Shown piece after piece: positions 1-64,000 of a DNA stretch of 64,000 nucleotides. A program made the translations under genes and the position numbers. Numbering within the stretch: the stretch's first letter is position 1; every line of letters starts with the position of its first letter. Origin of the DNA: Actinomycetospora endophytica (GTDB taxonomy: Bacteria; Actinomycetota; Actinomycetes; Mycobacteriales; Pseudonocardiaceae). The DNA lies in assembly GCF_021026375.1 (NCBI RefSeq), contig NZ_JAJNDB010000002.1, positions 124,001 to 188,000 on the forward strand. Direction: 5' to 3'. The notes under the pieces were generated by a model. That model worked only from the letters and a program-made list of their open reading frames with translations, was not told the origin of the DNA and did not search any database.

Positions 1-56
1 CGCCTGAGCGGAAACGCCCTGGCCGGGCCGGGTGACGCGCGCGGCATGATGCGCCC

Positions 57-1439
57 GTGACGCCGGGCCTGTTCGACGAGATCCTCGCCCGCGGCGGGGC
101 CCGCGAGGCGGTCGACGACACCGCCTGGCTCACCGCTCTGCTCGACGTCGAGGCCGCCCTGGCCGGCGCGACCGCCGACGCGGGCGGGCTCGACGCCGAC
201 GTCGCGGCGTCCATCGCGACCGCCTGCCGGCCCGAGCGCTTCGACATCGCCGCGCTCGCCGTCGAGGCCGCGAACGCGGGCAACCCCGTCGTCCCGCTGG
301 TCGCCGCGCTGCGTGAGCTCGTCCGCGCCCACGCGGGCGACGAGGCCGCCGCCGCGGTGCACCGGGGCGCGACCAGCCAGGACGTCGTCGACACGGCGAG
401 CGCCCTCGTGACCCGCCGCGCCCTCGCGGTCGTCGTCGGCGACCTCACCGCGGCCGCAGACGCGGCGGCCGGACTCGCCCGGGAGCACCGCGATCGCGCG
501 GCCGCCGGCCGGACGCTGCTGCAGCAGGCCGCGCCGGTGACCGTCGGGCTGCGCGCGGCCGGGTGGGCGAACGGGCTCGACGGGGCGGTGGCCGCGCTGC
601 AGTCCTGGCGCCCCGCGGTCCAGCTGGGCGGCGCCGTCGGCACGCTGGCCGCCTTCGCCGGCCGTGGGCGCGCCGAACGCGCCGCGCTCGCCCGGAGGCT
701 GGACCTCGACGAGCCGCCGCTGCCCTGGCACACCGAGCGGGGCCGCGTCGCCGAGCTCGCCGGGGTGCTCGGATGTGCTGGCGCGGCGATCGGGTCGGTG
801 GCCACCGACCTGGTGCTGCTCGCGCAGACCGAGGTCGGCGAGGTTCGCGAGGACGTGCCCGGACGCGGCGGCTCCTCGACGCTGCCGCACAAGCGGAACC
901 CGGTCGGCGCCGTCTCCGCCCGTGCCGCCGCGATCGCGGTCCCGGGCCTGGTCGCCTCCCTGCTGACGGCGGCCTCGGGTCACGAGTACGAGCGCGCCGC
1001 CGGGTCCTGGCACGCGGAGTGGCGGCCGACCTCGGAGCTGCTGCGCACGGTCGGCTCCGGGGCGACCTGGCTCGCGGACTCGCTCGGGCACCTGGTGCTC
1101 GAGCCGGCCCGGGTGGCCGCCTCGCTCGACGTCACCGGCGGGCTGCTCCTCGCCGAGAACGTCACGACGACGTTGCGCGGCCGCGTGGACGACCCGAAGG
1201 GCCTCGTCACCACCGCGGCTTCGACCAGCCTCGACGAGGGCAGGCCGTTCGCGGACGTGCTCGCCGACGCCCTCGCCGGCACCGACGTCACCCGCGCCGA
1301 GATCGACGCCGCCCTCGACCCGGCGGCCCACGTCGGTGAGGCCCTCGAGCTCGTCGACGACTTCCTCGCCACCCGCACCGCTGCCGCCCGCACCGCTGCC
1401 GCCCGCACCTCCGCCGTCGACCCCGAGGAGCATCCGTGA
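57..1439 (+). CDS. pcaB: 3-carboxy-cis,cis-muconate cycloisomerase
   Basis: This enzyme of the aspartase/fumarase superfamily converts 3-carboxymuconate to 4-carboxymuconolactone in the protocatechuate branch of the beta-ketoadipate pathway, in the cytosol. The superfamily signature GGSSTLPHKRNP lies near residues 277-288, and an early RGATSQDVVDTA segment near residue 102 matches the family's substrate-binding loop. The 460 residues fit the family. The C-terminus ends in an Ala/Arg/Thr repeat (TAAARTAAART) that looks like a harmless extension. The GTG start is the first in frame. The stop overlaps the next gene by 4 bp, so the two are co-translated. The rest of the pathway (pcaGH, pcaD) is not in the window and probably lies upstream. 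Confidence 0.93.
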   Translation: MTPGLFDEILARGGAREAVDDTAWLTALLDVEAALAGATADAGGLDADVAASIATACRPERFDIAALAVEAANAGNPVVPLVAALRELVRAHAGDEAAAAVHRGATSQDVVDTASALVTRRALAVVVGDLTAAADAAAGLAREHRDRAAAGRTLLQQAAPVTVGLRAAGWANGLDGAVAALQSWRPAVQLGGAVGTLAAFAGRGRAERAALARRLDLDEPPLPWHTERGRVAELAGVLGCAGAAIGSVATDLVLLAQTEVGEVREDVPGRGGSSTLPHKRNPVGAVSARAAAIAVPGLVASLLTAASGHEYERAAGSWHAEWRPTSELLRTVGSGATWLADSLGHLVLEPARVAASLDVTGGLLLAENVTTTLRGRVDDPKGLVTTAASTSLDEGRPFADVLADALAGTDVTRAEIDAALDPAAHVGEALELVDDFLATRTAAARTAAARTSAVDPEEHP

Positions 1440-1816
1440 CCGACGACCTCGACCCCGCCGGCCTCGCGACCCGCCGGGAGGTCCTCGGCGACGAGCACGT
1501 GGACCGCGCGCTCGCGAACTCCGACGAGACCACCGCGGACTTCCAGGCGTTCATCACCCGCTACGCGTGGGACGGGATCTGGAACCGACCGGGCCTCGAC
1601 CGCCGGCAGCGCAGCATCGTCACCCTCTCGGTGCTCGCCGCGTTGCACCACGACGGGGAGCTCGCGATGCACGTCAGGGCGGCGCTGCGCAACGGCCTGA
1701 CCCGCGAGGAGATCCGGGAGGTTCTCCTCCAGGTCGGGGTGTACGCCGGGGTGCCCGCCGCGAACCGGGCGTTCGGGGTGGCGCAGCGGGTGCTCGCGGA
1801 GGTCGCGGAGGACTGA
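1436..1816 (+). CDS. pcaC: 4-carboxymuconolactone decarboxylase
   Basis: A 126-residue protein of the carboxymuconolactone decarboxylase (AhpD-like) family. It would act directly after PcaB, decarboxylating 4-carboxymuconolactone to the enol-lactone. The family core is visible as RSIVTLSVLAALHHDGELAMH (residues about 60-80, shown here only in part: RSIVTLSVLAAL then HHDGELAMH) followed by GLTREEIREVLLQVGVYAG near residues 88-106. It starts at a GTG overlapping the pcaB stop (GTGA), which implies coupled translation. It lacks the CxxC of peroxidase-type AhpD proteins, supporting a decarboxylase. It ends the operon, with a 120-bp gap before the next gene. Confidence 0.93.
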   Translation: MTDDLDPAGLATRREVLGDEHVDRALANSDETTADFQAFITRYAWDGIWNRPGLDRRQRSIVTLSVLAALHHDGELAMHVRAALRNGLTREEIREVLLQVGVYAGVPAANRAFGVAQRVLAEVAED

Positions 1817-1938
1817 GCCGCGCCCCGGTCGTGGGTGCGACGCACCCGTGCGCCGCGCGGGGAACTCGCCGGTGCGCCCACTACCGTGGGCGGGCACCAG
1901 CCGGTGCGGTCGAGGGGACGAGGGTGCGAGGACGGATC

Positions 1939-2610
1939 GTGACGACGACGGGGGCCCGCCGGCGCGCGGTGCCCGGGGGACTCGCGACGGCCGTCGTGGG
2001 AGCCCTCGCCGCGATGACGCTGCTCGCGGGCTGCTCCTCGGGGTCGGACCTCTCGACGCCGTCGATCCCGACCTTCCCGGGTCCGGGCGCGGCGCCCGCG
2101 ACGTCCACCCCGGCGCCCCGCTCGACGCTCGTCCCGACCGACTGCAACCAGATCGTGTCGAAGGACCAGCTGCCGAACCTGCTCGGCCTGCCGATCGGCT
2201 CGGTCGACGTGCGCTCGCTGCGTGACGTGCCCGCCCCGTCGGTCGGCCGGCTCGAGCGGGTGACCTGCACCTACAGCTCCACCGGGGGTGCCGGCGCGCC
2301 GAGCCAGGGTTCGCAGGTCCTCAAGCTGATCGCCAGCGGCTACAACGGCCCGCAGGCCGCCCAGGCGCAGGTGGCGGTGAACAACCAGGTCGAGCAGCGC
2401 TCCGGGGTGAACGGCGTCGACACCCCGATCGGCGCCGCGACCGGCACCTACTTCACCGACCCGGACGGCCCGATCCTCGTCGTCGCCTACAAGCAGGTGA
2501 CGGTGAGCCTCACGCTGGGCCGCGGCGCGCTGTCGGCCGACCAGAGCCGGTCGGTGCTGGTCGACCTGGCCCAGCGGGTCCTGCCCGTCCTGGTGCCTCC
2601 CGGATCCTGA
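1939..2610 (+). CDS. Putative secreted lipoprotein of unknown function
   Basis: A 223-residue protein with an N-terminal arginine cluster (RRR, residues 7-9), a hydrophobic stretch and a lipobox LLAGC ending at Cys32, so it is probably lipidated and anchored outside the membrane. A Ser/Thr/Pro linker follows (about 33-65), then a globular part with two cysteines (PTDCNQI, VTCTYS) resembling small actinobacterial lipoproteins of the DUF3558 kind. That family match is tentative. The GTG at 1939 is chosen because GAGGA precedes it at good spacing and gives a compact signal peptide. An in-frame GTG at 1924 is the alternative. A promoter-like TACCGT lies at 1882-1887. It appears to be a single-gene unit. 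Confidence 0.72.
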   Translation: MTTTGARRRAVPGGLATAVVGALAAMTLLAGCSSGSDLSTPSIPTFPGPGAAPATSTPAPRSTLVPTDCNQIVSKDQLPNLLGLPIGSVDVRSLRDVPAPSVGRLERVTCTYSSTGGAGAPSQGSQVLKLIASGYNGPQAAQAQVAVNNQVEQRSGVNGVDTPIGAATGTYFTDPDGPILVVAYKQVTVSLTLGRGALSADQSRSVLVDLAQRVLPVLVPPGS

Positions 2611-2651
2611 CGGCGCGGTCTCGTCCGTCACCCCCGCGTCCGTCGGGCGCG

Positions 2652-2669
2652 CCGAGCGGGTATCCCCGG
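2652..2669 (+). promoter_or_regulatory. Upstream box shared with the second MFS locus
   Basis: The sequence CCGAGCGGGTATCCCCGG lies 45-62 bp before the MFS start. An almost identical box occurs at 23322-23339 before the marR-MFS operon. The core GGGTAT could be a SigB/SigF-type -10 element or half of a palindromic operator (GGGTAYCCC). No clear GTTT -35 partner is visible. A second palindrome-like stretch, TTGCGTACGCTAA, follows at about 2681-2693. Confidence 0.45.
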
Positions 2670-2713
2670 CGTAGCATTCTTTTGCGTACGCTAACGACAA
2701 GGGGGACTGCCGC

Positions 2714-4843
2714 GTGACCACGGCGACGGCATCACCGACGGGTGCGACGGAGCAGCCCGGACGGTCCGACCGCTACAAGTGGGTCGCGCTGTCCAACACC
2801 ACGCTCGGCGTGCTGATCGTCACGATCAACATGTCGATCCTGCTCATCGCGCTGCCCGACATCTTCCGCGGGATCAACATCGACCCGCTGGCGGCCTCGA
2901 ACATCAGCTACCTGCTGTGGCTGATCATGGGCTACCTCGTCGTGACCGCGGTCCTCGTCGTGAGCTTCGGGCGGATCGGCGACATGTACGGCCGGACCCG
3001 GATGTACAACCTGGGCTTCGCGGTCTTCACGTTCTTCTCGATCCTGCTTGCCGTCACCTGGCTGCAGGGCGACGCCGGCGCGATCTACCTGATCATCATG
3101 CGGGTGCTGCAGGGCATCGGCGGCGCGCTGCTGCTCGCGAACTCGACGGCGATCCTCACCGACGCCTTCCCCACCCACCAGCGCGGTCTGGCGCTGGGCA
3201 TCAACTCGATCGCCGCCATCGCCGGGTCCTTCATCGGGCTGGTCATCGGCGGCGTGCTCGCGCCGATCAGCTGGCACCTGGTCTTCGTGGTCTCGGTGCC
3301 GATCGGGGTGTTCGGCACGATCTGGGCGTACTTCAAGCTCAAGGAGGCAGGCGAGCGCCACGCGGCGCGGATCGACTGGTGGGGCAACATCACCTTCGCC
3401 GTCGGCCTCGTCGCGGTGCTCATGGGCATCACCTACGGCATCCAGCCCTACGGCGGGCACGTCATGGGCTGGACGAGCCCGATGGTGCTCACCCTGCTCA
3501 TCGGCGGCGTCGTCGTGCTCGCGATCTTCGCGGTGATCGAGACCAAGGTCGCCGAGCCGATGTTCCACCTGTCGCTGTTCAGGATCCGCGCGTTCACGGC
3601 CGGGAACATCGCGAGCCTGCTGGCCGCGCTCGGCCGCGGTGGTCTGCAGTTCATCCTGATCATCTGGCTGCAGGGCATCTGGCTGCCGCAGCACGGCTAC
3701 GACTACGAGTCCACGCCGCTGTGGGCCGGCATCTACATGGTCCCGCTGACGATCGGGTTCCTGGTCGCCGGACCGATCTCGGGCGTGCTGTCCGACCGCC
3801 ACGGCGCCCGCGCCTACGCGACGATCGGCATGGTCGGTGCGGCGGTGAGCTTCCTGCTGCTGAAGTTCCTGCCGGTCGACTTCTCCTACTGGGGCTTCGC
3901 GATCATCCTCGCGGTCAACGGCCTCTCGATGGGCCTGTTCTCCTCGCCGAACCGCGCCGCGATCATGAACTCGGTGCCGCCCCGGCAGCGCGGCGCCGCA
4001 GCCGGCATGACCTCGACGTTCCAGAACGCCGCGACGGTGCTCTCGATCGGCATCTTCTTCTCGATGCTGATCCTCGGCCTCTCCAGCTCGCTGCCCGCGG
4101 CCCTGCGCAGCGGACTGCTCGCACACGGCGTGCCGGCCGACGCGGCCCAGCGCATCTCCGAGCTGCCGCCGGTGAGCACCCTGTTCGCGTCGCTGCTCGG
4201 TTACAACCCGATGCAGACGCTGCTCGGACCGCAGGTGCTCGCCCAGGTGGGTCCGCAGCAGGCGGAGTACCTCACCGGGCGGAGCTTCTTCCCGTCGCTG
4301 ATCACCGGTCCGTTCGGTGACGGCCTCACCTACGCGCTGGTCTTCGCGGCCCTGTGCTGCGTGATCGCCGGGCTGGCCTCGCTGCTGCGCGGCGGCAAGT
4401 ACGCCTACCAGGAGCCGTCGTCGGCGACGGTCGTCGCGGCCGACGGCGCCGACGAGCTCGACGGTGCCTCGGTCACCGAGGCCGAGGTGGCGCCGGAGCG
4501 CACGCTCGTCGGCGCGGGTGCCGGGTTTCCTGACGGCGGTGGTGCCCACGACGGGGCCGGGGTGCGGCCGGGGCGGTTGCTCCAGGGCCGCGTCATCGGG
4601 CCGGACGCGTTGCCGGCGCCGGCCGTCCTCACGTTGGTCGACCGGGCGGGACGCCAGGCCGGTCGGGCGGTCTCCGACGACGAGGGCCACTTCCGCATCG
4701 AGCCCCCGGCCGCCGGTGAGTTCCTCGTGATCGCCACGCCGCAGGGCTCGGACGGCTCCGTGGCGCCGCGGGCCACCCAGGTGTCGGTGAGCACCGTCCC
4801 GGTCGACCTCGACCTGGTGCTCGACCGGCGCGTGCCCAGCTGA
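2714..4843 (+). CDS. MFS drug-exporter (DHA2, 14 TM) with C-terminal carboxypeptidase-regulatory-like domain
   Basis: The first ~565 residues are a proton-coupled exporter of the DHA2/EmrB type. Fourteen hydrophobic helices can be counted, and the conserved loop GRIGDMYGRTR lies between TM2 and TM3. After the last helix comes RGGKYAY, positively charged and therefore probably cytosolic, then an Ala/Glu linker. A beta-sandwich module follows (about residues 615-705): GRVIGPDALPAPAVLTLVD, then DDEGHFRIEPPAAGEFLVIATP. The module follows the PF13620 pattern (G-x-V, A-V-T-L-x-D, D-x-x-G-x-F, G-x-Y/F-x-L). EmrB-type pumps normally end soon after TM14, so the fusion is unusual. The GTG start has AAGGGGG upstream. 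The substrate is unknown. Confidence 0.88.
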   Translation: MTTATASPTGATEQPGRSDRYKWVALSNTTLGVLIVTINMSILLIALPDIFRGINIDPLAASNISYLLWLIMGYLVVTAVLVVSFGRIGDMYGRTRMYNLGFAVFTFFSILLAVTWLQGDAGAIYLIIMRVLQGIGGALLLANSTAILTDAFPTHQRGLALGINSIAAIAGSFIGLVIGGVLAPISWHLVFVVSVPIGVFGTIWAYFKLKEAGERHAARIDWWGNITFAVGLVAVLMGITYGIQPYGGHVMGWTSPMVLTLLIGGVVVLAIFAVIETKVAEPMFHLSLFRIRAFTAGNIASLLAALGRGGLQFILIIWLQGIWLPQHGYDYESTPLWAGIYMVPLTIGFLVAGPISGVLSDRHGARAYATIGMVGAAVSFLLLKFLPVDFSYWGFAIILAVNGLSMGLFSSPNRAAIMNSVPPRQRGAAAGMTSTFQNAATVLSIGIFFSMLILGLSSSLPAALRSGLLAHGVPADAAQRISELPPVSTLFASLLGYNPMQTLLGPQVLAQVGPQQAEYLTGRSFFPSLITGPFGDGLTYALVFAALCCVIAGLASLLRGGKYAYQEPSSATVVAADGADELDGASVTEAEVAPERTLVGAGAGFPDGGGAHDGAGVRPGRLLQGRVIGPDALPAPAVLTLVDRAGRQAGRAVSDDEGHFRIEPPAAGEFLVIATPQGSDGSVAPRATQVSVSTVPVDLDLVLDRRVPS

Positions 4844-4935
4844 CCAGGGGGTTCCCGAGTTCCCGGGATCTCGGTAATGATCGTCACCGGCTCAGGTAAT
4901 CGCATGTTCAAGATTTTCCGGGACCGTCGGGAGGC

Positions 4936-5976
4936 GTGACCGGATTCGATCACCCTGAACGCCGCCCCGGACTGCTCGGTGCCGTGACGGTGGTGCTGAC
5001 CGCCGCGGCGGGCGCCATCGACGTCGTCACCTACTTCGCCTTCAACCAGGTCTTCGCGTCCACGATGACCGGCAACCTCGTCCTGCTCGGCCTCGGCGTC
5101 GGGCAGGGCGAGTGGGACCAGGTCGTCGACAACGTCTGCGCGATGCTCGGCTACTGCGGCGGCCTCGTGATCGGCACGCTCGTGTGCGGGGTGGCGATGC
5201 GCCGCCTGCCCTGGCGCAACGCCGTCGGCGTCGCGCTCACCGTGGAGTTCGCGCTGCTCGTCGCCGTCGGCCTGTACTGGTGGGGTGTCGACGACGGGTC
5301 GGTGACAGCCCAGGCGAAGGTCGTCGTGCTCGTCGTCGGGGCCGGCCTCGCGATGGGCATCCAGGCGGCGGCGATGCGCTACATCGGCCCGGCCGGCACC
5401 CCGACCAGCTTCCTCTCCGGCACCGTGACCAACTGGGTCTCCAGCCTCGTCGAGTTCCACCAGCCGTTCCGCTGGAACTGGAACTCGCCGCTGCGGATCG
5501 GCGTCATGGTCGTCGCTGCGGCCGGGAACGCCGTCCTGCAGCACCAGGTCCCCGACCTCGCGTTCGCCGCGCCGATAGTGCTCGTGGCGGTCGCGATCGT
5601 GATGATGGCGCGGGTGACGCGCGCCAACCACGGTGGACTCGTCGCGGGCGAGCCGCAGTTCGCCCCGGTTCCGGTGGATGCCGGTGAGGACGATCTGGCG
5701 GGCGCCGGTCGGGTGCTGGGTCGGGTGGTCGACGCCTCCGGGGAGCCGCGGTCCGCCGCGGTCACGCTCGTCGACATGGCCGGGCGCCAGGTCCGCCGCG
5801 AGGACACCGCGGTCGACGGCGGTTTCGAGATGGAGCCCCCGGACGACGGGCAGTTCGTGCTCATCTGCACACCGCGCGGCGGAGGAGTGCCGCCGCGGGC
5901 GGTGATGGTGTCGGTGGACGGCGCCCCGGTGCGTCACGAGGTGGTGCTGGGCGAGCCCGTGCCGGCGACGGCCTGA
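4936..5976 (+). CDS. DUF1275 (YoaK-like) membrane protein fused to a carboxypeptidase-regulatory-like domain
   Basis: Residues 1-230 are a DUF1275 membrane protein. The hallmark TMTGNLVLLGLG occurs near residues 45-56, followed by about five more hydrophobic helices. The family's function is unknown, although transport is often suggested. After the last helix (VAIVMMARVTR, positive on the inner side) comes a C-terminal module, about residues 255-340: GRVVDASGEPRSAAVTLVD, then DGGFEMEPPDDGQFVLICTP. This matches the module on the preceding MFS pump closely, including the PP-x-x-G-x-F-x-x-I turn. The GTG start has GGGAGG just upstream. The gap from the MFS gene is only 92 bp, so the two may be co-transcribed. 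Confidence 0.85.
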   Translation: MTGFDHPERRPGLLGAVTVVLTAAAGAIDVVTYFAFNQVFASTMTGNLVLLGLGVGQGEWDQVVDNVCAMLGYCGGLVIGTLVCGVAMRRLPWRNAVGVALTVEFALLVAVGLYWWGVDDGSVTAQAKVVVLVVGAGLAMGIQAAAMRYIGPAGTPTSFLSGTVTNWVSSLVEFHQPFRWNWNSPLRIGVMVVAAAGNAVLQHQVPDLAFAAPIVLVAVAIVMMARVTRANHGGLVAGEPQFAPVPVDAGEDDLAGAGRVLGRVVDASGEPRSAAVTLVDMAGRQVRREDTAVDGGFEMEPPDDGQFVLICTPRGGGVPPRAVMVSVDGAPVRHEVVLGEPVPATA

Positions 5977-6320
5977 CCGGGCCGGAGATCGGAGCGCCCC
6001 GCCTCGCCTTGTCGCGGTGATTCCCCTCGCTCCGCGCGCCTTTGCCCGGCCCGTCTTGTCGCGGTGATTCCCCTCGCCCCGCGCGCCTTGTCGTTCTGAT
6101 TCACAACGACAAGGCAGAGGCGCCTCCGCGGAAGGCCGCGACAAGGCGGTGGGGCTCCTGCAGCCGGGTCGACTTCATGTTCGCTCGTGGGCGCAACAGG
6201 TCGGCCGAGTACGGCGTTCGGAGCAGCGACCTGTCCACACAGGCAGCGGGACCCGGGGTTGTCCACGTCGGCCGGCGCACCGTTCACGGTTCCGGGCTCG
6301 CCACCGCCACCGTCGACGCC
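5977..6320 (+). other. Gene-free interval holding palindromic repeats
   Basis: This 344-bp stretch has no convincing gene. Its first half carries the repeat cluster described separately (6007-6149). The second half, up to the ATG at 6321, shows no clear Shine-Dalgarno sequence. Confidence 0.6.
6007..6149. repeat. REP-like palindromic repeat cluster, left of the AbiEi-like gene
   Basis: Two near-identical 34-bp direct repeats beginning with (C/T)CTTGTCGCGGTGATTCC lie at 6007-6040 and 6054-6087. They run into a perfect 11-bp hairpin, GCCTTGTCGTT (6085-6095) and AACGACAAGGC (6105-6115), around the 9-nt loop CTGATTCAC. Twenty bases later comes CCGCGACAAGGCGG (6136-6149), the inverse of the CCTTGTCGCGG start. 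The same hairpin plus half-site occurs at 7281-7346 on the other side of the next gene, with its loop inverted. Confidence 0.85.
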
Positions 6321-7208
6321 ATGTCCTGGTTCCAGCCCGCTCCCGACGACGCCGGACTGCTCCGGCGGAGTCATCTCGTCGCCGTGCAGGATCCGGCGCT
6401 CGTCGACAAGGCGCTCCGACGCAAGCTGATCACCCCGATCCATCGCGGCATCTACAAGGACGGGGTTCCGGACTGCTGGGATCGAGCGTGGGCCGCGTGT
6501 GCCACGGTCGGCGGCTGCCGGGCCGTCGCCAGTCACCGGACGGCGGCGCGGGTCCACGAGCTCGAGGTGCCCCTCGGCGGGGCGGACGAGGTCACGATCC
6601 CGCGGGCCGAGCGTCGTCCGCACCGCGCGGAGCTGCGCTTCCACACGACGGTCCTCGCGGCGGAGGACGTCGTCGACATCGGCGGGCTGGAGCTCACGTC
6701 GATCGCCCGGACCCTCGTCGACCTGTGCCGCTGTGAGGAGCAGTTCCGGGCGGTGTGGGCCGTCGAGCGAGCTCTCGCTCGGGAGAAGGTGACGACCGAG
6801 GAGCTCGTCGAAGCGCTGCATCGGTGTCGGGGGGTCCCCGGGGTCGCCCGCGCCCGACATCGGATCGCCGCCGCGCGCCCGCTCTCCGGCTCACCGCTCG
6901 AGACCGCCGGCCGGCTGGCCCTCGTCGATGACGGACTCGCCGAGCCGGAGCTCCAGTTCCCGATCACCCGGGCCGACGGTCGGGACGCGCACGTCGACCT
7001 CGCGTACCGGGAGCAGCGGGTCGGCCTCGAGTTCGACGGGCGGTCGGAGCACGGGATGGAGAGGGCCGTGTTCGAGGACCGGGACCGGGAGAACCAGATC
7101 GTCCTCCGCGACCTCACGATCATCAGGTTCTCGTGGCACGACGTGTTCCGCCGAGGCCGGGCGTACGTCCGGACGGTGCGCCGGGCGATCGGCGAGGTCG
7201 CAGCGTGA
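6321..7208 (+). CDS. AbiEi-antitoxin-like N-terminus with DUF559/Vsr-like nuclease C-terminus
   Basis: A 295-residue protein of a type abundant in actinobacteria. Residues 1-60 resemble the AbiEi winged-helix region (LITPIHRGIYKDG). The middle (about 70-160) contains ASHRTAARVHELEV and ELTSIARTLVDLCR, as in AbiEi. The C-terminal part (about 215-295) looks like a DUF559/very-short-patch-repair fold: HVDLAYREQRVGLEFDGR, with Asp and Glu placed like nuclease metal ligands, then DRDRENQI and IIRFSWHDV. No toxin partner (AbiEii) is adjacent, so it is an orphan. The ATG at 6321 is chosen because it begins the conserved part; no good ribosome site is visible. Palindromic repeats flank it on both sides, which suggests acquisition or mobility. 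Confidence 0.75.
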   Translation: MSWFQPAPDDAGLLRRSHLVAVQDPALVDKALRRKLITPIHRGIYKDGVPDCWDRAWAACATVGGCRAVASHRTAARVHELEVPLGGADEVTIPRAERRPHRAELRFHTTVLAAEDVVDIGGLELTSIARTLVDLCRCEEQFRAVWAVERALAREKVTTEELVEALHRCRGVPGVARARHRIAAARPLSGSPLETAGRLALVDDGLAEPELQFPITRADGRDAHVDLAYREQRVGLEFDGRSEHGMERAVFEDRDRENQIVLRDLTIIRFSWHDVFRRGRAYVRTVRRAIGEVAA

Positions 7209-7280
7209 TCACGAGCGGTCCCGGTGTGGTTTCTCGGGAGGATCGGACCGTTCTGTCGCGGCCTCCGGCGGTCGCGCGAT

Positions 7281-7346
7281 CGCCTTGTCGTTGTGAATCA
7301 GAACGACAAGGCGCACCGGGTGGGGTGGGAGACCGCGACAAGGCGG
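7281..7346. repeat. REP-like palindromic repeat, right of the AbiEi-like gene
   Basis: A perfect 12-bp hairpin, CGCCTTGTCGTT (7281-7292) and AACGACAAGGCG (7302-7313), encloses GTGAATCAG, the reverse complement of the loop in the left copy. The half-site CCGCGACAAGGCGG (7333-7346) follows after about 19 bases, as on the left. The rest of the 201-bp gap between the AbiEi-like gene and the YceI gene shows nothing else. Confidence 0.85.
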
Positions 7347-7409
7347 GCCGAGCGAGGCCGGAGCGAACCGACCGGGCGCGGATGCGCACCCGGCCGGGCC
7401 GACGGACGC

Positions 7410-8231
7410 TCAGCCGGAGACCCGGACCGCCTCGATGTCGATCTCGATGCGCAGCGTGCGGCCGATCGCGAAGATGCCGGCGATCACCGACTGGTTCCAC
7501 GAGATGTCGAAGTCGTCGCGGGAGAGCTGCGTGGTGGCGGAGAAGCCGGCCCGCTCGCCGCCCCAGAGGTCGGGGCCCGCGCCGTGGTAGACGACGTCGA
7601 GCGCCACCCGGTTCCCGACGCCCTTGAGCAGGAGGTTGCCGTACATCGTCCAGTGGTCGGGGGTGTGCCCGACGATCTCCGTGGAGTCGAAGCTGATGTC
7701 GGCGAACCGCGCCACGTCGAGGAAGTCGGGGGCACGCAGGTGCTCGTCCCGGCGCTCGTCGTCGGTGTCCACGCTCGAGGCCTCGATCGCCGAGGAGACC
7801 CGCGTCGAGGCGAGGTCGGCGCCCATGTCGATGTGCCCGGTGAACCGGCGCAGCCGACCGTGGACCTTGGTGATCCCGAGGTGGAACGCCGACGCCGAGA
7901 TGCGCGAGTGCACCGGGTCGATGTCCCAGCGGCCCGGTGCCGGCAGCTCCAGGGCGCCGGTCCGGGTCAGCACGACCCGCCCGAGCGCCCCGAACGCGGG
8001 CCCTCCGACAGGACGGGCGGCCGGGGTGTGGCCGACGGCGGAGGTGATCACGGTGCACGGTCCGGCGGGCAGGCCGTCGAGGACGAACCCGCCGTCGTCG
8101 GCGACGGGGGTGCCGCCGATCTGCTGGCCCGCCGCGTCGATGACGGTGACGACGGCGAAGGGCACCGGCCAGCCGTCGCTGGTGACGGCCGTGCCGGTGA
8201 CCCGCTGGACGTCGTGCTGCGTCGCCGTCAC
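7410..8231 (-). CDS. YceI-family protein with N-terminal carboxypeptidase-regulatory-like domain
   Basis: A 273-residue protein. Residues about 8-90 form the same beta-sandwich module found in neighbouring proteins (GTAVTSDGWPVPFAVVTVID, then DDGGFVLDGLPAGPCTVI). Residues 95-273 are a YceI domain: GRWDIDPVHSRISASAFHLG, TDDERRDEHLRAPDFLDVAR and FDISWNQSVIAG are family landmarks. YceI domains form a lipocalin-like barrel that can bind isoprenoid lipids. No signal peptide is visible, so the protein is probably cytosolic, unlike the exported E. coli member. Its ATG overlaps the stop of the upstream three-module gene by 4 bp, so the two are translated together. Confidence 0.85.
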   Translation of the reverse strand: MTATQHDVQRVTGTAVTSDGWPVPFAVVTVIDAAGQQIGGTPVADDGGFVLDGLPAGPCTVITSAVGHTPAARPVGGPAFGALGRVVLTRTGALELPAPGRWDIDPVHSRISASAFHLGITKVHGRLRRFTGHIDMGADLASTRVSSAIEASSVDTDDERRDEHLRAPDFLDVARFADISFDSTEIVGHTPDHWTMYGNLLLKGVGNRVALDVVYHGAGPDLWGGERAGFSATTQLSRDDFDISWNQSVIAGIFAIGRTLRIEIDIEAVRVSG

Positions 8232-9211
8232 CGGCGCCCACCGTCGGCGTCGAAGCCGAGGTCTCCCGCGCCCGGGTGCTCGGCCGACGGCCCGGAGGCG
8301 TGCCGGCCGTTGTGCCCGTTGGTGTAGGCGCCCGCGGGCACCGCGTCGCTGCCGAAGTCCTCCGCGCCGAAGCCGCGCGAGAAGGTGTGGTCGTCCTCGT
8401 AGGCCGGGCCGTCGTCGACCGGGCCGAGTGCCGGCGGGGTCAGGGTGAGGGTCACGTCGGAGGGCTGCCCGGCGCCGACCTCGATCTCACTCGCGACCGG
8501 GGCGTAGCCGCTCGCGGTGATCGTGTAGGTGCCGGGGGCGACCTCGGGGAAGACGAACGTGCCGTCGTCACCGGTGACCGCGGCGCCCACGACGTTGCCG
8601 TCGGAGCCGACCAGGGTGGCCAGCGCCTCGCCGACCGGGCGGCCGCCGGACGCGGAGCGCACGACGCCGGACAGGCGCAGCTGGGTGGCCAGCGCGATGT
8701 CGCGGGTGACGCGGCCCTCGGCCGGGATCTGGACGGTCTCGGCGATCGGCGTGGTGTCCGGGGCGGCGGCGGTGAGCGTGTAGGAGCCCTCGTCGAGGTC
8801 GGCGAAGCGGTACGACCCGTCCGCGTTCGACCGGGCCACTGCGACGACGGTGCCGCGCACGTCGGTGAGCGTGAGGACCACGCCCGCCGTCCCGGCGACC
8901 CCACCCTCGCGCCCGGTCCCGACGGTGCCCTCGAGGGTCGCGCCGCCGCCGGAGAGCCCGACGTCGTGGCGCAGCGGGCGGTCGGACACCGCGACGAGGG
9001 ACGCCTTGGGCTGATGGGTCGACGACGAGCAGATCACCAGGTAGGTGCCGCCCGTCGACGGCGCCAGCTGGTAGTGGCCCCCGTCGTCGGCCACTGCGCG
9101 ATCGAGCTGGTCGCCGGCGAGATCGCAGAGGGTCAGCGCGGCCCCGGGGAGCGGTGCACCGTCCCCTCGCGTCACCCGACCGAAGATCATGATCGGCTGC
9201 TGTCCGTCCAC
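8228..9211 (-). CDS. Free three-repeat carboxypeptidase-regulatory-like protein
   Basis: A 327-residue protein made almost only of three beta-sandwich modules: about 6-90 (GRVTRGDGAPLPGAALTLCD), 91-180 (ADGSYRFADLDEGSYTLTAA) and 181-260 (DDGTFVFPEVAPGTYTITAS). An acidic, His/Gly-rich tail follows. The modules match, in order, the three at the C-terminus of the exporter at 23943-26723: module 1 shares the YLVI/YVVL and PKASLVAVS/PHAELVALD turns, and module 3 shares LTASGYAPV/ITASGYAPV. No signal peptide or membrane helix is seen, so it is likely cytosolic. The GTG at 9211 is chosen over an upstream ATG because GGAGG precedes it and the conserved part starts at once. It heads an operon with yceI. 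Confidence 0.82.
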   Translation of the reverse strand: MDGQQPIMIFGRVTRGDGAPLPGAALTLCDLAGDQLDRAVADDGGHYQLAPSTGGTYLVICSSSTHQPKASLVAVSDRPLRHDVGLSGGGATLEGTVGTGREGGVAGTAGVVLTLTDVRGTVVAVARSNADGSYRFADLDEGSYTLTAAAPDTTPIAETVQIPAEGRVTRDIALATQLRLSGVVRSASGGRPVGEALATLVGSDGNVVGAAVTGDDGTFVFPEVAPGTYTITASGYAPVASEIEVGAGQPSDVTLTLTPPALGPVDDGPAYEDDHTFSRGFGAEDFGSDAVPAGAYTNGHNGRHASGPSAEHPGAGDLGFDADGGRR

Positions 9212-9586
9212 CGTCGCACTCCTCCGCTGTGCCTCGTGGCCCGCGTCCCCGTCGTGAGGTGACCGGCCTGACCAGGTGCCACCGGGTCCCACCGCGGTGC
9301 ACCCGCGAGCCGCGCCGGCCCTTCACTCATCCGACGTCCGAGCGGCCCGCTGATGATCCGGCTCCTCCGACGATGCCCCGTCCGGGACACCCCCGGCTCC
9401 GGTCGGTCGCTTCCCGCTCGGACCCACTGTGCTCGCCCACGCGGGGTGGCGGCCACCCGGACCGTGCCGAACCACCCTCATTTCACTTGAATAGTACAAG
9501 CATTTTGCCGGGGCCGCCCGCACGGGTGGTTCGAACCACGATGATCGACGTGGCGTCGTCCGGACCCCGGGAGGACGCTGATCCCC
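9212..9586. promoter_or_regulatory. Divergent promoter region between module operon and acyl-CoA dehydrogenase
   Basis: A 375-bp gap without a convincing gene. Around 9480-9510 is an unusually AT-rich patch (TTTCACTTGAATAGTACAAG, then CATTTTGCC) containing TTGAAT and TAGTAC, plausible promoter elements for the acyl-CoA dehydrogenase. AGCGGAGGAG on the minus strand is the ribosome site of the module gene. Confidence 0.5.
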
Positions 9587-10882
9587 ATGGCCGCGCCGAC
9601 CGAGTCCCTCGCCCCCGACCGCGCCGGAGCGCCGGCCGGCTCGCCGTTCGACGACCTCCCGCGCCCGCACCTGGAGCTCGACCCGAACACCGCGCACGTC
9701 GCCGACTTCTACTCCTACGCGGAGCTGCTCACCGGCGCCGAGCGCGACCTGCTCCGGCGGGTGCGCGCCTATCTCGCCAGCGACGTCGCGCCGGTGGTCG
9801 ACGAGGCGTGGGCGAACGACGCGTTCCCCACGCAGCTGATCGACGGGTTCGCCGGGCTCGACCTCGCGGGGCTGCCCTACGGCCTCTCCGCCTGGTCGGA
9901 CGAGCCCGCGCGGCGGGTGCTCATGGGGTTCGTCCACGCCGAGGTCGCGCGCGTGGACGCCTCGACGAACAGCTTCCTCGGGGTGCACAGCGGGCTCGCG
10001 ATGGGCTCGATCGACGCCTGCGGCACGCCGGAGCAGCGCGAGCGCTGGCTGCCGCCGATGGCGCGCATGGAGACCATCGGGGCATTCGGGCTGACCGAGC
10101 CGCACGGCGGGTCCGACGTCGCGGGCGGCATGGAGACCACCGCCCGGCGCGACGGCGACGAGTGGATCCTCGACGGCCACAAGCGCTGGATCGGCAACGG
10201 AACCTTCGCCGACGTGCTCGTGATCTGGGCGCGCGATGTGTCCGACGGGGCCGACGGCAAGGCCGTCCGCGGATTCGTCGTCGACCGGGAGACGCCCGGC
10301 GTGAGCACCGCCAAGATCGAGGGCAAGACGGCGCTGCGGATCACCCAGAACGCCGACATCACCCTCGACGGGGTGCGGGTCGGTGGGGACCGGCTGCTCT
10401 CGGGCGGGAAGGGGACGTTCGCCGACGCCGGGGCGGTGCTGCGCCGGACGCGGGGCAACGCGTCGTGGGCGTGCACCGGGGTGCAGATGGCCTCCTACGA
10501 GCTCGCCCTGACCTACGCCAAGGAGCGCGAGCAGTTCGGGCGCCCGATCGCCGGGTTCCAGATGATCCAGGACGCCCTGGTCCAGATGCTCGGGAACACC
10601 ACGGCCTCGATCGGCATGGCCGCCCGCAACGCCCAGCTGATCGACGACGGCGGCGGGTCGGACGCGCACTCGGCGCTGGCGAAGCAGTTCTGCGCCGACC
10701 GGATGCGCGAGACGGTCGCGCTCGGCCGCCAGGTGGTCGGCGGCAACGGGATCATCGTCGGCAACGGCATCGCCCGGTACTTCGCCGACGCCGAGGCCCT
10801 CTACTCCTACGAGGGCACCCGCGAGATGAATACGCTGATCGTCGGCAAGGCCGTCACCGGGCACAGCGCCTTCGTGCACTGA
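9587..10882 (+). CDS. Acyl-CoA dehydrogenase, glutaryl-CoA dehydrogenase-like
   Basis: A 431-residue FAD flavoprotein that would introduce a double bond into an acyl-CoA and pass electrons to ETF. Landmarks are GAFGLTEPHGGSDV (about residues 165-178, flavin/substrate loop), the WIGNGTFAD segment and YAKEREQFGRPIAGFQMIQ (about 305-323). Near the C-terminus, YEGTREMNTLIVGKAVTG has the Glu placed as in the glutaryl-CoA dehydrogenase type, with the YEGT motif. The substrate cannot be fixed from sequence. GGGAGG lies 12 bases before the ATG. The next gene starts 16 bp after the stop, so the two likely form an operon. Confidence 0.87.
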   Translation: MAAPTESLAPDRAGAPAGSPFDDLPRPHLELDPNTAHVADFYSYAELLTGAERDLLRRVRAYLASDVAPVVDEAWANDAFPTQLIDGFAGLDLAGLPYGLSAWSDEPARRVLMGFVHAEVARVDASTNSFLGVHSGLAMGSIDACGTPEQRERWLPPMARMETIGAFGLTEPHGGSDVAGGMETTARRDGDEWILDGHKRWIGNGTFADVLVIWARDVSDGADGKAVRGFVVDRETPGVSTAKIEGKTALRITQNADITLDGVRVGGDRLLSGGKGTFADAGAVLRRTRGNASWACTGVQMASYELALTYAKEREQFGRPIAGFQMIQDALVQMLGNTTASIGMAARNAQLIDDGGGSDAHSALAKQFCADRMRETVALGRQVVGGNGIIVGNGIARYFADAEALYSYEGTREMNTLIVGKAVTGHSAFVH

Positions 10883-10898
10883 TCGCCGAGGAGGCACC

Positions 10899-12236
10899 GT
10901 GTCGCAGCGGGTGGTCGTCGTCGGCGGGGGCTTCGCCGGCGCGGGGGTGGCCCGACGTCTCGAACGCCGCCTCCCCGACGCCGACCTCCGCCTCGTCGCG
11001 CCCGAGGACTACTCGCTCTACCTGCCGCTGCTGCCTCAGGTCGCCGCGGGCGTCATCCCGCCGCCCGCCGCGGTGGTGTCGCTGACCACGCGGCTGGCGA
11101 ACACCACGCTGGTGCCGGGCCGGGCGGTCGGGGTGGACGTCGAGGCACGCCGCGTCGTCGTCGCGAGCATCACCGGGGAGTACGAGGTGCTCGACTACGA
11201 CCGGCTGGTGCTCGCCCCGGGCAGCGTCACCAAGGTCATCGACGTGCCGGGGCTGCGGGAGTACGGCCGCGGCTGCAAGACGCTCGCCGAGGCCGAGTTC
11301 CTGCGTGACCACGTGATGGCGCAGCTCGAGCTCGCCAACGCGTCCTCCGACCCCGCGGAACGGGAACGGCGCTGCCGCTTCGTCGTCGTCGGTGGCGGCT
11401 ACACCGGCGTGGAGACCGCGGCGAACCTGCAGCTCATGACGACGGCCCTCGTCCGCCGGTTCCACCGGCTCGACCCGTCGCTGCTGCGCTGGCACGTCGT
11501 CCAGCACCCGCCCGAGCTCATGCCCGGGCTCGGCGCCCGGCTCGGCGAGGACACCGCCGCGACGCTGCGCTCGCGCGGGGTGCAGGTCGATCTCGGGACG
11601 AGCCTGGTCGAGATCGACGACGGCTCGGCCCGACTCTCCGACGGCCGCACCCTCGCGACGTCGACCGTGATCTGGGCCGCCGGCGTGGCGCCGAGCCCGT
11701 TGATGGGGCGGCTCGGCCTGCCCACGCAGCGGGACCGCCTCGTCGTCGGCGCCGACCTGGCCGTGCCCGGGCACCCCGAGGTGTTCGCCCTCGGCGACTC
11801 GGCCGCGGTCCCCGATCTGGCCGTCGGGCCGGACGCGGTCTGCCCGCCGACCGCCCAGCACGCCACGCGGCAGGCCCCGGTGGCCGCCGCGAACGTCGTC
11901 GCCTCGCTGCAGGGCCGCCCGACGAAGAACTACCGCCACCGCGACCTCGGCCTCGTCGTCGACCTCGGCGGGACCGACGCCGTCGCGAAGCCGTTCGGGA
12001 TCGGCCTCGCCGGGCTGCCCGCCCAGGCGGTCACCCGCGGCTACCACCTGTGGGCGCTGCGGGCCCCGGGCGCGGTCGCGCGGGTGGCGGCGAACTGGGC
12101 GCTGCATGCGGCGGGGATGTCGAACGCGGTGCGGCTCGGGTTCCTCGGCGGGTCGACCGGACGGCTCGCCGAGTTCGAGCACACCGACGGCTACCTCTCC
12201 CCGGAGCAGGTCCGCGAGGTCGTGGCGCGCTCGTGA
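10899..12236 (+). CDS. NAD(P)/FAD-dependent oxidoreductase, type II NADH dehydrogenase-like
   Basis: A 445-residue pyridine nucleotide-disulphide oxidoreductase. Two dinucleotide-binding motifs are visible: VVVVGGGFAGAGVA (residues 5-18, FAD) and FVVVGGGYTGVETA (about 162-175, NADH). TSTVIWAAGV (about 255) and EVFALGDSAAVP (about 295) are also typical. The pattern fits NDH-2, which feeds electrons from NADH to quinone at the membrane face. A C-terminal segment with WALHAAGMSNAVRLGF could form the membrane-contact helices. The GTG start follows GAGGAGG. It lies 16 bp after the acyl-CoA dehydrogenase, which would fit reoxidation of reducing equivalents. Its stop is 1 bp from the convergent vapC stop. 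Confidence 0.85.
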   Translation: MSQRVVVVGGGFAGAGVARRLERRLPDADLRLVAPEDYSLYLPLLPQVAAGVIPPPAAVVSLTTRLANTTLVPGRAVGVDVEARRVVVASITGEYEVLDYDRLVLAPGSVTKVIDVPGLREYGRGCKTLAEAEFLRDHVMAQLELANASSDPAERERRCRFVVVGGGYTGVETAANLQLMTTALVRRFHRLDPSLLRWHVVQHPPELMPGLGARLGEDTAATLRSRGVQVDLGTSLVEIDDGSARLSDGRTLATSTVIWAAGVAPSPLMGRLGLPTQRDRLVVGADLAVPGHPEVFALGDSAAVPDLAVGPDAVCPPTAQHATRQAPVAAANVVASLQGRPTKNYRHRDLGLVVDLGGTDAVAKPFGIGLAGLPAQAVTRGYHLWALRAPGAVARVAANWALHAAGMSNAVRLGFLGGSTGRLAEFEHTDGYLSPEQVREVVARS

Positions 12237-12237
12237 A

Positions 12238-12639
12238 TCACCCGGCGCCGGGGGCCTCGACCGGGAGTCCCTGTTCCCGCGCGTGGGCGGCGAGACGAGG
12301 GTCGTAGGTGACGAAGCCGTCGAGCTCCGTGCCCGCGACGACGGCCGCGGTCGCGAGGTGGATCGCGTCGAGGGTGCGCAGGTGCTCGCCCGGGAGCGAC
12401 GCGGCCGTCGCCCGCACGACCTCGTCCAGCTCGCACCGGTTCAGGCGGGCCAGGAGGGCCGGGACCGCCGCGAGCGTCGTCGGGGCCGCGCGGAGGAGCG
12501 CTCGTGACAGCTCGACCTCGGCGATCACCGAGGTCAGCCATGGAACCGTCGTCCGGTCGTCGAGCCAGTCGATGAGCTCGTCGGTCTCCGGCTCGTGGCG
12601 GATCAGCTTCACCAGGGCCGCGGTGTCGAGGTAGAGCAT
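12238..12639 (-). CDS. vapC: VapC-type PIN-domain ribonuclease toxin
   Basis: A 133-residue PIN-domain protein, expected to be a toxin that cleaves RNA in the cytosol. The acidic residues of the PIN active site are visible: Asp5 in LYLDTAALVK, Glu41/Glu43 in IAEVELSRA, Asp91 in LDAIHLATA and Asp113 in VTYDPRLA. The gene overlaps the antitoxin gene upstream by one base (TGATG), the normal arrangement for translational coupling. It converges on the NDH-2-like gene with virtually no gap. The exact RNA target cannot be read from sequence. Confidence 0.9.
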   Translation of the reverse strand: MLYLDTAALVKLIRHEPETDELIDWLDDRTTVPWLTSVIAEVELSRALLRAAPTTLAAVPALLARLNRCELDEVVRATAASLPGEHLRTLDAIHLATAAVVAGTELDGFVTYDPRLAAHAREQGLPVEAPGAG

Positions 12640-12911
12640 CAGCCGCGCTCGTCGTCGCGCAGCTCCCGCAGCAGTGCTCCGGCGTCGAGCTCGGGCCGCA
12701 CCGGACCGCCCGGACGGGGCAGCGGTCCGTGCAGCGTCGGCGGACGGACGCGACCGGACGTCACGAGGTCGGCCAGCGCGGCCGGGACCGCCGGGGTCAG
12801 GTAGGCCACGACCTGGCCGCGCTCGGTGACCGCCAGGTGCTCGCCGGCCTTGACCCGGGCGAGCACGCCCGCGGTGTCCTGGTTGAGCGTGCGGACGGGG
12901 ACCTCGGCCAT
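12639..12911 (-). CDS. vapB: VapB-type antitoxin (Phd/YefM-like)
   Basis: A 90-residue antitoxin. The N-terminal half (VPVRTLNQDTAGVLARVKAG, then EHLAVTERGQVVAYLTP) is the Phd/YefM DNA-binding fold found in many VapB partners. The C-terminal half, rich in Pro and charged residues (residues 55-90), would wrap the VapC toxin. It lies directly upstream of vapC with a one-base overlap. Tandem 11-bp repeats immediately upstream of the ATG probably form the autoregulatory operator. The whole pair sits between a ClC operon and an oxidoreductase operon. Confidence 0.88.
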   Translation of the reverse strand: MAEVPVRTLNQDTAGVLARVKAGEHLAVTERGQVVAYLTPAVPAALADLVTSGRVRPPTLHGPLPRPGGPVRPELDAGALLRELRDDERG

Positions 12912-12916
12912 GGGAC

Positions 12917-12938
12917 GATAGTACTACGGACGTACTAC
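12917..12938 (-). promoter_or_regulatory. Probable vapBC operator
   Basis: Two tandem 11-bp units share GTACTAC (12921-12927 and 12932-12938), and AGTAC/GTACT inverted halves are embedded. The site touches the end of the ClC gene and begins 6 bp before the vapB start, a typical place for VapBC autorepression. This is inferred from position and repeat structure. Confidence 0.5.
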
Positions 12939-14296
12939 TTCCGGTCCCCGTCGAGTGGTTCCGACGACGACGGCGGCGGGAGCGGATCCGGGGCGCCGAC
13001 CGCCGCCTCGCCGAGACCCGCGGTGTAGGTCGAGCGGGGCTCGATGAGCCGCGCGATGAGCGTGCCGAGGACCGCGGCGAGGGCGATCGGGACCAGCAGG
13101 CCCGTGCCTGCGTGGGTCAGTTCCAGCAGCAGCACGACGGTGGACAGCGGCGCCTGCAAGGCCGCGGCGAGGAACGCCGCGCCGCCCACCAGCGCGTACG
13201 CTCCGGCCGCGCTGCCCGGCCACAGCGCCGCCCACGGGATCCCGAGCGTGGCCCCGAGCAGCGTGCCGGTCGCGAGGGTCGGGGTGAACAGCCCGCCGGA
13301 GGCCCCGCTGCGCAGCGACGCCGCGGTCGCCAACGGCTTGAGCACTGTCAGCGCCACGAGCAGCCCCAGGGATCCACTGCCGTCGAGCACCAGCTGGACC
13401 GGGCCCTTGCCGTTGCCGAGCAGCTCGGGGAACGGGATCGCGAGGGCGCCGATCGCGGTGAACACGGCCGTCGTCGCGAGCGGCAGGCGCCACCCGGTGG
13501 GCCGGGATCGCCGGGACCAGGCCACCAGCCGCACGAATCCGACGGCGGCGACCCCGCCCACCGGTGCCGCCACCACGGCGAAGACGATCACGGACGCGCT
13601 CGGGGCCAGGGCCGGGAACGTGTAGACCGGGCGGTCGCCGATCACCACCCAGGCGGCACAGACGGCCAGCAGCGACGTCACCGCGGCGGGGATCACGAGC
13701 GGCAGCGACAGCGATCCGAGCAGCACCTCGAGGGTGAACAGCGCGCCCCCGAACGGCACGTCGTAGACGGCGGCCAGCCCCGCGCCGGCGCCGCACGCGA
13801 TGATCAGCCGCCGCTGCTCGGCCGTCAGCCCGGCGAGCTCGGACAGTCGTGACCCGATCGCCGCGGCCACCTCACGGGGCGCGCCCTCCCGCCCGAGCGA
13901 GGCCCCCATCCCGACGATGACGATCTGCAGCACGCCGTCGAGCGCCGTCCGCCGCAGGCGCATCCGGCCGTCCGGGCTCCACACCGACGCCGAGACCCCC
14001 GACGCCCGGCCGAGCCGGCGGCTGACCGGCCCGCGCAGCAGCCACCAGCCGAGCCCCGCGATCAGGCCGGCGAGGAAGAGCACGAGCAGCCGCCGCCACC
14101 ACGGCGCCCGCTCGACGCCGATGAGGAACGTCGCCTCGGTGTAGCCGAAGGCGGTGTGCTGGACCAGGTAGAGGAGCAGCGTCAGCGCACCGCCGGCGAG
14201 CCCGGCCCCGATCCCGGTGAGCAGCACGACGGCCCAGAACCGCGGCGCGAGGCTGACCTGGCCGCCGGGGCTGTCGGGGACGTTCGGCTGCAGCAC
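12935..14296 (-). CDS. ClC-family chloride channel or Cl-/H+ antiporter
   Basis: A 453-residue polytopic membrane protein of the ClC family. GREGAPREVAAAIGS (about residues 134-148) is the G(K/R)EGP selectivity-filter helix, and SGGLFTPTLATG (about 330-341) is the GxFxP motif. The gating-glutamate position in GREGAP is present. Bacterial ClCs act as channels or 2Cl-/H+ exchangers and often serve acid resistance. The N-terminal GSGxP motif is degenerate here (RLGRASGVS), so function may differ. A GTG start lies 3 bp after the stop of a DUF202 gene, so it is the last gene of a three-gene minus-strand operon. The C-terminal tail is Pro/Ser-rich. Confidence 0.87.
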   Translation of the reverse strand: MLQPNVPDSPGGQVSLAPRFWAVVLLTGIGAGLAGGALTLLLYLVQHTAFGYTEATFLIGVERAPWWRRLLVLFLAGLIAGLGWWLLRGPVSRRLGRASGVSASVWSPDGRMRLRRTALDGVLQIVIVGMGASLGREGAPREVAAAIGSRLSELAGLTAEQRRLIIACGAGAGLAAVYDVPFGGALFTLEVLLGSLSLPLVIPAAVTSLLAVCAAWVVIGDRPVYTFPALAPSASVIVFAVVAAPVGGVAAVGFVRLVAWSRRSRPTGWRLPLATTAVFTAIGALAIPFPELLGNGKGPVQLVLDGSGSLGLLVALTVLKPLATAASLRSGASGGLFTPTLATGTLLGATLGIPWAALWPGSAAGAYALVGGAAFLAAALQAPLSTVVLLLELTHAGTGLLVPIALAAVLGTLIARLIEPRSTYTAGLGEAAVGAPDPLPPPSSSEPLDGDRK

Positions 14297-14299
14297 GGA

Positions 14300-14617
14300 C
14301 TACCCGACCAGCGCGACGCCGGAGATCACGGCGAGGACCACCACCGACCAGCCGAGCAGCGGGACCGCCCGGCGGGCCGCCAGTGGGTCGGGGAGCGGGC
14401 CGTGGCGCAGGACCCGGGTGCGGTGGCGGCCGTAGAGCGCGGTCGCGATCGCGATGACGAGGGCCAGGCCCGCCGGGACGAGCGCGAGCGTCACCTCGGC
14501 GTGCGAGATCTCCCGGGCGGCGAGCAGGGCGGCGTTGCCGATGAACCCCAGCGACGTCCGGCTCCAGGCGAGCCCGGTGCGCTCGGCCTGCAGTCCGGCG
14601 TCGGACGGACTGGTCAC
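14300..14617 (-). CDS. DUF202 small membrane protein (second of pair)
   Basis: A 105-residue protein with the DUF202 signature LQAERTGLAWSRTSLGF at residues 9-25, followed by hydrophobic helices (ALVPAGLALVIAIATALYG, and LLGWSVVVLAVISGVALVG at the C-terminus). The family (YidH/YidG) is of unknown function. The GTG start at 14617 overlaps the stop of the upstream DUF202 gene by 4 bp, and the ClC gene begins 3 bp after its stop. The three are therefore almost certainly one operon. The start is set by the overlap; longer open frames upstream are out of context. Confidence 0.82.
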   Translation of the reverse strand: MTSPSDAGLQAERTGLAWSRTSLGFIGNAALLAAREISHAEVTLALVPAGLALVIAIATALYGRHRTRVLRHGPLPDPLAARRAVPLLGWSVVVLAVISGVALVG

Positions 14618-15003
14618 GTGACGCCGCGCAGCACGATCAGCACGAACCCGAACAGCGCCAGCACGACGAGGCCGGCGGCCATCAGCCAGGGGACGCGCTG
14701 GACGGGCAGCGGGCGGTCGCGCCGGATGGCGGTCTCCACCGAGCGCCAGCGCAGCACCCCGGACGCCGCGGCGACCACGGCCAGCGCGGCCAGCAGGCCA
14801 CCGGTCACCGCCCGGGCCCCGGGGATCGTGAACGACGGCACCAGCTGGACGACGGCGACCCCGGCGGCGAGCAGTGAGAGCGAGGTCCGGAGCCAGGCGA
14901 GGAAGGTGCGCTCGTTGGCGAGGGTGAAGCGGTAGTCGGGTTCCCGCTCGTCGTCGGGCTCCCCGTCGTCGTTCTCCGACCCGGCCGCACCGGCCCCGGT
15001 CAT
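14614..15003 (-). CDS. DUF202 small membrane protein (first of pair, YidH-like)
   Basis: A 129-residue protein. An acidic cytosolic N-terminus (ENDDGEPDDEREPD) precedes the DUF202 signature FTLANERTFLAWLRTSLSL (about residues 26-44). Three hydrophobic helices follow. The arrangement matches YidH. The ATG start has GGAGGG six bases upstream. It heads the minus-strand operon DUF202-DUF202-ClC. Pairing of two DUF202 genes is common (YidG/YidH), but the link to a ClC channel suggests a role in membrane ion balance, which is an inference. Confidence 0.84.
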   Translation of the reverse strand: MTGAGAAGSENDDGEPDDEREPDYRFTLANERTFLAWLRTSLSLLAAGVAVVQLVPSFTIPGARAVTGGLLAALAVVAAASGVLRWRSVETAIRRDRPLPVQRVPWLMAAGLVVLALFGFVLIVLRGVT

Positions 15004-15196
15004 CCGCTGCCCTCCCGCCCTCGACGATCACCGCGCCGTGCCACGCGGCGCCCCAGGATGGCGCCAGTCGGTCCCGGACGCCACGGCGTCTTCGGCCTCT
15101 CCGCGGGCGTCACGCCGCCGGCCCCGCCGGTCGCCGGGTCGGAACTCGGTAAGAGAACGCCGCGGACCGTTGGGCGGGGCGGTCGGGCTCGGCAGC

Positions 15197-15772
15197 ATGC
15201 GACCGGTGTCGACCATCGACGGCCTTCCCGCCCACGTCCTGCTGGTCCATGCGGTGGTGGTGCTCGTCCCGCTGAGCGCCCTGCTGCTCGTGCTGGTCGC
15301 GCTGTGGCCCGCGGCGCGGTACCGGCTCGTCTGGCCGGCGCTGGTCCTGACCCTCCTCGCCCTCGTCGCGGTGCCCCTGACCACCGACGCGGGCGAGTGG
15401 CTCGAGCACCACGTGGCGCGCTCGGCGCTGGTGCACACCCACACCGAGCTCGGCGACACGATGCTCCCGTGGGTGATCGGCCTGGCGGTCGTGGCCGTGG
15501 TGCTCGCGGCGCGGCACGTGCTGGACGTCCGGGACCGGGCGCGGCGCGAGGGCCCCGGCGCCGCCCTCGCGCCCGAGACGGCCCGGGCGACCCCGCCGGG
15601 CGGGACGGTCGCGACGATCGTGATCGCGGTGCTCACCGTGGTCCTCGCCCTCGGGTCCGTCGTCACCGTCTACCGGATCGGGGAGTCCGGCGCGCGGGCC
15701 GCGTGGACGGGGAGGTTCAGCGAGCAGTCGCAGCCGCTGCCGGGCGGTCCCCCACCCTCCGGCGGGGGCTGA
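15197..15772 (+). CDS. DUF2231 family membrane protein
   Basis: A 191-residue protein with four predicted membrane helices. The opening IDGLPAHVLLVHAVVVLVPL (residues 7-26) is typical of DUF2231, where conserved His residues precede and enter the first helix. ARSALVHTHTELGDTMLPWV (about 75-94) is the second conserved His-rich segment. Conserved histidines raise the possibility of haem or metal binding, but no function is established. The C-terminus is Pro/Gly-rich. The ATG lacks a clear ribosome site. It is divergent from the DUF202-ClC operon. Confidence 0.75.
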   Translation: MRPVSTIDGLPAHVLLVHAVVVLVPLSALLLVLVALWPAARYRLVWPALVLTLLALVAVPLTTDAGEWLEHHVARSALVHTHTELGDTMLPWVIGLAVVAVVLAARHVLDVRDRARREGPGAALAPETARATPPGGTVATIVIAVLTVVLALGSVVTVYRIGESGARAAWTGRFSEQSQPLPGGPPPSGGG

Positions 15773-15878
15773 CGCCCGGCGGCGACGACCGGTGACGACG
15801 GCGGGGGTACGCGCACGTCCGGCCCGGCCCGCCGTACGGTCGGCACCGACGGGGACGACGGGTCGAGGAGGCAGCACG

Positions 15879-15899
15879 GTGAGGCGGTCGGGCGCGTGA
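15879..15899 (+). CDS. Possible six-codon leader ORF before the DMT transporter
   Basis: GAGGAGG at 15865-15871 is ideally spaced for a GTG at 15879. That frame encodes only MRRSGA and stops at a TGA which overlaps the GTG of the transporter (GTGA). The transporter start itself has no ribosome site of its own, so translation may be coupled through this leader. It could instead reflect a wrong start for the transporter. Confidence 0.4.
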   Translation: MRRSGA

Positions 15900-16801
15900 G
15901 ACCCCCCGCCCCGGGGCCGCCGTTCGAGTCCCATCCCGTCGCCGCCGTCCTGCTGGCCCTCTGCTCGGCGTTCCTCTACGCGCTGGCCGCCGCGCTGCAG
16001 CGCCTGGCGACGTCCCGCGCCGCGAACGAGGGCACCCATCCGCGTGACGGACGGGCGTTCTTCGGTGCCCTCGCCCGGATGCCGCTGTGGTGGACCGGGC
16101 TGGCGTCGATGGGCTGTGGTGCCGCGGTGCACGTGGTGGCCCTGGGCCTCGGGTCGGTCACCCTCGTCCAGCCGGTCGGGGTGCTGGCGCTGGTCCTCGC
16201 GCTCCCGCTCGACGCCCGGCTCGAGCACCGCACGATCCGGCGGGCGGAGTGGGCGTCGGCGGCGTTGCTCGTCGCCGGTCTCGCCGGCCTGCTCACGCTC
16301 GCCCCGCACCACGGCGAGACCCGGCAGGCGGGCACCGGCGGTCTCGTGGCGACGGCGCTCGCCGCGGCGGCCGCGCTCGTCGCGATCGCGCTGGTCGGCA
16401 ACCGGCTCGGGTGGCGCTCCCGGGCGGTGTCGCGCGCGGCGGGGGCCGGACTGTGCGCCGGGGTGACGTCGGGCCTGGTGCGCCCGGTGCTCCACGGGCT
16501 GCACCGCGGCCCGCTGGACGCCGGGGTGGTCGTCGCCGGGATCGCGGTGCTCGTGCTGCCGGTGATCGGGGTGCTGCTGCTCCAGCTCGCCTACCGCGAC
16601 GGCGGGCTCGACGCCGGGCTCGCCACCCAGACGACCATCGACCCGGTCGTCGCGGGCCTCATCGGGATCCTCGTGCTCGACGAGCGCTTCGAGGGCGGCG
16701 TGACGGGGGCCGGGTTCGCGGTGCTCTGTGCCGCGGTCACCGTCGTGGGGCTGGTGGCGCTCATCCGCGCGGGCCCGACCCCGGCGCACGGGCCCGGCTG
16801 A
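15896..16801 (+). CDS. DMT-superfamily (EamA-like) transporter
   Basis: A 301-residue protein with about nine to ten hydrophobic helices and the internal two-fold look of drug/metabolite transporters. The first helix is HPVAAVLLALCSAFLYALA, LASMGCGAAVHVVALGLGSV precedes a VQPVGVLAL segment, and DERFEGGVTGAGFAVL near the C-terminus is a typical last-repeat end. The substrate is unknown. The GTG start overlaps a tiny upstream frame with a strong ribosome site (see that entry). A promoter-like TACGGT lies at about 15834-15839. It stands alone between the DUF2231 gene and a 287-bp gap. Confidence 0.72.
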   Translation: MRPPAPGPPFESHPVAAVLLALCSAFLYALAAALQRLATSRAANEGTHPRDGRAFFGALARMPLWWTGLASMGCGAAVHVVALGLGSVTLVQPVGVLALVLALPLDARLEHRTIRRAEWASAALLVAGLAGLLTLAPHHGETRQAGTGGLVATALAAAAALVAIALVGNRLGWRSRAVSRAAGAGLCAGVTSGLVRPVLHGLHRGPLDAGVVVAGIAVLVLPVIGVLLLQLAYRDGGLDAGLATQTTIDPVVAGLIGILVLDERFEGGVTGAGFAVLCAAVTVVGLVALIRAGPTPAHGPG

Positions 16802-17088
16802 CGCATCGGGTCGGGCGGTCCGGTGTCGGAGAGTTCCTTCTCTCGAACGACCTCGTCACGCCGTTCACCGGGGACCGCGACCGAATGTGACGCAGAGTGT
16901 CGGTTTGATCACATCGTTCGTCCGATGGCGTGGAGTGGAGGTTCCTCCTGTTCCACTTCGGCGCCGCGTCGTGGCTCCGGACCGTCCGTCGATCACCGTT
17001 TCCCCTGGTCATCGACGGGTCAAACCCCTCACAGGGGTGGTCAGGGTCGGGCGGGTGGCGAAGTGTGACCGTCGTAGGGTCTCCGGGC
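16802..17088 (+). promoter_or_regulatory. Gene-free interval with leaderless promoter for the downstream locus
   Basis: This 287-bp gap has no convincing gene. TAGGGT at 17075-17080 lies 8 bp before the ATG at 17089, the position expected for a leaderless -10 element. Farther upstream are a small hairpin, GAGAG-TTCCTT-CTCTC (about 16832-16847), and CCCCT-CAC-AGGGG (about 17025-17038), whose role is unclear. Confidence 0.5.
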
Positions 17089-17256
17089 ATGACCCAGACG
17101 CCGATTTACGATGAAGTCAGGCGTTCCTTCGGCCGCATCGACCGGAGCCTCGAGCGCCGTTCCTTCCGGCGCGAGGACTCCGCGAACAGCGAGCGGGGCT
17201 CCCGTCCCGTCATGTTGCGCGGTTCCGGCGGACGTCATCGACGGTCGGGGGAGTGA
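17089..17256 (+). CDS. Small 55-residue ORF overlapping the next gene; possible 5' part of a frameshifted gene
   Basis: Encodes MTQTPIYDEVRRSFGRIDRS and a further Arg-rich stretch. Codons to about 17215 have the high third-position GC expected of real coding sequence here, and the start sits 8 bp after a TAGGGT -10 element, which supports leaderless expression. The larger overlapping frame has poorer codon use in this stretch. So either this is a separate basic peptide, or it is the true N-terminus of the next gene with a one-base shift near 17220-17250, where a GGGGG run occurs. No homologue was recognised. Confidence 0.5.
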   Translation: MTQTPIYDEVRRSFGRIDRSLERRSFRREDSANSERGSRPVMLRGSGGRHRRSGE

Positions 17257-18346
17257 GGGCGGACCCGGACCGGATCCGTCCGCTCCGGGTGCCCCGCACC
17301 CGTCGTCGGGAGGTCCGTCCCCGGGCCGTCCGTCGACGCCGCCTCCCGGTCGCCCGCCGCTCGGAGGTCCTCCGCCATCCGGGCCACCGCCGGGCCAGGG
17401 CGCCCGACCCGGCCCGGGCCGGCCGACGGGCCCCCCGCCCGTGAACCGTCCGCCGGGCGGCCCCGCGGGCCAGGGCGCCCGTGGTGGCCCGGACGGACCC
17501 GGCCGCGGCTCCGACGGTCCCGGCCGCGGGCCCGAGGGATACGGCGGCGGCCGGCCACCGCCCGCGCCGTCCGACGCACCGACGGCGGCGGTGCCCCCCT
17601 CGTCCGGGACCGGCGGGCCGCCCACGACCCCACCGGCCGCGAGCAGTGGCCTGTCCGGCGTCCGCGTCACCGGTCAGGCGATGGCCGCCGTGACCACCGC
17701 GGCCGCGGGCGGATTCCTCGGCGGCGCGGGCGGCACCGTCGCCGGGGCCGCGGTCGCCTCCGTCGTGACGACCGTCGGTGAGGCGATCTACCAGCGTTCC
17801 CTGGAGCGCACCCGCAACAAGGTCCGCACCAGCATCGACGCGCACCGCACGCGCGCCCGCCCCGGCGCGAACGCCACCGCGGTGATGTCGCCGGAGCAGG
17901 CCGACCGGACACGCGTCGCCCCGGCCGCCCTCGAGACCATGGCCATGCCGCCCGAGGCGGACGAGTCGCCGACCCGCGTCATCACCCTCGACGAGGTGTC
18001 GCCGCCGACCCGGTCCGGGCGGGGCAAGCGGATCGCGGTGCTCGTCGCGACCGGCATCGTGATCTTCCTCATCGCGATGGTCGTGGTCACCGGGATCGAG
18101 CGCGTCAAGGGTTCGCCGCTCTCCGGTGGCGAGGGCACCAGCATCGGCGAGGTCTTCGGCACCCGCGCCGCCACGACGACGACCGAGGCCCCCACCAGCA
18201 GCGGGGAGACCACCTCCGCCGGCGAGACCACGACCTCCGGGGAACGCACCGCCACGCGCACGACGACGAGCGCGCCGGCCACGACGACCACCACCCGGTC
18301 GCAGGAACGCGCACCGGGCGCCACGCTGGACGTCCCCACCCCCTGA
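17111..18346 (+). CDS. Proline/glycine-rich single-pass membrane protein of unknown function
   Basis: Up to 411 residues. Residues about 45-175 are a Pro/Gly-rich disordered region. A small-residue hydrophobic segment follows (about 190-225: AAAGGFLGGAGGTVAGAAVA), then a basic stretch with TRNKVRTSIDAHRTRARP. One clear membrane helix comes next (IAVLVATGIVIFLIAMVVV, about 303-322). An outer Thr/Ser-rich tail (about 340-411) looks extracellular. The likely topology is cytosolic N-terminus and external C-terminus. The start is uncertain: the ATG at 17111 lies inside the overlapping small frame, and codon use before about 17235 is poor. A frameshift joining it to the frame starting at 17089 is possible. 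No family recognised. Confidence 0.6.
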   Translation: MKSGVPSAASTGASSAVPSGARTPRTASGAPVPSCCAVPADVIDGRGSEGGPGPDPSAPGAPHPSSGGPSPGRPSTPPPGRPPLGGPPPSGPPPGQGARPGPGRPTGPPPVNRPPGGPAGQGARGGPDGPGRGSDGPGRGPEGYGGGRPPPAPSDAPTAAVPPSSGTGGPPTTPPAASSGLSGVRVTGQAMAAVTTAAAGGFLGGAGGTVAGAAVASVVTTVGEAIYQRSLERTRNKVRTSIDAHRTRARPGANATAVMSPEQADRTRVAPAALETMAMPPEADESPTRVITLDEVSPPTRSGRGKRIAVLVATGIVIFLIAMVVVTGIERVKGSPLSGGEGTSIGEVFGTRAATTTTEAPTSSGETTSAGETTTSGERTATRTTTSAPATTTTTRSQERAPGATLDVPTP

Positions 18347-18393
18347 GCGCGACCGATCGGGGCGCGCTCGCTCCCCGAGGAGGTCCTCCCGCC

Positions 18394-19017
18394 GTGCGCA
18401 CCGCCTTCGATCCCACCGAGATCGGCGCCCGAGGCTTCTACCAGCTGCTCAACGCCGTGATCGTCCCGCGGCCGATCGCCTGGGTGGCGACGACCTCGCC
18501 CGACGGGATCGACAACCTCGCGCCGCACTCGTTCTTCACGGTCTCGTGCGTGGACCCGCCGATCGTGCAGTTCACGTCGGTGGGGCGGAAGGACTCGCTG
18601 GCCAACGCCGAGGCCACCGGCGAGTTCACCATCTCGCTGACGCCGGAGTGGCTGTTCGAGGAGGTCAACGCGACCGCGACGAACTTCCCCCGGGAGCGCG
18701 GCGAGTTCTCCGAGGTGGGGCTGGACTCCGAGTCGTCCGAGCGGGTCCGCCCGCCTCGCGTGGCGCAGTCCCCGGTGGCGCTGGAGTGCACGCTGCACTC
18801 GACGCTCGGCCTGGGGAACTCGACGGTCGTGCTCGGTCGGGTGGTGCACGCCGCGGTGGCCGACGAGGTGCTCGTGGACGGGCACCCGGAGGTCGGGCTG
18901 CTCAAGCCGCTGGCCCGCCTGGGCCGTGACGAGTGGTCGACGATCGGCCGGGTGCTGGACAAGCCGCGCATCCGGGTCGAGGACTGGCCGAACGGCTACG
19001 ACCCCGCGGGTTCCTGA
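18394..19017 (+). CDS. Flavin reductase family protein (FMN-binding)
   Basis: A 207-residue protein of the flavin reductase-like, FMN-binding split-barrel family. Landmarks are VIVPRPIAWVATTSPDGIDN (about residues 22-41), APHSFFTVSCVDPPIVQF and NAEATGEFTISL. Such proteins reduce flavin for partner monooxygenases or act as stand-alone oxidoreductases. GAGGAGG precedes the GTG start. The 3' end overlaps the convergent thioesterase gene by 22 bp. Its position next to an LLM oxidoreductase and beta-oxidation-like genes suggests a role in the same catabolic region, which is an inference. Confidence 0.82.
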   Translation: MRTAFDPTEIGARGFYQLLNAVIVPRPIAWVATTSPDGIDNLAPHSFFTVSCVDPPIVQFTSVGRKDSLANAEATGEFTISLTPEWLFEEVNATATNFPRERGEFSEVGLDSESSERVRPPRVAQSPVALECTLHSTLGLGNSTVVLGRVVHAAVADEVLVDGHPEVGLLKPLARLGRDEWSTIGRVLDKPRIRVEDWPNGYDPAGS

Positions 19018-19454
19018 ACGCCGCAGACCCGGTCGAAGCCGTCGGGGTCGGCGGAGAGCGCACGCAGCCGGCCGCGGGGGTCCGCGACCAGACGGCGGGT
19101 CGTGTGGTCGAGGACTCCCATCACCCCGGTGAGCGTCGCGCACACCGTCCCGCCCCGGCGGATCTCGGCGTCCATCCGGAACGACTTCCCGGTGCCGAAC
19201 CGGATCGCCGTCGTGACCTCCGCCTCCTCGCCCACCCGCAGCTCGGCCAGGAACCGGACCGTGGTCTCGAGGATCACCGGGCCCAGCCCGGCCGCGGCGA
19301 GCGGCGCGATCTCCACCCCGGCCGCGCGGAACGTCTCGACCCGGCCGTGCTCGCCGTACTGGTGGTAGACGGCGTGGTTGAGGTGGCCGTTGGCGTCGGT
19401 CTCGTACCCGCGCACGACCAGCGTCGCGGAGTGCTCCCCGCTCGTGGTGCTCAC
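18996..19454 (-). CDS. Acyl-CoA thioesterase (4HBT hot-dog fold)
   Basis: A 152-residue single hot-dog-domain protein. RGYETDANGHLNHAVYHQYG (about residues 15-34) is the YbgC/4HBT motif in which the Asp/Asn near HLNH activates water to hydrolyse acyl-CoA. LRVGEEAEVTTAIR and GKSFRMDAEI are the following strands. Only 29 bp separate its GTG start from that of the LLM oxidoreductase on the other strand, so the two share a promoter region. Its 3' end overlaps the flavin reductase gene tail to tail by 22 bp. The substrate is unknown. Confidence 0.83.
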   Translation of the reverse strand: MSTTSGEHSATLVVRGYETDANGHLNHAVYHQYGEHGRVETFRAAGVEIAPLAAAGLGPVILETTVRFLAELRVGEEAEVTTAIRFGTGKSFRMDAEIRRGGTVCATLTGVMGVLDHTTRRLVADPRGRLRALSADPDGFDRVCGVQEPAGS

Positions 19455-19483
19455 GGACGCAGGATCGTGGCAGGCTCCCGGGC

Positions 19484-20539
19484 GTGCGCATCGGGATGGG
19501 TCTGAACTACAGCGGCGGCTTCGAGGAGACGATGGCCGAGCTGGCCGAGCACGAGAAGGCCGGGCTCGACATCGTCTTCGTCCCCGAGGCCTACAGCTAC
19601 GACGCGGTGAGCCAGCTCGGGTTCATCGCCGCCCGGACGGAGCGGGTCCAGATCGCCTCGGGGATCCTGCAGATCTACACCCGGACGCCGACGCTGACGG
19701 CCATGACCGCGGCCGGTCTGGACTACGTCTCCGGCGGCCGGTTCACGCTCGGGCTCGGGGCGTCCGGCCCGCAGGTCATCGAGGGCTTCCACGGGGTGCG
19801 CTACGACGCCCCGCTCGGCCGCACCCGCGAGATCATCGACATCTGTCGGCAGGTGTGGCGCCGCGAGCGCCTCGAGCACCAGGGGAAGAACTACACGATC
19901 CCGCTGCCGCCGGAGCAGGGCACCGGCCTGGGCAAGCCCCTCAAACTCATCAACCACCCGGTGCGCGAGTCGATCCCGATCGTGGTCGCCGCCCTGGGTC
20001 CGAAGAACGTGACGCTGGTCGCCGAGAAGGCCGACGGCTGGCAGCCGATCTTCTTCGTGCCGGAGAAGGCGCAGGAGGTCTGGGGCGACTCCCTGGCGGC
20101 AGGTCTCGCCAAGCGCGAGGCCGGCCTGAAGCCGTTGGAGGTCTACCTGCAGACCTCGTTCTGCATCACCGAGGACGAGGCCACCGCCACGGCCATGCTC
20201 GACGGGATGCGCCACTTCGTCGCGCTCTACGTCGGCGGCATGGGGGCCCGCGGCCAGAACTTCTACAACGACGTCGCCTGCCGGTACGGCTTCGTGGACG
20301 AGGCGAAGTCCATCCAGGACCTCTACCTGGACGGCAGGAAGGACGAGGCCGCCGCGGCCGTCCCGGAGGAGCTGCTCAAGGCCATCTCGCTGATCGGCCC
20401 GCGGTCCTACGTCGCCGAGCGCATGGCCGCGTTCGCCGAGGCCGGCGTCACGACCCTCAACCTCACCCCGCTCGGCGGCACCCCGGCCGACCGGGTGGCG
20501 CTGACCGGTGCCGCGAAGGAGATCGCCGCCGGGCTGTAG
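19484..20539 (+). CDS. LLM-class F420-dependent oxidoreductase
   Basis: A 351-residue TIM-barrel protein of the luciferase-like family, subtype resembling mycobacterial Rv3520c. It opens with GMGLNYSGGFEE, then IVFVPEAYSYDAVSQLGFIA, and shows RFTLGLGASGPQVIEGFHGV (about residues 86-105). The late IVVAALGPKN and GVTTLNLTPLGG segments also fit. These enzymes typically use coenzyme F420, common in this lineage, for hydride transfer. The GTG start lies shortly after a CAGGCT -10-like element, so it may be leaderless. MaoC and thiolase genes follow in the same direction at 59 and 33 bp gaps, suggesting a three-gene unit. Confidence 0.87.
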   Translation: MRIGMGLNYSGGFEETMAELAEHEKAGLDIVFVPEAYSYDAVSQLGFIAARTERVQIASGILQIYTRTPTLTAMTAAGLDYVSGGRFTLGLGASGPQVIEGFHGVRYDAPLGRTREIIDICRQVWRRERLEHQGKNYTIPLPPEQGTGLGKPLKLINHPVRESIPIVVAALGPKNVTLVAEKADGWQPIFFVPEKAQEVWGDSLAAGLAKREAGLKPLEVYLQTSFCITEDEATATAMLDGMRHFVALYVGGMGARGQNFYNDVACRYGFVDEAKSIQDLYLDGRKDEAAAAVPEELLKAISLIGPRSYVAERMAAFAEAGVTTLNLTPLGGTPADRVALTGAAKEIAAGL

Positions 20540-20598
20540 GGGCACGTCCCGGCCGGGACACGGGCCGGCCGGGGAGGACCGATCGAGGAGGCGCGACG

Positions 20599-21051
20599 AT
20601 GCGGACGTTCCAGGGCGTGGAGGAACTGCGGGCGGTGGTCGGGGAGGACCTCGGCACCAGCTCGTGGATCACGGTCGACCAGAAGCGGATCGACCTGTTC
20701 GCCGACGCCACCGACGACCACCAGTGGATCCACGTCGACCCGGAGCGGGCGAAGGGCGGGCCGTTCGGCGGGACCGTCGCGCACGGGTTCCTGACGGTCG
20801 CCCTCATCCCCGCCTTCGGGTGGGACACGTTCGCCGTCGAGGGCGTCTCGATGACGGTCAACTACGGCATGAACAAGGTCCGCTTCCCCGCGCCGGTTCC
20901 GGTCGGGAGCCGCGTGCGCGGGCACTCGAAGTTGCTCGACGTCACCGACGTGAGCGGTGGCGTCCAGGCGACGATCGGGGGCACGGTGGAGATCGAGGAC
21001 CAGCCGAAGCCTGCCTGTGTCGCCGAGGTCGTCCTGCGTTATCTATTCTGA
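20599..21051 (+). CDS. MaoC-family dehydratase (R-specific enoyl-CoA hydratase-like)
   Basis: A 150-residue hot-dog-fold hydratase that would add water to a trans-2-enoyl-CoA. The catalytic region LFADATDDHQWIHVDPERAK (about residues 33-52) carries the Asp and His of the hydratase-2 motif (D-x-x-x-x-H). GGTVAHGFLTVALIPAF and MNKVRFPAPVPVGSRVRG follow. GATCGAGGAGG supplies the ribosome site before the ATG. It lies between the LLM oxidoreductase and thiolase genes, consistent with a degradative CoA-ester pathway of unknown substrate. Confidence 0.87.
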   Translation: MRTFQGVEELRAVVGEDLGTSSWITVDQKRIDLFADATDDHQWIHVDPERAKGGPFGGTVAHGFLTVALIPAFGWDTFAVEGVSMTVNYGMNKVRFPAPVPVGSRVRGHSKLLDVTDVSGGVQATIGGTVEIEDQPKPACVAEVVLRYLF

Positions 21052-21084
21052 GTTCGAAAATAGCTCTCCCCGGAAGGACCTGCC

Positions 21085-22296
21085 GTGGTTGACGCCGTCG
21101 TCTGTGAGCCGATCCGCACCCCCGTCGGGGGGTTCGGCGGGGCCTTGCGGGACGTCCCGGTGCAGGAGCTGGGCGCGACGGTGATCCGCGAGCTCGTCGA
21201 GCGCACCGGCGTCACCGCGGACCAGATCGACGACGTGGTCTTCGGGCACTGCTACCCGACGATGGACGCCCCGGCGATCGGGCGCGTCGCGGCGCTGGAC
21301 GCGGGCCTGGACGTCACGGTGCCCGGGCTGCAGATCGACCGGCGCTGCGGCTCCGGGCTCCAGGCCGTGCTCTACGCGGCGATGTCGGTGGCCACCGGCG
21401 GGGCGTCGCTGGTGCTGGCCGGCGGGGCGGAGTCGATGTCCGGGGCGTCGTACTTCACCGACGCGGTCCGCTGGGGCACCAAGGCGGGCGGGTTCGAGAT
21501 GAAGGACTCGCTCGCGCAGGGCCGAGTGCTGGCCGGCGGCGTGAACCACCCGGTCAAGGGCGGGATGATCGAGACGGCGGAGAACGTCCGGAAGCGCTAC
21601 TCGATCCCGCGCGACGAGCAGGACCGGCTCGCGGTGCGCTCGCACGAGAAGGCCACCGCGGCGGTCAAGGAGGGTCGCTACGCCGACGAGCTGGTGCCGG
21701 TGACGATCCACGGCCGCAAGGGCGACACCGTGGTGGATCAGGACGAGCACATCCGGCCGGACGCGTCGCTGGAGTCGCTGGCGAAGCTGCGCCCGATCCT
21801 GGGCAAGGCCGACCCCGACGCGACGGTCACCGCCGGCAACGCCTCGGGCCAGAACGACGGCGCCGCGGTCTGCCTGGTGACCACTCCGGAGAAGGCCGCC
21901 GAGCTCGGGCTGCGCCCGCTGGCGCGACTGGTGTCCTGGGGGCTCGGCGGGGTCGGCCCGGAGATCATGGGGATCGGGCCGGTCCCCGCGACCGAGCAGG
22001 CGCTGGGCCGGGCGGGCCTGTCGCTGGCGGACCTCGACGTGATCGAGCTCAACGAGGCGTTCGCGGCGCAGGCGCTCGGGGTCGGCCGCGAGTGGGGGAT
22101 CGACCTGATCTCCGACGAGCGGGTCAACCCGAACGGCTCGGGGATCTCGCTCGGCCACCCTGTCGGCGCCACCGGGGTCCGGATCCTCACGACGATGCTG
22201 CGCGAGATGGACCGCCGCGGGTCGCGCTACGGGCTCGAGACGATGTGCATCGGCGGCGGTCAGGGTCTCGCGGCGATCTTCGAGCGGCTGGCCTGA
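21085..22296 (+). CDS. Acetyl-CoA C-acyltransferase (thiolase)
   Basis: A 403-residue thiolase, which would cleave a 3-ketoacyl-CoA with CoA. The nucleophilic Cys88 lies in QIDRRCGSGLQA. The two C-terminal catalytic motifs are NPNGSGISLGHPVGATG (His, about 350) and MCIGGGQG (Cys, about 390). The NEAFAAQALG motif is also present. GGAAGGA precedes the GTG start. It ends the LLM-MaoC-thiolase unit and is followed by paired hairpins that separate it from the convergent enoyl-CoA hydratase. Confidence 0.9.
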   Translation: MVDAVVCEPIRTPVGGFGGALRDVPVQELGATVIRELVERTGVTADQIDDVVFGHCYPTMDAPAIGRVAALDAGLDVTVPGLQIDRRCGSGLQAVLYAAMSVATGGASLVLAGGAESMSGASYFTDAVRWGTKAGGFEMKDSLAQGRVLAGGVNHPVKGGMIETAENVRKRYSIPRDEQDRLAVRSHEKATAAVKEGRYADELVPVTIHGRKGDTVVDQDEHIRPDASLESLAKLRPILGKADPDATVTAGNASGQNDGAAVCLVTTPEKAAELGLRPLARLVSWGLGGVGPEIMGIGPVPATEQALGRAGLSLADLDVIELNEAFAAQALGVGREWGIDLISDERVNPNGSGISLGHPVGATGVRILTTMLREMDRRGSRYGLETMCIGGGQGLAAIFERLA

Positions 22297-22301
22297 GTTC
22301 G

Positions 22302-22352
22302 TCAGCGATGGTCCATCGCTGACATCTGACGTCAGGATGAACCCTTCCTGAC
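22302..22352. terminator. Two consecutive hairpins between convergent thiolase and hydratase genes
   Basis: A 21-nt near-perfect palindrome, TCAGCGATGG-T-CCATCGCTGA (22302-22322), is followed by a 7-bp hairpin, GTCAGGA (22331-22337) and TCCTGAC (22346-22352). The first is so symmetric that it could also be an operator. Between converging genes a terminator is more likely. The rest of the 154-bp gap has only GCCGCCCG repeats. Confidence 0.55.
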
Positions 22353-22450
22353 ATCGGCCGCCCGGCCGCCCGGCCGCCATGATCATGAGCACGGGGGGCA
22401 GGGCTCGGCGGCGGTGAACCTGCCTGGTGTGCTCCTCGTCGAGAAGGGAA

Positions 22451-23266
22451 TCAGCGACCCTGCCAGCGCGGCGGCCGCTTCTCCCGGGCCGCCGCGGCAC
22501 CCTCCTGGGCGTCCTCGGTCGCCCCGGCCACGCGCCGCATCGTCTCGCCGAAGCGGATCGCGTCGGTCTGCGACATCTCCGGGCCCCGGCGCGCGACCTC
22601 CTTGATCGCCCGCTGCGCCAGGGGTGCCCCGGCGAGCAGCCGGTCGGCGAGGCGCCCGGCGGCGGGCAGCAGGTCGTCGTGCTCGACCACCTGCAGCGCC
22701 AGCCCGATCTCCTTCGCCCGCGCCGCCGACACCGTCTCCCCGGTCAGTAGCAGCTCCATCGCCGGCTGCCAGCCGATCCGCTGGGGCAGCCGCAGCGCGC
22801 CCACGATCGTCGGGACCCCGAGCTTGACCTCCGGGTAGCCGAACGTCGCGCGGTCGGAGGCGACGACGAAGTCGCACCACGTCACGAGGGTCAGGCCGTA
22901 GCCCAGGCAGAGCCCGTTCACCGCGGCGATCACCGGCTTGTGGAGCTCCCAGCCGGACTCGAACGAGTTCACCGTCGGGCGCTCCCAGAACGATCCCGGG
23001 AACTCGCCCGCCGGGTTGCGCTCCGAGCCGAAGTCCGCGCCGGCGCTGAACGCCCGCCCCGCGCCGGTCACGATGCCGACCCAGGCCTCGTCGTCGGCGC
23101 TCAGGCGGGCGAACGCCTCGTTGAGGCCGTCGCGCATCGCGCCGTCGATGGCGTTGAGCTTGTCGGGCCGGTCGTAGGTGATGGTGGCGACGTGGCCGGT
23201 GCGCTCGTAGCGGACGCGGTCGGCGAAGCGCACACGCACGTCGGGTCCGGGGGCCTCGTCGCTCAT
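22451..23266 (-). CDS. Enoyl-CoA hydratase/isomerase (crotonase family)
   Basis: A 271-residue crotonase-fold protein. VATITYDRPDKLNAID (about residues 26-41) is the first CoA-binding strand. GAGRAFSAGADFGSERN and AAVNGLCLGYGLTLVTWCD (about 113-131) form the oxyanion hole. RATFGYPEVKLGVPTIVGAL fits the family's second catalytic segment. The hydratase glutamate positions are partly replaced (GLCLGYGL), so isomerase or another crotonase activity is possible. The ATG at 23266 is chosen because it begins a normal-length protein. It diverges from the marR-MFS operon. Confidence 0.82.
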   Translation of the reverse strand: MSDEAPGPDVRVRFADRVRYERTGHVATITYDRPDKLNAIDGAMRDGLNEAFARLSADDEAWVGIVTGAGRAFSAGADFGSERNPAGEFPGSFWERPTVNSFESGWELHKPVIAAVNGLCLGYGLTLVTWCDFVVASDRATFGYPEVKLGVPTIVGALRLPQRIGWQPAMELLLTGETVSAARAKEIGLALQVVEHDDLLPAAGRLADRLLAGAPLAQRAIKEVARRGPEMSQTDAIRFGETMRRVAGATEDAQEGAAAAREKRPPRWQGR

Positions 23267-23321
23267 GGGCGCGCACGCTAGCGCCGTCCCCTGGGAGGGG
23301 GTGACTCCCGGATCACATCCC

Positions 23322-23339
23322 CCGAGCGGGTACCCCCGC
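23322..23339 (+). promoter_or_regulatory. Upstream box shared with the first MFS locus
   Basis: CCGAGCGGGTACCCCCGC, nearly identical to 2652-2669, lies 62-79 bp before the marR start. Downstream, TTGTAC occurs twice, at 23368-23373 and 23385-23390, 17 bp apart, and could be MarR half-sites or part of the promoter. Confidence 0.45.
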
Positions 23340-23400
23340 TGGCAGAGCGTGCGGGTCGGGTGCATAGTTGTACCGACCAAGCGATTGTACGGAGCACGCA

Positions 23401-23946
23401 ATGAATGCAGCAGTCGGTGCTCGACCCGGACCCCCGATCCCCGAGGGCACCGACGAGCAGTGGGTGACCTCGGACCGGATCGGCCTCCAGCTCATCCGGC
23501 TCATCCGCCTCATCGAGCGCAAGCGGGTGTCCAAGGTCGGCAAGGACGGCAACGGCGTCGAGCGCGCCGCGTACGTCCTGCTGGCCCGGCTCGTCATCGA
23601 CGGGCCGCACCGCTCGAACGCGCTCGCCGAGGCCGTGCACTCCGACCCCTCCACGGTCAGCAGGCAGATCGCGGCGCTCGTCCGGATCGGGTACGTCGAG
23701 CGACGCCCCGACCCCGCCGACGGCCGCGCGTGCCTGCTCGCCGCCACCCAGGAGGGCCACCGGGTCTTCGAGGAGAACCGCGACCTCCGCAACCGCGAGA
23801 TCAGCCGGATCACGAGCGACTGGGACGAGGCCGACCGCGAGCGGCTCGTCGAACTGATGGACCGCTTCACCACCGCGCTCGAGGCCAACCACCCCGAAAC
23901 CCACGACGACGTCCCCGCCCCCCAGGGCGCGGAGGAGGACCGATGA
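23401..23946 (+). CDS. MarR-family transcriptional regulator
   Basis: A 181-residue winged-helix repressor. GPHRSNALAEAVHSDPSTVS (about residues 75-94) is the recognition helix-turn-helix, and GYVERRPDPADGRACLLAAT (about 101-120) is the wing, with the D-x-R-D/G-R motif. The ATG at 23401 is chosen over an in-frame ATG 33 bp upstream because GGAG is well placed and the conserved region follows. Its stop overlaps the exporter's ATG (ATGA), so it almost surely controls that pump and its own synthesis. TTGTAC direct repeats in the promoter are candidate operator half-sites. Confidence 0.9.
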   Translation: MNAAVGARPGPPIPEGTDEQWVTSDRIGLQLIRLIRLIERKRVSKVGKDGNGVERAAYVLLARLVIDGPHRSNALAEAVHSDPSTVSRQIAALVRIGYVERRPDPADGRACLLAATQEGHRVFEENRDLRNREISRITSDWDEADRERLVELMDRFTTALEANHPETHDDVPAPQGAEEDR

Positions 23947-26723
23947 CCAGCACGACCGCGTCGAGCACCGCGGCGGTCGCTACGACGGCCGGCGCGAGAC
24001 CCGCGCCGACCACCGGCGGATTCACCCACCGCCAGATCCTGACGATCCTGTCCGGGCTGATGCTCGGCATGTTCCTGGCCGCGCTCGACCAGAACATCGT
24101 CTCCACGTCGATCCGCACCATCGCGGACGACCTGCACGGCCTGAACCTGCAGGCCTGGGCCACAACGGCCTACCTGATCACGGCGACCATCTCGACGCCG
24201 CTCTACGGCAAGCTCTCGGACCTCTACGGCCGTAAGCCGTTCTTCCTGTTCGCGATCGGCGTCTTCGTCATCGGCTCCGTGCTCTGCACGATCTCGACGT
24301 CGATGTACGAGCTGGCGGGATTCCGCGCCCTGCAGGGGATCGGCGCCGGCGGTCTCATGAGCCTCGCGCTCACGATCATCGGTGACATCGTCCCGCCCCG
24401 GGAGCGCGCCCGGTACCAGGGCTACTTCCTCGCGGTGTTCGGGACGTCGAGCGTCATCGGCCCGGTCGTCGGCGGCTTCTTCGCCGGCACCACCTCGATC
24501 ATCGGCATCGACGGCTGGCGCTGGGTCTTCCTGGTGAACGTCCCGATCGGGATCCTCGCGTTCGCCGTCGTGTGGCGGGTGCTGAACCTGCCCCACACCC
24601 GTCGGGAGCGCCGCATCGACTGGCCCGGCGCCGTCGCGCTGGCCATCGCGCTCGTGCCGCTGCTGATCGTGGCAGAGCAGGGCCAGAGCTGGGGCTGGGG
24701 CTCGACGGACGCGATCCTCTGCTACGTGATCGGCATCGTCGGCCTGATCGGCTTCGTGATCGCGGAGCGCGCCTACGGCGACGACGCCCTGCTGCCGCTG
24801 CGCCTGTTCCGCAACGGCGTGTTCTCCCTGACGACTGTCATCGCGGTCATCACCGGCATCGGCATGTTCGGCGGCATCGCGATCGTTCCGCAGTACCTGC
24901 AGATCGTGAACGGGTCGACGCCCACGCAGGCCGGGCTGCAGATGATCCCGCTGGTCGGCGGGCTGATGGTGGCCTCGATCATCTCCGGTCAGCTCACCAG
25001 CCGCACCGGGCGATACAAGGTCTTCCCGGTGATCGGCCTCGGCCTGATGACCGTCGGCATGCTGCTCTTCCACTTCCTGCTGCACGCCGACACCCCGTAC
25101 TGGGAGATCGCGATCCTGATGGTCGTGTTCGGCCTCGGGCTCGGGAACTGCATGCAGACCCTCGTCCTCGCGGTGCAGAACGCCGTGCCCGCCTCGGACA
25201 TGGGCGTCGCCACCGCCTCGGCCACGTTCTTCCGGCAGATGGGCGGCACGCTCGGCGTCTCGGTGTTCCTGTCGATCCTGTTCTCGACGGTCGGCGGCAA
25301 CATCATCTCGGCGTTCCGGAGCGCCGCGGGCACCCCGTCGTTCCAGGCCGCCCTGGCCGACCCGGCGGTCGCCTCGAACCCGGTCAACGCCGCCGCGGTG
25401 AACCCGGCGACCGGCGCCGCGCAGGTCGTCCAGGACTCCTCGATCCTGCAGCGGATGGACCCGCGCCTGGCCGAGCCGTTCTTCGCCGGCTTCGCACAGT
25501 CGATGGACCTGGTGTTCCTCGTCGCCGCCTGCGTGATCTTCGTGGGCTTCGTGCTCATCTGGTTCCTCAAGGAGGTCCCGCTGCGCACGACGTCGGGTAT
25601 CCAGGCCCGCCAGGCCGAGGAGTCCGGCCCCGGCGCGGGCCCCGGCTCGGTCGACGCCGCCGCCGAGGTCACCGGCCCCGGCCGGGGCGCGATGGACGTC
25701 CCGGTCTCGGCGCCCCCGGTGGGCGCGGCCGGTGCCGCGGGCGGCGACCGCCTGGTCCGGCTCGACGGCCGGCGTCCGACGCCGGGTCCGCGCCCGGCCG
25801 GGCACGGCCGGCACGAGGCGCCCGAGCACCACGGTGACTCGGTCGTCCTCGGGACGCTCGTCGACGCCGCCGACCAGCCGGCCGGCGAGACGGCCGACGA
25901 CCGCTTCGCCCGGCCGACCGACGGCGCGCTCGTCGGGGTACCGATGGCGCTGCACGCGCTCGACGGCACCGTCGTCGACCGCACGTTCTCCGCGGCCGAC
26001 GGGTCGTTCCGGCTGCACGCGCCCGCCCCGGGCAGCTACGTCGTCCTCGCGACGCCAGGGGTGTTCCGGCCGCACGCCGAGCTCGTCGCCCTGGACGGGG
26101 TGCCGGTGCGGCGCCGGTTCGGGCTGCGCCGGTCGACCCCGGTCGGCGGGGCGGTGCGCGACGCAGCCGACATCCCGGTCGTCGGCGCGACGGTGACCGT
26201 CACCGACCCCGGCGGCGGGGTGCGGGCGGTGCGCCGCACCGGCGCCGACGGGACCTGGGAGTGCCCGGAGCTCGAGCCGGGGACCTACACCGTCGCGGTG
26301 CTGGCCCCCGGACGTGAGCCGGTGGCCGAGCGACTCGTCGTCGCCGAGCCGACGCCCGCCGGACGGCGCACCACGCGCCACGACGTGCGGGTGCCGGTCG
26401 CGCGCTTCGGCGTGCGGGGCCAGGTGCTCTCGTCGTCGGGCCGGGCGGTGGCCGAGTCGCTCGTCGTGCTCATGGGCGCGGACGGCCGGGTCGTCGCGTC
26501 GACCGTGACCGACACCGCCGGGCACTTCGCGGTCACCGACCTCGCCGAGGGGCGCTACCTGCTCACCGCGAGCGGCTACGCCCCGGTGACCGCGCAGGTC
26601 ACCGTCGCCCGCGGCAGGCACGAGGCCGTGGACCTCGTCGTCGAGCCGCCGCAGCCGGCGTCGTCGGCCCCGGTCCCGGACGCCCTCGACGCCGAGACGT
26701 ACCCGCTGCCGGTCACCCGCTGA
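23943..26723 (+). CDS. MFS drug exporter (DHA2, 14 TM) with three C-terminal carboxypeptidase-regulatory-like modules
   Basis: At 926 residues this is much longer than normal DHA2 pumps (about 500). Residues 25-550 hold 14 helices with typical motifs: MFLAALDQNIVSTSIRTIAD in helix 1 (acidic LDxTIVN-like), GKLSDLYGRKPFFL (motif A) and GYFLAVFGTSSVIGPVVGG (motif C, antiporter). After a Gly/Pro/His linker come three beta-sandwich modules, about 645-740, 742-825 and 828-905. The third carries YLLTASGYAPVTAQVTVARG. Positive residues after TM14 (FLKEVPLRTT) put the tail in the cytosol. The modules match the free protein at 8228-9211 in order. The start overlaps marR by 4 bp. Confidence 0.88.
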   Translation: MTSTTASSTAAVATTAGARPAPTTGGFTHRQILTILSGLMLGMFLAALDQNIVSTSIRTIADDLHGLNLQAWATTAYLITATISTPLYGKLSDLYGRKPFFLFAIGVFVIGSVLCTISTSMYELAGFRALQGIGAGGLMSLALTIIGDIVPPRERARYQGYFLAVFGTSSVIGPVVGGFFAGTTSIIGIDGWRWVFLVNVPIGILAFAVVWRVLNLPHTRRERRIDWPGAVALAIALVPLLIVAEQGQSWGWGSTDAILCYVIGIVGLIGFVIAERAYGDDALLPLRLFRNGVFSLTTVIAVITGIGMFGGIAIVPQYLQIVNGSTPTQAGLQMIPLVGGLMVASIISGQLTSRTGRYKVFPVIGLGLMTVGMLLFHFLLHADTPYWEIAILMVVFGLGLGNCMQTLVLAVQNAVPASDMGVATASATFFRQMGGTLGVSVFLSILFSTVGGNIISAFRSAAGTPSFQAALADPAVASNPVNAAAVNPATGAAQVVQDSSILQRMDPRLAEPFFAGFAQSMDLVFLVAACVIFVGFVLIWFLKEVPLRTTSGIQARQAEESGPGAGPGSVDAAAEVTGPGRGAMDVPVSAPPVGAAGAAGGDRLVRLDGRRPTPGPRPAGHGRHEAPEHHGDSVVLGTLVDAADQPAGETADDRFARPTDGALVGVPMALHALDGTVVDRTFSAADGSFRLHAPAPGSYVVLATPGVFRPHAELVALDGVPVRRRFGLRRSTPVGGAVRDAADIPVVGATVTVTDPGGGVRAVRRTGADGTWECPELEPGTYTVAVLAPGREPVAERLVVAEPTPAGRRTTRHDVRVPVARFGVRGQVLSSSGRAVAESLVVLMGADGRVVASTVTDTAGHFAVTDLAEGRYLLTASGYAPVTAQVTVARGRHEAVDLVVEPPQPASSAPVPDALDAETYPLPVTR

Positions 26724-26734
26724 CCCGACACATA

Positions 26735-26771
26735 CGACGGGCGCCCCGGGGAATCCCCGGGGCGCCCGTCG
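26735..26771. terminator. Bidirectional terminator hairpin between MFS gene and ppa
   Basis: A perfect 17-bp GC-rich stem, beginning CGACGGGCGCCCCGGGG (26735-26751) and closing at 26755-26771, has an AAT loop. It lies between converging genes and should stop transcription from both sides. Confidence 0.85.
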
Positions 26772-26786
26772 TCGTCGGTGGGGCGG

Positions 26787-27281
26787 CTAGTGGTGCACGC
26801 CCTGCTGCTCGGCCCGCTTGAGCGAGTCGCGGATCTCCTGCTCGGCGTCGCTGCGCCCCACCCACGAGGCGCCCTCGACGCTCTTGCCGGGCTCGAGGTC
26901 CTTGTAGACCTCGAAGAAGTGCTGGATCTCGAGCCGGTCGTACTCCGAGAGGTGGTGGATGTCGCGCAGGTGCTCCTGGCGCGGGTCGCCCGCGGGCACG
27001 CAGAGCACCTTGTCGTCGCCGCCCTTCTCGTCGGTCATGCGGAACATGCCGATGGTGCGGGCGAGGATGAGGCAGCCCGGGAAGGTCGGCTCCTGCACGA
27101 GCACGAGGGCGTCGAGCGGGTCGCCGTCGAGGCCGAGGGTGTTCTCGATGTAGCCGTAGTCGGCCGGGTACTGCGTCGCGGTGAAGAGGGTCCGGTCCAG
27201 GCGCAGGCGGTTGGACTCGTGGTCCATCTCGTACTTGTTCCGCTGACCCTTGGGGATCTCGATCAGAACGTCGAACTCCAC
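26787..27281 (-). CDS. ppa: Inorganic pyrophosphatase
   Basis: A 164-residue soluble family I pyrophosphatase, which hydrolyses PPi to drive biosynthesis. [10 protein letters not shown] (about residues 52-61) is the metal-binding signature D-x-D-P-x-D. [13 protein letters not shown] precedes it, and [10 protein letters not shown] and [20 protein letters not shown] are later active-site segments. The length is normal for bacterial enzymes. It faces away from the dacB-like gene, as in mycobacteria (Rv3628c/Rv3627c), and marks one end of the conserved housekeeping run. Confidence 0.96.
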
Positions 27282-27402
27282 GGCGCGTCCTCACTGCTTC
27301 GGCTTCGCGGCTCCGGCCGCATCTGATGTCTGGAGGGGAGGTCCCCGTCGCACCCGGGTCCGTCTCACCCGACCGGACCCGGGAACCCGTCGTCGGTCGC
27401 GT

Positions 27403-27408
27403 CTAGTG
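27403..27408 (+). promoter_or_regulatory. Candidate -10 element of the dacB-like gene
   Basis: TAGTGT lies about 90 bp before the GTG start. It resembles the TANNNT -10 of actinobacterial housekeeping promoters and would give a short leader. A clear -35 is not visible. Confidence 0.35.
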
Positions 27409-27498
27409 TGTCGCATCGCGGCCGGCACGCCACGACGGACGGGAGTGGGTCTGGTCGCACGATCGGACAGTCCGGACCCCGACCGGAGAGAGGGGATC

Positions 27499-29010
27499 GT
27501 GACGGCGAGTGGTGTCGGTCACCGCGCGGGGGCGACCCCGCCGGGTGACGACGGCACGTCAGGCGAGGACCCAGGTCAGGGGCGGGGTCGGCACAGCCAC
27601 CGCGCCGACGTCCCCAGGTCGCGCAAGATCGTCCAGCGCCTCCTCATCGGCCTCGTCGTGCTCCTGCTGGTCGTCGGCGCCGGGACCGCCGCGGTCCTGA
27701 CGGCGCCCGGCCTGGCCCGCCGTCTCGGGCTCCCGGTGTCGGCCTCGGTCGACCCGCCGGCCCCCGTGACCTTCGTCCCGCAGCTCACCGCGCTGGGTTC
27801 CGACGGGCCCGCGCCGACCGCGTCGGGCGTCGCCGGCGTGCTCGACGGCAAGGTCGCCGGGCTCGGCGACCTCACCGGGGTGGTCATCGACCCGACGAAC
27901 CCGCAGACCCCGCTCTGGCAGCGCAACCCGGCCGAGCCGCAGGTCCCGGCGTCGTCGACCAAGCTCCTGACGACGAGCGCCGCGCTCATGTCGCTGGATC
28001 CCGAGACCCGGTTCACGACGACGGTGGTGGCCGGCCCGACCCCCGACTCGGTGGTCCTCGTCGGCGGCGGCGACCCGACGCTGTCCTCGCTGCCCGACGG
28101 CCGGCAGTCGGTCTACCCCGGCGCCGCCCACCTCGACGACCTGGTCGCCCAGGTGAAGGCCGCGCGCGGCGGCAAGCCCCTCACGACGGTGTACGTGGAC
28201 GACTCCCGCTACAGCGGCGCCCCGCTCGCACCCGGCTGGGACCCCGCCGACATCGCCGGCGGCAACCTCACCCCGATGGTCCCGGCCATGCTCGACGGCG
28301 GCCGGCTCGACCCGACCGCGCTCGACGGCCCCCGCACGGCCACCCCGACCGAGGACACCGCGCGGGCGCTCGGCCAGCGGCTCGGCGCCACGGTGGCGGT
28401 CAAGCAGGGGCAGGCACCGGCAGGCGCCGCGCCCCTGGGCAGCGTCTCGTCGCCGCCGCTGACCGAGCTCATCCACACCGCGCTGACCAACTCGGACAAC
28501 ATCCTGGCCGAGGCGATCGGCCGGGAGGTGGCCCGCCAGGCCGGGGCGCCCGCCTCGTTCGAGGGCGCCGCCTCGTCCGTGACGAAGATCCTCACCGCGC
28601 ACGGGATCGACGTCTCCGCGGTGAAGCTCTCCGACACCTCCGGGCTGTCCACGAACGACCGGATCCCGGCCTCGGTGCTCGCGTCGGTGCTCACCCCGGC
28701 CGCGGCCCCGGTCGGCTCCGACCCGCGCACGCCGGCGCTGCGCCCGATCCTCGACGGGCTGCCGGTCGCGGCGGGCACCGGGACGCTGGTCGACCGCTAC
28801 ACCGCGGGGACCCCGAACGGCGACGCCCGCGGCTGGGTGCGGGCCAAGACCGGCACGCTCACCGGCACCAACGCGCTCGCCGGGGTGGTGCCCGACGTCG
28901 ACGGCCGGCTGCTCGTGTTCGCGTTCATGTCCAACGGTCCGGACCCGGTCGGGGCCCGGCCCCGGCTGGACGCGCTGGCCGCCGCACTGCGCGGGTGCGG
29001 CTGCCGCTGA
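27499..29010 (+). CDS. dacB: D-alanyl-D-alanine carboxypeptidase/endopeptidase (PBP4 class)
   Basis: A 503-residue class C penicillin-binding protein that would trim or cut peptidoglycan stem peptides outside the membrane. One N-terminal membrane anchor lies near residues 50-70 (RLLIGLVVLLLVVGAGTAAV). The active-site triads are visible: SSTK with the nucleophilic Ser near residue 153, SDN near 331 and KTGT near 452. The GTG start follows GAGAGGGG. The 5' 40 residues are charged and probably cytosolic. The neighbouring metalloprotease, tilS and hpt run in the same direction with small gaps, as in mycobacteria (Rv3627c-Rv3624c). Confidence 0.92.
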   Translation: MTASGVGHRAGATPPGDDGTSGEDPGQGRGRHSHRADVPRSRKIVQRLLIGLVVLLLVVGAGTAAVLTAPGLARRLGLPVSASVDPPAPVTFVPQLTALGSDGPAPTASGVAGVLDGKVAGLGDLTGVVIDPTNPQTPLWQRNPAEPQVPASSTKLLTTSAALMSLDPETRFTTTVVAGPTPDSVVLVGGGDPTLSSLPDGRQSVYPGAAHLDDLVAQVKAARGGKPLTTVYVDDSRYSGAPLAPGWDPADIAGGNLTPMVPAMLDGGRLDPTALDGPRTATPTEDTARALGQRLGATVAVKQGQAPAGAAPLGSVSSPPLTELIHTALTNSDNILAEAIGREVARQAGAPASFEGAASSVTKILTAHGIDVSAVKLSDTSGLSTNDRIPASVLASVLTPAAAPVGSDPRTPALRPILDGLPVAAGTGTLVDRYTAGTPNGDARGWVRAKTGTLTGTNALAGVVPDVDGRLLVFAFMSNGPDPVGARPRLDALAAALRGCGCR

Positions 29011-29034
29011 GCCCGGCCGCCGTACGGTGGGGGA

Positions 29035-30126
29035 GTGACCGTCCAGGACACCCCCGACGCCGCGGCCCCCGAGACCGCCACCACCGGCCTGCCCGTGCGC
29101 TGGGGGCTCGCCGCCGCGACGGGCTCGCGCCTGGTCCCGCCGGGGCCCGCGGTCTCGGCCGCCGAGGCCGCCGCCGAGGTCGCCCGGCTCGCCGACGGCG
29201 CCCGGGTCGGCGAGGGGCACGTGCGGGAGCTGACCGGCCTCGGCGTCGACCTGCCGATCCCGGAGGCCGCCGTCGTCGACCGGCCCGGGTGGATCAGCTC
29301 GGCCACCGAGGGCATCGCCGAGCTGACCTCCGAGGTCCGGCTGCCGACGGTGCGCTCCGGGAGCCCGAGCGCGCTGACCCGTGCGGCGGGCGAGGTGACC
29401 TCGACCGTCGCCGCCGCCCAGATGGGCGGGCTGCTCTCGTTCCTGGCCACCAAGGTGCTCGGCCAGTACGACCCGTTCGCCGGGCCGGAGCACGCCGGCC
29501 GGCTGTTGCTGGTCGCGCCGAACATCATGGCGGCGCGCGAGGCCCTCGACGTCGACGCCGACGACTTCGCGCTCTGGGTCTGCGTGCACGAGGCCACCCA
29601 CCGGCTGCAGTTCACCGCCGTGCCGTGGCTGCGCGAGCACTTCCGCGACGAGGTCACCTCGTTCGCCTCCGGCATGGAGAGCGGCGTGACGGCGGCGCTC
29701 GAGCGCCTGCCCGACATCGCCAAGGCGCTGCGCTCCCGCACCGACGTCTCGCTGCTCGAACTGCTGCAGGGGCCCGAGCAGACCGAGATCCTGGACCGCC
29801 TGCTCGCGCTGACCACCCTGCTCGAGGGGCACGCCGAGCACGTCATGGACGAGGTCGGCCCCGCGGTGGTGCCCTCGGTCGAGGTCATCCGGCGCCGGTT
29901 CACCGCGCGGCGCCGCGGCGGCGGACCCGTCGACCGGCTGCTGCGGGTCCTGCTCGGCGTCCAGGCGAAGATCCAGCAGTACGAGCAGGGCCGGGTGTTC
30001 GTCGACGACGTCGTCGGCAAGATCGGGATGGACGGTTTCAACGCCGTGTGGACCTCGCCCGACACCCTGCCGCGCCGCGCCGAGATCACCGACCCCTCGG
30101 CCTGGGTGAAGCGCGTCCACGGCTGA
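29035..30126 (+). CDS. Zinc-dependent metalloprotease (DUF2342 family)
   Basis: A 363-residue protein of an actinobacterial family of putative zinc proteases. The metal site is CVHEATHRLQF (HEATH, about residues 184-194), with ERLPDIAKAL and EGHAEHVMDEVGP later, where a third ligand could sit. The family's physiological substrate is not known. It corresponds to mycobacterial Rv3626c by both sequence type and position, between dacB and tilS. TACGGT at 29023-29028 lies 6 bp before the GTG start, so it may also be expressed from a leaderless promoter of its own. Confidence 0.87.
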   Translation: MTVQDTPDAAAPETATTGLPVRWGLAAATGSRLVPPGPAVSAAEAAAEVARLADGARVGEGHVRELTGLGVDLPIPEAAVVDRPGWISSATEGIAELTSEVRLPTVRSGSPSALTRAAGEVTSTVAAAQMGGLLSFLATKVLGQYDPFAGPEHAGRLLLVAPNIMAAREALDVDADDFALWVCVHEATHRLQFTAVPWLREHFRDEVTSFASGMESGVTAALERLPDIAKALRSRTDVSLLELLQGPEQTEILDRLLALTTLLEGHAEHVMDEVGPAVVPSVEVIRRRFTARRRGGGPVDRLLRVLLGVQAKIQQYEQGRVFVDDVVGKIGMDGFNAVWTSPDTLPRRAEITDPSAWVKRVHG

Positions 30127-30145
30127 CCGGCCCCGCGCGCGTCCG

Positions 30146-31153
30146 ATGCCCCGCGTCCCGCCCGCGACCGCGGAGATCCGTCGCGCGGTCCGGGCGGCGC
30201 TCGACGAGGCCCTTCCCGCCCCCGACGACGCGGTGCCGGCACCCGCCGTCGTCGTCGCGTGCTCCGGTGGGGCGGACTCGCTCGCGCTGGCCGCCGCGAC
30301 CGCCCACGTCGGCGCCGCCCGCGGCATCGTCGTGCACGGCGTCGTCGTCGACCACGGGCTGCAGGCCGGGTCGGGGGAGAGGGCGGGCGAGGCCTGCGCC
30401 GCGCTCGCCGGGCTCGGGGTCGACGCGCGCGTGACGGGGGTGACGGTGACGGCGGGTGGCGACGGCCCCGAGGCCGCGGCCCGCCGGGCCCGGTACGCGG
30501 CGCTGCGCGAGGAATCGCGCGCGTGGGGCGGGGCGCCGGTGCTGCTCGGGCACACCCTCGACGACCAGGCCGAGACCGTGCTGCTCGGCCTCGGGCGCGG
30601 GTCGGGGGCACGCTCGCTCGCCGGAATGCGGGCCTGGAGCCCGCCGTGGTGCCGCCCGCTGCTCGGGATCCGCCGCGCCGTGACCCGGGCCGCCTGCGAC
30701 GAGGCGGGGCTCGAGCCCTGGCAGGACCCGCACAACGACGATCCGCGCTACACCCGCGTCCGGCTCCGGCACGAGGTGCTGCCGCTGCTCGAGGACGTCC
30801 TCGCCGGGGGCGTCGCGGAGGCGCTCGCCCGCACCGCGGCGCAGCTCGCCGACGACGACGGCGCGCTCTCCGGCCAGGCCGACGAGGTCCTCGCGGCCGC
30901 CCGGGACGACGAGGGCCGGCTCGACGCGGCAGCGCTCGCGGACCTCCCGGCGGCCGTGCGACGGCGGGTCCTGCGGGCCTGGCTGACCGCTGCCGGGGCG
31001 CGCGGGTTCGGCGACGCGCAGCTGCGCGGGGTCGACGCCCTGGTCGCCCGGTGGCGTGGACAGGGGTCACCGTCACTACCGGGCGGCTTGGAGGTCACCC
31101 GCGTGCGTGGGAAGCTGGCCGTGCGCCGGGCCCCGCGCGGACCCGGCGCGTAG
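30146..31153 (+). CDS. tilS: tRNA(Ile)-lysidine synthetase
   Basis: A 335-residue PP-loop ATPase that modifies cytidine 34 of tRNA(Ile2) to lysidine, so that AUA is read as isoleucine. The PP-loop SGGADS spans residues 40-45. [36 protein letters not shown] and [18 protein letters not shown] are typical TilS segments. It lacks the C-terminal domains of E. coli TilS, as usual in actinobacteria. It starts with an ATG 19 bp after the metalloprotease and is followed by hpt 46 bp later, a conserved pairing. Confidence 0.93.
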
Positions 31154-31199
31154 AACGGTTGGGGAAGATCGACGAGCCCGACGAAGGAGTCCGCTCAAG

Positions 31200-31754
31200 G
31201 TGTACGACGGCGACATCGCGTCCGTGCTCATCACCTCCGACGAGATCCAGGACAAGGTCGCCGAGCTCGCCGACCGGATCGCCGCCGACTACGGGGACCC
31301 CGGACCGCACGAGCCGGACCTGCTCCTCGTGGGCGTCCTCAAGGGCGCGGTGATGTTCATGACCGACCTCGCGCGCCGGCTGCCCGTCCCCACCCAGCTC
31401 GAGTTCATGGCGATCAGCTCCTACGGGTCCGCCACCTCGTCGTCGGGTGTCGTGCGGATCCTCAAGGACCTCGACCGGGACATCTCCGGACGCCACGTGC
31501 TCATCGTCGAGGACATCATCGACTCCGGGCTGACCCTGTCGTGGCTGCGGAAGAACCTCGAGTCGCGGGGCCCGGCCTCGCTGCAGGTGGTCACGCTGCT
31601 GCGCAAGCCCGAGGCCGCGAAGCTCGACGTGGACGTCAGCTACATCGGCTTCGACATCCCGAACGAGTTCGTGGTCGGTTTCGGGCTGGACTACGCCGAG
31701 CGATACCGCGACCTGCCCTACATCGGCACCCTGCACCCCTCGGTGTACGCCTGA
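31200..31754 (+). CDS. hpt: Hypoxanthine phosphoribosyltransferase
   Basis: A 184-residue purine salvage enzyme forming IMP or GMP from hypoxanthine or guanine and PRPP. The PRPP-binding motif [10 protein letters not shown] lies at residues 103-112. [19 protein letters not shown] and [19 protein letters not shown] are family segments. The GTG at 31200 is chosen because GAAGGAG precedes it at about 10 bp. It follows tilS and, in many genomes, precedes ftsH directly. Here a 6.5-kb insert (MacAB-like operon and a HerA-like ATPase) lies between hpt and ftsH. Confidence 0.94.
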
Positions 31755-31834
31755 GCGTCACCTGGGCGTCACACACTCGGGAGTCGGCTCCCGGATCGTC
31801 ACACCCCCGGCGCAGCCGCAGATCCATGTGGCCC

Positions 31835-31840
31835 TAGTCT
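31835..31840 (+). promoter_or_regulatory. Leaderless -10 element of the MacA-like operon
   Basis: TAGTCT is followed by GCGGCGC and then the ATG at 31848. Transcription from this -10 would start at the ATG itself. The same element and spacing occur before the HerA-like gene at 36408. Confidence 0.5.
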
Positions 31841-31847
31841 GCGGCGC

Positions 31848-33623
31848 ATGACGCCCGGTCGGTCCCGCCGACTCCTGATCGTGAACGGCGCCATCGTGCT
31901 CGTTCTGCTGCTCGCCGCGGGCGGCACCGTGTACGCGCTGACGAAGTCCTCGTCGAGCACGGACACGGGGCTGCGCACGACGCCGGTCGGGCGGGGCACG
32001 GTCGCCGAGACGGTGACCGCCGCCGGCGCCGTCACCTCCGCCTCCAGCGCGACGCTGAACTTCTCGACCAGCGGGAAGATCGCGGAGATCCGGGTGCGGC
32101 TGGGTGACCACGTCACCAAGGGGCAGACGGTGGCGCGACTCGACAACGAGTACGCGGACGCCAACCTCAAGGCTGCGAACGCGCTGGTCTCGTCCGACGA
32201 GCAGGCGCTCGACGACGCCGAGTACCAGAAGGACCACCCGCAGTCGTCGCAGTCCTCGGCGTCGGGGACGCAGACGCAGGCCGGGGCCGGCGCTGGTACG
32301 GCGACCGGGATGACGGCCGGTGGGGCCGCGGCTGGCGGCAACTCGGCCACTACGAACTCTGCTCGGATCGCTCCCGCGGCGCCCGCGCCCCCGCCGCCCC
32401 CGCCGCCTCCGCCGCCCGGCCCGCCTGTCCGGCACGCGCCCCCTCCGCCACCGGCGCAGCCTCCGCAACAGAACGGCCTTTTGCTGGGTAACTTCGCCGG
32501 GTCGAACCGCGGCGTCGAGGACGTCGCCCCGGCGCCCGAGCAGCAGGGGGGCACCGGCGGAACGACGACCGGCGGTGCCACCGGCTCGACGACCGGTGGG
32601 AGCACCGCCGCCACCGGCTCGACGTCGGGCTCCAGCACGGCCGGCGGCTCGACGGCCTCGACCTCCGGCTCGTCCGGCTCGACGGCCCAGACCTCCGAGG
32701 ACCCCGGCGAGGCGGCCGTCCGGAGCGCCCGGGCCAAGCTCGACCAGGACAAGGCCAGCCAGATCAACGCCCAGCAGGCGACGCAGAACCTGGACCTGGT
32801 GGCGCCCGAGGACGGCACCGTCGTGAGCCTCGACGGGATCGTCGGGCAGCTCGCGGGACCGCAGGGCATCGTCATGAGCAACACCGCGACCGGTAACCCC
32901 GGCGGCGGGCGGCTGCCGGACGGCTCGGCGATCTCGAGCGGCGCCGGGTCGGGCCAGTCCGCGTCGAGCGGCGGGAGCTCCGGCTCTTCCGGGAGCAGTG
33001 GCGGGAGCAGCGGATCGAGCGGCTCCTCCGGGAGCTCCGGGGGCGGCGGTACGGCCAGCGCGGGGTCGAGCGTCACCGCGGCCCAGACCGCGCCCGCCGT
33101 CATGACGATCGCCAACCTCGGCGCGATGCAGGTCCTCGCCCAGGTGCCCGAGCTCGACGTCGGGAACGTCGCCAACGGGCAGCCGGTCGCGGTGTCGGTG
33201 AACGCGCTGCAGGGCCAGAAGATCCAGGGGACCGTCTCGTCGGTCAACCTGCTCCCCGGCTCGCAGTCGACGGTGCAGTACGGGACCGCCGTGCTGATGC
33301 CGGCGCCGCCGCCGGGACTGCGTCCCGGGATGTCGGCGAGCGTCTCGATCACCACGCGCCAGGCGAACAACGTGACGTTCCTGCCGTCCGTGGCGGTGAC
33401 GCCGGTCGGCGGGCCGGACTCCGGCTCGGCCACGGTCCAGGTCCTGCAGCCCGACGGCAGCACCGTGCAGCGCACGATCGGCACCGGGCTGGCCTCGGAC
33501 ACCGTCACCCAGGTGACCTCGGGCCTCTCCACCGGCGACCTCGTCGTGCTGCCCACCTCGGCGCCCGCGCCGCTGCCGAGCGGCGGCGGTCGTGCCGGCG
33601 GCGGCGGTGGCGGCGGGCGATGA
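31848..33623 (+). CDS. MacA/HlyD-like periplasmic adaptor with large low-complexity insert
   Basis: A 591-residue membrane-fusion-type adaptor, anchored by one N-terminal helix (LLIVNGAIVLVLLLAAGGTV). Residues 45-105 form the first half of a biotinyl-lipoyl-like domain (GKIAEIRVRLGDHVTKGQTV). Where adaptors have a coiled-coil hairpin, there is instead a region of about 190 residues rich in Pro (a run of ten), Gly, Ser and Thr. The second half resumes with ATQNLDLVAPEDGTVVSLDG, and a second Ser/Gly insert follows before the beta-barrel (IANLGAMQVLAQVPELDVGN). It overlaps the ATPase gene by 4 bp. Expression appears leaderless. Confidence 0.83.
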   Translation: MTPGRSRRLLIVNGAIVLVLLLAAGGTVYALTKSSSSTDTGLRTTPVGRGTVAETVTAAGAVTSASSATLNFSTSGKIAEIRVRLGDHVTKGQTVARLDNEYADANLKAANALVSSDEQALDDAEYQKDHPQSSQSSASGTQTQAGAGAGTATGMTAGGAAAGGNSATTNSARIAPAAPAPPPPPPPPPPGPPVRHAPPPPPAQPPQQNGLLLGNFAGSNRGVEDVAPAPEQQGGTGGTTTGGATGSTTGGSTAATGSTSGSSTAGGSTASTSGSSGSTAQTSEDPGEAAVRSARAKLDQDKASQINAQQATQNLDLVAPEDGTVVSLDGIVGQLAGPQGIVMSNTATGNPGGGRLPDGSAISSGAGSGQSASSGGSSGSSGSSGGSSGSSGSSGSSGGGGTASAGSSVTAAQTAPAVMTIANLGAMQVLAQVPELDVGNVANGQPVAVSVNALQGQKIQGTVSSVNLLPGSQSTVQYGTAVLMPAPPPGLRPGMSASVSITTRQANNVTFLPSVAVTPVGGPDSGSATVQVLQPDGSTVQRTIGTGLASDTVTQVTSGLSTGDLVVLPTSAPAPLPSGGGRAGGGGGGGR

Positions 33624-34333
33624 CGACCCCCGCCGTCGGGGCGGACCCTGCGGTCCTCGACGTCCGGAACCTGTCGAAGGTCTACGGCGAGGGCGACACC
33701 GCGGTGCACGCCCTGCGGGAGGTCGACCTCCTCGTCCGCCGGGGCGAGTACGTCGCCGTGATCGGGCAGTCGGGGTCGGGGAAGTCGACGCTGCTGAACA
33801 TCCTGGGCTGTCTGGACGCCCCGACGTCGGGTCGCTACCTGCTCGACGGCCTCGACGTCGCGAACCTGGACGAGCGCCAGCAGTCGGTGCTGCGGAACCG
33901 GCAGATCGGGTTCGTGTTCCAGTCGTTCAACCTCATCCCCCGCACCACCGCGTTCGCCAACGTCGAGCTGCCGATGGTCTACGCGGGGATCTCGCGGCGG
34001 CACCGTCGGGAGCGCACGCTCGCGGCGCTGGATCTCGTGGGGCTCGCGGGCCGCGCCGACCACCGGCCCAACGAGCTCTCCGGCGGCCAGCAGCAGCGCG
34101 TCGCCGTGGCGCGGGCCCTGGTGACCGGGCCCGCCCTGCTGCTCGCCGACGAGCCCACCGGCAACCTGGACTCCCAGAGCACCGCGGACGTCCTGAGCCT
34201 CTTCGACGGCCTGCACGCCGCGGGCCGCACGATCGTGCTCATCACCCACGACAGCGAGGTCGCCGAACGCGCCGACCGGACGGTCGTGGTGACCGACGGG
34301 CGCCTGCGCGACCAGGTCGGGCTGCGCTCGTGA
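33620..34333 (+). CDS. ABC transporter ATP-binding protein (MacB/LolD type)
   Basis: A 237-residue ATPase that powers the adjacent permease. The Walker A motif GQSGSGKST is near residues 49-57. LSGGQQQRVAVARAL is the ABC signature and LLLADEPTGNLDSQST is Walker B with the D-loop. The subtype motif FVFQSFNLIPRTTAFANVE marks the MacB/LolD/FtsE group. Start and stop overlap neighbours by 4 bp on both sides, so adaptor, ATPase and permease are translated as one block. The exported substrate is unknown; MacAB relatives export peptides or lipoproteins. Confidence 0.93.
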   Translation: MTTPAVGADPAVLDVRNLSKVYGEGDTAVHALREVDLLVRRGEYVAVIGQSGSGKSTLLNILGCLDAPTSGRYLLDGLDVANLDERQQSVLRNRQIGFVFQSFNLIPRTTAFANVELPMVYAGISRRHRRERTLAALDLVGLAGRADHRPNELSGGQQQRVAVARALVTGPALLLADEPTGNLDSQSTADVLSLFDGLHAAGRTIVLITHDSEVAERADRTVVVTDGRLRDQVGLRS

Positions 34334-35553
34334 GCAGTGTCGAGATCATCCGGTTCGCCGTCCGGGCGCTGCTGGCCAACCGGCTTCGGTCGCTGCTGAC
34401 GATGCTCGGGATCATCATCGGTATCGCCGCGGTCATCCTGCTGACGTCGCTGGGCAACGGGGCCGCGCAGTACATCCAGGGACAGATCTCCGGGCTCGGC
34501 GCGAACAGCATCACCGTGTTCGCGCGCTCGCCGGGGGAGACCGCGGGGTCGACGGCGGGCTCGGCCGCCCGTCCGCTGACCTCCCAGGACGCCGCGGCGC
34601 TCGGCGACCCGCAGGGCGCCCCCGACGTCACCTACGTCGCGCCGGTCGTGCAGACCACGACGACGGCGGCGGCCGGGCGGAACTCCGAGAACGCCACGGT
34701 CATCGGCAGCACCGCGGCCTACTTCCCCGGCTCGAACTCGGTCGTCGAGGTGGGACGCGCCTACGACCAGGCCGACGTCGACCAGGCCAAGCCGGTCGCG
34801 GTGATCGGGCGCACGGTGGCCGACGACGTCTTCGGTGTCGGCTCGGTCCCGACCGGCCGGACCATCCTGCTGAACGGCGCCCCGTTCCAGGTGATCGGCA
34901 TCCTGAAGTACAAGGGCCAGGGCGGCGGGCTGTCGAACCCGGACTCGAACGTCCTGGCCCCGATCACGACCGTGCAGAGCACGTTCACCGGGTTCGGGAA
35001 CCTCGACCAGATGCTCATCGGCTCGCAGTCGACGGACACGCAGGCCGCCGCCCAGTCCGAGGTCGAGTCGATCCTGGACCGGCGCCACGGCATCACGAAC
35101 CCGAACGACCGCGACTACCAGGTGATCAGCTCCGCGCAGATCGCCCAGGTCCTCAACTCGACGCTCGGTGCGCTCTCCGCGCTGCTCGCCGGGATCGCGG
35201 CCATCTCGCTCGTGGTCGGCGGGATCGGGATCACCAACATCATGCTGGTCTCGGTGACCGAGCGGACGCGGGAGATCGGAATCCGGAAGGCGCTCGGCGC
35301 GACACCGGGGGCGATCCTCGGGCAGTTCCTCGTCGAGGCGACGATCCTGTCGGCCCTGGCCGGCGTGATCGGGGTCGGGATCGGCATCGCGGGCACGCTG
35401 ATCCCGCTGCCGGGCGGCTTCCGCGCGGTCGTCGTGCCCGCGGCCGTCGTGGCCGCCGTCGTCGTGTCCATCGCCATCGGGGTGTTCTTCGGTGGCTACC
35501 CGGCGCGCCGCGCGGCGCGTCTGCGCCCGATCGAGGCCCTGCGACGTGAGTGA
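34330..35553 (+). CDS. ABC transporter permease (MacB-like, FtsX-type)
   Basis: A 407-residue permease of the MacB class. One N-terminal helix (LLTMLGIIIGIAAVILLTSL) is followed by a large extracytoplasmic domain (about residues 45-285). Three C-terminal helices follow with the FtsX-domain pattern, including VGGIGITNIMLVSVTERTRE and IGIRKALGATPGAILGQFL. The external domain contains the usual MacB strand pairs (VAVIGRTVADDVFG, ILLNGAPFQVIGILK). The GTG start overlaps the ATPase stop. The MacA/ATPase/MacB set forms a mechanotransmission-type exporter, in which the permease domain moves the adaptor. Confidence 0.93.
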   Translation: MSSVEIIRFAVRALLANRLRSLLTMLGIIIGIAAVILLTSLGNGAAQYIQGQISGLGANSITVFARSPGETAGSTAGSAARPLTSQDAAALGDPQGAPDVTYVAPVVQTTTTAAAGRNSENATVIGSTAAYFPGSNSVVEVGRAYDQADVDQAKPVAVIGRTVADDVFGVGSVPTGRTILLNGAPFQVIGILKYKGQGGGLSNPDSNVLAPITTVQSTFTGFGNLDQMLIGSQSTDTQAAAQSEVESILDRRHGITNPNDRDYQVISSAQIAQVLNSTLGALSALLAGIAAISLVVGGIGITNIMLVSVTERTREIGIRKALGATPGAILGQFLVEATILSALAGVIGVGIGIAGTLIPLPGGFRAVVVPAAVVAAVVVSIAIGVFFGGYPARRAARLRPIEALRRE

Positions 35554-35587
35554 CGGCGCGGGCACGGACCGCCAAGGAGGAGCCGGG

Positions 35588-36238
35588 ATGGCGCAGGAGG
35601 ACGAGTCGCGTCCGCACGAGTCGACGGGGACGACGGCGGACGAGGCGCCGACCGTCGTCGGCGAGAGCGCCCCGGCCTCGTCGGACGGGACCCGGGGCGA
35701 CGACACCGGCCCGATCCACACGCCCAGCCGGCAGCCGGCCTTCGGGCCCGCGACCGTCGGGGGCGGCGGTGGGCCCGCCCGCGGCTGGGAGGACCCGCCG
35801 CCCCCGCCCACCCCCGCCACGTCGGCGGAGGTCCTCGACCGCCCCATGGACGACACGACCGTCGCCGAACGCCTGAACCGGCCGGGGATGGCGCGTTCGA
35901 CCCGCATCCTGCTGCTGGTCCTCGGCGCCGTCGTGTTCCTCGCCGCGGGTCTGCTGATCGGGCGGGCCACGGCGCCGGCCACCGGGCCGGGATCGGTGCC
36001 GAACGCCGTCGGGGTGATCGAGTCGGTGGACACCCCGCCGGGCGGGTCGCCGGTGGTGACGGTCCGCGCGGCCGACGGGACGCTGACCGCGCTGCAGACG
36101 ACCCCGGGCACCGTCGTGGCGACCCCGGCGGCCGGTGGAAACTCCGCACTGCGTGTCGGCTCGCAGGTCACGATCGCGGGGGAACGGGACCAGCGCGGCG
36201 AGACCATCGCGACGCGGGTGGACCTGCCGGCGAGGTAG
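35588..36238 (+). CDS. Single-pass membrane protein with external DUF5666-like beta domain
   Basis: A 216-residue protein. An acidic, Pro/Gly-rich cytosolic segment (residues 1-110) precedes one helix (ILLLVLGAVVFLAAGLLIGR, about 118-137). A C-terminal domain of about 70 residues follows (AVGVIESVDTPPGGSPVVTV, then GSQVTIAGERDQRGETIATR), with the repeating strand pattern of DUF5666 proteins. The assignment is tentative. The ATG is chosen because AAGGAGGA lies 8 bp upstream; longer in-frame starts lie within the permease gene. It follows the MacB gene by 34 bp, so it may be an accessory of that exporter. Confidence 0.7.
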   Translation: MAQEDESRPHESTGTTADEAPTVVGESAPASSDGTRGDDTGPIHTPSRQPAFGPATVGGGGGPARGWEDPPPPPTPATSAEVLDRPMDDTTVAERLNRPGMARSTRILLLVLGAVVFLAAGLLIGRATAPATGPGSVPNAVGVIESVDTPPGGSPVVTVRAADGTLTALQTTPGTVVATPAAGGNSALRVGSQVTIAGERDQRGETIATRVDLPAR

Positions 36239-36407
36239 CGGCCGGTCTAGGGGCTCGTCGGCGTCGAGGGGTACGTCAGGCACGTCGACGGCGGGTGCGG
36301 GCTGTGTGGTGTGCTGGTGATCAAGGCGGCCGGGAAGGTCGAACCGGCCCCGCCGACGCGAGGACGTCCGGGTGCGCGAGAACGGCGACCGGTCGCGCGC
36401 GAGGCGC

Positions 36408-36413
36408 TAGTCT
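36408..36413 (+). promoter_or_regulatory. Leaderless -10 element of the HerA-like gene
   Basis: TAGTCT followed by 7 bases and the GTG at 36421. Identical in sequence and spacing to the element at 31835-31840. The remaining 170 bp of this gap show no gene. Confidence 0.5.
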
Positions 36414-36420
36414 CCCGCTC

Positions 36421-37983
36421 GTGACCGGGAACGCCGCCAGCGAGATCGCCGCCGGGTACGCGACCGAGGGGGCCGCCCTCGAGCTGGGTGCGGTGGTGGT
36501 GGACGACGCCGCCGACGCGTCCGCCCGTGTCCGCATCCCCTTCGCGACCCTCAACCGCCACGGCCTCGTCGCGGGCGCGACCGGCACGGGCAAGACGAAG
36601 ACGCTCCAGAACCTCGCCGAGCAGTGCTCGGCCGCCGGGGTTCCGGTGCTCCTCGCCGACGTCAAGGGCGACCTCTCCGGGCTCGCGCGCGCCGGCGAGA
36701 CGAGCGACCGCACGACCAAGCGGGCGCAGGAGACCGGTGACGACTGGGCGCCGACCGCCTTCCCGGTCCGGTTCCTCTCGCTCGGCGCCTCCGGGATCGG
36801 CGTCCCGGTCCGCGCGACCATCACCGCGTTCGGCCCGATCCTGCTGTCGAAGGTCCTGGGCCTCAACGCCACCCAGGAGTCGACCCTCGGCCTGATCTTC
36901 CACTGGGCCGACCAGCAGGGCCTCGCGCTGCTGGACACCAAGGACCTCCGCGCGGTCATCCAGCACCTGCTCTCCGACGAGGGCAAGGCCGAGCTCAAGG
37001 GCATCGGCGGGGTCTCGGCGGCGACGGCGGGCGTCATCCTGCGGGCGCTGGTCAACCTCGAGGCCCGCGGCGGCGACGAGTTCTTCGGCGAGCCGGAGTT
37101 CGACCCGTCCGACCTGCTGACCGTCGAGGACGGCAAGGGCGTCGTCACGCTGCTGGAACTGGCCGACCAGCAGGCGGACCCCACGCTCTTCTCCACCTTC
37201 CTCATGTGGCTGCTCGCGGAGCTGTTCGAGGACCTCCCGGAGGCCGGCGACATCGAGAAGCCGAAGCTGGTCTTCTTCTTCGACGAGGCGCACCTGCTCT
37301 TCGCCGACGCGTCGAAGGCGTTCCTCGACCGCATCGAGCAGACGGTGAAGCTGATCCGGTCGAAGGGCGTCGGCGTCTTCTTCTGCACGCAGCTGCCCAC
37401 CGACATCCCCAACGACGTGCTGTCCCAGCTCGGCGCCCGGGTGCAGCACGCGCTGCGCGCGTTCACCCCGGACGACCAGAAGGCGCTGACCCGGACCGCG
37501 CGGACCTATCCGAAGTCGGCGGTCTACGACATCGAGACGGCGCTGACCTCGCTGGGGATCGGCGAGGCCATCGTCACCGTGCTCTCGGAGCGGGGCGCCC
37601 CGACCCCAGTCGCCTGGACGCGGCTGCGGGCCCCGCGCTCACTCATGGCCGCCATCGGCGAGCCCGCGGTGACGGAGTCGGCGAAGGCGTCGCCGATCTG
37701 GGGCAAGTACGGCGAGACCATCGACCGGGAGTCGGCCTACGAGCGGCTCTCGGCGCGCACCGGGGCCACCAGCGCCCCGGCCGAGGCGCAGGCTCCCGCG
37801 CCCCAGGCCCCCGCGCCGCAGGCCCCGCCGCCGGAGGCCCCGCGGCAGGAGGAACACGAGGGCCCCGGGATCTTCGAGCAGGCGATGTCGAACCCGATGG
37901 TGAAGTCGTTCCTCCGTTCGGCCGCGAGCGCCGCGGGCCGGGAGATCAGCCGGGGGCTCTTCGGGACCGCACGACGACGCTGA
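36421..37983 (+). CDS. HerA-like ATPase (DUF853, helicase HerA domain)
   Basis: A 520-residue P-loop ATPase of the FtsK/HerA superfamily. The Walker A motif GATGTGKTKT is near residues 56-65. VFFFDEAHLLFADASKAF (about 281-298) is Walker B. GVGVFFCTQLPTDIPNDVLS (about 318-337) is the sensor-like strand. Relatives (YjgR) are uncharacterised; HerA proper pairs with the NurA nuclease, and no NurA gene is adjacent. A Pro/Ala/Gln linker (about 455-485) leads to a basic C-terminus with NPMVKSFLRSAASAAGREI. A TAGTCT element 7 bp before the GTG implies leaderless transcription. Confidence 0.87.
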   Translation: MTGNAASEIAAGYATEGAALELGAVVVDDAADASARVRIPFATLNRHGLVAGATGTGKTKTLQNLAEQCSAAGVPVLLADVKGDLSGLARAGETSDRTTKRAQETGDDWAPTAFPVRFLSLGASGIGVPVRATITAFGPILLSKVLGLNATQESTLGLIFHWADQQGLALLDTKDLRAVIQHLLSDEGKAELKGIGGVSAATAGVILRALVNLEARGGDEFFGEPEFDPSDLLTVEDGKGVVTLLELADQQADPTLFSTFLMWLLAELFEDLPEAGDIEKPKLVFFFDEAHLLFADASKAFLDRIEQTVKLIRSKGVGVFFCTQLPTDIPNDVLSQLGARVQHALRAFTPDDQKALTRTARTYPKSAVYDIETALTSLGIGEAIVTVLSERGAPTPVAWTRLRAPRSLMAAIGEPAVTESAKASPIWGKYGETIDRESAYERLSARTGATSAPAEAQAPAPQAPAPQAPPPEAPRQEEHEGPGIFEQAMSNPMVKSFLRSAASAAGREISRGLFGTARRR

Positions 37984-38232
37984 GTAGGTGGGCGTCGGAC
38001 GTTCGCGCCCGGCGGACGCCGCGGTGACGCCGGACGGCCGCCGCGGACGACCGGGTGTCGGTGCTCCGGGGTACATTGAGCAGATCAGGGCTTCCCTGGA
38101 ACGCAGCCCGGACGGGCAGGCGTCGCGGGGTCGCCGTCGTCGAGACGGCGCCTGCGCCGTCACGCCGCGTCCGGGAGACGACACGGCAGCAGTCAACCCG
38201 GGGAGGGTCGAGGCCGCACCGGCCGCCACCGC

Positions 38233-40815
38233 ATGGACCGCAAGCGCCTGCTCCGCAATCCACTGATCTGGATCGTGGTGCTCTTCGTCGTCTACCTGGC
38301 CGTGTCGTCGCTGTTCAGCGACACCCGCGGTTACACGCAGGCGTCCACGTCCCTCGCCCTCACGCAGATCGACGCGCACAACGTCGCGGACGTCACGCTC
38401 GAGGACAAGGAGCAGCGTCTGCGGATGACGCTGGTCAACCCCGTGGACGTGCCGCCGGCGGACGGCACCAGTGGGGCCCCCGTCCGCACCAACCAGATCT
38501 ACGCGCAGTACCCGGCGGCCGCCGGGAGTCAGATCTTCGCCGAGCTGCGCCAGAACCCGGCGCGCGGCGGGTTCGACACGCAGGTGACCCAGGAGTCCCT
38601 GCTCGGCCAGATGCTGATCTACCTGATCCCGCTCGGCCTCGTCCTGGTGCTGCTGTTCTGGATGATGAACGCGCAGGGCGGCGGGAACCGCGTCCTCTCG
38701 TTCGGCAAGTCCAAGGCGAAACAGCTCAACAAGGACATGCCGAAGACGACCTTCGGTGACGTCGCGGGCGCGAACGAGGCCGTCGAAGAGCTCTACGAGA
38801 TCAAGGACTTCCTCCAGAACCCGACGCGCTACCAGGCGCTCGGCGCGAAGATCCCGAAGGGCGTGCTGCTCTACGGCCCGCCCGGCACCGGTAAGACGCT
38901 GCTCGCCCGCGCGGTGGCGGGCGAGGCCGGGGTGCCCTTCTACACGATCTCCGGGTCGGACTTCGTCGAGATGTTCGTCGGTGTCGGCGCCTCGCGTGTC
39001 CGTGACCTGTTCGAGCAGGCCAAGCAGAACTCGCCCTGCATCGTGTTCGTCGACGAGATCGATGCCGTCGGTCGCCACCGCGGTGCGGGCATGGGCGGCG
39101 GTCACGACGAGCGCGAGCAGACCCTGAACCAGCTGCTCGTCGAGATGGACGGCTTCGACGCGCGCGGCGGGATCATCCTCATCGCCGCGACGAACCGCCC
39201 CGACATCCTCGACCCGGCACTGCTGCGGCCCGGCCGCTTCGACCGCCAGATCCCGGTCGCGGCGCCCGACCTCGCGGGTCGGCGCGCGATCCTGGACGTG
39301 CACTCCAAGGGCAAGCCGCTGGCGCCGGACGCCGACCTCGACGGGCTGGCCAAGCGCACCGTCGGGTTCTCCGGCGCCGACCTCGCGAACGTCATCAACG
39401 AGGCCGCGCTGCTCACGGCCCGGCTGAACCAGCAGCAGATCACGGGGGCCGCGCTCGAGGAGTCGGTCGACCGCGTGATCGGCGGCCCGGCCCGCAAGAG
39501 CCGGATCATCTCCGAGCAGGAGAAGAAGGTCGCCGCGTACCACGAGGCGGGCCACGCGCTGGCCGCCTGGGCGATGCCGGACATCGAGCCGGTCTACAAG
39601 GTGACGATCCTGCCGCGCGGTCGCACCGGCGGCCACGCCCTCGTCGTCCCGGAGGACGACAAGGAGCTCATGACCCGCTCCGAGATGATCGCGCGCCTGG
39701 TCTTCGCGATGGGCGGTCGCTCGGCCGAGGAGCTGGTGTTCCACGAGCCGACCACCGGGGCGTCCTCCGACATCGAGCAGGCGACGAAGATCGCCCGCGC
39801 GATGGTCACCGAGTACGGCATGAGCGCCAAGCTCGGCGCGGTGAAGTACGGCCAGGAGCAGGGCGAGCCCTTCCTCGGCCGCACCGCGGGCAAGCAGTCG
39901 GACTACTCGCTCGAGGTCGCCCACGAGATCGACGAGGAGGTGCGCAAGCTCATCGAGGCGGCGCACACCGAGGCGTGGGAGATCCTCAACACCCACCGCG
40001 ACGCGCTCGACACGCTGACCGGTGAGCTGATCGAGCACGAGACGCTGCAGCGCAAGGACCTCGAGCGGCTGTTCGCCTCGGTCACCAAGCGGCCCCGCAT
40101 CACCGCGTTCAACGACTTCGGCGAGCGCACCCCGTCCGACCGCCCGCCGATCAAGACGCGGCGCGAGATCGCGACCGAGCGCGGCGAGCCGTGGCCGCCG
40201 GAGGACGAGCGCCGCGAGCCGGCGCGCGTCGGCTCCGGCAGCAACGGGCACGGTGCGGGCCAGAACGGCTCGGCGCAGAACGGCTCCGCGCAGAACGGCT
40301 CGGGCCAGTACGGGCCCGGCCCGAACGGCGCCGGCCAGAACCCCGGGCAGAACGGCTGGGGCGCCCCGAACACGCCGCCGGTCGGGACACCCACGGCCGC
40401 TGGGCCGGGCGCGGACCAGGGTCGGCAGGCCGGCGACTCCTCGGGCCGTGGCCAGTCGGGCTGGGGCATCCCGGACGTGTACCGCACGGGTGGTTCCTCG
40501 CAGCCGCCGTCGTCGGTCCCGCCGAACTACGGTGCCCCGCCCGGGTGGACCCCGGCGACCACGCCGCGCGGCACCTCCTGGGAGCCGGGCCAGCGTCCGT
40601 ACGGCCAGCACGGCACCGGCTCGTCGCCAGGTGGCTGGAACTCGTCCGGCGGACAGCACGCGGCGCCGGAGGACGGAGCCCCGTCGTCCGGGTGGCGCAA
40701 CGCTCCCGACGCGGACCCCTCGAACGGTGGGTCGTTCAACTCACCCGGCGAGGGTGCACCGAACCCGTACGGTGATCCGGACGGTCGTCGACCCGATGGC
40801 CGATCGGAGAGCTGA
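38233..40815 (+). CDS. ftsH: ATP-dependent zinc metalloprotease FtsH
   Basis: A membrane-bound AAA+ protease for quality control of membrane and short-lived proteins. Two N-terminal helices (about residues 12-29 and 125-145) flank an external domain. The Walker A motif GPPGTGKT is near residue 215 and [13 protein letters not shown] is Walker B. YHEAGH, near residue 437, is the zinc site. The protein has 860 residues, against about 640 in E. coli: the last 210 or so are low complexity, rich in Gly, Asn, Gln, Ser and Pro ([18 protein letters not shown]), a feature of actinobacterial FtsH. It precedes the folate operon, as in mycobacteria. Confidence 0.95.
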
Positions 40816-40901
40816 CCAACGGCGGCCACCCTCCTGCGGGAGGCTCATGTCCGACTGCAGGTCCAGCCCCGTCCCGCAGCGAATACCGGGGTGAGGGAGA
40901 C

Positions 40902-41546
40902 GTGACGACCAGCGAGGACGCCGTCCGGTCGACGGCGGACCGCAGCAACGGGCACGACCCCGCGGAGGGCTCCGTCCCGGGGTTCGACGGGCCCCGGGTC
41001 GAGGCCGCGGTCCGGGAGATCCTCATCGGTATCGGGGAGGACCCGGACCGCGAGGGCCTGCGGGACACCCCCGCGCGGGTCGCGCGCGCCTACGAGGAGC
41101 TGTTCGCGGGACTGCGCACCGAGCCCGACACGGTGCTCCAGCGGACGTTCTCCGAGGACCACGACGAGCTCGTCCTGGTCCGGGACATCCCGATGTTCTC
41201 GATGTGCGAGCACCACCTGCTGCCCTTCCACGGGCTCGCGCACGTGGCGTACCTCCCCGGCCCCGACGGACGCGTGACGGGCCTGTCGAAGCTCGCGCGG
41301 CTCGTCGATCTCTACGCCCGCCGGCCCCAGGTCCAGGAACGCCTGACCACGCAGGTGGCCGACGCCCTCGACCGCACGCTGGAGGCCCGCGGGGTCATCG
41401 TCGTCATCGACGCCGAGCACCAGTGCATGTCGGCTCGCGGGGTGCGCAAGCCGGGGTCGCGGACGACGACCTCCGCGGTCCGCGGCACCCTCAAGTCGTC
41501 CGCGAGCACCCGCGCCGAGGCCCTCGGACTCATCCGGGGCGGCTGA
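40902..41546 (+). CDS. folE: GTP cyclohydrolase I
   Basis: A 214-residue enzyme for the first step of tetrahydrofolate synthesis, converting GTP to dihydroneopterin triphosphate. [20 protein letters not shown] (about residues 97-116) contains the zinc Cys and His. The second conserved segment is [20 protein letters not shown]. The N-terminal 28 residues are a variable extension. GAGGGAGA precedes the GTG start. It heads folE-folP-folB-folK, each following at 2 bp or with a 4-bp overlap, so the pathway is made as one unit. Confidence 0.95.
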
Positions 41547-41548
41547 GC

Positions 41549-42448
41549 GTGGCGCCCGCAGCCGAGCCGCCCGCGTCCGGATCCCGTCCCGGCCGGCCGG
41601 TGGCCCGCCCGAACCACTGCCTGGTCATGGGCGTCCTGAACGTCACGCCCGACTCGTTCTCCGACGGCGGCCGCTGGCTGGACCGGGACGACGCGGTCGC
41701 CCACGGCGTCGCGATGTCGGTCCGCGGCGCCACGTACGTCGACGTGGGCGGCGAGTCCACCCGCCCCGGGGCCGCCCGGGTCGACGCCGACACCGAGGCC
41801 GCCCGGGTCGTGCCCGTGGTCTCCGACCTGGTCTCCGCCGGGGTCCGGGTCAGCGTCGACACCACGCGGGCCCAGGTCGCGGCCGCCGCGATCGAGGCGG
41901 GCGCCGAGCTGGTCAACGACGTGTCCGGCGGGCTCGCCGACCCGCAGATGGCCCGGGTCGTCGCGGAGGCCGGCGTGGGCTGGGTCCTCATGCACTGGCG
42001 CGGGCCCTCGCAGCGCATGCAGGAGCTCGCCAGCTACGAGGACGTGGTGGGTGAGGTGCGGGCCGAGCTCGTGGAGCAGGTCGACCGCGCGGTGCTCGCC
42101 GGGGTCGACCCCGCGCTGCTCGTGCTCGACCCCGGCCTCGGCTTCGCCAAGACCGCCGCCCACAACTGGCAGCTGCTGCGCAAGCTGGACGTCTTCACCT
42201 CGCTCGGCTTCCCCATCCTGGTCGGTGCGTCCCGGAAGCGGTTCCTCGGCGCCCTGCTCGCCGACGACGAGGGCACGCCACGCCGCCCGGAGGGGCGCGA
42301 GCACGCGACGGCGGCGGTCACCGCGCTCGTCGCGAACGCCGGCGCCTGGGGCGTCCGGGTGCACGACGTGGCGGCCTCGCTGGACGCGGTGGCGGTGGCC
42401 GCCGCGTGGCACTGGGGCACGTCCCGGGCGGCCCGGGCGGACTCGTGA
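41549..42448 (+). CDS. folP: Dihydropteroate synthase
   Basis: A 299-residue TIM-barrel enzyme joining hydroxymethyl-dihydropterin pyrophosphate to p-aminobenzoate; it is the sulfonamide target. [15 protein letters not shown] (about residues 27-41) is the first signature and [13 protein letters not shown] (about 64-76) the second. [14 protein letters not shown] and [11 protein letters not shown] follow. The GTG start lies 2 bp after the folE stop. The stop overlaps folB (GTGA). A second folP gene (folP2) exists in some relatives; this copy is in the canonical position. Confidence 0.95.
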
Positions 42449-42834
42449 GCACTCCGGGGCCGGGCGACCGGCCGGCCGACCGGATCGAGCTGCGGGGCCT
42501 GCGGGTGCGCGGCCACCACGGCGTGTTCGACCACGAGCGCCGCGACGGCCAGGACTTCGTCCTCGACCTGGTCCTGTGGACCGACCTCACCGCCGCGGGC
42601 GCCAGCGACGACCTCGCCGACACCGTCGACTACGGCGCGCTCGCCGAGGCCGCGGCCGCCGTCGTCGAGGGACCGCCGCGCTCGCTGATCGAGGCGGTCG
42701 CCGCCGACGTCGCCGCGGCGGTGCTCTCCGACCCGCGGGTGGCGGGCGTCGAGGTCGAGCTGCACAAGCCCCAGGCGCCGATCGCCCGCCCGTTCGACGA
42801 CGTGGCGGTGCGCATCACGCGGAGCCGGTCGTGA
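42445..42834 (+). CDS. folB: Dihydroneopterin aldolase
   Basis: A 129-residue enzyme cleaving dihydroneopterin to hydroxymethyl-dihydropterin and glycolaldehyde. [20 protein letters not shown] (about residues 13-32) and [19 protein letters not shown] (about 60-78) hold the family's active-site Glu and Tyr. [20 protein letters not shown] near the C-terminus carries the catalytic Lys. It overlaps folP and folK by 4 bp each. The length is typical. Confidence 0.94.
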
Positions 42835-43355
42835 CGCGCGCCGTGCTCTCCCTCGGGTCCAACGTCGGTGACCGCGAGGCCCACCTGCGCCATGCGCTCG
42901 AGGTCCTCGCCCCCTGGACGACGGCGGTGTCGTCGATCTGGACCACGGCGCCGTGGGGCGGGGTGGCCCAGGACGACTTCCTCAACCTCGTCGTCGCCGT
43001 CGACGACCCGGACGCGGGCGCGCACGACTGGCTCGACCGGGCGCAGCGCGCCGAGCGGGCCCGGGCCCGGGACCGCTCACCGGAGGCCGTGCGCTGGGGC
43101 CCCCGCACCCTCGACGTCGACGTGCTCATCGTCGAGGACGCCGGGACGGGCGTGACCAGCGACGACCCGACCCTGCTGTTGCCGCACCCCCGCCTGTCCG
43201 AGCGCGCGTTCGTGCTGGTGCCATGGGCGGAGATCGAGCCGACGACGACGGTGCCGGGTCGCGGACGGGTCGCGGACCTGCTCGCGGCGCTGCCGGCCGA
43301 CGAGCGCGACGGCGTGGTGCGACACGACGACGGAGGAGGGGGAGACGACCGGTGA
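42831..43355 (+). CDS. folK: 2-amino-4-hydroxy-6-hydroxymethyldihydropteridine diphosphokinase
   Basis: A 174-residue pterin pyrophosphokinase. It opens with [17 protein letters not shown], typical of HPPK. The signature [13 protein letters not shown] (about residues 84-96) contains the two Asp residues that bind magnesium. [20 protein letters not shown] follows. A Gly/Asp-rich tail (GGGGDDR) ends the protein. It overlaps folB upstream and the DUF3180 gene downstream (GTGA). Confidence 0.95.
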
Positions 43356-43819
43356 CGACCCGGACCAGCCCGTCGATCCTGCTCGTCGTCGCGGTGGCCG
43401 CCGGACTCGCGGCCAACCTCCTCGTCGGGCTGTTCTACAACTCGCTGCCCCCGCTGCCCGCCCCGGCGGGGCTGACGTTCCTGGTGCTCGGGCTGGTCGA
43501 GGCCGGGGTGGCGGTGGTGCTCTACCGCCGGATCCGGCGCCGGCCCGGCGCGCGCCCCGTCGACGCACTGTCCGCGGCCCGGGCGGTCGCCCTCGCGAAG
43601 GCCTCCGCGGTGGCGGGGGCGCTCGTCGGCGGGGTGTGGGTCGGGGTGCTCGCGTACGTGCTGCCCCGGCGTGACCAGGTCGCGGCGGCCGCGTCGGACA
43701 CGACCGCCGCGGTGATCGGGATCGTGGGCGCGGCGGTCCTCGTGGCGGCCGCGCTGGGCCTCGAGTGGTGCTGTCGTACTCCCGACGATCAGGACGCCCC
43801 GCCCGCCCCGGACCACTGA
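43352..43819 (+). CDS. DUF3180 membrane protein
   Basis: A 155-residue protein with four hydrophobic helices, starting with SPSILLVVAVAAGLAANLLV and including LTFLVLGLVEAGVAVVLYRR. The middle segment DALSAARAVALAKASAVAGA is a hallmark of DUF3180, a family of unknown function found next to folK in actinobacteria (mycobacterial Rv3605c). It overlaps folK by 4 bp, so it belongs to the folate operon. The C-terminus is acidic and Pro-rich. Confidence 0.85.
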   Translation: MTTRTSPSILLVVAVAAGLAANLLVGLFYNSLPPLPAPAGLTFLVLGLVEAGVAVVLYRRIRRRPGARPVDALSAARAVALAKASAVAGALVGGVWVGVLAYVLPRRDQVAAAASDTTAAVIGIVGAAVLVAAALGLEWCCRTPDDQDAPPAPDH

Positions 43820-43856
43820 TCACCCACCAGGGCGTAACCGGACATCCGCTCTCGCC

Positions 43857-43862
43857 TAGGCT
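43857..43862 (+). promoter_or_regulatory. Leaderless -10 element of the DUF6779-like gene
   Basis: TAGGCT lies 7 bp before the ATG at 43870. It falls in the 50-bp gap after the folate operon, so a second promoter probably starts here. Confidence 0.45.
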
Positions 43863-43869
43863 GAGCTCC

Positions 43870-44559
43870 ATGGCATCCGAGGAGGGTGCCGCCGGCCGGG
43901 ACCGCGGGTCCCGACGTCGAGGGGTTCCCCCGGCATCCGACGGCGGCGCCGGACGGGCCGGTGACCCGGTCGTCCGGATCCTGCTCGCCCTGACCGGGGC
44001 CTTCGCGGTGGTGGCGGCCGTCGTGGTCGTCGTGAGCGAGGACGGGCGGATGCTGCGCCTCGGCGTCATCGCCGGGCTGTGGGCGACGTTGCTCGCGGTC
44101 GCGGCGCTGGCCCGCCGCAGTGGAGCGGCCCGCAGCGGGGACGCCGCGGCGCGCGAGGAGTCCCTGCGCCGCACCTACGAGCTCGAGCTGGCCGCCGAGG
44201 TGGACGCACGGCGCGAGCACGAGCTCACCGTCGAACGGACCGTCCGCCGCGAGGTGGCCGCCGAGTCCGGTGAGGAGATCGCCGGGCTGCGCGCCGAGCT
44301 GGAGCGGCTGCGGTCCCACCTGGAGCAGACCGAGACGCACGCGGTCCGTCCGGCGCTGCAGGTCGTGGCCGGGGGCCGGCCGTCCGGCCCACCGATCTCA
44401 CCCTCCGGTCCGCCGACCCCGCCGGCCGGACCGCCCCCGGGCCCGCCGCGGCGTGCGCCCGGTCCGCCGCCCCCGTCGTCGCGACCCGCGACCGACGGGC
44501 GCACCGTCGCCGAGCTCTTGGCCGCGCACTCCGAAGAGGGCCGCCGCCGCAGGCGCTGA
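43870..44559 (+). CDS. DUF6779-like membrane protein with coiled coil
   Basis: A 229-residue protein. Two helices (ILLALTGAFAVVAAVVVVVS and LGVIAGLWATLLAVAALARR, about residues 37-80) are followed by a charged coiled coil (EESLRRTYELELAAEVDARR, up to about 155). A Pro-rich linker and a short acidic-basic tail end it. It matches the position of mycobacterial Rv3604c, between DUF3180 and DUF2520 genes, and the pattern of DUF6779 proteins. No function is known. A leaderless TAGGCT element precedes the ATG. Confidence 0.7.
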   Translation: MASEEGAAGRDRGSRRRGVPPASDGGAGRAGDPVVRILLALTGAFAVVAAVVVVVSEDGRMLRLGVIAGLWATLLAVAALARRSGAARSGDAAAREESLRRTYELELAAEVDARREHELTVERTVRREVAAESGEEIAGLRAELERLRSHLEQTETHAVRPALQVVAGGRPSGPPISPSGPPTPPAGPPPGPPRRAPGPPPPSSRPATDGRTVAELLAAHSEEGRRRRR

Positions 44560-44606
44560 CGTCCCCGTTCGGTACTCCGACTGCCGCGCCACTACCCTGC
44601 GGCAGG

Positions 44607-46115
44607 GTGATCGCCACCCCGGTCCGGCTTGCGCCCGAACAACGGCGCACGCTCGTCTGGCCCATCCTCGGGCTCATCGTGCTGGGGGTGTGTGCGCTCG
44701 CGGCGGTCGGGCTCGCGAGCACCGAGATCGGCTCGGCCGGCGTCATCGTCGGCGCCATCTGTGCCCTGCTGCCGGTCGGCCCGGTGCTGCTGGCCTTCGC
44801 GTGGATCGACCGGTGGGAGCCCGAGCCGCCGCGGCTGCTGCTGACCGCGTTCCTCTGGGGCGCCGGCCTGGCCGCGCTCGTCGCGCTCGTCATCAACTCG
44901 AGCGCGGTGATCGCCGCCGAACTGCTGCTGGGGCAGGGCCAGGGCGACGTGGTCGGCGCCGTCGTCTCGGCGCCGCTGGTCGAGGAGTTCGTCAAGGGCG
45001 CGTTCCTCGTCGGGCTGCTGCTGCTCCGGCGGCGCGAGTTCGACGGGATCGTCGACGGGATCGTCTACGCCGGCTTCGTCGGTGCCGGCTTCGCGTTCAC
45101 CGAGAACATCATCTACTTCGGGCGCGCGTTCACCGAGGCCGGCGCGACCCCGACGGCGGGCATCGTCGCGACCTTCATCCTGCGCGGCCTGCTCTCGCCG
45201 TTCGCCCACCCGCTGTTCACGTCGATGACGGGCATCGGGGTCGGCATCGCGGCGACCGTGCGCTCCCGGGCCGGCGGGGCCCTGGCGATCCTGGTCGGGT
45301 ACGTGCTCGCGGTGATCCTGCACGCGCTGTGGAACTCGGCCACGCAGCTCGGGCCCGGCTTCTTCGGCGTCTACATCCTGATCATGCTGCCGATGTTCCT
45401 CGCGATCGTCGCGCTGGTGCTGTGGCAGCGACGCCGGGAGCGCGACGTCCTGGCCCGGCAGATGCCCGGGTTCGCCGCGGCCGGCTGGATCGCCGAGAGC
45501 GAGGTGCCACTGCTCGGCAGCATGGCGGGACGCCGACGCTGGCGCGCCGCGGTCAAGCGCACCGCGGGCAAGCCGGCCGCGGACGCCGTCGTGCACTACC
45601 AGCACGCGGTCTCGGAGCTGGCGTTCCTGCGCGCCCGGGCCGACCGCGGGGCGATCCCCCCGAAGCCCGAGTGGCACGACGAACTGCTCGACAACGTGCG
45701 CCGCACCCGGATGGCCGCGGTCACCGCGCCCGGCGTCCCGCAGCAGGGGCCGCCCGGCCCGGGTGGGCCGTACCCGCCGTCGGGCGCGCTGCCGCAGCCT
45801 GGCGGGCCGTCGTACGCGGGTCCGCCTCCGCCCGGCCCGGCGCGGCAGCCTGGTCCGCCCGGGCACGCCGCCGGCCCGCCGTCCGGGCCGATGCCGCCGC
45901 AGCCGGGGCCGCCCGGTCCGCCCGGGCCGGGGCCGATCCCGCCGCAGCCGGGCCCGCCCGGGTACGCGCCCGGCCCGCCGCCTCCCGCGCAGCCGTATCC
46001 CGGGCAGCAGCCGTATCCGGGGCAGCCGGGTCCGGGGCAGCAGCCGTATCCGGGGCAGCCGGGTCCGGGCCAGCCGGGGTCGGGGCCGCGGCACGGGCGG
46101 CCGGAGGATCGCTGA
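44607..46115 (+). CDS. PrsW-family intramembrane metalloprotease
   Basis: A 502-residue protein. The first ~290 residues contain eight to nine helices with the PrsW motifs: APLVEEFVKGAFLVG (EExxK, about residue 130), GAGFAFTENIIYFGRAF (FxxxEN, about 160), FAHPLFTSMTGIGVG and ILHALWNSATQLG. The Glu and His residues are the zinc ligands. PrsW proteases cut membrane-bound anti-sigma or related factors. The C-terminal ~120 residues are Pro/Gly/Gln repeats (YPGQQPYPGQPGPGQ), unlike B. subtilis PrsW. The promoter-like TACCCT at 44593-44598 lies 8 bp before the GTG. Confidence 0.86.
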   Translation: MIATPVRLAPEQRRTLVWPILGLIVLGVCALAAVGLASTEIGSAGVIVGAICALLPVGPVLLAFAWIDRWEPEPPRLLLTAFLWGAGLAALVALVINSSAVIAAELLLGQGQGDVVGAVVSAPLVEEFVKGAFLVGLLLLRRREFDGIVDGIVYAGFVGAGFAFTENIIYFGRAFTEAGATPTAGIVATFILRGLLSPFAHPLFTSMTGIGVGIAATVRSRAGGALAILVGYVLAVILHALWNSATQLGPGFFGVYILIMLPMFLAIVALVLWQRRRERDVLARQMPGFAAAGWIAESEVPLLGSMAGRRRWRAAVKRTAGKPAADAVVHYQHAVSELAFLRARADRGAIPPKPEWHDELLDNVRRTRMAAVTAPGVPQQGPPGPGGPYPPSGALPQPGGPSYAGPPPPGPARQPGPPGHAAGPPSGPMPPQPGPPGPPGPGPIPPQPGPPGYAPGPPPPAQPYPGQQPYPGQPGPGQQPYPGQPGPGQPGSGPRHGRPEDR

Positions 46116-46518
46116 TCAACTCGGCCGCCGGAGCCGCCGCCCCGTCGGCTTGATCACGAGCATATGAGGCAGCTCGCATGGGCTCGGAACCTGCGCCGAG
46201 TGCCCCACGTCGGAGAGGGCCCTCCCCATACGCTGATCAACAGCACTACAAGCAGCTCGCGCCCGCTCAGCACCTGCGCACAGTGCCCCTCGTCGGATGG
46301 AGCCCGCCCCGAACGTTGATCACGAGCACATGACGCCGCTCGCGCGTGCTCGGAACCTGCGCCGAGTGCCCCTCGCGGCGACGCACGGCGCCGACCCCCG
46401 CGGTGAAGCCGATCACCCGGACGCCGTGTCCGGGTCACTCCGCGTCTACCCTCGCGGTCGCATCGTCCGGTACCCGCTGCGCGGGACGGGAACGACGACC
46501 GTAGTGAGGGGTGTCCAC
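46116..46518 (+). other. Gene-free interval holding an 83-bp tandem repeat
   Basis: A 403-bp gap without a convincing gene. Three 83-bp repeats fill 46151-46380. A TACCCT -10-like element at 46446-46451 probably serves the downstream pantothenate operon, leaving a leader of about 60 bases. Confidence 0.55.
46151..46380. repeat. Three degenerate 83-bp tandem repeats
   Basis: Units begin at 46151, 46234 and 46317, each with TGATCA followed by (C/A)(G/A)AGCA. Each keeps a GCTCG(C) block and CCTGCGC..AGTGCCCC, and units 1 and 3 can form CTCGG-CCGAG hairpins. The third unit fades out near 46380. A lone TGATCAAC at 46112 may be a remnant of another unit. The period is exactly 83 bp for both junctions. 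No open frame runs through them convincingly. Confidence 0.85.
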
Positions 46519-47460
46519 GTGACTGCCTCCGGCAAGGACGCCGGGCCGGCAACGCCTGAGCCCAGACCGGCCCGTCTCGACGTCGGGGTCGTCTCCGCCG
46601 GGAGGGTCGGCGCCGTGATGGGCGCCGCGCTGGCCGGTGCCGGCCACTCGGTCGTCGCCGCCTCCGCCGTGTCCCGCGCGTCGAGAGCCCGTGCCGAGGA
46701 GCTCCTCCCGGACGCGGAGATCCTCCCGCCCGACCAGGTGGTCCGGAAGGCCGACCTCGCCCTGCTCGCCGTCCCGGACGACGTGCTGCCCGGACTGGTC
46801 CGGGGCCTCGCGGCGTCCGGATGCCTGCGTCCGGGCCAGATTCTCGTGCACACGTGCGGCGCGCACGGCGTCGGCGTCCTCGGCCCGGCCGCGGAGCACG
46901 ACGTCCTGCCGATCGCGCTGCACCCGGCGATGACCATCACCGGGCGGGCCGAGGACGTCACCCGGCTCGCCGGCGCGTGCGTCGGGGTCACGGCCGGGGA
47001 CGCGAGCACCGAGGACGCCGAGGCGGCCTGGCTGGTCGGCGAGGCCCTCGTCGTCGAGATCGGGGCCGAGCCGGTCCGCGTCCCCGAGGAGCTCCGCCCG
47101 CTGTACCACGCGGCGCTCGCCCACGGCGCGAACCACCTGATCACGCTGGTCCGCGAGGCCGCCGACATCCTCACCAACGCCGGGATCGAGCCCGCCGAAC
47201 GGGTGCTCGCCCCGCTGCTGTCCGCGGCGCTCGACAATGCGCTGCGTCACGGGGACCGGGCTCTCACCGGACCCGTCGCGCGGGGCGACGCCGGCACCGT
47301 CGCGACCCACCTGCGCGAACTCGACCGGCGCGCACCCGCGTCGGCCGATCTCTACCGCGCCCTCGCCCGCCGGACCGCCGAGCGCGCCCGCGACGGCGGC
47401 CTGATCGGGCCGGACGACACCGCCAACATCGCCGACGCGCTCGAGAGGCACTCGCCGTGA
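46519..47460 (+). CDS. Rossmann-fold/DUF2520 protein (putative oxidoreductase)
   Basis: A 313-residue protein with an N-terminal NAD(P)-binding Rossmann fold (VGVVSAGRVGAVMGAALAGA, about residues 19-38) and a C-terminal helical DUF2520 domain (PLYHAALAHGANHLITLVRE, about 197-216). HPAMTITG (about 137) is a conserved motif of the family. It corresponds to mycobacterial Rv3603c and is fused into the pantothenate operon by a 4-bp overlap with panC. A role as a PanE-like ketopantoate reductase has been guessed for the fold, but is not shown. The GTG at 46519 is preferred to one at 46504 because GAGGGGT precedes it. Confidence 0.85.
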   Translation: MTASGKDAGPATPEPRPARLDVGVVSAGRVGAVMGAALAGAGHSVVAASAVSRASRARAEELLPDAEILPPDQVVRKADLALLAVPDDVLPGLVRGLAASGCLRPGQILVHTCGAHGVGVLGPAAEHDVLPIALHPAMTITGRAEDVTRLAGACVGVTAGDASTEDAEAAWLVGEALVVEIGAEPVRVPEELRPLYHAALAHGANHLITLVREAADILTNAGIEPAERVLAPLLSAALDNALRHGDRALTGPVARGDAGTVATHLRELDRRAPASADLYRALARRTAERARDGGLIGPDDTANIADALERHSP

Positions 47461-48386
47461 CCCGCCCGTCCAGCCTGCGTACCAACGAGACCGGGCGTCC
47501 GAAGCCCCGCTACGCCCGGGACGACCTGACCGTCCACTCGGACCCCAACACGCTGCGCCGCGTGACCAAGGCGCTGCGCGGCGGCGGGCGCCGGGTGACG
47601 CTCGTGCCGACCATGGGGGCCCTGCACGAGGGCCACCGCGAGCTGATGCGCCGGGCCCGCTCGATCCCCGGCTCGACGACCGTCGTGTCGATCTTCGTGA
47701 ACCCGCGCCAGTTCGGGCCGCACGAGGACTTCGACCGCTACCCGCGGGCGTTCGAGGCCGACCTCCAGATGTGCCGCGAGGAGGGCGTGGAGCTGGTGTT
47801 CGCCCCCGATGTCGAGACGATGTACCCGGCGGGCTTCGCGACCTCGATCGACCCGGGCCCGCTCGGCGACCAGCTCGAGGGCGCGGCCCGGCCGGGGCAC
47901 TTCGGCGGGATGCTGACCGTGGTCAACAAGCTCTTCGCGATCGCCGCCCCGGACGTCGTGTTCTTCGGCGAGAAGGACTACCAGCAGCTCACACTGATCC
48001 GCCGGATGGTGCGCGACCTGGACATCGACGTGCACGTGGTCGGCGTCCCCACGGTGCGCGAGCAGGACGGCCTGGCCCGGTCCTCGCGCAACGCCTACCT
48101 CGACGACGACGGCCGGCGCGCCGCCGTCGCGATCTCCGCCGCCCTGACGGCGGGCCGGTACGCGGGGGAGCAGGGCCCCGCGGCGGTCGTGGCCGCCGCC
48201 CGCGGCGTCCTCGAGGGCGAGGCGGGGCTCGACGTCGAGTACGTCGAGCTGCGCGACCCCGACCTCGGCCCGGCTCCCGAGATCGGCCCCGCCCGGCTGC
48301 TGATCGCCGCCCGGGCGGGGACGACCCGCCTGATCGACAACGCCGCGGTCTCCGTGGTGCGCAAGGAGTCGGGGCTGTCCGGATGA
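47457..48386 (+). CDS. panC: Pantothenate synthetase
   Basis: A 309-residue ligase joining pantoate and beta-alanine with [13 protein letters not shown] (residues 51-60) has the HIGH-like nucleotide motif. [20 protein letters not shown] and [16 protein letters not shown] are pantoate/ATP-binding segments. The first ~25 residues are an extension relative to E. coli. The GTG start overlaps the DUF2520 stop. The stop in turn overlaps a tiny ORF that leads into panD. Confidence 0.95.
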
Positions 48387-48439
48387 CCGTGTCGACGCCG
48401 ACCACGACGAACCAGTACCTGCCCGTGGGGAGAATCTGA
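48383..48439 (+). CDS. 18-codon ORF coupled between panC and panD
   Basis: The ATG overlaps the panC stop (ATGA) and the TGA overlaps the panD ATG (TGATG). The product would be [18 protein letters not shown]. Both overlaps are the classic form of translational coupling, so ribosomes leaving panC would pass through it to panD. panD also has GGGGAGA upstream. Whether the peptide itself matters or merely carries ribosomes is unknown. Confidence 0.55.
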
Positions 48440-48876
48440 TGCTGCGCACGATGCTCAAGTCGAAGATTCACCGCGCGACGGTGACCGACGCAAACCTGCA
48501 CTACGTCGGGTCCGTCACGGTCGACCCCGACCTCATGGCCGCGGCGGATCTGCTGCCGGGCGAGCAGGTCGCGATCGTGGACGTGACCAACGGCGCCCGC
48601 CTCGAGACCTACGTGATCTCCGGCGACGAGGGGTCCGGTGTCATCGGGATCAACGGTGCCGCCGCGCACCTGGTCCACCCGGGCGACCTGGTCATCCTCA
48701 TCGCCTACGGGCAGATGGACGACGCCGAGGCGCGGGAGTTCCAGCCGCGGGTGGTCTTCGTCGACGACGCCAACCGCGTGCTCGACGAGTCGGCCGACCC
48801 GGCCCGCGTCCCGGAGAACGCGCCGGAGTCCTCGCTGCTCGTGCCCGGCACCCGGGCGCAGGCCGCGCTGAACTAG
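48439..48876 (+). CDS. panD: Aspartate 1-decarboxylase
   Basis: A 145-residue proenzyme that makes beta-alanine for pantothenate. It self-cleaves between Gly24 and Ser25 ([10 protein letters not shown]) to form the pyruvoyl group. [12 protein letters not shown] and [19 protein letters not shown] are family segments. The C-terminal tail (about residues 115-145) is acidic and disordered; in mycobacteria this tail is where the active form of pyrazinamide acts. The ATG overlaps the small upstream ORF. Confidence 0.95.
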
Positions 48877-48887
48877 GGCCGGTCCGG

Positions 48888-49751
48888 GTGCTGCTCTGCA
48901 TCGACGTCGGCAACACCCAGACCGCGCTGGCGCTCTACCCCCGTCCGGAGACCACGGAGGATCCTGACGACGAGGCCGGCGGCGCCGACCGCGCGACGGC
49001 TCGGTGGTCGGCCCGGATCCGCACCGAGCGGCGTGCCACGGCTGACGAGCTGGCGCTCACCGTGCGGGGGATGCTCGGGCCGTTGCTCGCCGAGGTCGAC
49101 GGTGTCGCGGCGCTGTCCACCGTGCCGGCGCTGCTGCGGGAGCTCCGGGGGATGTGCGAGCGGCACTTCCCGGGCGTCGAGCAGGTGCTCGTCGAGCCGG
49201 GGGTCCGCACCGGCGTGCCGCTGCTCGTCGACAACCCCAAGGAGGTCGGCGCCGACCGCGTGGTGCAGGCGCTCGCGGCCTACGAGCGGGTCGGGGGGCC
49301 GTGCGTCGTCGTCGTGTTCGGGACCTCGACGACGGTGGACGCGGTCTCGGCGTCCGGGGAGTTCCTCGGGGGCGCGATCGCGGCGGGCGTGGCGGTCTCG
49401 GCGGAGGCGCTCTCGACGCGGGCGGCCGGCCTGCGGCCCGTGGAGCTGGTGGCGCCGCGGTCGGCGCTCGGGCGCTCGACGGTCGAGAGCATGCAGGTCG
49501 GGCTCGTGCTCGGCGCGGCGGCGATGGTCGACGGCCTCGTCACCCGGCTCGCCGATGACATCGCCTCCCGCGACGGGCAGGGGCGGCGGCCGGTCGCGGT
49601 GGTGGCATCGGGCGGGCTCGCGCCGGTCGTGGCGCCGGAGTGCTCGACGGTGACCCACCAGATCCCCGACCTCACGCTCCAGGGCCTGCGGGCGGTGTTC
49701 GTGCGCGTGCGCGCCGCCGCCCGGGCGCGGGAGGAGCGTCGTCGTCGGTAG
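48888..49751 (+). CDS. coaX: Type III pantothenate kinase
   Basis: A 287-residue ASKHA-fold kinase phosphorylating pantothenate in the first step of CoA synthesis. CIDVGNTQTALALY (residues 4-17) is the phosphate loop. DNPKEVGADRVVQALAAYER and VVFGTSTTVDAVSASGEFLG (about 142-161) are the PAN and ATP motifs. It lies 12 bp after panD, so pantothenate and CoA synthesis genes form one operon (DUF2520-panC-panD-coaX). It ends at a strong inverted repeat. Confidence 0.95.
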   Translation: MLLCIDVGNTQTALALYPRPETTEDPDDEAGGADRATARWSARIRTERRATADELALTVRGMLGPLLAEVDGVAALSTVPALLRELRGMCERHFPGVEQVLVEPGVRTGVPLLVDNPKEVGADRVVQALAAYERVGGPCVVVVFGTSTTVDAVSASGEFLGGAIAAGVAVSAEALSTRAAGLRPVELVAPRSALGRSTVESMQVGLVLGAAAMVDGLVTRLADDIASRDGQGRRPVAVVASGGLAPVVAPECSTVTHQIPDLTLQGLRAVFVRVRAAARAREERRRR

Positions 49752-49767
49752 GTGCGACTCCGTCGCC

Positions 49768-49809
49768 TGTGAGCACTAATTGACGCCAGAGCCTCAATTA
49801 GTGCTCACA
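49768..49809. terminator. Long AT-containing inverted repeat between convergent genes
   Basis: TGTGAGCACTAATTGA (49768-49783) and its exact complement TCAATTAGTGCTCACA (49794-49809) enclose CGCCAGAGCC. Flanking GGTGCG and GCGCACCT extend the symmetry with mismatches. It is much more AT-rich than its surroundings. Between coaX and the convergent regulator it can serve as a terminator, but the composition also suits an inserted repeat element. Confidence 0.6.
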
Positions 49810-49823
49810 AGCGCGAAGCGCAC

Positions 49824-51266
49824 CTATTCCGGCGTGAACAGTTCCGCGTGCCGGGGATCGCTGACCGGCAGCACGTGGCGCAGGCGCTCGACCAGCTCGG
49901 CGTCCTGGCGCCCCGCCGGCGTGCGCGCGAGTGCCCACAGCGCGGCCGTGTCGCCGCTGCGGAGCACGGCCGACCGCACCCCGACGTCGAGCTCGTCGCG
50001 CAGTGCGCGGATGCCCGGCGCGTCCGAGGTGGGCAGCAGCTCGCCGCGCCCGACGAGCTCGGTGTCGGGCAGCCGGCCCGCCCGGACCGCCTCCCGCAGC
50101 GTCAGGAAGTCGGCGTCGACGCGGGCCTCGAGCCGGTAGGGCCCCGTCCGCACCGCCCCGGTGCCGTTCGGGGTGCCCTCCAGCAGCGCCCGCAGCCGGT
50201 GCATCTCGGCGCGCACGGTGACCGGGTTGCCGCGCTCGCCGTAGAGCTCGACGGCGAGCGCGTCGGCCGTCAGCCCCTCGGGGTGCAGCGCCAGCAGCGC
50301 GAGCAGCTCGGCGTGGCGGGCGCTGAGCCGCACCGGGCGGCCGTCGAGGCGCGCGACCGGCCGTGGCACACCCAGGAACGGCAGCGCGAGCGTCGGGCGG
50401 TGCCGCACCGAGGACGCACGCTCCAGCCGGAGCAGCCAGCCCTCGGCGAGGGGCTCGAGCACGCCCTCGCCGTGCTCGCCGAGCCCGATCCGCTCGCCCG
50501 CGCCGGGTAGCGTGATCCGGTCGTCGATCCAGCCGTGCGGGGTCGCCGCGAGCACGCGGCCGGCCGGGCTGAGCAGGGCACCGGGCGCGTCGCCCAGCCC
50601 GGTGAGGTGCGGGAGGTTCCTGGCCCGCAGCCGCTCGTCCCGGATGGCCTGGCGGGTCGCGAGGTGGTTCTCGGCGAGCTTGGCCGCCGCCGACACCAGC
50701 GCCAGGGTGCTCGGGTGGAACGTGCGCACCGGACCGGTGAGGTCGACGGCGCCGACCGCCTCGCCGGAGTCCGGGTCGTGGATCGTGGCCGCGGCGCAGG
50801 TGAACCGGTGGTACTGCGCGACCAGGTGCTCGGAGGAGTGGATCTGGACGGGGGAGTCCGAGGCCAGCGTGGTGCCCATGGCGTTGGTGCCCGCGGAGTC
50901 CTCGCTCCACCGGAAGCCCTCGGCGAGCTCGAGGTCGTCCGCGATGTGCAGCATCCCAGCCGCGCCCTCGCGCCACAGGATGTGGCCCTGGGCATCGGTG
51001 ACGATCATGACGTGCATCGCCTCGTCGGCGATCTCGAGCAAGGTCGTCCGCAGGATCGGCAGCACCGGCGCCAGCGGGTGGGACTCCCGCACCGCGGCGA
51101 GCTCACGATCGTCGAAGACATGGGTCGGTGCCCCGTGATCGGGGTCGACGTGGGCCGCGAGCGAGCGGCGCCAGGAGTCCGAGACCACGTCCCGGGGCGC
51201 CACCTCGGCCGACCCGCCGGCCAGCACCGCATCGCGCACGCGCGCGAGGAGGGCCGCGCGCTCCAT
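49824..51266 (-). CDS. GAF-domain transcriptional regulator with C-terminal winged helix
   Basis: A 480-residue regulator. The N-terminal part (about residues 1-215) resembles the sensor half of AcoR-type activators (VSDSWRRSL, HIADDLELAEGFRWSEDSAG, GTNAMGTTL, then DLTGPVRTFHPSTLALVSAA). The sigma-54 AAA+ domain is absent. Instead, a C-terminal winged helix is seen (LLALLALHPEGLTADALAVE, then TVRAEMHRLRALLEG, about 330-385). The ATG at 51266 is chosen because GGGGAGA precedes it. It diverges from aldehyde dehydrogenase and probably senses an alcohol or aldehyde to control it. Confidence 0.83.
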   Translation of the reverse strand: MERAALLARVRDAVLAGGSAEVAPRDVVSDSWRRSLAAHVDPDHGAPTHVFDDRELAAVRESHPLAPVLPILRTTLLEIADEAMHVMIVTDAQGHILWREGAAGMLHIADDLELAEGFRWSEDSAGTNAMGTTLASDSPVQIHSSEHLVAQYHRFTCAAATIHDPDSGEAVGAVDLTGPVRTFHPSTLALVSAAAKLAENHLATRQAIRDERLRARNLPHLTGLGDAPGALLSPAGRVLAATPHGWIDDRITLPGAGERIGLGEHGEGVLEPLAEGWLLRLERASSVRHRPTLALPFLGVPRPVARLDGRPVRLSARHAELLALLALHPEGLTADALAVELYGERGNPVTVRAEMHRLRALLEGTPNGTGAVRTGPYRLEARVDADFLTLREAVRAGRLPDTELVGRGELLPTSDAPGIRALRDELDVGVRSAVLRSGDTAALWALARTPAGRQDAELVERLRHVLPVSDPRHAELFTPE

Positions 51267-51567
51267 GGGATCTCCCCAGATGAGTGCGTCGGCCCCGGAA
51301 CCCCTGAGACCTCTCGTCATCCACCACCTCGTGGAATCGTGTCGACCTTCCATCGTGCTCCCGGACTGCTAGTGAGGCAATCCTAACTCGATCGGTCCAG
51401 TGACCCGCATCTACGGATGTGACCCTCGCGTGAGCGCCGCGTCCGCGTGCAACGCGGCTGCAACCCCGGGCTTCCTAGCGTCCTACGTCACAGGTGGGCG
51501 CACATCGTGCGTCACATCGGCGGGCGGAAAGAGCCGCCTGCCAGGTCGAATATCGGGAGGATCAGGC
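51267..51567. promoter_or_regulatory. Divergent promoter region of regulator and aldehyde dehydrogenase
   Basis: A 301-bp gene-free interval. The direct repeat TGCAAC-GCGGC-TGCAAC (about 51449-51465) and related CGTCACA/GCGTCACAT words (about 51486-51520) are candidate binding sites. The aldehyde dehydrogenase ribosome site CGGGAGGA is at 51555-51562. Confidence 0.45.
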
Positions 51568-53091
<1,524 letters not shown>

Positions 53092-53137
53092 TCCCACCGA
53101 TCAGGACACGGTCCGGCCGGCAGGAGGAGGGGATCTC

Positions 53138-53578
53138 ATGACGCAGATCAGCACGAGTACCGACGTCACCGATCAGGTGCCGGAGGTGCCGGGCTCCGGG
53201 ACGACCGAACGGGTCGCCCTGTCCCCGCAGGCCTCCGAGCTCCTCGTGACGCTCACCGACATCCACGGCCCGCTGATGTTCCACCAGTCCGGCGGGTGCT
53301 GCGACGGCAGCGCCCCCATGTGCTACCCGGACGGTGAGTTCAAGATCGGCGGCCAGGACGTGCACCTCGGTGACCTCAAGGTCGAGGGCCTGGAGAAGCC
53401 GATCGGCTTCTACATGTCGGCCTCGCAGTTCGAGTACTGGAAGCACACCCACCTCACCGTCGACGTCGTCAAGGGACGCGGCAGCGGATTCTCGGTCGAG
53501 GCGCCGGAAGGCGTCCGGTTCATCATCCGCTCGCGGCTGTTCTCCGACGACGAATGGCGGGCCCTCGAGGGCCGGTGA
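53138..53578 (+). CDS. DUF779 protein (aldehyde dehydrogenase partner)
   Basis: A 146-residue protein. LMFHQSGGCCDGSAPMCYPD (about residues 47-66) has three cysteines in a conserved CC-x9-C-like pattern that could bind metal. FKIGGQDVHLGDLKVEGLEK and FYMSASQFEYWKHTHLTVDV follow. DUF779 genes typically sit beside ExaC-type aldehyde dehydrogenases, but the biochemical role is not known. GGAGGAGG precedes the ATG. It is followed by a strong terminator. Confidence 0.87.
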   Translation: MTQISTSTDVTDQVPEVPGSGTTERVALSPQASELLVTLTDIHGPLMFHQSGGCCDGSAPMCYPDGEFKIGGQDVHLGDLKVEGLEKPIGFYMSASQFEYWKHTHLTVDVVKGRGSGFSVEAPEGVRFIIRSRLFSDDEWRALEGR

Positions 53579-53598
53579 GCCTCCCGTAGCTCTCCACG

Positions 53599-53645
53599 CC
53601 GAAGGGCACCTCCGACCGCTCCGGGCGGCCGGAGGTGCCCTTCGG
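53599..53645. terminator. Terminator hairpin after DUF779 gene
   Basis: A perfect 16-bp stem, CCGAAGGGCACCTCCG (53599-53614) with its complement at 53630-53645, encloses a 15-base GC-rich loop. Confidence 0.75.
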
Positions 53646-53692
53646 TGCGTCACGACCCGTTCTCGACCCATCTCGACGAGGAGATAGAACGA

Positions 53693-54292
53693 ATGACCAC
53701 CCCGAGCGCGACCCTGCGTGAACTCACCGGCATGTCCGGGGACCCGGCCTCGCTGACCGGCTCCGCGCTGATCATGATCGACCTCCAGAACACCTACACC
53801 CAGGGCGTGATGGCGCTCGAGAACGTCGACCCGGCCATCGAGCAGGCCGCGCGGCTGCTCGACCGGGCCCGGTCGGCCGGCTCGACGATCGTCCACGTCC
53901 AGCACGAGGCGGGCGCGGGCACGCCGTACGACACGAACGCCGAGATCGGCGCGATCGTCGACGCCGTGGCCCCGAAGCCGGGCGAGCACCGGGTCGTCAA
54001 GAACCTCCCCAGCTCGTTCGTCGGCACCGACCTCGAGGAGTACCTGCGCGGCGCGGGCGTCACGAACCTGGTCCTCGCCGGGTTCATGACGCACATGTGC
54101 GTGAACTCGACGGCGCGCAGCGCGTTCAACCTCGGATTCGCCCCGACGGTCGTCGCGGGCGCCACCGCGACGCGGGCCCTGCCGGGTCCGGACGGCACCG
54201 TGCCCGCCTCCTCGCTGCAGCAGGCGAGCCTCGCGGCGCTCTCCGACATGTTCGCCGTGGTCGTGCACGACGAGTCCTCGGTTCCCGACTGA
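53693..54292 (+). CDS. Cysteine hydrolase (isochorismatase-like)
   Basis: A 199-residue protein of the isochorismatase-like hydrolase superfamily. The catalytic triad is recognisable: Asp30 in LIMIDLQNTY, Lys103 in RVVKNLPSSF and Cys136 in FMTHMCVNST. Members include nicotinamidase, N-carbamoylsarcosine amidase and others, so the substrate is open. The ATG at 53693 is chosen because GAGGAG lies upstream; an earlier ATG falls in the terminator arm. It stands alone between two terminators. Confidence 0.86.
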   Translation: MTTPSATLRELTGMSGDPASLTGSALIMIDLQNTYTQGVMALENVDPAIEQAARLLDRARSAGSTIVHVQHEAGAGTPYDTNAEIGAIVDAVAPKPGEHRVVKNLPSSFVGTDLEEYLRGAGVTNLVLAGFMTHMCVNSTARSAFNLGFAPTVVAGATATRALPGPDGTVPASSLQQASLAALSDMFAVVVHDESSVPD

Positions 54293-54302
54293 GCAGCTCA
54301 GC

Positions 54303-54335
54303 GCACCCCGCCGCGGGAAATCCGTGGCGGGGTGC
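54303..54335. terminator. Terminator hairpin before lsr2
   Basis: GCACCCCGCC (54303-54312) pairs with GGCGGGGTGC (54326-54335) around a 13-base loop, shortly after the cysteine hydrolase stop. Confidence 0.65.
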
Positions 54336-54378
54336 GGCACACGATTCCCGTGAGGTCGGCGTGATCGGCCGGGTCGAC

Positions 54379-54408
54379 TCGACACGGCGTGGTCGGCACA
54401 TTTACGCT
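54379..54408 (+). promoter_or_regulatory. Candidate lsr2 promoter
   Basis: TCGACA (54379-54384) and TACGCT (54403-54408) are separated by 18 bp and fit a vegetative-type promoter, about 80 bp before the lsr2 start. The region is AT-richer than its surroundings, as often seen for autoregulated lsr2. Confidence 0.4.
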
Positions 54409-54487
54409 CCGCCGCGAACCATTCCGGTAGTGCGGCGCGTCTCGCCGTCATGCCGGCCTCATCGGGGGTCGTGGAAGGAATTGCCGC

Positions 54488-54856
54488 GTGGCGCAGAAAG
54501 TGGTCGTGTCCCTCGTGGACGACCTGGACGAGACCGAGGCCGACGAGACGGTCGAGTTCGGGATCGACGGGGCCACCTACGAGATCGACCTGTCCGACTC
54601 GAACGCCGCGAAGCTGCGTGACATCCTCGCGGACTACGTCGCGCACTCCCGGCGGTTGTCCGGCCGCCGGCGCTCGTCGCGTGGCGCGGCTCCGGCCTCG
54701 GGAGCGACCACGCGCCGCGGCGGTGGCCGCGCGTCGGTCGACCGCGAGCAGAACCAGGCGATCCGGGAATGGGCCCGCAAGCAGGGCATGACGGTCTCCG
54801 AACGCGGCCGCATTCCCTCCGAGGTCAGCGAGGCCTACCACAAGGCACATTCCTGA
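54488..54856 (+). CDS. lsr2: Lsr2 nucleoid-associated protein
   Basis: A 122-residue H-NS-like silencer of AT-rich, often horizontally acquired DNA. The N-terminal dimerisation domain (about residues 1-60: [20 protein letters not shown], then [18 protein letters not shown]) is followed by a basic linker and the C-terminal domain [20 protein letters not shown], whose RGR clamp enters the AT-rich minor groove. It lies between the aldehyde cassette and a TetR gene. In mycobacteria it follows lysS and precedes clpC1; here three extra operons separate it from clpC. Confidence 0.95.
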
Positions 54857-54926
54857 TCTGTCTTTCCGGAGGGGTCCCCTCGACGGTGCGACACGGGCTG
54901 TCGGAGATCCGTGTCACCATGGAGGG

Positions 54927-55547
54927 GTGTCGCCCGCCGTCAGGACCTATCGCGGGGCCAGCGCGGAGGAACGCCGCACGGATCGCCGGGCCCGCCTCCT
55001 CTCGGGTGCGCTCGACGTCGTCGGCGGGGTCGGCGTCGTGGGCCTCACGGTCGAGGCCGTGTGCGCCCGCGCGGGCCTGACGAAGCGGTACTTCTACGAG
55101 GCCTTCGCCGACCGCGACGCCGTGCTCGCCGCCCTGGCCGACGACGTCTACGCCGGCCTGCACGGGGCGATCGTGGCGTCGCTGCGCGAGGTGGACGGCG
55201 ACACCCGCGCCCGGGCGACCCGGGCCGTGGAGGTGTTCACCGAGACCCTCGACGGCAACCCGGCGGTCGCGCGCCTCTACGCCGAGTCGCCCGGCCAGCC
55301 GCGTCTCCTGGCCCGGCGGGACGACGCGGTCGACGAGTTCGCCGACCTGGTCCTCGACGAGGTGCTCCGGCTGCGCCCCGAGGACCGTGAGCGGCTGCGG
55401 ACGGCCGCGGTGTTCGTCGTGGCCGGGACGACCCACCTGGTCACCCGGTGGCTGGCCGGCGGGGTGCCCCTGGAACGGCTCGAACTGGTCGAGCAGATCA
55501 CCCGGACCGGGACCGGGGCGCTGCTCGCCCGGGAACCGACGGCGTGA
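54927..55547 (+). CDS. TetR-family transcriptional regulator
   Basis: A 206-residue repressor. RARLLSGALDVVGGVGVVGL and TVEAVCARAGLTKRYFYEAF (about residues 21-61) form the N-terminal helix-turn-helix, with the recognition helix AGLTKRYFYEAF. The rest is a helical ligand domain. The target is not obvious; the nearest divergent or adjacent genes are lsr2 upstream and the convergent GNAT gene 4 bp downstream. The GTG start follows GGAGGGG. Confidence 0.85.
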   Translation: MSPAVRTYRGASAEERRTDRRARLLSGALDVVGGVGVVGLTVEAVCARAGLTKRYFYEAFADRDAVLAALADDVYAGLHGAIVASLREVDGDTRARATRAVEVFTETLDGNPAVARLYAESPGQPRLLARRDDAVDEFADLVLDEVLRLRPEDRERLRTAAVFVVAGTTHLVTRWLAGGVPLERLELVEQITRTGTGALLAREPTA

Positions 55548-55551
55548 CGGC

Positions 55552-56037
55552 TCAGAGGGCCCGGTACATGACGTGCAGGCCGACCCGGCCCGCCGTCGGG
55601 TGCGTGAACGCCTCGGGGACCGTGCCGACGATCGCGAACCCCTCCTGCTCGTAGAGCCGCACCGCGTGGACGTTGGTCGCGACGACCGCGTTGAACACCA
55701 TCCCGGCGTAGCCGTCGGCGCGGGCCGTCTCCAGCGCGGCGCGCACGAGCGCGCGCCCGACCCCGCGGCCGCGGACGTCCGGCGCGACCAGGAAGCTCGC
55801 GTTCGCGACGTGGCGACCGGGCCCGTCGCGGTTCGGCCCCATGCTGACGGTGCCGAGCACGGCCTCGCCGTCGGCTGCGACCAGCACCCGTCCCGGCGGG
55901 GGACGCAGCCACGCGCGCCGGCCGCTCTCCTCGGTCATCCCCGGGTCGTAGGCGTAGGTGTCGCCGTCACGGGCGGCCCCGGCGACGAGCGCCCAGACCT
56001 GCGGCCAGTCGTGGTCGGCGAACGCCCGGACGTCCAT
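55552..56037 (-). CDS. GNAT-family N-acetyltransferase
   Basis: A 161-residue acetyl-CoA-dependent acyltransferase. VLGTVSMGPNRDG and the acetyl-CoA-binding stretch FLVAPDVRGRGVGRALVRAA (about residues 82-101, R-G-x-G-x-A) are clear, and NVHAVRLYEQEGFAIVGTVP is the last motif. The acceptor is unknown. The ATG overlaps the prs stop by one base (TGATG), so the gene is last in the minus-strand unit marR-prs-GNAT. Confidence 0.85.
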   Translation of the reverse strand: MDVRAFADHDWPQVWALVAGAARDGDTYAYDPGMTEESGRRAWLRPPPGRVLVAADGEAVLGTVSMGPNRDGPGRHVANASFLVAPDVRGRGVGRALVRAALETARADGYAGMVFNAVVATNVHAVRLYEQEGFAIVGTVPEAFTHPTAGRVGLHVMYRAL

Positions 56038-57023
56038 CAGCGGTCCGGCCCCGCGAGCTCGGCCCCGGCGGGGTCGAACAGGACGCTCACCGACTCGCCG
56101 TTGTGGATCCGTCGCATCGCCTCGGCGAGGGCGGGCGCGACGGAGACGACCGTGAGCTTGTCGGTCCCGTGGGCCGACGGGCTCGGCACGGTGTCGGTGC
56201 AGAAGATCTCGGTGACGTCGTCGCGCGCGGCGATCCGGTCGAGGGCGCCCTCGGTGAACAGTCCGTGGGTGCACCCCACCCGCACCGACGCGACGTGGAG
56301 ATCCCGCAGCCGGTCGAGCAGCTCGATGATCGTCGAGCCGCGGGCGATCTCGTCGTCGAGCACGATCACGTCGCGGCCCTCGACGTCGCCGATGATCGAC
56401 GAGATCTCGACCCGGTCGTCCGGCATCCGCTGCTTGGCCGCCGCCGCGACCGGGAGCGGGCGCCCCGGCTCCCCGAGGATGCGGGCGAACGAGCTGGCCT
56501 CCTTGGCGTTGCCGAGGTCGGGGGACATCACGACGGCGTTGGAGAGGTCCACGCCGCGCAGGTGGCCGGCCAGCTCGTAGAGCGCGTGCAGGTGGTCCAC
56601 CGGGACCGAGAAGAAGCCGTGCACCTGGGGCGAGTGCAGCGTCGTCGCGAGGATCCGGTCCGCGCCCGCGGCGACGATCTGGTCGGCGACCAGCCGCCCG
56701 CCGATCGAGATGCGCGGGGCGTCCTTCTTGTCCGAGCGCGCGTACGCGTAGTGCGGCATGACGACCGTGATCCGCGCGGCCGACGCGCCCCGGGCCGCGT
56801 CGATCATGAGCAGCAGCTCGACGAGGTGCTCCTGGACCGGCGGGACCAGCGGCTGGACGAGGAACACGTCGCGCTCGCGGCAGTTGGCCTGGAGCTGGAC
56901 CTCGAGGCAGTCGTTGGTGAAGCGGGTCAGCCGCGAGGGGGAGAGCGGCACGTCGAGCTGGCGGCAGATCGCCTGGGCCAGCTCCGGGTGCGCCGAACCG
57001 GAGAAGATCGTCATGTCCCGCAC
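56037..57023 (-). CDS. Ribose-phosphate pyrophosphokinase, divergent paralogue
   Basis: A 328-residue PRPP synthetase-family protein. TIFSGSAHPELAQAICRQLD, RFTNDCLEVQLQANCRERDV and VVMPHYAYARSDKKDAPRIS follow the Prs pattern. The PRPP loop, however, reads VIVLDDEIARGSTI instead of the usual DD-M/I-I-D-T-G/A-GT, and the ATP-site R-x-D/E-x-K is shifted. It is probably not the housekeeping copy, which usually lies near glmU. The GTG at 57023, with GGAG 7 bp before it, is chosen; an ATG at 57014 is also possible. It overlaps marR by 13 bp and GNAT by 1 bp. Confidence 0.82.
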   Translation of the reverse strand: MRDMTIFSGSAHPELAQAICRQLDVPLSPSRLTRFTNDCLEVQLQANCRERDVFLVQPLVPPVQEHLVELLLMIDAARGASAARITVVMPHYAYARSDKKDAPRISIGGRLVADQIVAAGADRILATTLHSPQVHGFFSVPVDHLHALYELAGHLRGVDLSNAVVMSPDLGNAKEASSFARILGEPGRPLPVAAAAKQRMPDDRVEISSIIGDVEGRDVIVLDDEIARGSTIIELLDRLRDLHVASVRVGCTHGLFTEGALDRIAARDDVTEIFCTDTVPSPSAHGTDKLTVVSVAPALAEAMRRIHNGESVSVLFDPAGAELAGPDR

Positions 57024-57517
57024 GGCGGAGCTCCCTGGGGTCCACGGTCGTCGTCCGGGAGGTCACGGTAGCCCGGGTGCACGCCGGGGGTGAGGCCCTC
57101 CGCGGCCGCGACGCGACCCAGCAGCCCGGCGAGCGAGCGCCGCTCCTCCGGGGAGAGCGGGGCCAGCAGGTCGGCCTCGTGCTCCGCGGCGAGCCGGCCG
57201 AGGTCGGCGAGCAGTTCCTCGCCCGCCGGCGTGAGGTGGACCGCGTACAGCCGCCGGTCGTCGGGGTTGCGCCGCCGTTCCAGCACGCCGCGCTTCTCCA
57301 GGGCGTCCACGAGCGCGACGAGCCGCGTCGCCGGGGTCCCCAGCTGTGCGGCCAGCGCCTGCTGGCTGCGTCCCGGCTCCTGCGCGACGGCGCGGATCAG
57401 CCCGGACTGCGGCGGCGTGAGGTCCACCGCCGACACCCGGTCGGCGAAGCGGCGCGCGGCGTGGGTGCCGAGCTGGGTGAGCAGGAACGCCGCTCCGGTC
57501 GGCCGTCGTTCGTCCAC
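57011..57517 (-). CDS. MarR-family transcriptional regulator
   Basis: A 168-residue winged-helix regulator. PGRSQQALAAQLGTPATRLV (about residues 51-70) is the DNA-reading helix-turn-helix, and GVLERRRNPDDRRLYAVHLT (about 82-101) is the wing with the D-D-R-R motif. It heads the minus-strand unit with the Prs-like gene and the GNAT gene, and diverges from the membrane protein at 57602. The 84-bp gap between them is AT-rich, with ACAACTTGT near 57575, a plausible operator. Confidence 0.86.
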   Translation of the reverse strand: MDERRPTGAAFLLTQLGTHAARRFADRVSAVDLTPPQSGLIRAVAQEPGRSQQALAAQLGTPATRLVALVDALEKRGVLERRRNPDDRRLYAVHLTPAGEELLADLGRLAAEHEADLLAPLSPEERRSLAGLLGRVAAAEGLTPGVHPGYRDLPDDDRGPQGAPPCGT

Positions 57518-57601
57518 GGACCGAACGGTACCTCTTGACGGATCGTATCTCCGAGTCAACGATGACAACTTGTAACGATTCTTCCAGCGAAGGAACCCGT
57601 G

Positions 57602-58303
57602 ATGACGTCCGACGCCGTCCCCACCCACGCCCGCCGCGGCGGGCCACCCCTTCTCGCGCCCGCCCTGGCCTGGGCCGCGCTGACCGTCGCGGCCGCGGTG
57701 CTGCATCCCGGCACCCGTCCGGACGCGGACCCGGCGACCACGCTCGCGCTGCTGCGCGACCACGTCGTCGCCGCGCAGCTGTCGGCGACCCTCCTGCTGG
57801 CGTCCGCGGTGCCGCTGGCGGTGTGGGTCGCGGCCGTCCACCACCGGCTGCACCGGCTCGGCCTGCGGGTGGCCGGCCCGACGCTCGGGCTCGCCGGCGG
57901 GCTCCTCGCCGCCGGGATGCTCGCGCTCTCCGGTGTCGCGGCCTGGGCGGGCGCCGCCCTCGCCGCCCTCCCCGGCGACCCGAGCGCCGCCGTCGTCGGG
58001 ATGAACCAGCTGTCCTTCGCCGCCGGCGGGGCCGGCTTCGTCGTCGCCTTCGGTCTGCTCATCGCGGGCGTCTCGGTGCCGACGCTGCTGGGGCGGACGG
58101 TGCCGTCGCCGCTCGCGTGGGCCGGGCTGGTGCTGGCCGCCGTCGCGGTGGTGGCCGTGCTGTCGCTGGTGGTGCCGCCGCTGCAGTACCTGCTCCCCGT
58201 GGTGCGCTTCGGCGGGCTGATCTGGCTGGTGTGGGTCAGCGCCGTGCTGCCGGTGACCCGGCGTCGGGTCGCCGAGGCCCGCGACCCGGAGCCGGTCCGA
58301 TGA
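57602..58303 (+). CDS. DUF4386-like membrane protein
   Basis: A 233-residue protein with about six hydrophobic helices. The pattern (LLAPALAWAALTVAAAVLHP, LLLASAVPLAVWVAAVHHRL, and LAWAGLVLAAVAVVAVLSLV near the end) resembles DUF4386-type membrane proteins of unknown function. The ATG has GAAGGA 7 bp upstream; a GTG directly before it is an alternative. It overlaps the next gene by 4 bp and is divergent from a MarR regulator that probably controls it. Confidence 0.68.
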   Translation: MTSDAVPTHARRGGPPLLAPALAWAALTVAAAVLHPGTRPDADPATTLALLRDHVVAAQLSATLLLASAVPLAVWVAAVHHRLHRLGLRVAGPTLGLAGGLLAAGMLALSGVAAWAGAALAALPGDPSAAVVGMNQLSFAAGGAGFVVAFGLLIAGVSVPTLLGRTVPSPLAWAGLVLAAVAVVAVLSLVVPPLQYLLPVVRFGGLIWLVWVSAVLPVTRRRVAEARDPEPVR

Positions 58304-58674
58304 GCGCCGAGGTCGAGGACGTCGTGCGCCGCTGGGAGGCGGCCGAGGCCTCGGGCGACGACGCGGCGACGGCCGGGTTGCTGGCCGACGACTTCCTCGC
58401 CGTCGGGCCGGTCGGGTTCGTCCTCGACGGCCCGGCGTGGCGGCGCCGGCACCGCGACGGACTGCGTGTGGAGTCGGTCACCCTCGCCGTCGGGACGACC
58501 CGGGTGCGGGGCGACACGGCCCTCGTCGTCGGGGTGCAGGACCAGCGCGCGAGCTACGGCGGGCACCGGGCCGACGGCCGGTTCCGGATCACCCTGGTGC
58601 TGCGCCGCGACGACGGGCGGTGGCGGGTGCTCGGGCTCCACCTGTCCGGGCCGATCCCGGAGGGAGTGGCGTGA
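58300..58674 (+). CDS. NTF2-like (SnoaL/DUF4440) family protein
   Basis: A 124-residue protein of the cone-shaped NTF2-like fold. VVRRWEAAEASGDDAATAGL, LLADDFLAVGPVGFVLDGPA and RFRITLVLRRDDGRWRVLGL are the typical opening helix, strand and final strands. Such proteins may be enzymes or ligand-binding proteins; the substrate cannot be inferred. The ATG overlaps the membrane protein's stop (ATGA), so the two are co-translated. Confidence 0.8.
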   Translation: MSAEVEDVVRRWEAAEASGDDAATAGLLADDFLAVGPVGFVLDGPAWRRRHRDGLRVESVTLAVGTTRVRGDTALVVGVQDQRASYGGHRADGRFRITLVLRRDDGRWRVLGLHLSGPIPEGVA

Positions 58675-59107
58675 CGGCCGTCGTCGGGTGGGGCCGGTGA
58701 GGTCCGGGTCGGGGTGGGGCGCGTGCAGCATCTGCCCGCGGCGCCGGAACTTCCCCGGGCATCGCCCGATCCGGGCGTTCTCCCTCCGCGAACGCCTTCC
58801 CGGAACAGTGGTCCAGTTGGCATCGTTGGCAACGACACGGTGACCAGGCGGTGACCGTGCGGGGCGGGCACGAGCCCGCTCCGACCACGCACGACCACCG
58901 AAGATCGACGTGTCCGCCGTCACGGTGCCGCAACCAGCGACACCCGGTGGCGGCGCCCGCGACCGATACGATGGTCGTACGGTGTCGAGTCATCGCGCTC
59001 CGGGTGCGCCCGGGTCGCGGGGGCACCAGCCAGGGTCCGTGCGGGCCGTGTCGGCAACGACGGGGCGGTGCGCGGGAGTCCGCCGGCGCAGCAGTCAGGA
59101 GTGACGG
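58675..59107 (+). promoter_or_regulatory. Gene-free interval and promoter region of clpC
   Basis: A 433-bp gap without a convincing gene. Symmetric words include TACGA-TGG-TCGTA (58967-58979). GGCGTTC and GAACGCC occur near 58775-58795 and recall ClgR-type sites, a weak match. The direct repeats GTTGGCA and CGGTGACC occur near 58815-58855. GTCAGGAG is the ribosome site of clpC. Confidence 0.4.
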
Positions 59108-61684
59108 ATGTTCGAGAGGTTCACCGACCGCGCGAGGCGGGTGGTCGTCCTGGCCCAAGAAGAGGCCAGGATGCTCAACCACAACTACATCGGGACCGAG
59201 CACATCCTGCTCGGGCTGATCCACGAGGGCGAAGGCGTCGCCGCCAAGGCCCTCGAGTCGCTGGGCATCGCCCTGGAGGGCGTACGCCAGCAGGTCGAGG
59301 AGATCATCGGCCAGGGTCAGCAGGCCCCCAGTGGGCACATCCCGTTCACCCCGCGGGCCAAGAAGGTGCTGGAGCTGTCGCTGCGCGAAGCGCTGCAGCT
59401 CGGCCACAACTACATCGGCACCGAGCACATCCTGCTCGGGCTGATCCGCGAGGGCGAAGGCGTCGCCGCCCAGGTCCTCGTCAAGCTCGGGGCCGACCTC
59501 AACCGGGTGCGCCAGCAGGTGCTGCAGCTGCTCTCGGGCTACCAGGGCAAGGAGCCCACGGAGTCCGGCGGCCAGCGTGGCGAGGGCACCCCGTCGTCGT
59601 CGCTCGTGCTCGACCAGTTCGGTCGCAACCTCACCCAGTCCGCCCGCGAGGGCAAGCTGGACCCGGTCATCGGCCGGGAGAAGGAGATCGAGCGGGTCAT
59701 GCAGGTCCTCTCCCGGAGGACCAAGAACAACCCGGTCCTCATCGGCGAGCCCGGCGTCGGCAAGACCGCCGTCGTCGAGGGCCTCGGCCAGGCCATCGTC
59801 AAGGGCGAGGTCCCCGAGACGCTGAAGGACAAGCAGCTCTACACCCTCGACCTCGGGTCGCTGGTGGCCGGCTCGCGGTACCGCGGTGACTTCGAGGAGC
59901 GCCTCAAGAAGGTGCTCAAGGAGATCCGCACCCGCGGCGACATCATCCTGTTCATCGACGAGCTGCACACGCTCGTGGGTGCCGGTGCCGCCGAGGGCGC
60001 GATCGACGCCGCGTCGATCCTCAAGCCGATGCTCGCCCGCGGTGAGCTGCAGACCATCGGCGCGACGACGCTCGACGAGTACCGCAAGCACGTCGAGAAG
60101 GACGCCGCGCTCGAGCGCCGCTTCCAGCCGATCCAGGTGGGGGAGCCGTCGGTGGCGCACTCCATCGAGATCCTCAAGGGGCTCCGCGACCGGTACGAGG
60201 CGCACCACCGCGTCTCGATCACCGACCCGGCCCTCGTGGCCGCCGCGACGCTGGCCGACCGGTACATCAACGACCGATACCTGCCGGACAAGGCGATCGA
60301 CCTGATCGACGAGGCCGGCGCCCGCATGCGCATCCGCCGCATGACCGCGCCGCCGGACCTGCGCGAGTTCGACGAGAAGATCTCCGACGTCCGCCGGGAC
60401 AAGGAGTCGGCGATCGACGCGCAGGACTTCGAGAAGGCCGCGCGCCTGCGGGACGAGGAGAAGCAGCTCCTCGGCCAGAAGTCCGAGCGCGAGAAGCAGT
60501 GGAAGTCGGGTGACCTCGACGTCGTCGCCGAGGTGGACGACGAGCTGATCGCCGAGGTGCTGGCCAACTGGACCGGCATCCCCGTCTTCAAGCTCACCGA
60601 GGAGGAGACCACCCGTCTGCTCCGCATGGAGGACGAGCTCCACAAGCGGATCATCGGCCAGGAGGACGCCGTCAAGGCGGTCTCGCAGTCGATGCGCCGC
60701 ACGCGGGCCGGCCTCAAGGACCCGAAGCGGCCGTCCGGGTCGTTCATCTTCGCGGGGCCCTCGGGCGTCGGGAAGACGGAGCTGACCAAGGCACTCGCCG
60801 AGTTCCTGTTCGGTGACGACGACGCGCTCGTCCAGATCGACATGGGCGAGTTCCACGACCGCTACACGGCCTCGCGGCTCTTCGGCGCGCCCCCCGGGTA
60901 CGTCGGCTACGAGGAAGGCGGCCAGCTCACCGAGAAGGTGCGCCGCAAGCCGTTCTCGGTGGTCCTCTTCGACGAGATCGAGAAGGCCCACTCCGAGGTC
61001 TACAACACGCTGCTGCAGGTGCTGGAGGACGGCCGCCTGACCGACGGTCAGGGCCGGATCGTCGACTTCAAGAACACGGTCATCGTGTTCACGTCGAACC
61101 TCGGTACGCAGGACATCTCGAAGGCGGTCGGCCTCGGGTTCCAGTCGGGTCAGGACACCGGCTCGAACTATGAGCGCATGAAGAACAAGGTGACGGACGA
61201 GCTCAAGAAGCACTTCCGTCCCGAGTTCCTCAACCGCATCGACGACATCATCGTGTTCCACCAGCTGCGCGAGGACGAGATCACGCAGATGGTCGACCTG
61301 CTGATCGGTCGCACCGAGAAGCAGTTGGCGAACAAGGACATGTCGATCGAGCTCACCGAGAACGCGAAGAAGCTGCTCGCCCAGCGCGGCTTCGACCCGG
61401 TGCTCGGTGCCCGGCCGCTGCGTCGCACGATCCAGCGCGAGATCGAGGACCAGCTCTCCGAGAAGATCCTGTTCGGGGAGATCGAGCCCGGGCAGATCGT
61501 GCTGGTCGACGTCGAGGGCTGGACGCCGGAGACCGACGACCAGGGCCGGACGAAGGCCGCGCCCGAATCGGCGACGTTCACGTTCCGCGGTGAGGCCAAG
61601 CCGACCCCGGTTCCGGACACCCCGGAGGTGGCCACGGTCGGCACCTCGGGCACGTCGGACCAGGCGGACCAGGCGGACGGCTGA
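59108..61684 (+). CDS. clpC: ATP-dependent Clp protease ATP-binding subunit ClpC
   Basis: An 858-residue AAA+ unfoldase that feeds ClpP. Two Clp-N repeats occupy residues 1-145 ([13 protein letters not shown] occurs twice). The first AAA+ domain has Walker A GEPGVGKT near residue 213. A UVR coiled-coil region ([20 protein letters not shown]) follows near 420-450. The second AAA+ domain has GPSGVGKT near residue 551, and [15 protein letters not shown] is in the C-terminal part. Length and layout are those of actinobacterial ClpC1. It is monocistronic, with a hairpin terminator after it. Confidence 0.97.
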
Positions 61685-61704
61685 TCCACCCCGCACGACC
61701 CGGT

Positions 61705-61733
61705 GCCCCGGTCACCCTCGTGGTGGCCGGGGC
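61705..61733 (+). terminator. clpC terminator
   Basis: GCCCCGGTCAC (61705-61715) pairs with GTGGCCGGGGC (61723-61733), with one G-T-type mismatch, 20 bp after the clpC stop. Confidence 0.7.
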
Positions 61734-61771
61734 GTCGTCGTGTGTGCGGGGCCCGGGTTGTTCCGTCCCCG

Positions 61772-61906
61772 TTCTGAGCGAAGGGCACCTTCGCTCGAAT
61801 AGATCGGCCATGGGCGCCCACCGCCAGAACGCCGGGCGGGCGCTCGTTCTGAGCGAAGGGGCCCTTCGCTCGAATAGATCGACCGAACGTGCCCCTCGCT
61901 CGGAAC
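61772..61906. repeat. Repeated hairpin element after clpC
   Basis: Two near-identical copies contain GAGCGAAGG, a short loop and CCTTCGCTC, then GAATAGATCG: 61772-61805 and 61847-61881. A third, degenerate and inverted copy lies at about 61884-61906 (CGAACGTGCCCCTCGCTCGG). Together they fill much of the 316-bp gap. They may be REP-type elements or secondary terminators. GGGGCCC replaces GGGCACC at the loop of copy 2, a compensatory change that keeps the stem. Confidence 0.8.
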
Positions 61907-62000
61907 TCGGGGCGGCCCGGCGATCGGATCTCTCGTCGGCGCCCGCCCGTTCGCTAGCGTCGGGCCCGGAGAGGTGGACCAGCGGCGCGAGGAGAGTGAC

Positions 62001-62771
62001 GTGGGGGAGCCGGACGAGGGCGCGCCGACACCGTCCACGAAGGGTTCCCCACGGCGGCCGTGGTCCCGTCGCGAGTACACCCCCGAGGAGATCGAGGCCG
62101 CCAAGCAGCAGTGGCGCGACATCCGGCCGTGGGAGCACCCGATGGCCCGCGCCGACAAGGTCCTGATCTTCTCGACGGTCGCGGTCACCGTCCTGCTGCT
62201 GGGATCGCTGCCGGTCCGACCGTTCCTGCTCGCCACGCACCCCGTCGCGCTGAGCGCCGTCACCGGCAGCCTGTCGGCGGTCGGCGCGGCGTCGGCGTTC
62301 GCTCGGATCGGCGGCACCGATGTGTGGCTCGTCGTCGCGGCCGGCGTGTTCGGCATGATCAAGTTCGACTGGCTCTTCTGGTGGGCCGGCCGTCGGTGGG
62401 GCGCGAAGGGCGTCCGGTTCTTCACCCCGCCCGGGCGCGCCACGCGGTTCGTCGAGCGCGTCCGGTCATGGCCGCCGTGGACCATCGGGCTGATCGTCAT
62501 CGCCGCGGCGCTGCCCGGGGTGCCGTCCGTGCCGCTGTTCCTGCTGGCGGGGCTCGCCGGGCTGCCGCTGGTGGTCTTCCTGGTGCTCGACGCGATCGGG
62601 TCGGCCCTCGTCGTCGGGCTCGTCGCCGGCCTGGGGTACGGGTTGGGCCAGACCGCCGTCGACGTCGTGCTGAAGGTCGATCAGTACGCGCTGTGGGTCA
62701 GCATCGCGCTCATCCTCGTCATCTCCTTCCGGGCGGGACGACGGGGACAGCCGAGCACCGCCGGGCGTTGA
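62001..62771 (+). CDS. DedA/VTT-like membrane protein
   Basis: A 256-residue protein with an acidic, charged N-terminus (about residues 1-50) and five to six hydrophobic helices. FDWLFWWAGRRWGAKGVRFF (about 123-142) resembles the G-R-x-x-G motif of the DedA/VTT family, and PLFLLAGLAGLPLVVFLVLD with GSALVVGLVAGLGYGLGQ resembles its second half. DedA proteins translocate lipids or affect membrane energetics. The GTG is chosen because GAGGAGA lies 7 bp upstream. It converges on the WYL gene 3 bp away. Confidence 0.72.
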   Translation: MGEPDEGAPTPSTKGSPRRPWSRREYTPEEIEAAKQQWRDIRPWEHPMARADKVLIFSTVAVTVLLLGSLPVRPFLLATHPVALSAVTGSLSAVGAASAFARIGGTDVWLVVAAGVFGMIKFDWLFWWAGRRWGAKGVRFFTPPGRATRFVERVRSWPPWTIGLIVIAAALPGVPSVPLFLLAGLAGLPLVVFLVLDAIGSALVVGLVAGLGYGLGQTAVDVVLKVDQYALWVSIALILVISFRAGRRGQPSTAGR

Positions 62772-62774
62772 TCC

Positions 62775-63755
62775 TCAGCCGGGCCCGTACAACGACGCCA
62801 GCGCCGCCGCGGTGTCACGCATCTGCTCGCGCAGCGCGGGCGGCGATACGACCTCGATCTCCGCGCCGAGCCCGAGCAGCTCCGAGCGCGCGGCCGCGAT
62901 CGACTCGATCGGGATCACCGCACTCGTCCACCCCCCGTCGTCGACCGGCCACTCCCGCTCCGCCAGCGCCCGCGCGGTGTGCGGCCGCAGCACCACCGGC
63001 GCGAGCTCCATCCCGAACGACGAGAGCCGCACCGCCGCCTCCGCCTGGTACAGCGACGCCGTCAGCTCGGAGGACCGCTCGTTCCAGTACCGCCACAGGT
63101 CGAACCCCTCGGGCCGGTCGAAGCGCACGTCGAGCGTCTCCAGCTCGAGCACCCGCGCGACCCGGTAGGTGCGCGGATCCCCGACGCCGTGCGGCCGCGC
63201 CACCAGATACCAGACCCCGGCCTTGAGCACGATGCCGAGCGGCTCCAGCTCCCGCTCGACCTCCTCGTCGCCCCACCGCCGGTAGCGGATCCGCACGACC
63301 CGCTGGTTCCACACCGCGTCGGCGATCCCGGTCAGCGTCGGGACGTGGTCGGCCTCCCGGAACCAGCCGGGTGCGTCGAGATGGAAGCGCTCCGCGATGC
63401 GGGCGGAGCGCTCGGCCAGCTCGGTCGGGAGCGCCGCCTGCACCTTGAGCTGGGCCGCGGCGAGGACCCGCCCCAGTCCGAGCTCGGCGGCGGCGCCCGG
63501 CATGCCGGACAGGGCGAGCGAGTCGGCCTCCTCGGCGGACATCCCGGTGAGTTGCGTGCGGTAGCCCTCGAGCAGCGAATACCCGCCGTCGGGACCGCGG
63601 TCGGCGTAGACCGGCACGCCGGACTCGGTCAGGGCGTCCATGTCGCGGTAGATGGTGCGGATGGACACCTCGAGCTCGTCGGCGAGCTCCCGCGCCGTCA
63701 TGCGGCCGCGCGCCTGCAGCATCATCAGCAGGGAGAGCAGTCGGCTCGCACGCAC
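62775..63755 (-). CDS. WYL-domain transcriptional regulator (YafY-like)
   Basis: A 326-residue regulator. An N-terminal winged helix (RMTARELADELEVSIRTIYR, about residues 18-37) is followed by a WYL domain (about 140-230; AVWNQRVVRIRYRRW, and VWYLVARPHGVGDPRTYRVA with the WYL motif) and the C-terminal WCX extension (about 235-320). WYL domains sense ligands such as nucleic acids. It diverges from an AlkZ-like gene across a region with two identical palindromes, probably its binding sites. Confidence 0.88.
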   Translation of the reverse strand: MRASRLLSLLMMLQARGRMTARELADELEVSIRTIYRDMDALTESGVPVYADRGPDGGYSLLEGYRTQLTGMSAEEADSLALSGMPGAAAELGLGRVLAAAQLKVQAALPTELAERSARIAERFHLDAPGWFREADHVPTLTGIADAVWNQRVVRIRYRRWGDEEVERELEPLGIVLKAGVWYLVARPHGVGDPRTYRVARVLELETLDVRFDRPEGFDLWRYWNERSSELTASLYQAEAAVRLSSFGMELAPVVLRPHTARALAEREWPVDDGGWTSAVIPIESIAAARSELLGLGAEIEVVSPPALREQMRDTAAALASLYGPG

Positions 63756-63779
63756 GGGTCACAGTCCTACCGCATGACC

Positions 63780-63852
63780 TGACAGCTCTTGTCACCCTCC
63801 CCACGCCGTGTCCTCACGCGATCCCGTCGGCCGGACCTGACAGCACGTGTCA
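63780..63852. promoter_or_regulatory. Two matching palindromic operators between WYL and AlkZ-like genes
   Basis: TGACAGCTCTTGTCA (63780-63794) and TGACAGCACGTGTCA (63838-63852) share TGACA-N5-TGTCA and both follow CC. They are 58 bp apart, between divergent genes. They probably bind the WYL regulator. Confidence 0.6.
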
Positions 63853-63876
63853 GCCGGCGACCGGCAGGCTGGCCGG

Positions 63877-64000
63877 ATGGACGTGAGCAGGGAGCGCGCG
63901 ATCGCGTTCCGGATCGCCGCGCAGGGTCTGGGACGGGTCGACGACGACGACGGCGCCGCGGCCGTCCTGGCGCTCGGCGTTCAGCACCTCGGCCCCGCCG
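63877..64000 (+). CDS. Winged-helix DNA-binding (HTH_42/AlkZ-like) protein, 5' part only
   Basis: The window ends after 41 codons. The visible sequence MDVSRERAIAFRIAAQGLGR, then AVLALGVQHLGPA, has the opening RxxAxRxxAQGLxR and LGVQ pattern of AlkZ-type winged-helix proteins, some of which are DNA glycosylases. The ATG lies 24 bp after the second palindrome. The remainder is outside the window, so the family call is provisional. Confidence 0.55.
   Translation, partial: MDVSRERAIAFRIAAQGLGRVDDDDGAAAVLALGVQHLGPA

Follow-up and report, generated by a model that had tools for sequence, protein, structure and literature searches.

The window analyzed here, a 64,000-nucleotide stretch of the Actinomycetospora endophytica genome, raises the question of why one small module should recur in proteins as different as two exporters, a DUF1275 membrane protein, a YceI lipocalin, and a free protein, and on which side of the membrane it lies. 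A sequence-only reading had counted nine copies in five proteins, namely one in MFS1, one in the DUF1275 protein, one in the YceI protein, three in the free protein, and three in MFS2, and all nine are confirmed as CarboxypepD_reg-type modules (PF13620). Module types A, B, and C follow one another in collinear arrays in both the free protein and the tail of MFS2 (Table 1). Six of the nine copies pass the curated PF13620 cut-off, two fall below it, and one is absent from the listing; these last three are tied in by pairwise Z and by an independent profile trained on A modules from other genera. The results support one module common to the exporters, YceI, and DUF1275. The beta-sandwich fold is seen in the model of the YceI module, which has strands at 8–87 and resembles carboxypeptidase D and CnaB2 in fold, and the AlphaFold model of MFS2 contains three beta modules. 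CnaB-type isopeptide bonds use a conserved Lys with Asn/Asp and an acidic residue; in an alignment of 13 tails no invariant or almost invariant position is a Lys, so there is no sign of such bonds.

MFS2 scores 252.1 bits with the DHA2 model TIGR00711 (cut-off 230.2), and MFS1 scores 173.4 bits with the DHA2 model, under the cut-off, and has 14 hydropathy peaks. By sequence likeness, both are candidate DHA2-type, proton-coupled drug efflux pumps, and because their NCBIfam matches to named resistance pumps are far under the cut-offs, no drug can be named for either. The DUF1275 protein reaches 93.6 bits with its family profile (cut-off 25.4), and the YceI protein 128 bits with the Pfam profile (cut-off 23.7). 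The structure model of the YceI protein (pLDDT 88.7) comprises the module and a lipocalin barrel, the nearest folds being PA0423 (TM-score to target 0.92), E. coli YceI, and TT1927b. Its gene begins with GTG, and this start shares 4 bases with the stop of the free-protein gene.

Table 1. Module-bearing proteins, individual modules, and the MarR-family gene in the window.
Feature	Position	Strand	Profile match
MFS1, DHA2-like exporter (14 TM), single module at the C-terminus	2714..4843	+	Pfam MFS_1 1.1e-37; PF13620 2.5e-4
MFS1 module, type A	4577..4825	+	
DUF1275 membrane protein, single module at the C-terminus	4936..5976	+	Pfam DUF1275 1.8e-26
DUF1275 module, type A	5710..5949	+	
Module-YceI, N-terminal module then lipocalin barrel	7410..8231	-	Pfam YceI 3.8e-37
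YceI module	8007..8204	-	PF13620 42.6 bits
Free three-module protein, A-B-C	8228..9292	-	PF13620 3.7e-34, three stretches
Free protein module A	8951..9193	-	
Free protein module B	8690..8938	-	PF13620 39.7 bits
Free protein module C	8438..8674	-	PF13620 53.6 bits
MarR-family regulator, overlaps MFS2 start	23368..23946	+	Pfam MarR 5.7e-11
MFS2, DHA2 exporter with three modules after a disordered linker	23943..26723	+	MFS_1 1.4e-53
MFS2 module A, carries insertion	25839..26129	+	
MFS2 module B	26142..26351	+	PF13620 54.7 bits
MFS2 module C	26412..26642	+	PF13620 51.8 bits

The window also holds a pair of 114-nt inverted repeats (6037–6150 and 7247–7360, 78% complementary) that flank a lone gene (6144–7208) with a weak REase_MTES_1575 match, under the cut-off. 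Each arm carries the perfect palindrome GCCTTGTCGTTnTGAnTCAnAACGACAAGGC, and with up to three mismatches there are nine such sites in the genome and none in the reversed control. The repeats bearing it are a dispersed palindromic repeat or a small mobile unit.

Among CarboxypepD_reg (transthyretin-like) domains, the modules form a separate subfamily in Actinomycetes, with a tree split of their own. In a 106-row tree built on 92 columns, in which many inner and most deep forks are weak, one branch with split support of 99/95 sets all exporter modules, together with those of YceI and types B and C, apart from other PF13620 modules, and the exporter-module clade has MFS, FUSC, MMPL, DUF1275, and ABC-2-like proteins as hosts. 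Group medians with the A profile are 49–78 bits for the modules of single-module MFS, MMPL, FUSC, DUF1275, ABC-2-like, and YceI proteins, against 18.6 bits for 37 other PF13620 modules and 12.9 bits for DUF1416, with ranges that overlap (top other module 48.1; lowest YceI 21.6, lowest DUF1275 25.0, and one FUSC 37.4). The 37 controls come from loci L217–L220, L222, and L236, and may include modules that are not extracellular; control locus L220 has six predicted helices. A second module-YceI fusion family, Y2 (L239 and L247–L252), has five members in the tree, all outside the exporter-module clade, so the CarboxypepD_reg domain may have joined YceI twice.

Two short motifs differ among the module types. 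A G-x-Q motif after the second strand is found in 98/100 A modules, 95/96 YceI modules, and 0/100 C modules, and the loose pattern also matches 14/100 B modules and 8/37 other modules. A DG[W/F] motif is present in 93/96 YceI modules (a set that includes the window copy at 8007–8204), 25/100 A modules, 0/14 DUF1275 modules, and 0/14 MFS1 modules; it is a candidate partner-specific contact.

Judged by charge pattern, by the topology of the protein families, and by the lack of signal peptides, the modules very probably lie in the cytosol, the DUF1275 module less surely so. Around the 14 hydropathy peaks of MFS1, K+R count 2–6 near even loops and 0–1 near odd loops. The AlphaFold model of MFS2 (pLDDT 84.2, 67-sequence alignment) has 14 long helices, after which residues 565–630 (pLDDT < 50) form a 66-residue disordered linker leading to the modules. 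Its membrane part matches EmrB, EfpA, and QacA in Foldseek, and the termini of these pumps are cytosolic. Across 112 proteins, the tether between pump and module is Ala/Gly/Pro-rich and disordered, with a median of 75 residues (range 9–129). No signal peptide was seen in the window YceI protein, and among 96 module-YceI proteins none has a hydrophobic stretch ahead of the module and one has a Tat-like motif. A cytosolic place of the modules is strongly indicated for MFS1, MFS2, and YceI by topology and lack of a signal peptide, and is weaker for DUF1275, whose topology is unsure: TCDB treats DUF1275 as sharing the six-TMS MFS unit (PMC7778945), and SMART gave seven TM for a distant member (PMC3167825). 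Positive charge after the last helix, on which the earlier reading had partly based its claim of a cytosolic place for all nine copies, was rejected as a general topology marker, being above zero in just 17/112.

All five proteins of the earlier reading stand as carriers, and its scope was too narrow, as the module is found genome-wide and in many genera. In the same genome, it is carried by 13 of about 90 MFS genes (102 MFS_1 matches, adjacent pieces joined by eye), by one of four DUF1275 genes, and by one of four FUSC genes; of the YceI genes listed, one has the module and the other, a 206-residue frame, lacks it. Of the 22 PF13620 matches in this genome, 8 fall in window proteins, 11 in other MFS proteins, 2 in dioxygenase-type proteins, and 1 in a DUF1416 protein. 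For the 11 other MFS proteins, Pfam reports MFS_1 in all and PF13620 in 10, the match in L021 appearing in the genome search only. The FUSC exporter L203 was added by window profile A2 (E 3e-6); Pfam names FUSC_2 in it, and not PF13620 at 0.001. One of the MFS proteins (L016:1581-3929, minus strand) is a triple fusion in which a universal-stress (Usp) domain precedes the module. PF13620 also matches intradiol dioxygenases (L018 and L233 by Pfam, L022 by likeness only) and DUF1416 proteins, which were excluded as separate families.

In a complete genome of the same genus (G003), there are nine further module exporters, of which Pfam identifies eight as MFS and one as FUSC. FUSC fusions also occur in Kutzneria and in G022, and a 6–7 TM protein with the module occurs in G022, G007, and G011, Pfam naming ABC-2 in the G022 protein only. 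Genus g46, likely Streptomyces since its MFS-ABC loci match Streptomyces DNA best, at 78–91%, includes four genomes with MMPL fusions, in which the module ends the exporter, and eight with single-module MFS fusions, these genomes having been picked from matches rather than as a census. In a separate case (L216:2327-5809, minus strand), a three-module MFS protein is fused to a DUF1622 membrane domain.

MarR, an MFS exporter with an A-B-C tail, and module-YceI make up the core unit, which is encoded as an operon. A profile of the 13 A-B-C tails, scanned against 84,980 named genomes, gave at least 575 relatives in 595 candidate stretches, and the best 80 of these were counted as loci. All 80 encode MFS-ABC, which is partly a consequence of the tail query; MarR is present in 58, and MarR, MFS-ABC, and module-YceI occur together in 55. 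Lack of co-occurrence had been set beforehand as a possible refutation of the earlier reading, and module-YceI is found in 70 of these best 80 loci, with no YceI lacking the module among them. In two of the ten loci without YceI (L098 and L167), the sequence ends <100 bases from the MFS gene. The hosts of the 80 are mostly Streptomyces, and include Actinomadura, Planotetraspora, Sphaerisporangium, Kutzneria, and others.

Co-occurrence also holds at the genus level. Among 42 genera (61 genomes), 12 have both the exporter and this type of module-YceI, 3 (G028, G032, and G046, one of these genomes being 74% complete) have the exporter only, none has module-YceI only, and 27 have neither (Fisher p 4e-8, ancestry ignored). 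Each exporter-positive genus was confirmed by a fetched locus with MFS and modules; the exporter threshold of E <= 1e-10 was chosen after inspection of the list and makes four weaker-match genomes negative. When Y2 is counted too, the table becomes 12/3/2/25 (p 3e-6). A separate search matched 22/396 genomes, seven of them outside the class, and this figure overstates the operon because the five out-of-class loci L217–L220 and L222 hold other architectures, with no MFS or YceI match (G308 and G401 are also out-of-class).

In the genus of the window the unit is split, and the A-B-C array exists also as a free protein overlapping module-yceI. Among 17 same-genus relatives, in counts that include short contigs and broken frames, the free A-B-C protein is present in all 17, module-YceI beside it in 15, MFS1-module nearby in 14, and DUF1275-module nearby in 11. 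Matches the size of MFS2 (1061–1183 residues) are listed in 16/17, and the two fetched are MFS-ABC. In a Kutzneria locus (L092/L100), which is plausibly an intermediate, MFS-ABC, free A-B-C, and module-YceI are neighbors.

Our leading explanation, to which we give slightly less than an even chance, is that this distinct cytosolic subfamily is an exporter-docking module, with the MarR-linked DHA2 exporter and module-YceI as its core. The cytosolic side is strongly indicated; docking, cargo delivery, bridging, and the kind of cargo are what we infer from the arrangement. The YceI barrel, in the cytosol or at the inner leaflet, would pick up a hydrophobic compound (a drug, polyprenoid, or lipid), and its module would dock onto the exporter tail, where three modules sit on a flexible C-terminal tether, raising the substrate concentration at the inner mouth of the pump. 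MarR may release the exporter-YceI set when the compound is present. The free A-B-C array could bridge YceI to several pumps, as suggested by its place beside module-yceI and by the single modules on MFS, FUSC, and DUF1275 proteins. The nature of the cargo is suggested by relatives. BcnA, a protein with the YceI fold, was solved with octaprenyl pyrophosphate and is a sequestering agent for rifampin, polymyxin B, norfloxacin, and ceftazidime (PMC5350466); by analogy, the window YceI barrel may hold a hydrophobic ligand. In sulfonamide degraders, yceI adjoins sad monooxygenase genes, and a role in uptake has been suggested (PMC6868719). A broader form of the docking model, in which a lipocalin carrier feeds MFS, FUSC, MMPL, ABC-2-like, and DUF1275 pumps through the common module with the free array as a bridge, is possible but on balance rather unlikely.

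A mirror-tree test on 77 operons does not single out the modules as contacts, since partial correlations with A, B, and C were higher for the YceI barrel (0.30, 0.28, and 0.46) than for the YceI module (0.16, 0.20, and 0.02). The three genera with module exporters but no module-YceI, and the lack of a module-YceI in the few kb fetched around most single-module exporters, also weigh against docking. The modules may instead bind each other and cluster exporters, with or without YceI, in membrane patches, the free array acting as a cross-linker and no cargo being transferred. The recurrence of the module across many exporters within a single genome, the collinear arrays, and the constancy of the free protein in same-genus relatives (17/17) all fit such a scaffold, which alone would leave the lipocalin partner in 70 of the best 80 of at least 575 loci unexplained, and we consider it unlikely. 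Somewhat less likely still is the earlier idea that the module senses a ligand in the cytosol and gates its exporter. Transthyretin-like folds are able to bind small ligands and the nearby MarR gene suggests chemical induction, but docking would be more natural than gating given the long disordered linker (66 to about 75 residues) and a module shared by several unrelated exporter families. We regard as quite improbable that the modules merely stabilize or mark proteins for turnover or localization, unconnected to YceI function: most single-module exporters have no module-YceI within the few kb fetched around them, as would be expected, whereas YceI co-occurs with the module at both locus and genus level. 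That these are ordinary extracellular domains with misread topology is very improbable, as the 14 helices and loop charges of the MFS proteins, their kinship to EmrB, EfpA, and QacA, and the 96/96 module-YceI proteins lacking a hydrophobic stretch outweigh the unsure DUF1275 topology and the mostly secreted or surface origin of PF13620 domains.

Efflux pumps are usually thought to take substrates from the membrane or cytosol unaided. If the docking model is correct, one module would tie a carrier of hydrophobic ligands to many pumps as a common supply line, which would be relevant to the many hydrophobic antibiotics that Streptomyces and its relatives produce and withstand, and would hint at what cytosolic YceI and DUF1275, both little-understood families, do. 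The domain, the lipocalin, and the pumps are of known kinds, and module fusions themselves would show in domain databases; the literature searched gave no account of their combination in the cytosol or of the operon. This full-text search, with subscription papers and preprints outside its scope, gave no description of the module with MFS, YceI, or MmpL among the papers listed. One match instead mentions a terpene synthase with an N-terminal module (PMC6007079).

Several known systems share parts of this arrangement. The CarboxypepD_reg or transthyretin-like domains of carboxypeptidase D and N tails, SdrD/CnaB repeats, and NOMO belong to the same Pfam family, and the window modules have profile matches to NOMO2, SdrD, and carboxypeptidases. 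Those domains are extracellular or face the ER lumen, whereas the window modules are on cytosolic exporter tails and have their own tree split. DUF1416 proteins (L017, L235, and L242) are probably cytosolic and carry a related domain, but they are small, have no exporter context, and form a separate clade. The window pumps share the 14-TM core with DHA2 exporters (EmrB, QacA, EfpA, and OtrB/Tcr3-like models), MFS2 with a family score above the cut-off and MFS1 with one below it, and differ by the module tail. Likewise, the window YceI shares its barrel fold and family with BcnA, PA0423, TT1927b, and E. coli YceI, but an N-terminal module replaces the signal peptide and the gene is in an operon with a module exporter; BcnA is secreted (PMC5350466). 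Another parallel is BcnA-LcoA, in which the lipocalin is genetically tied to a membrane partner, cytochrome b561, and fused to it in some alpha-proteobacteria (PMC9113575). That pair works on the periplasmic side with a redox partner, whereas the module system would work on the cytosolic side with an exporter. In the broader form of the docking model, the delivery system would be to the cytosolic face what periplasmic adaptors are to Gram-negative pumps.
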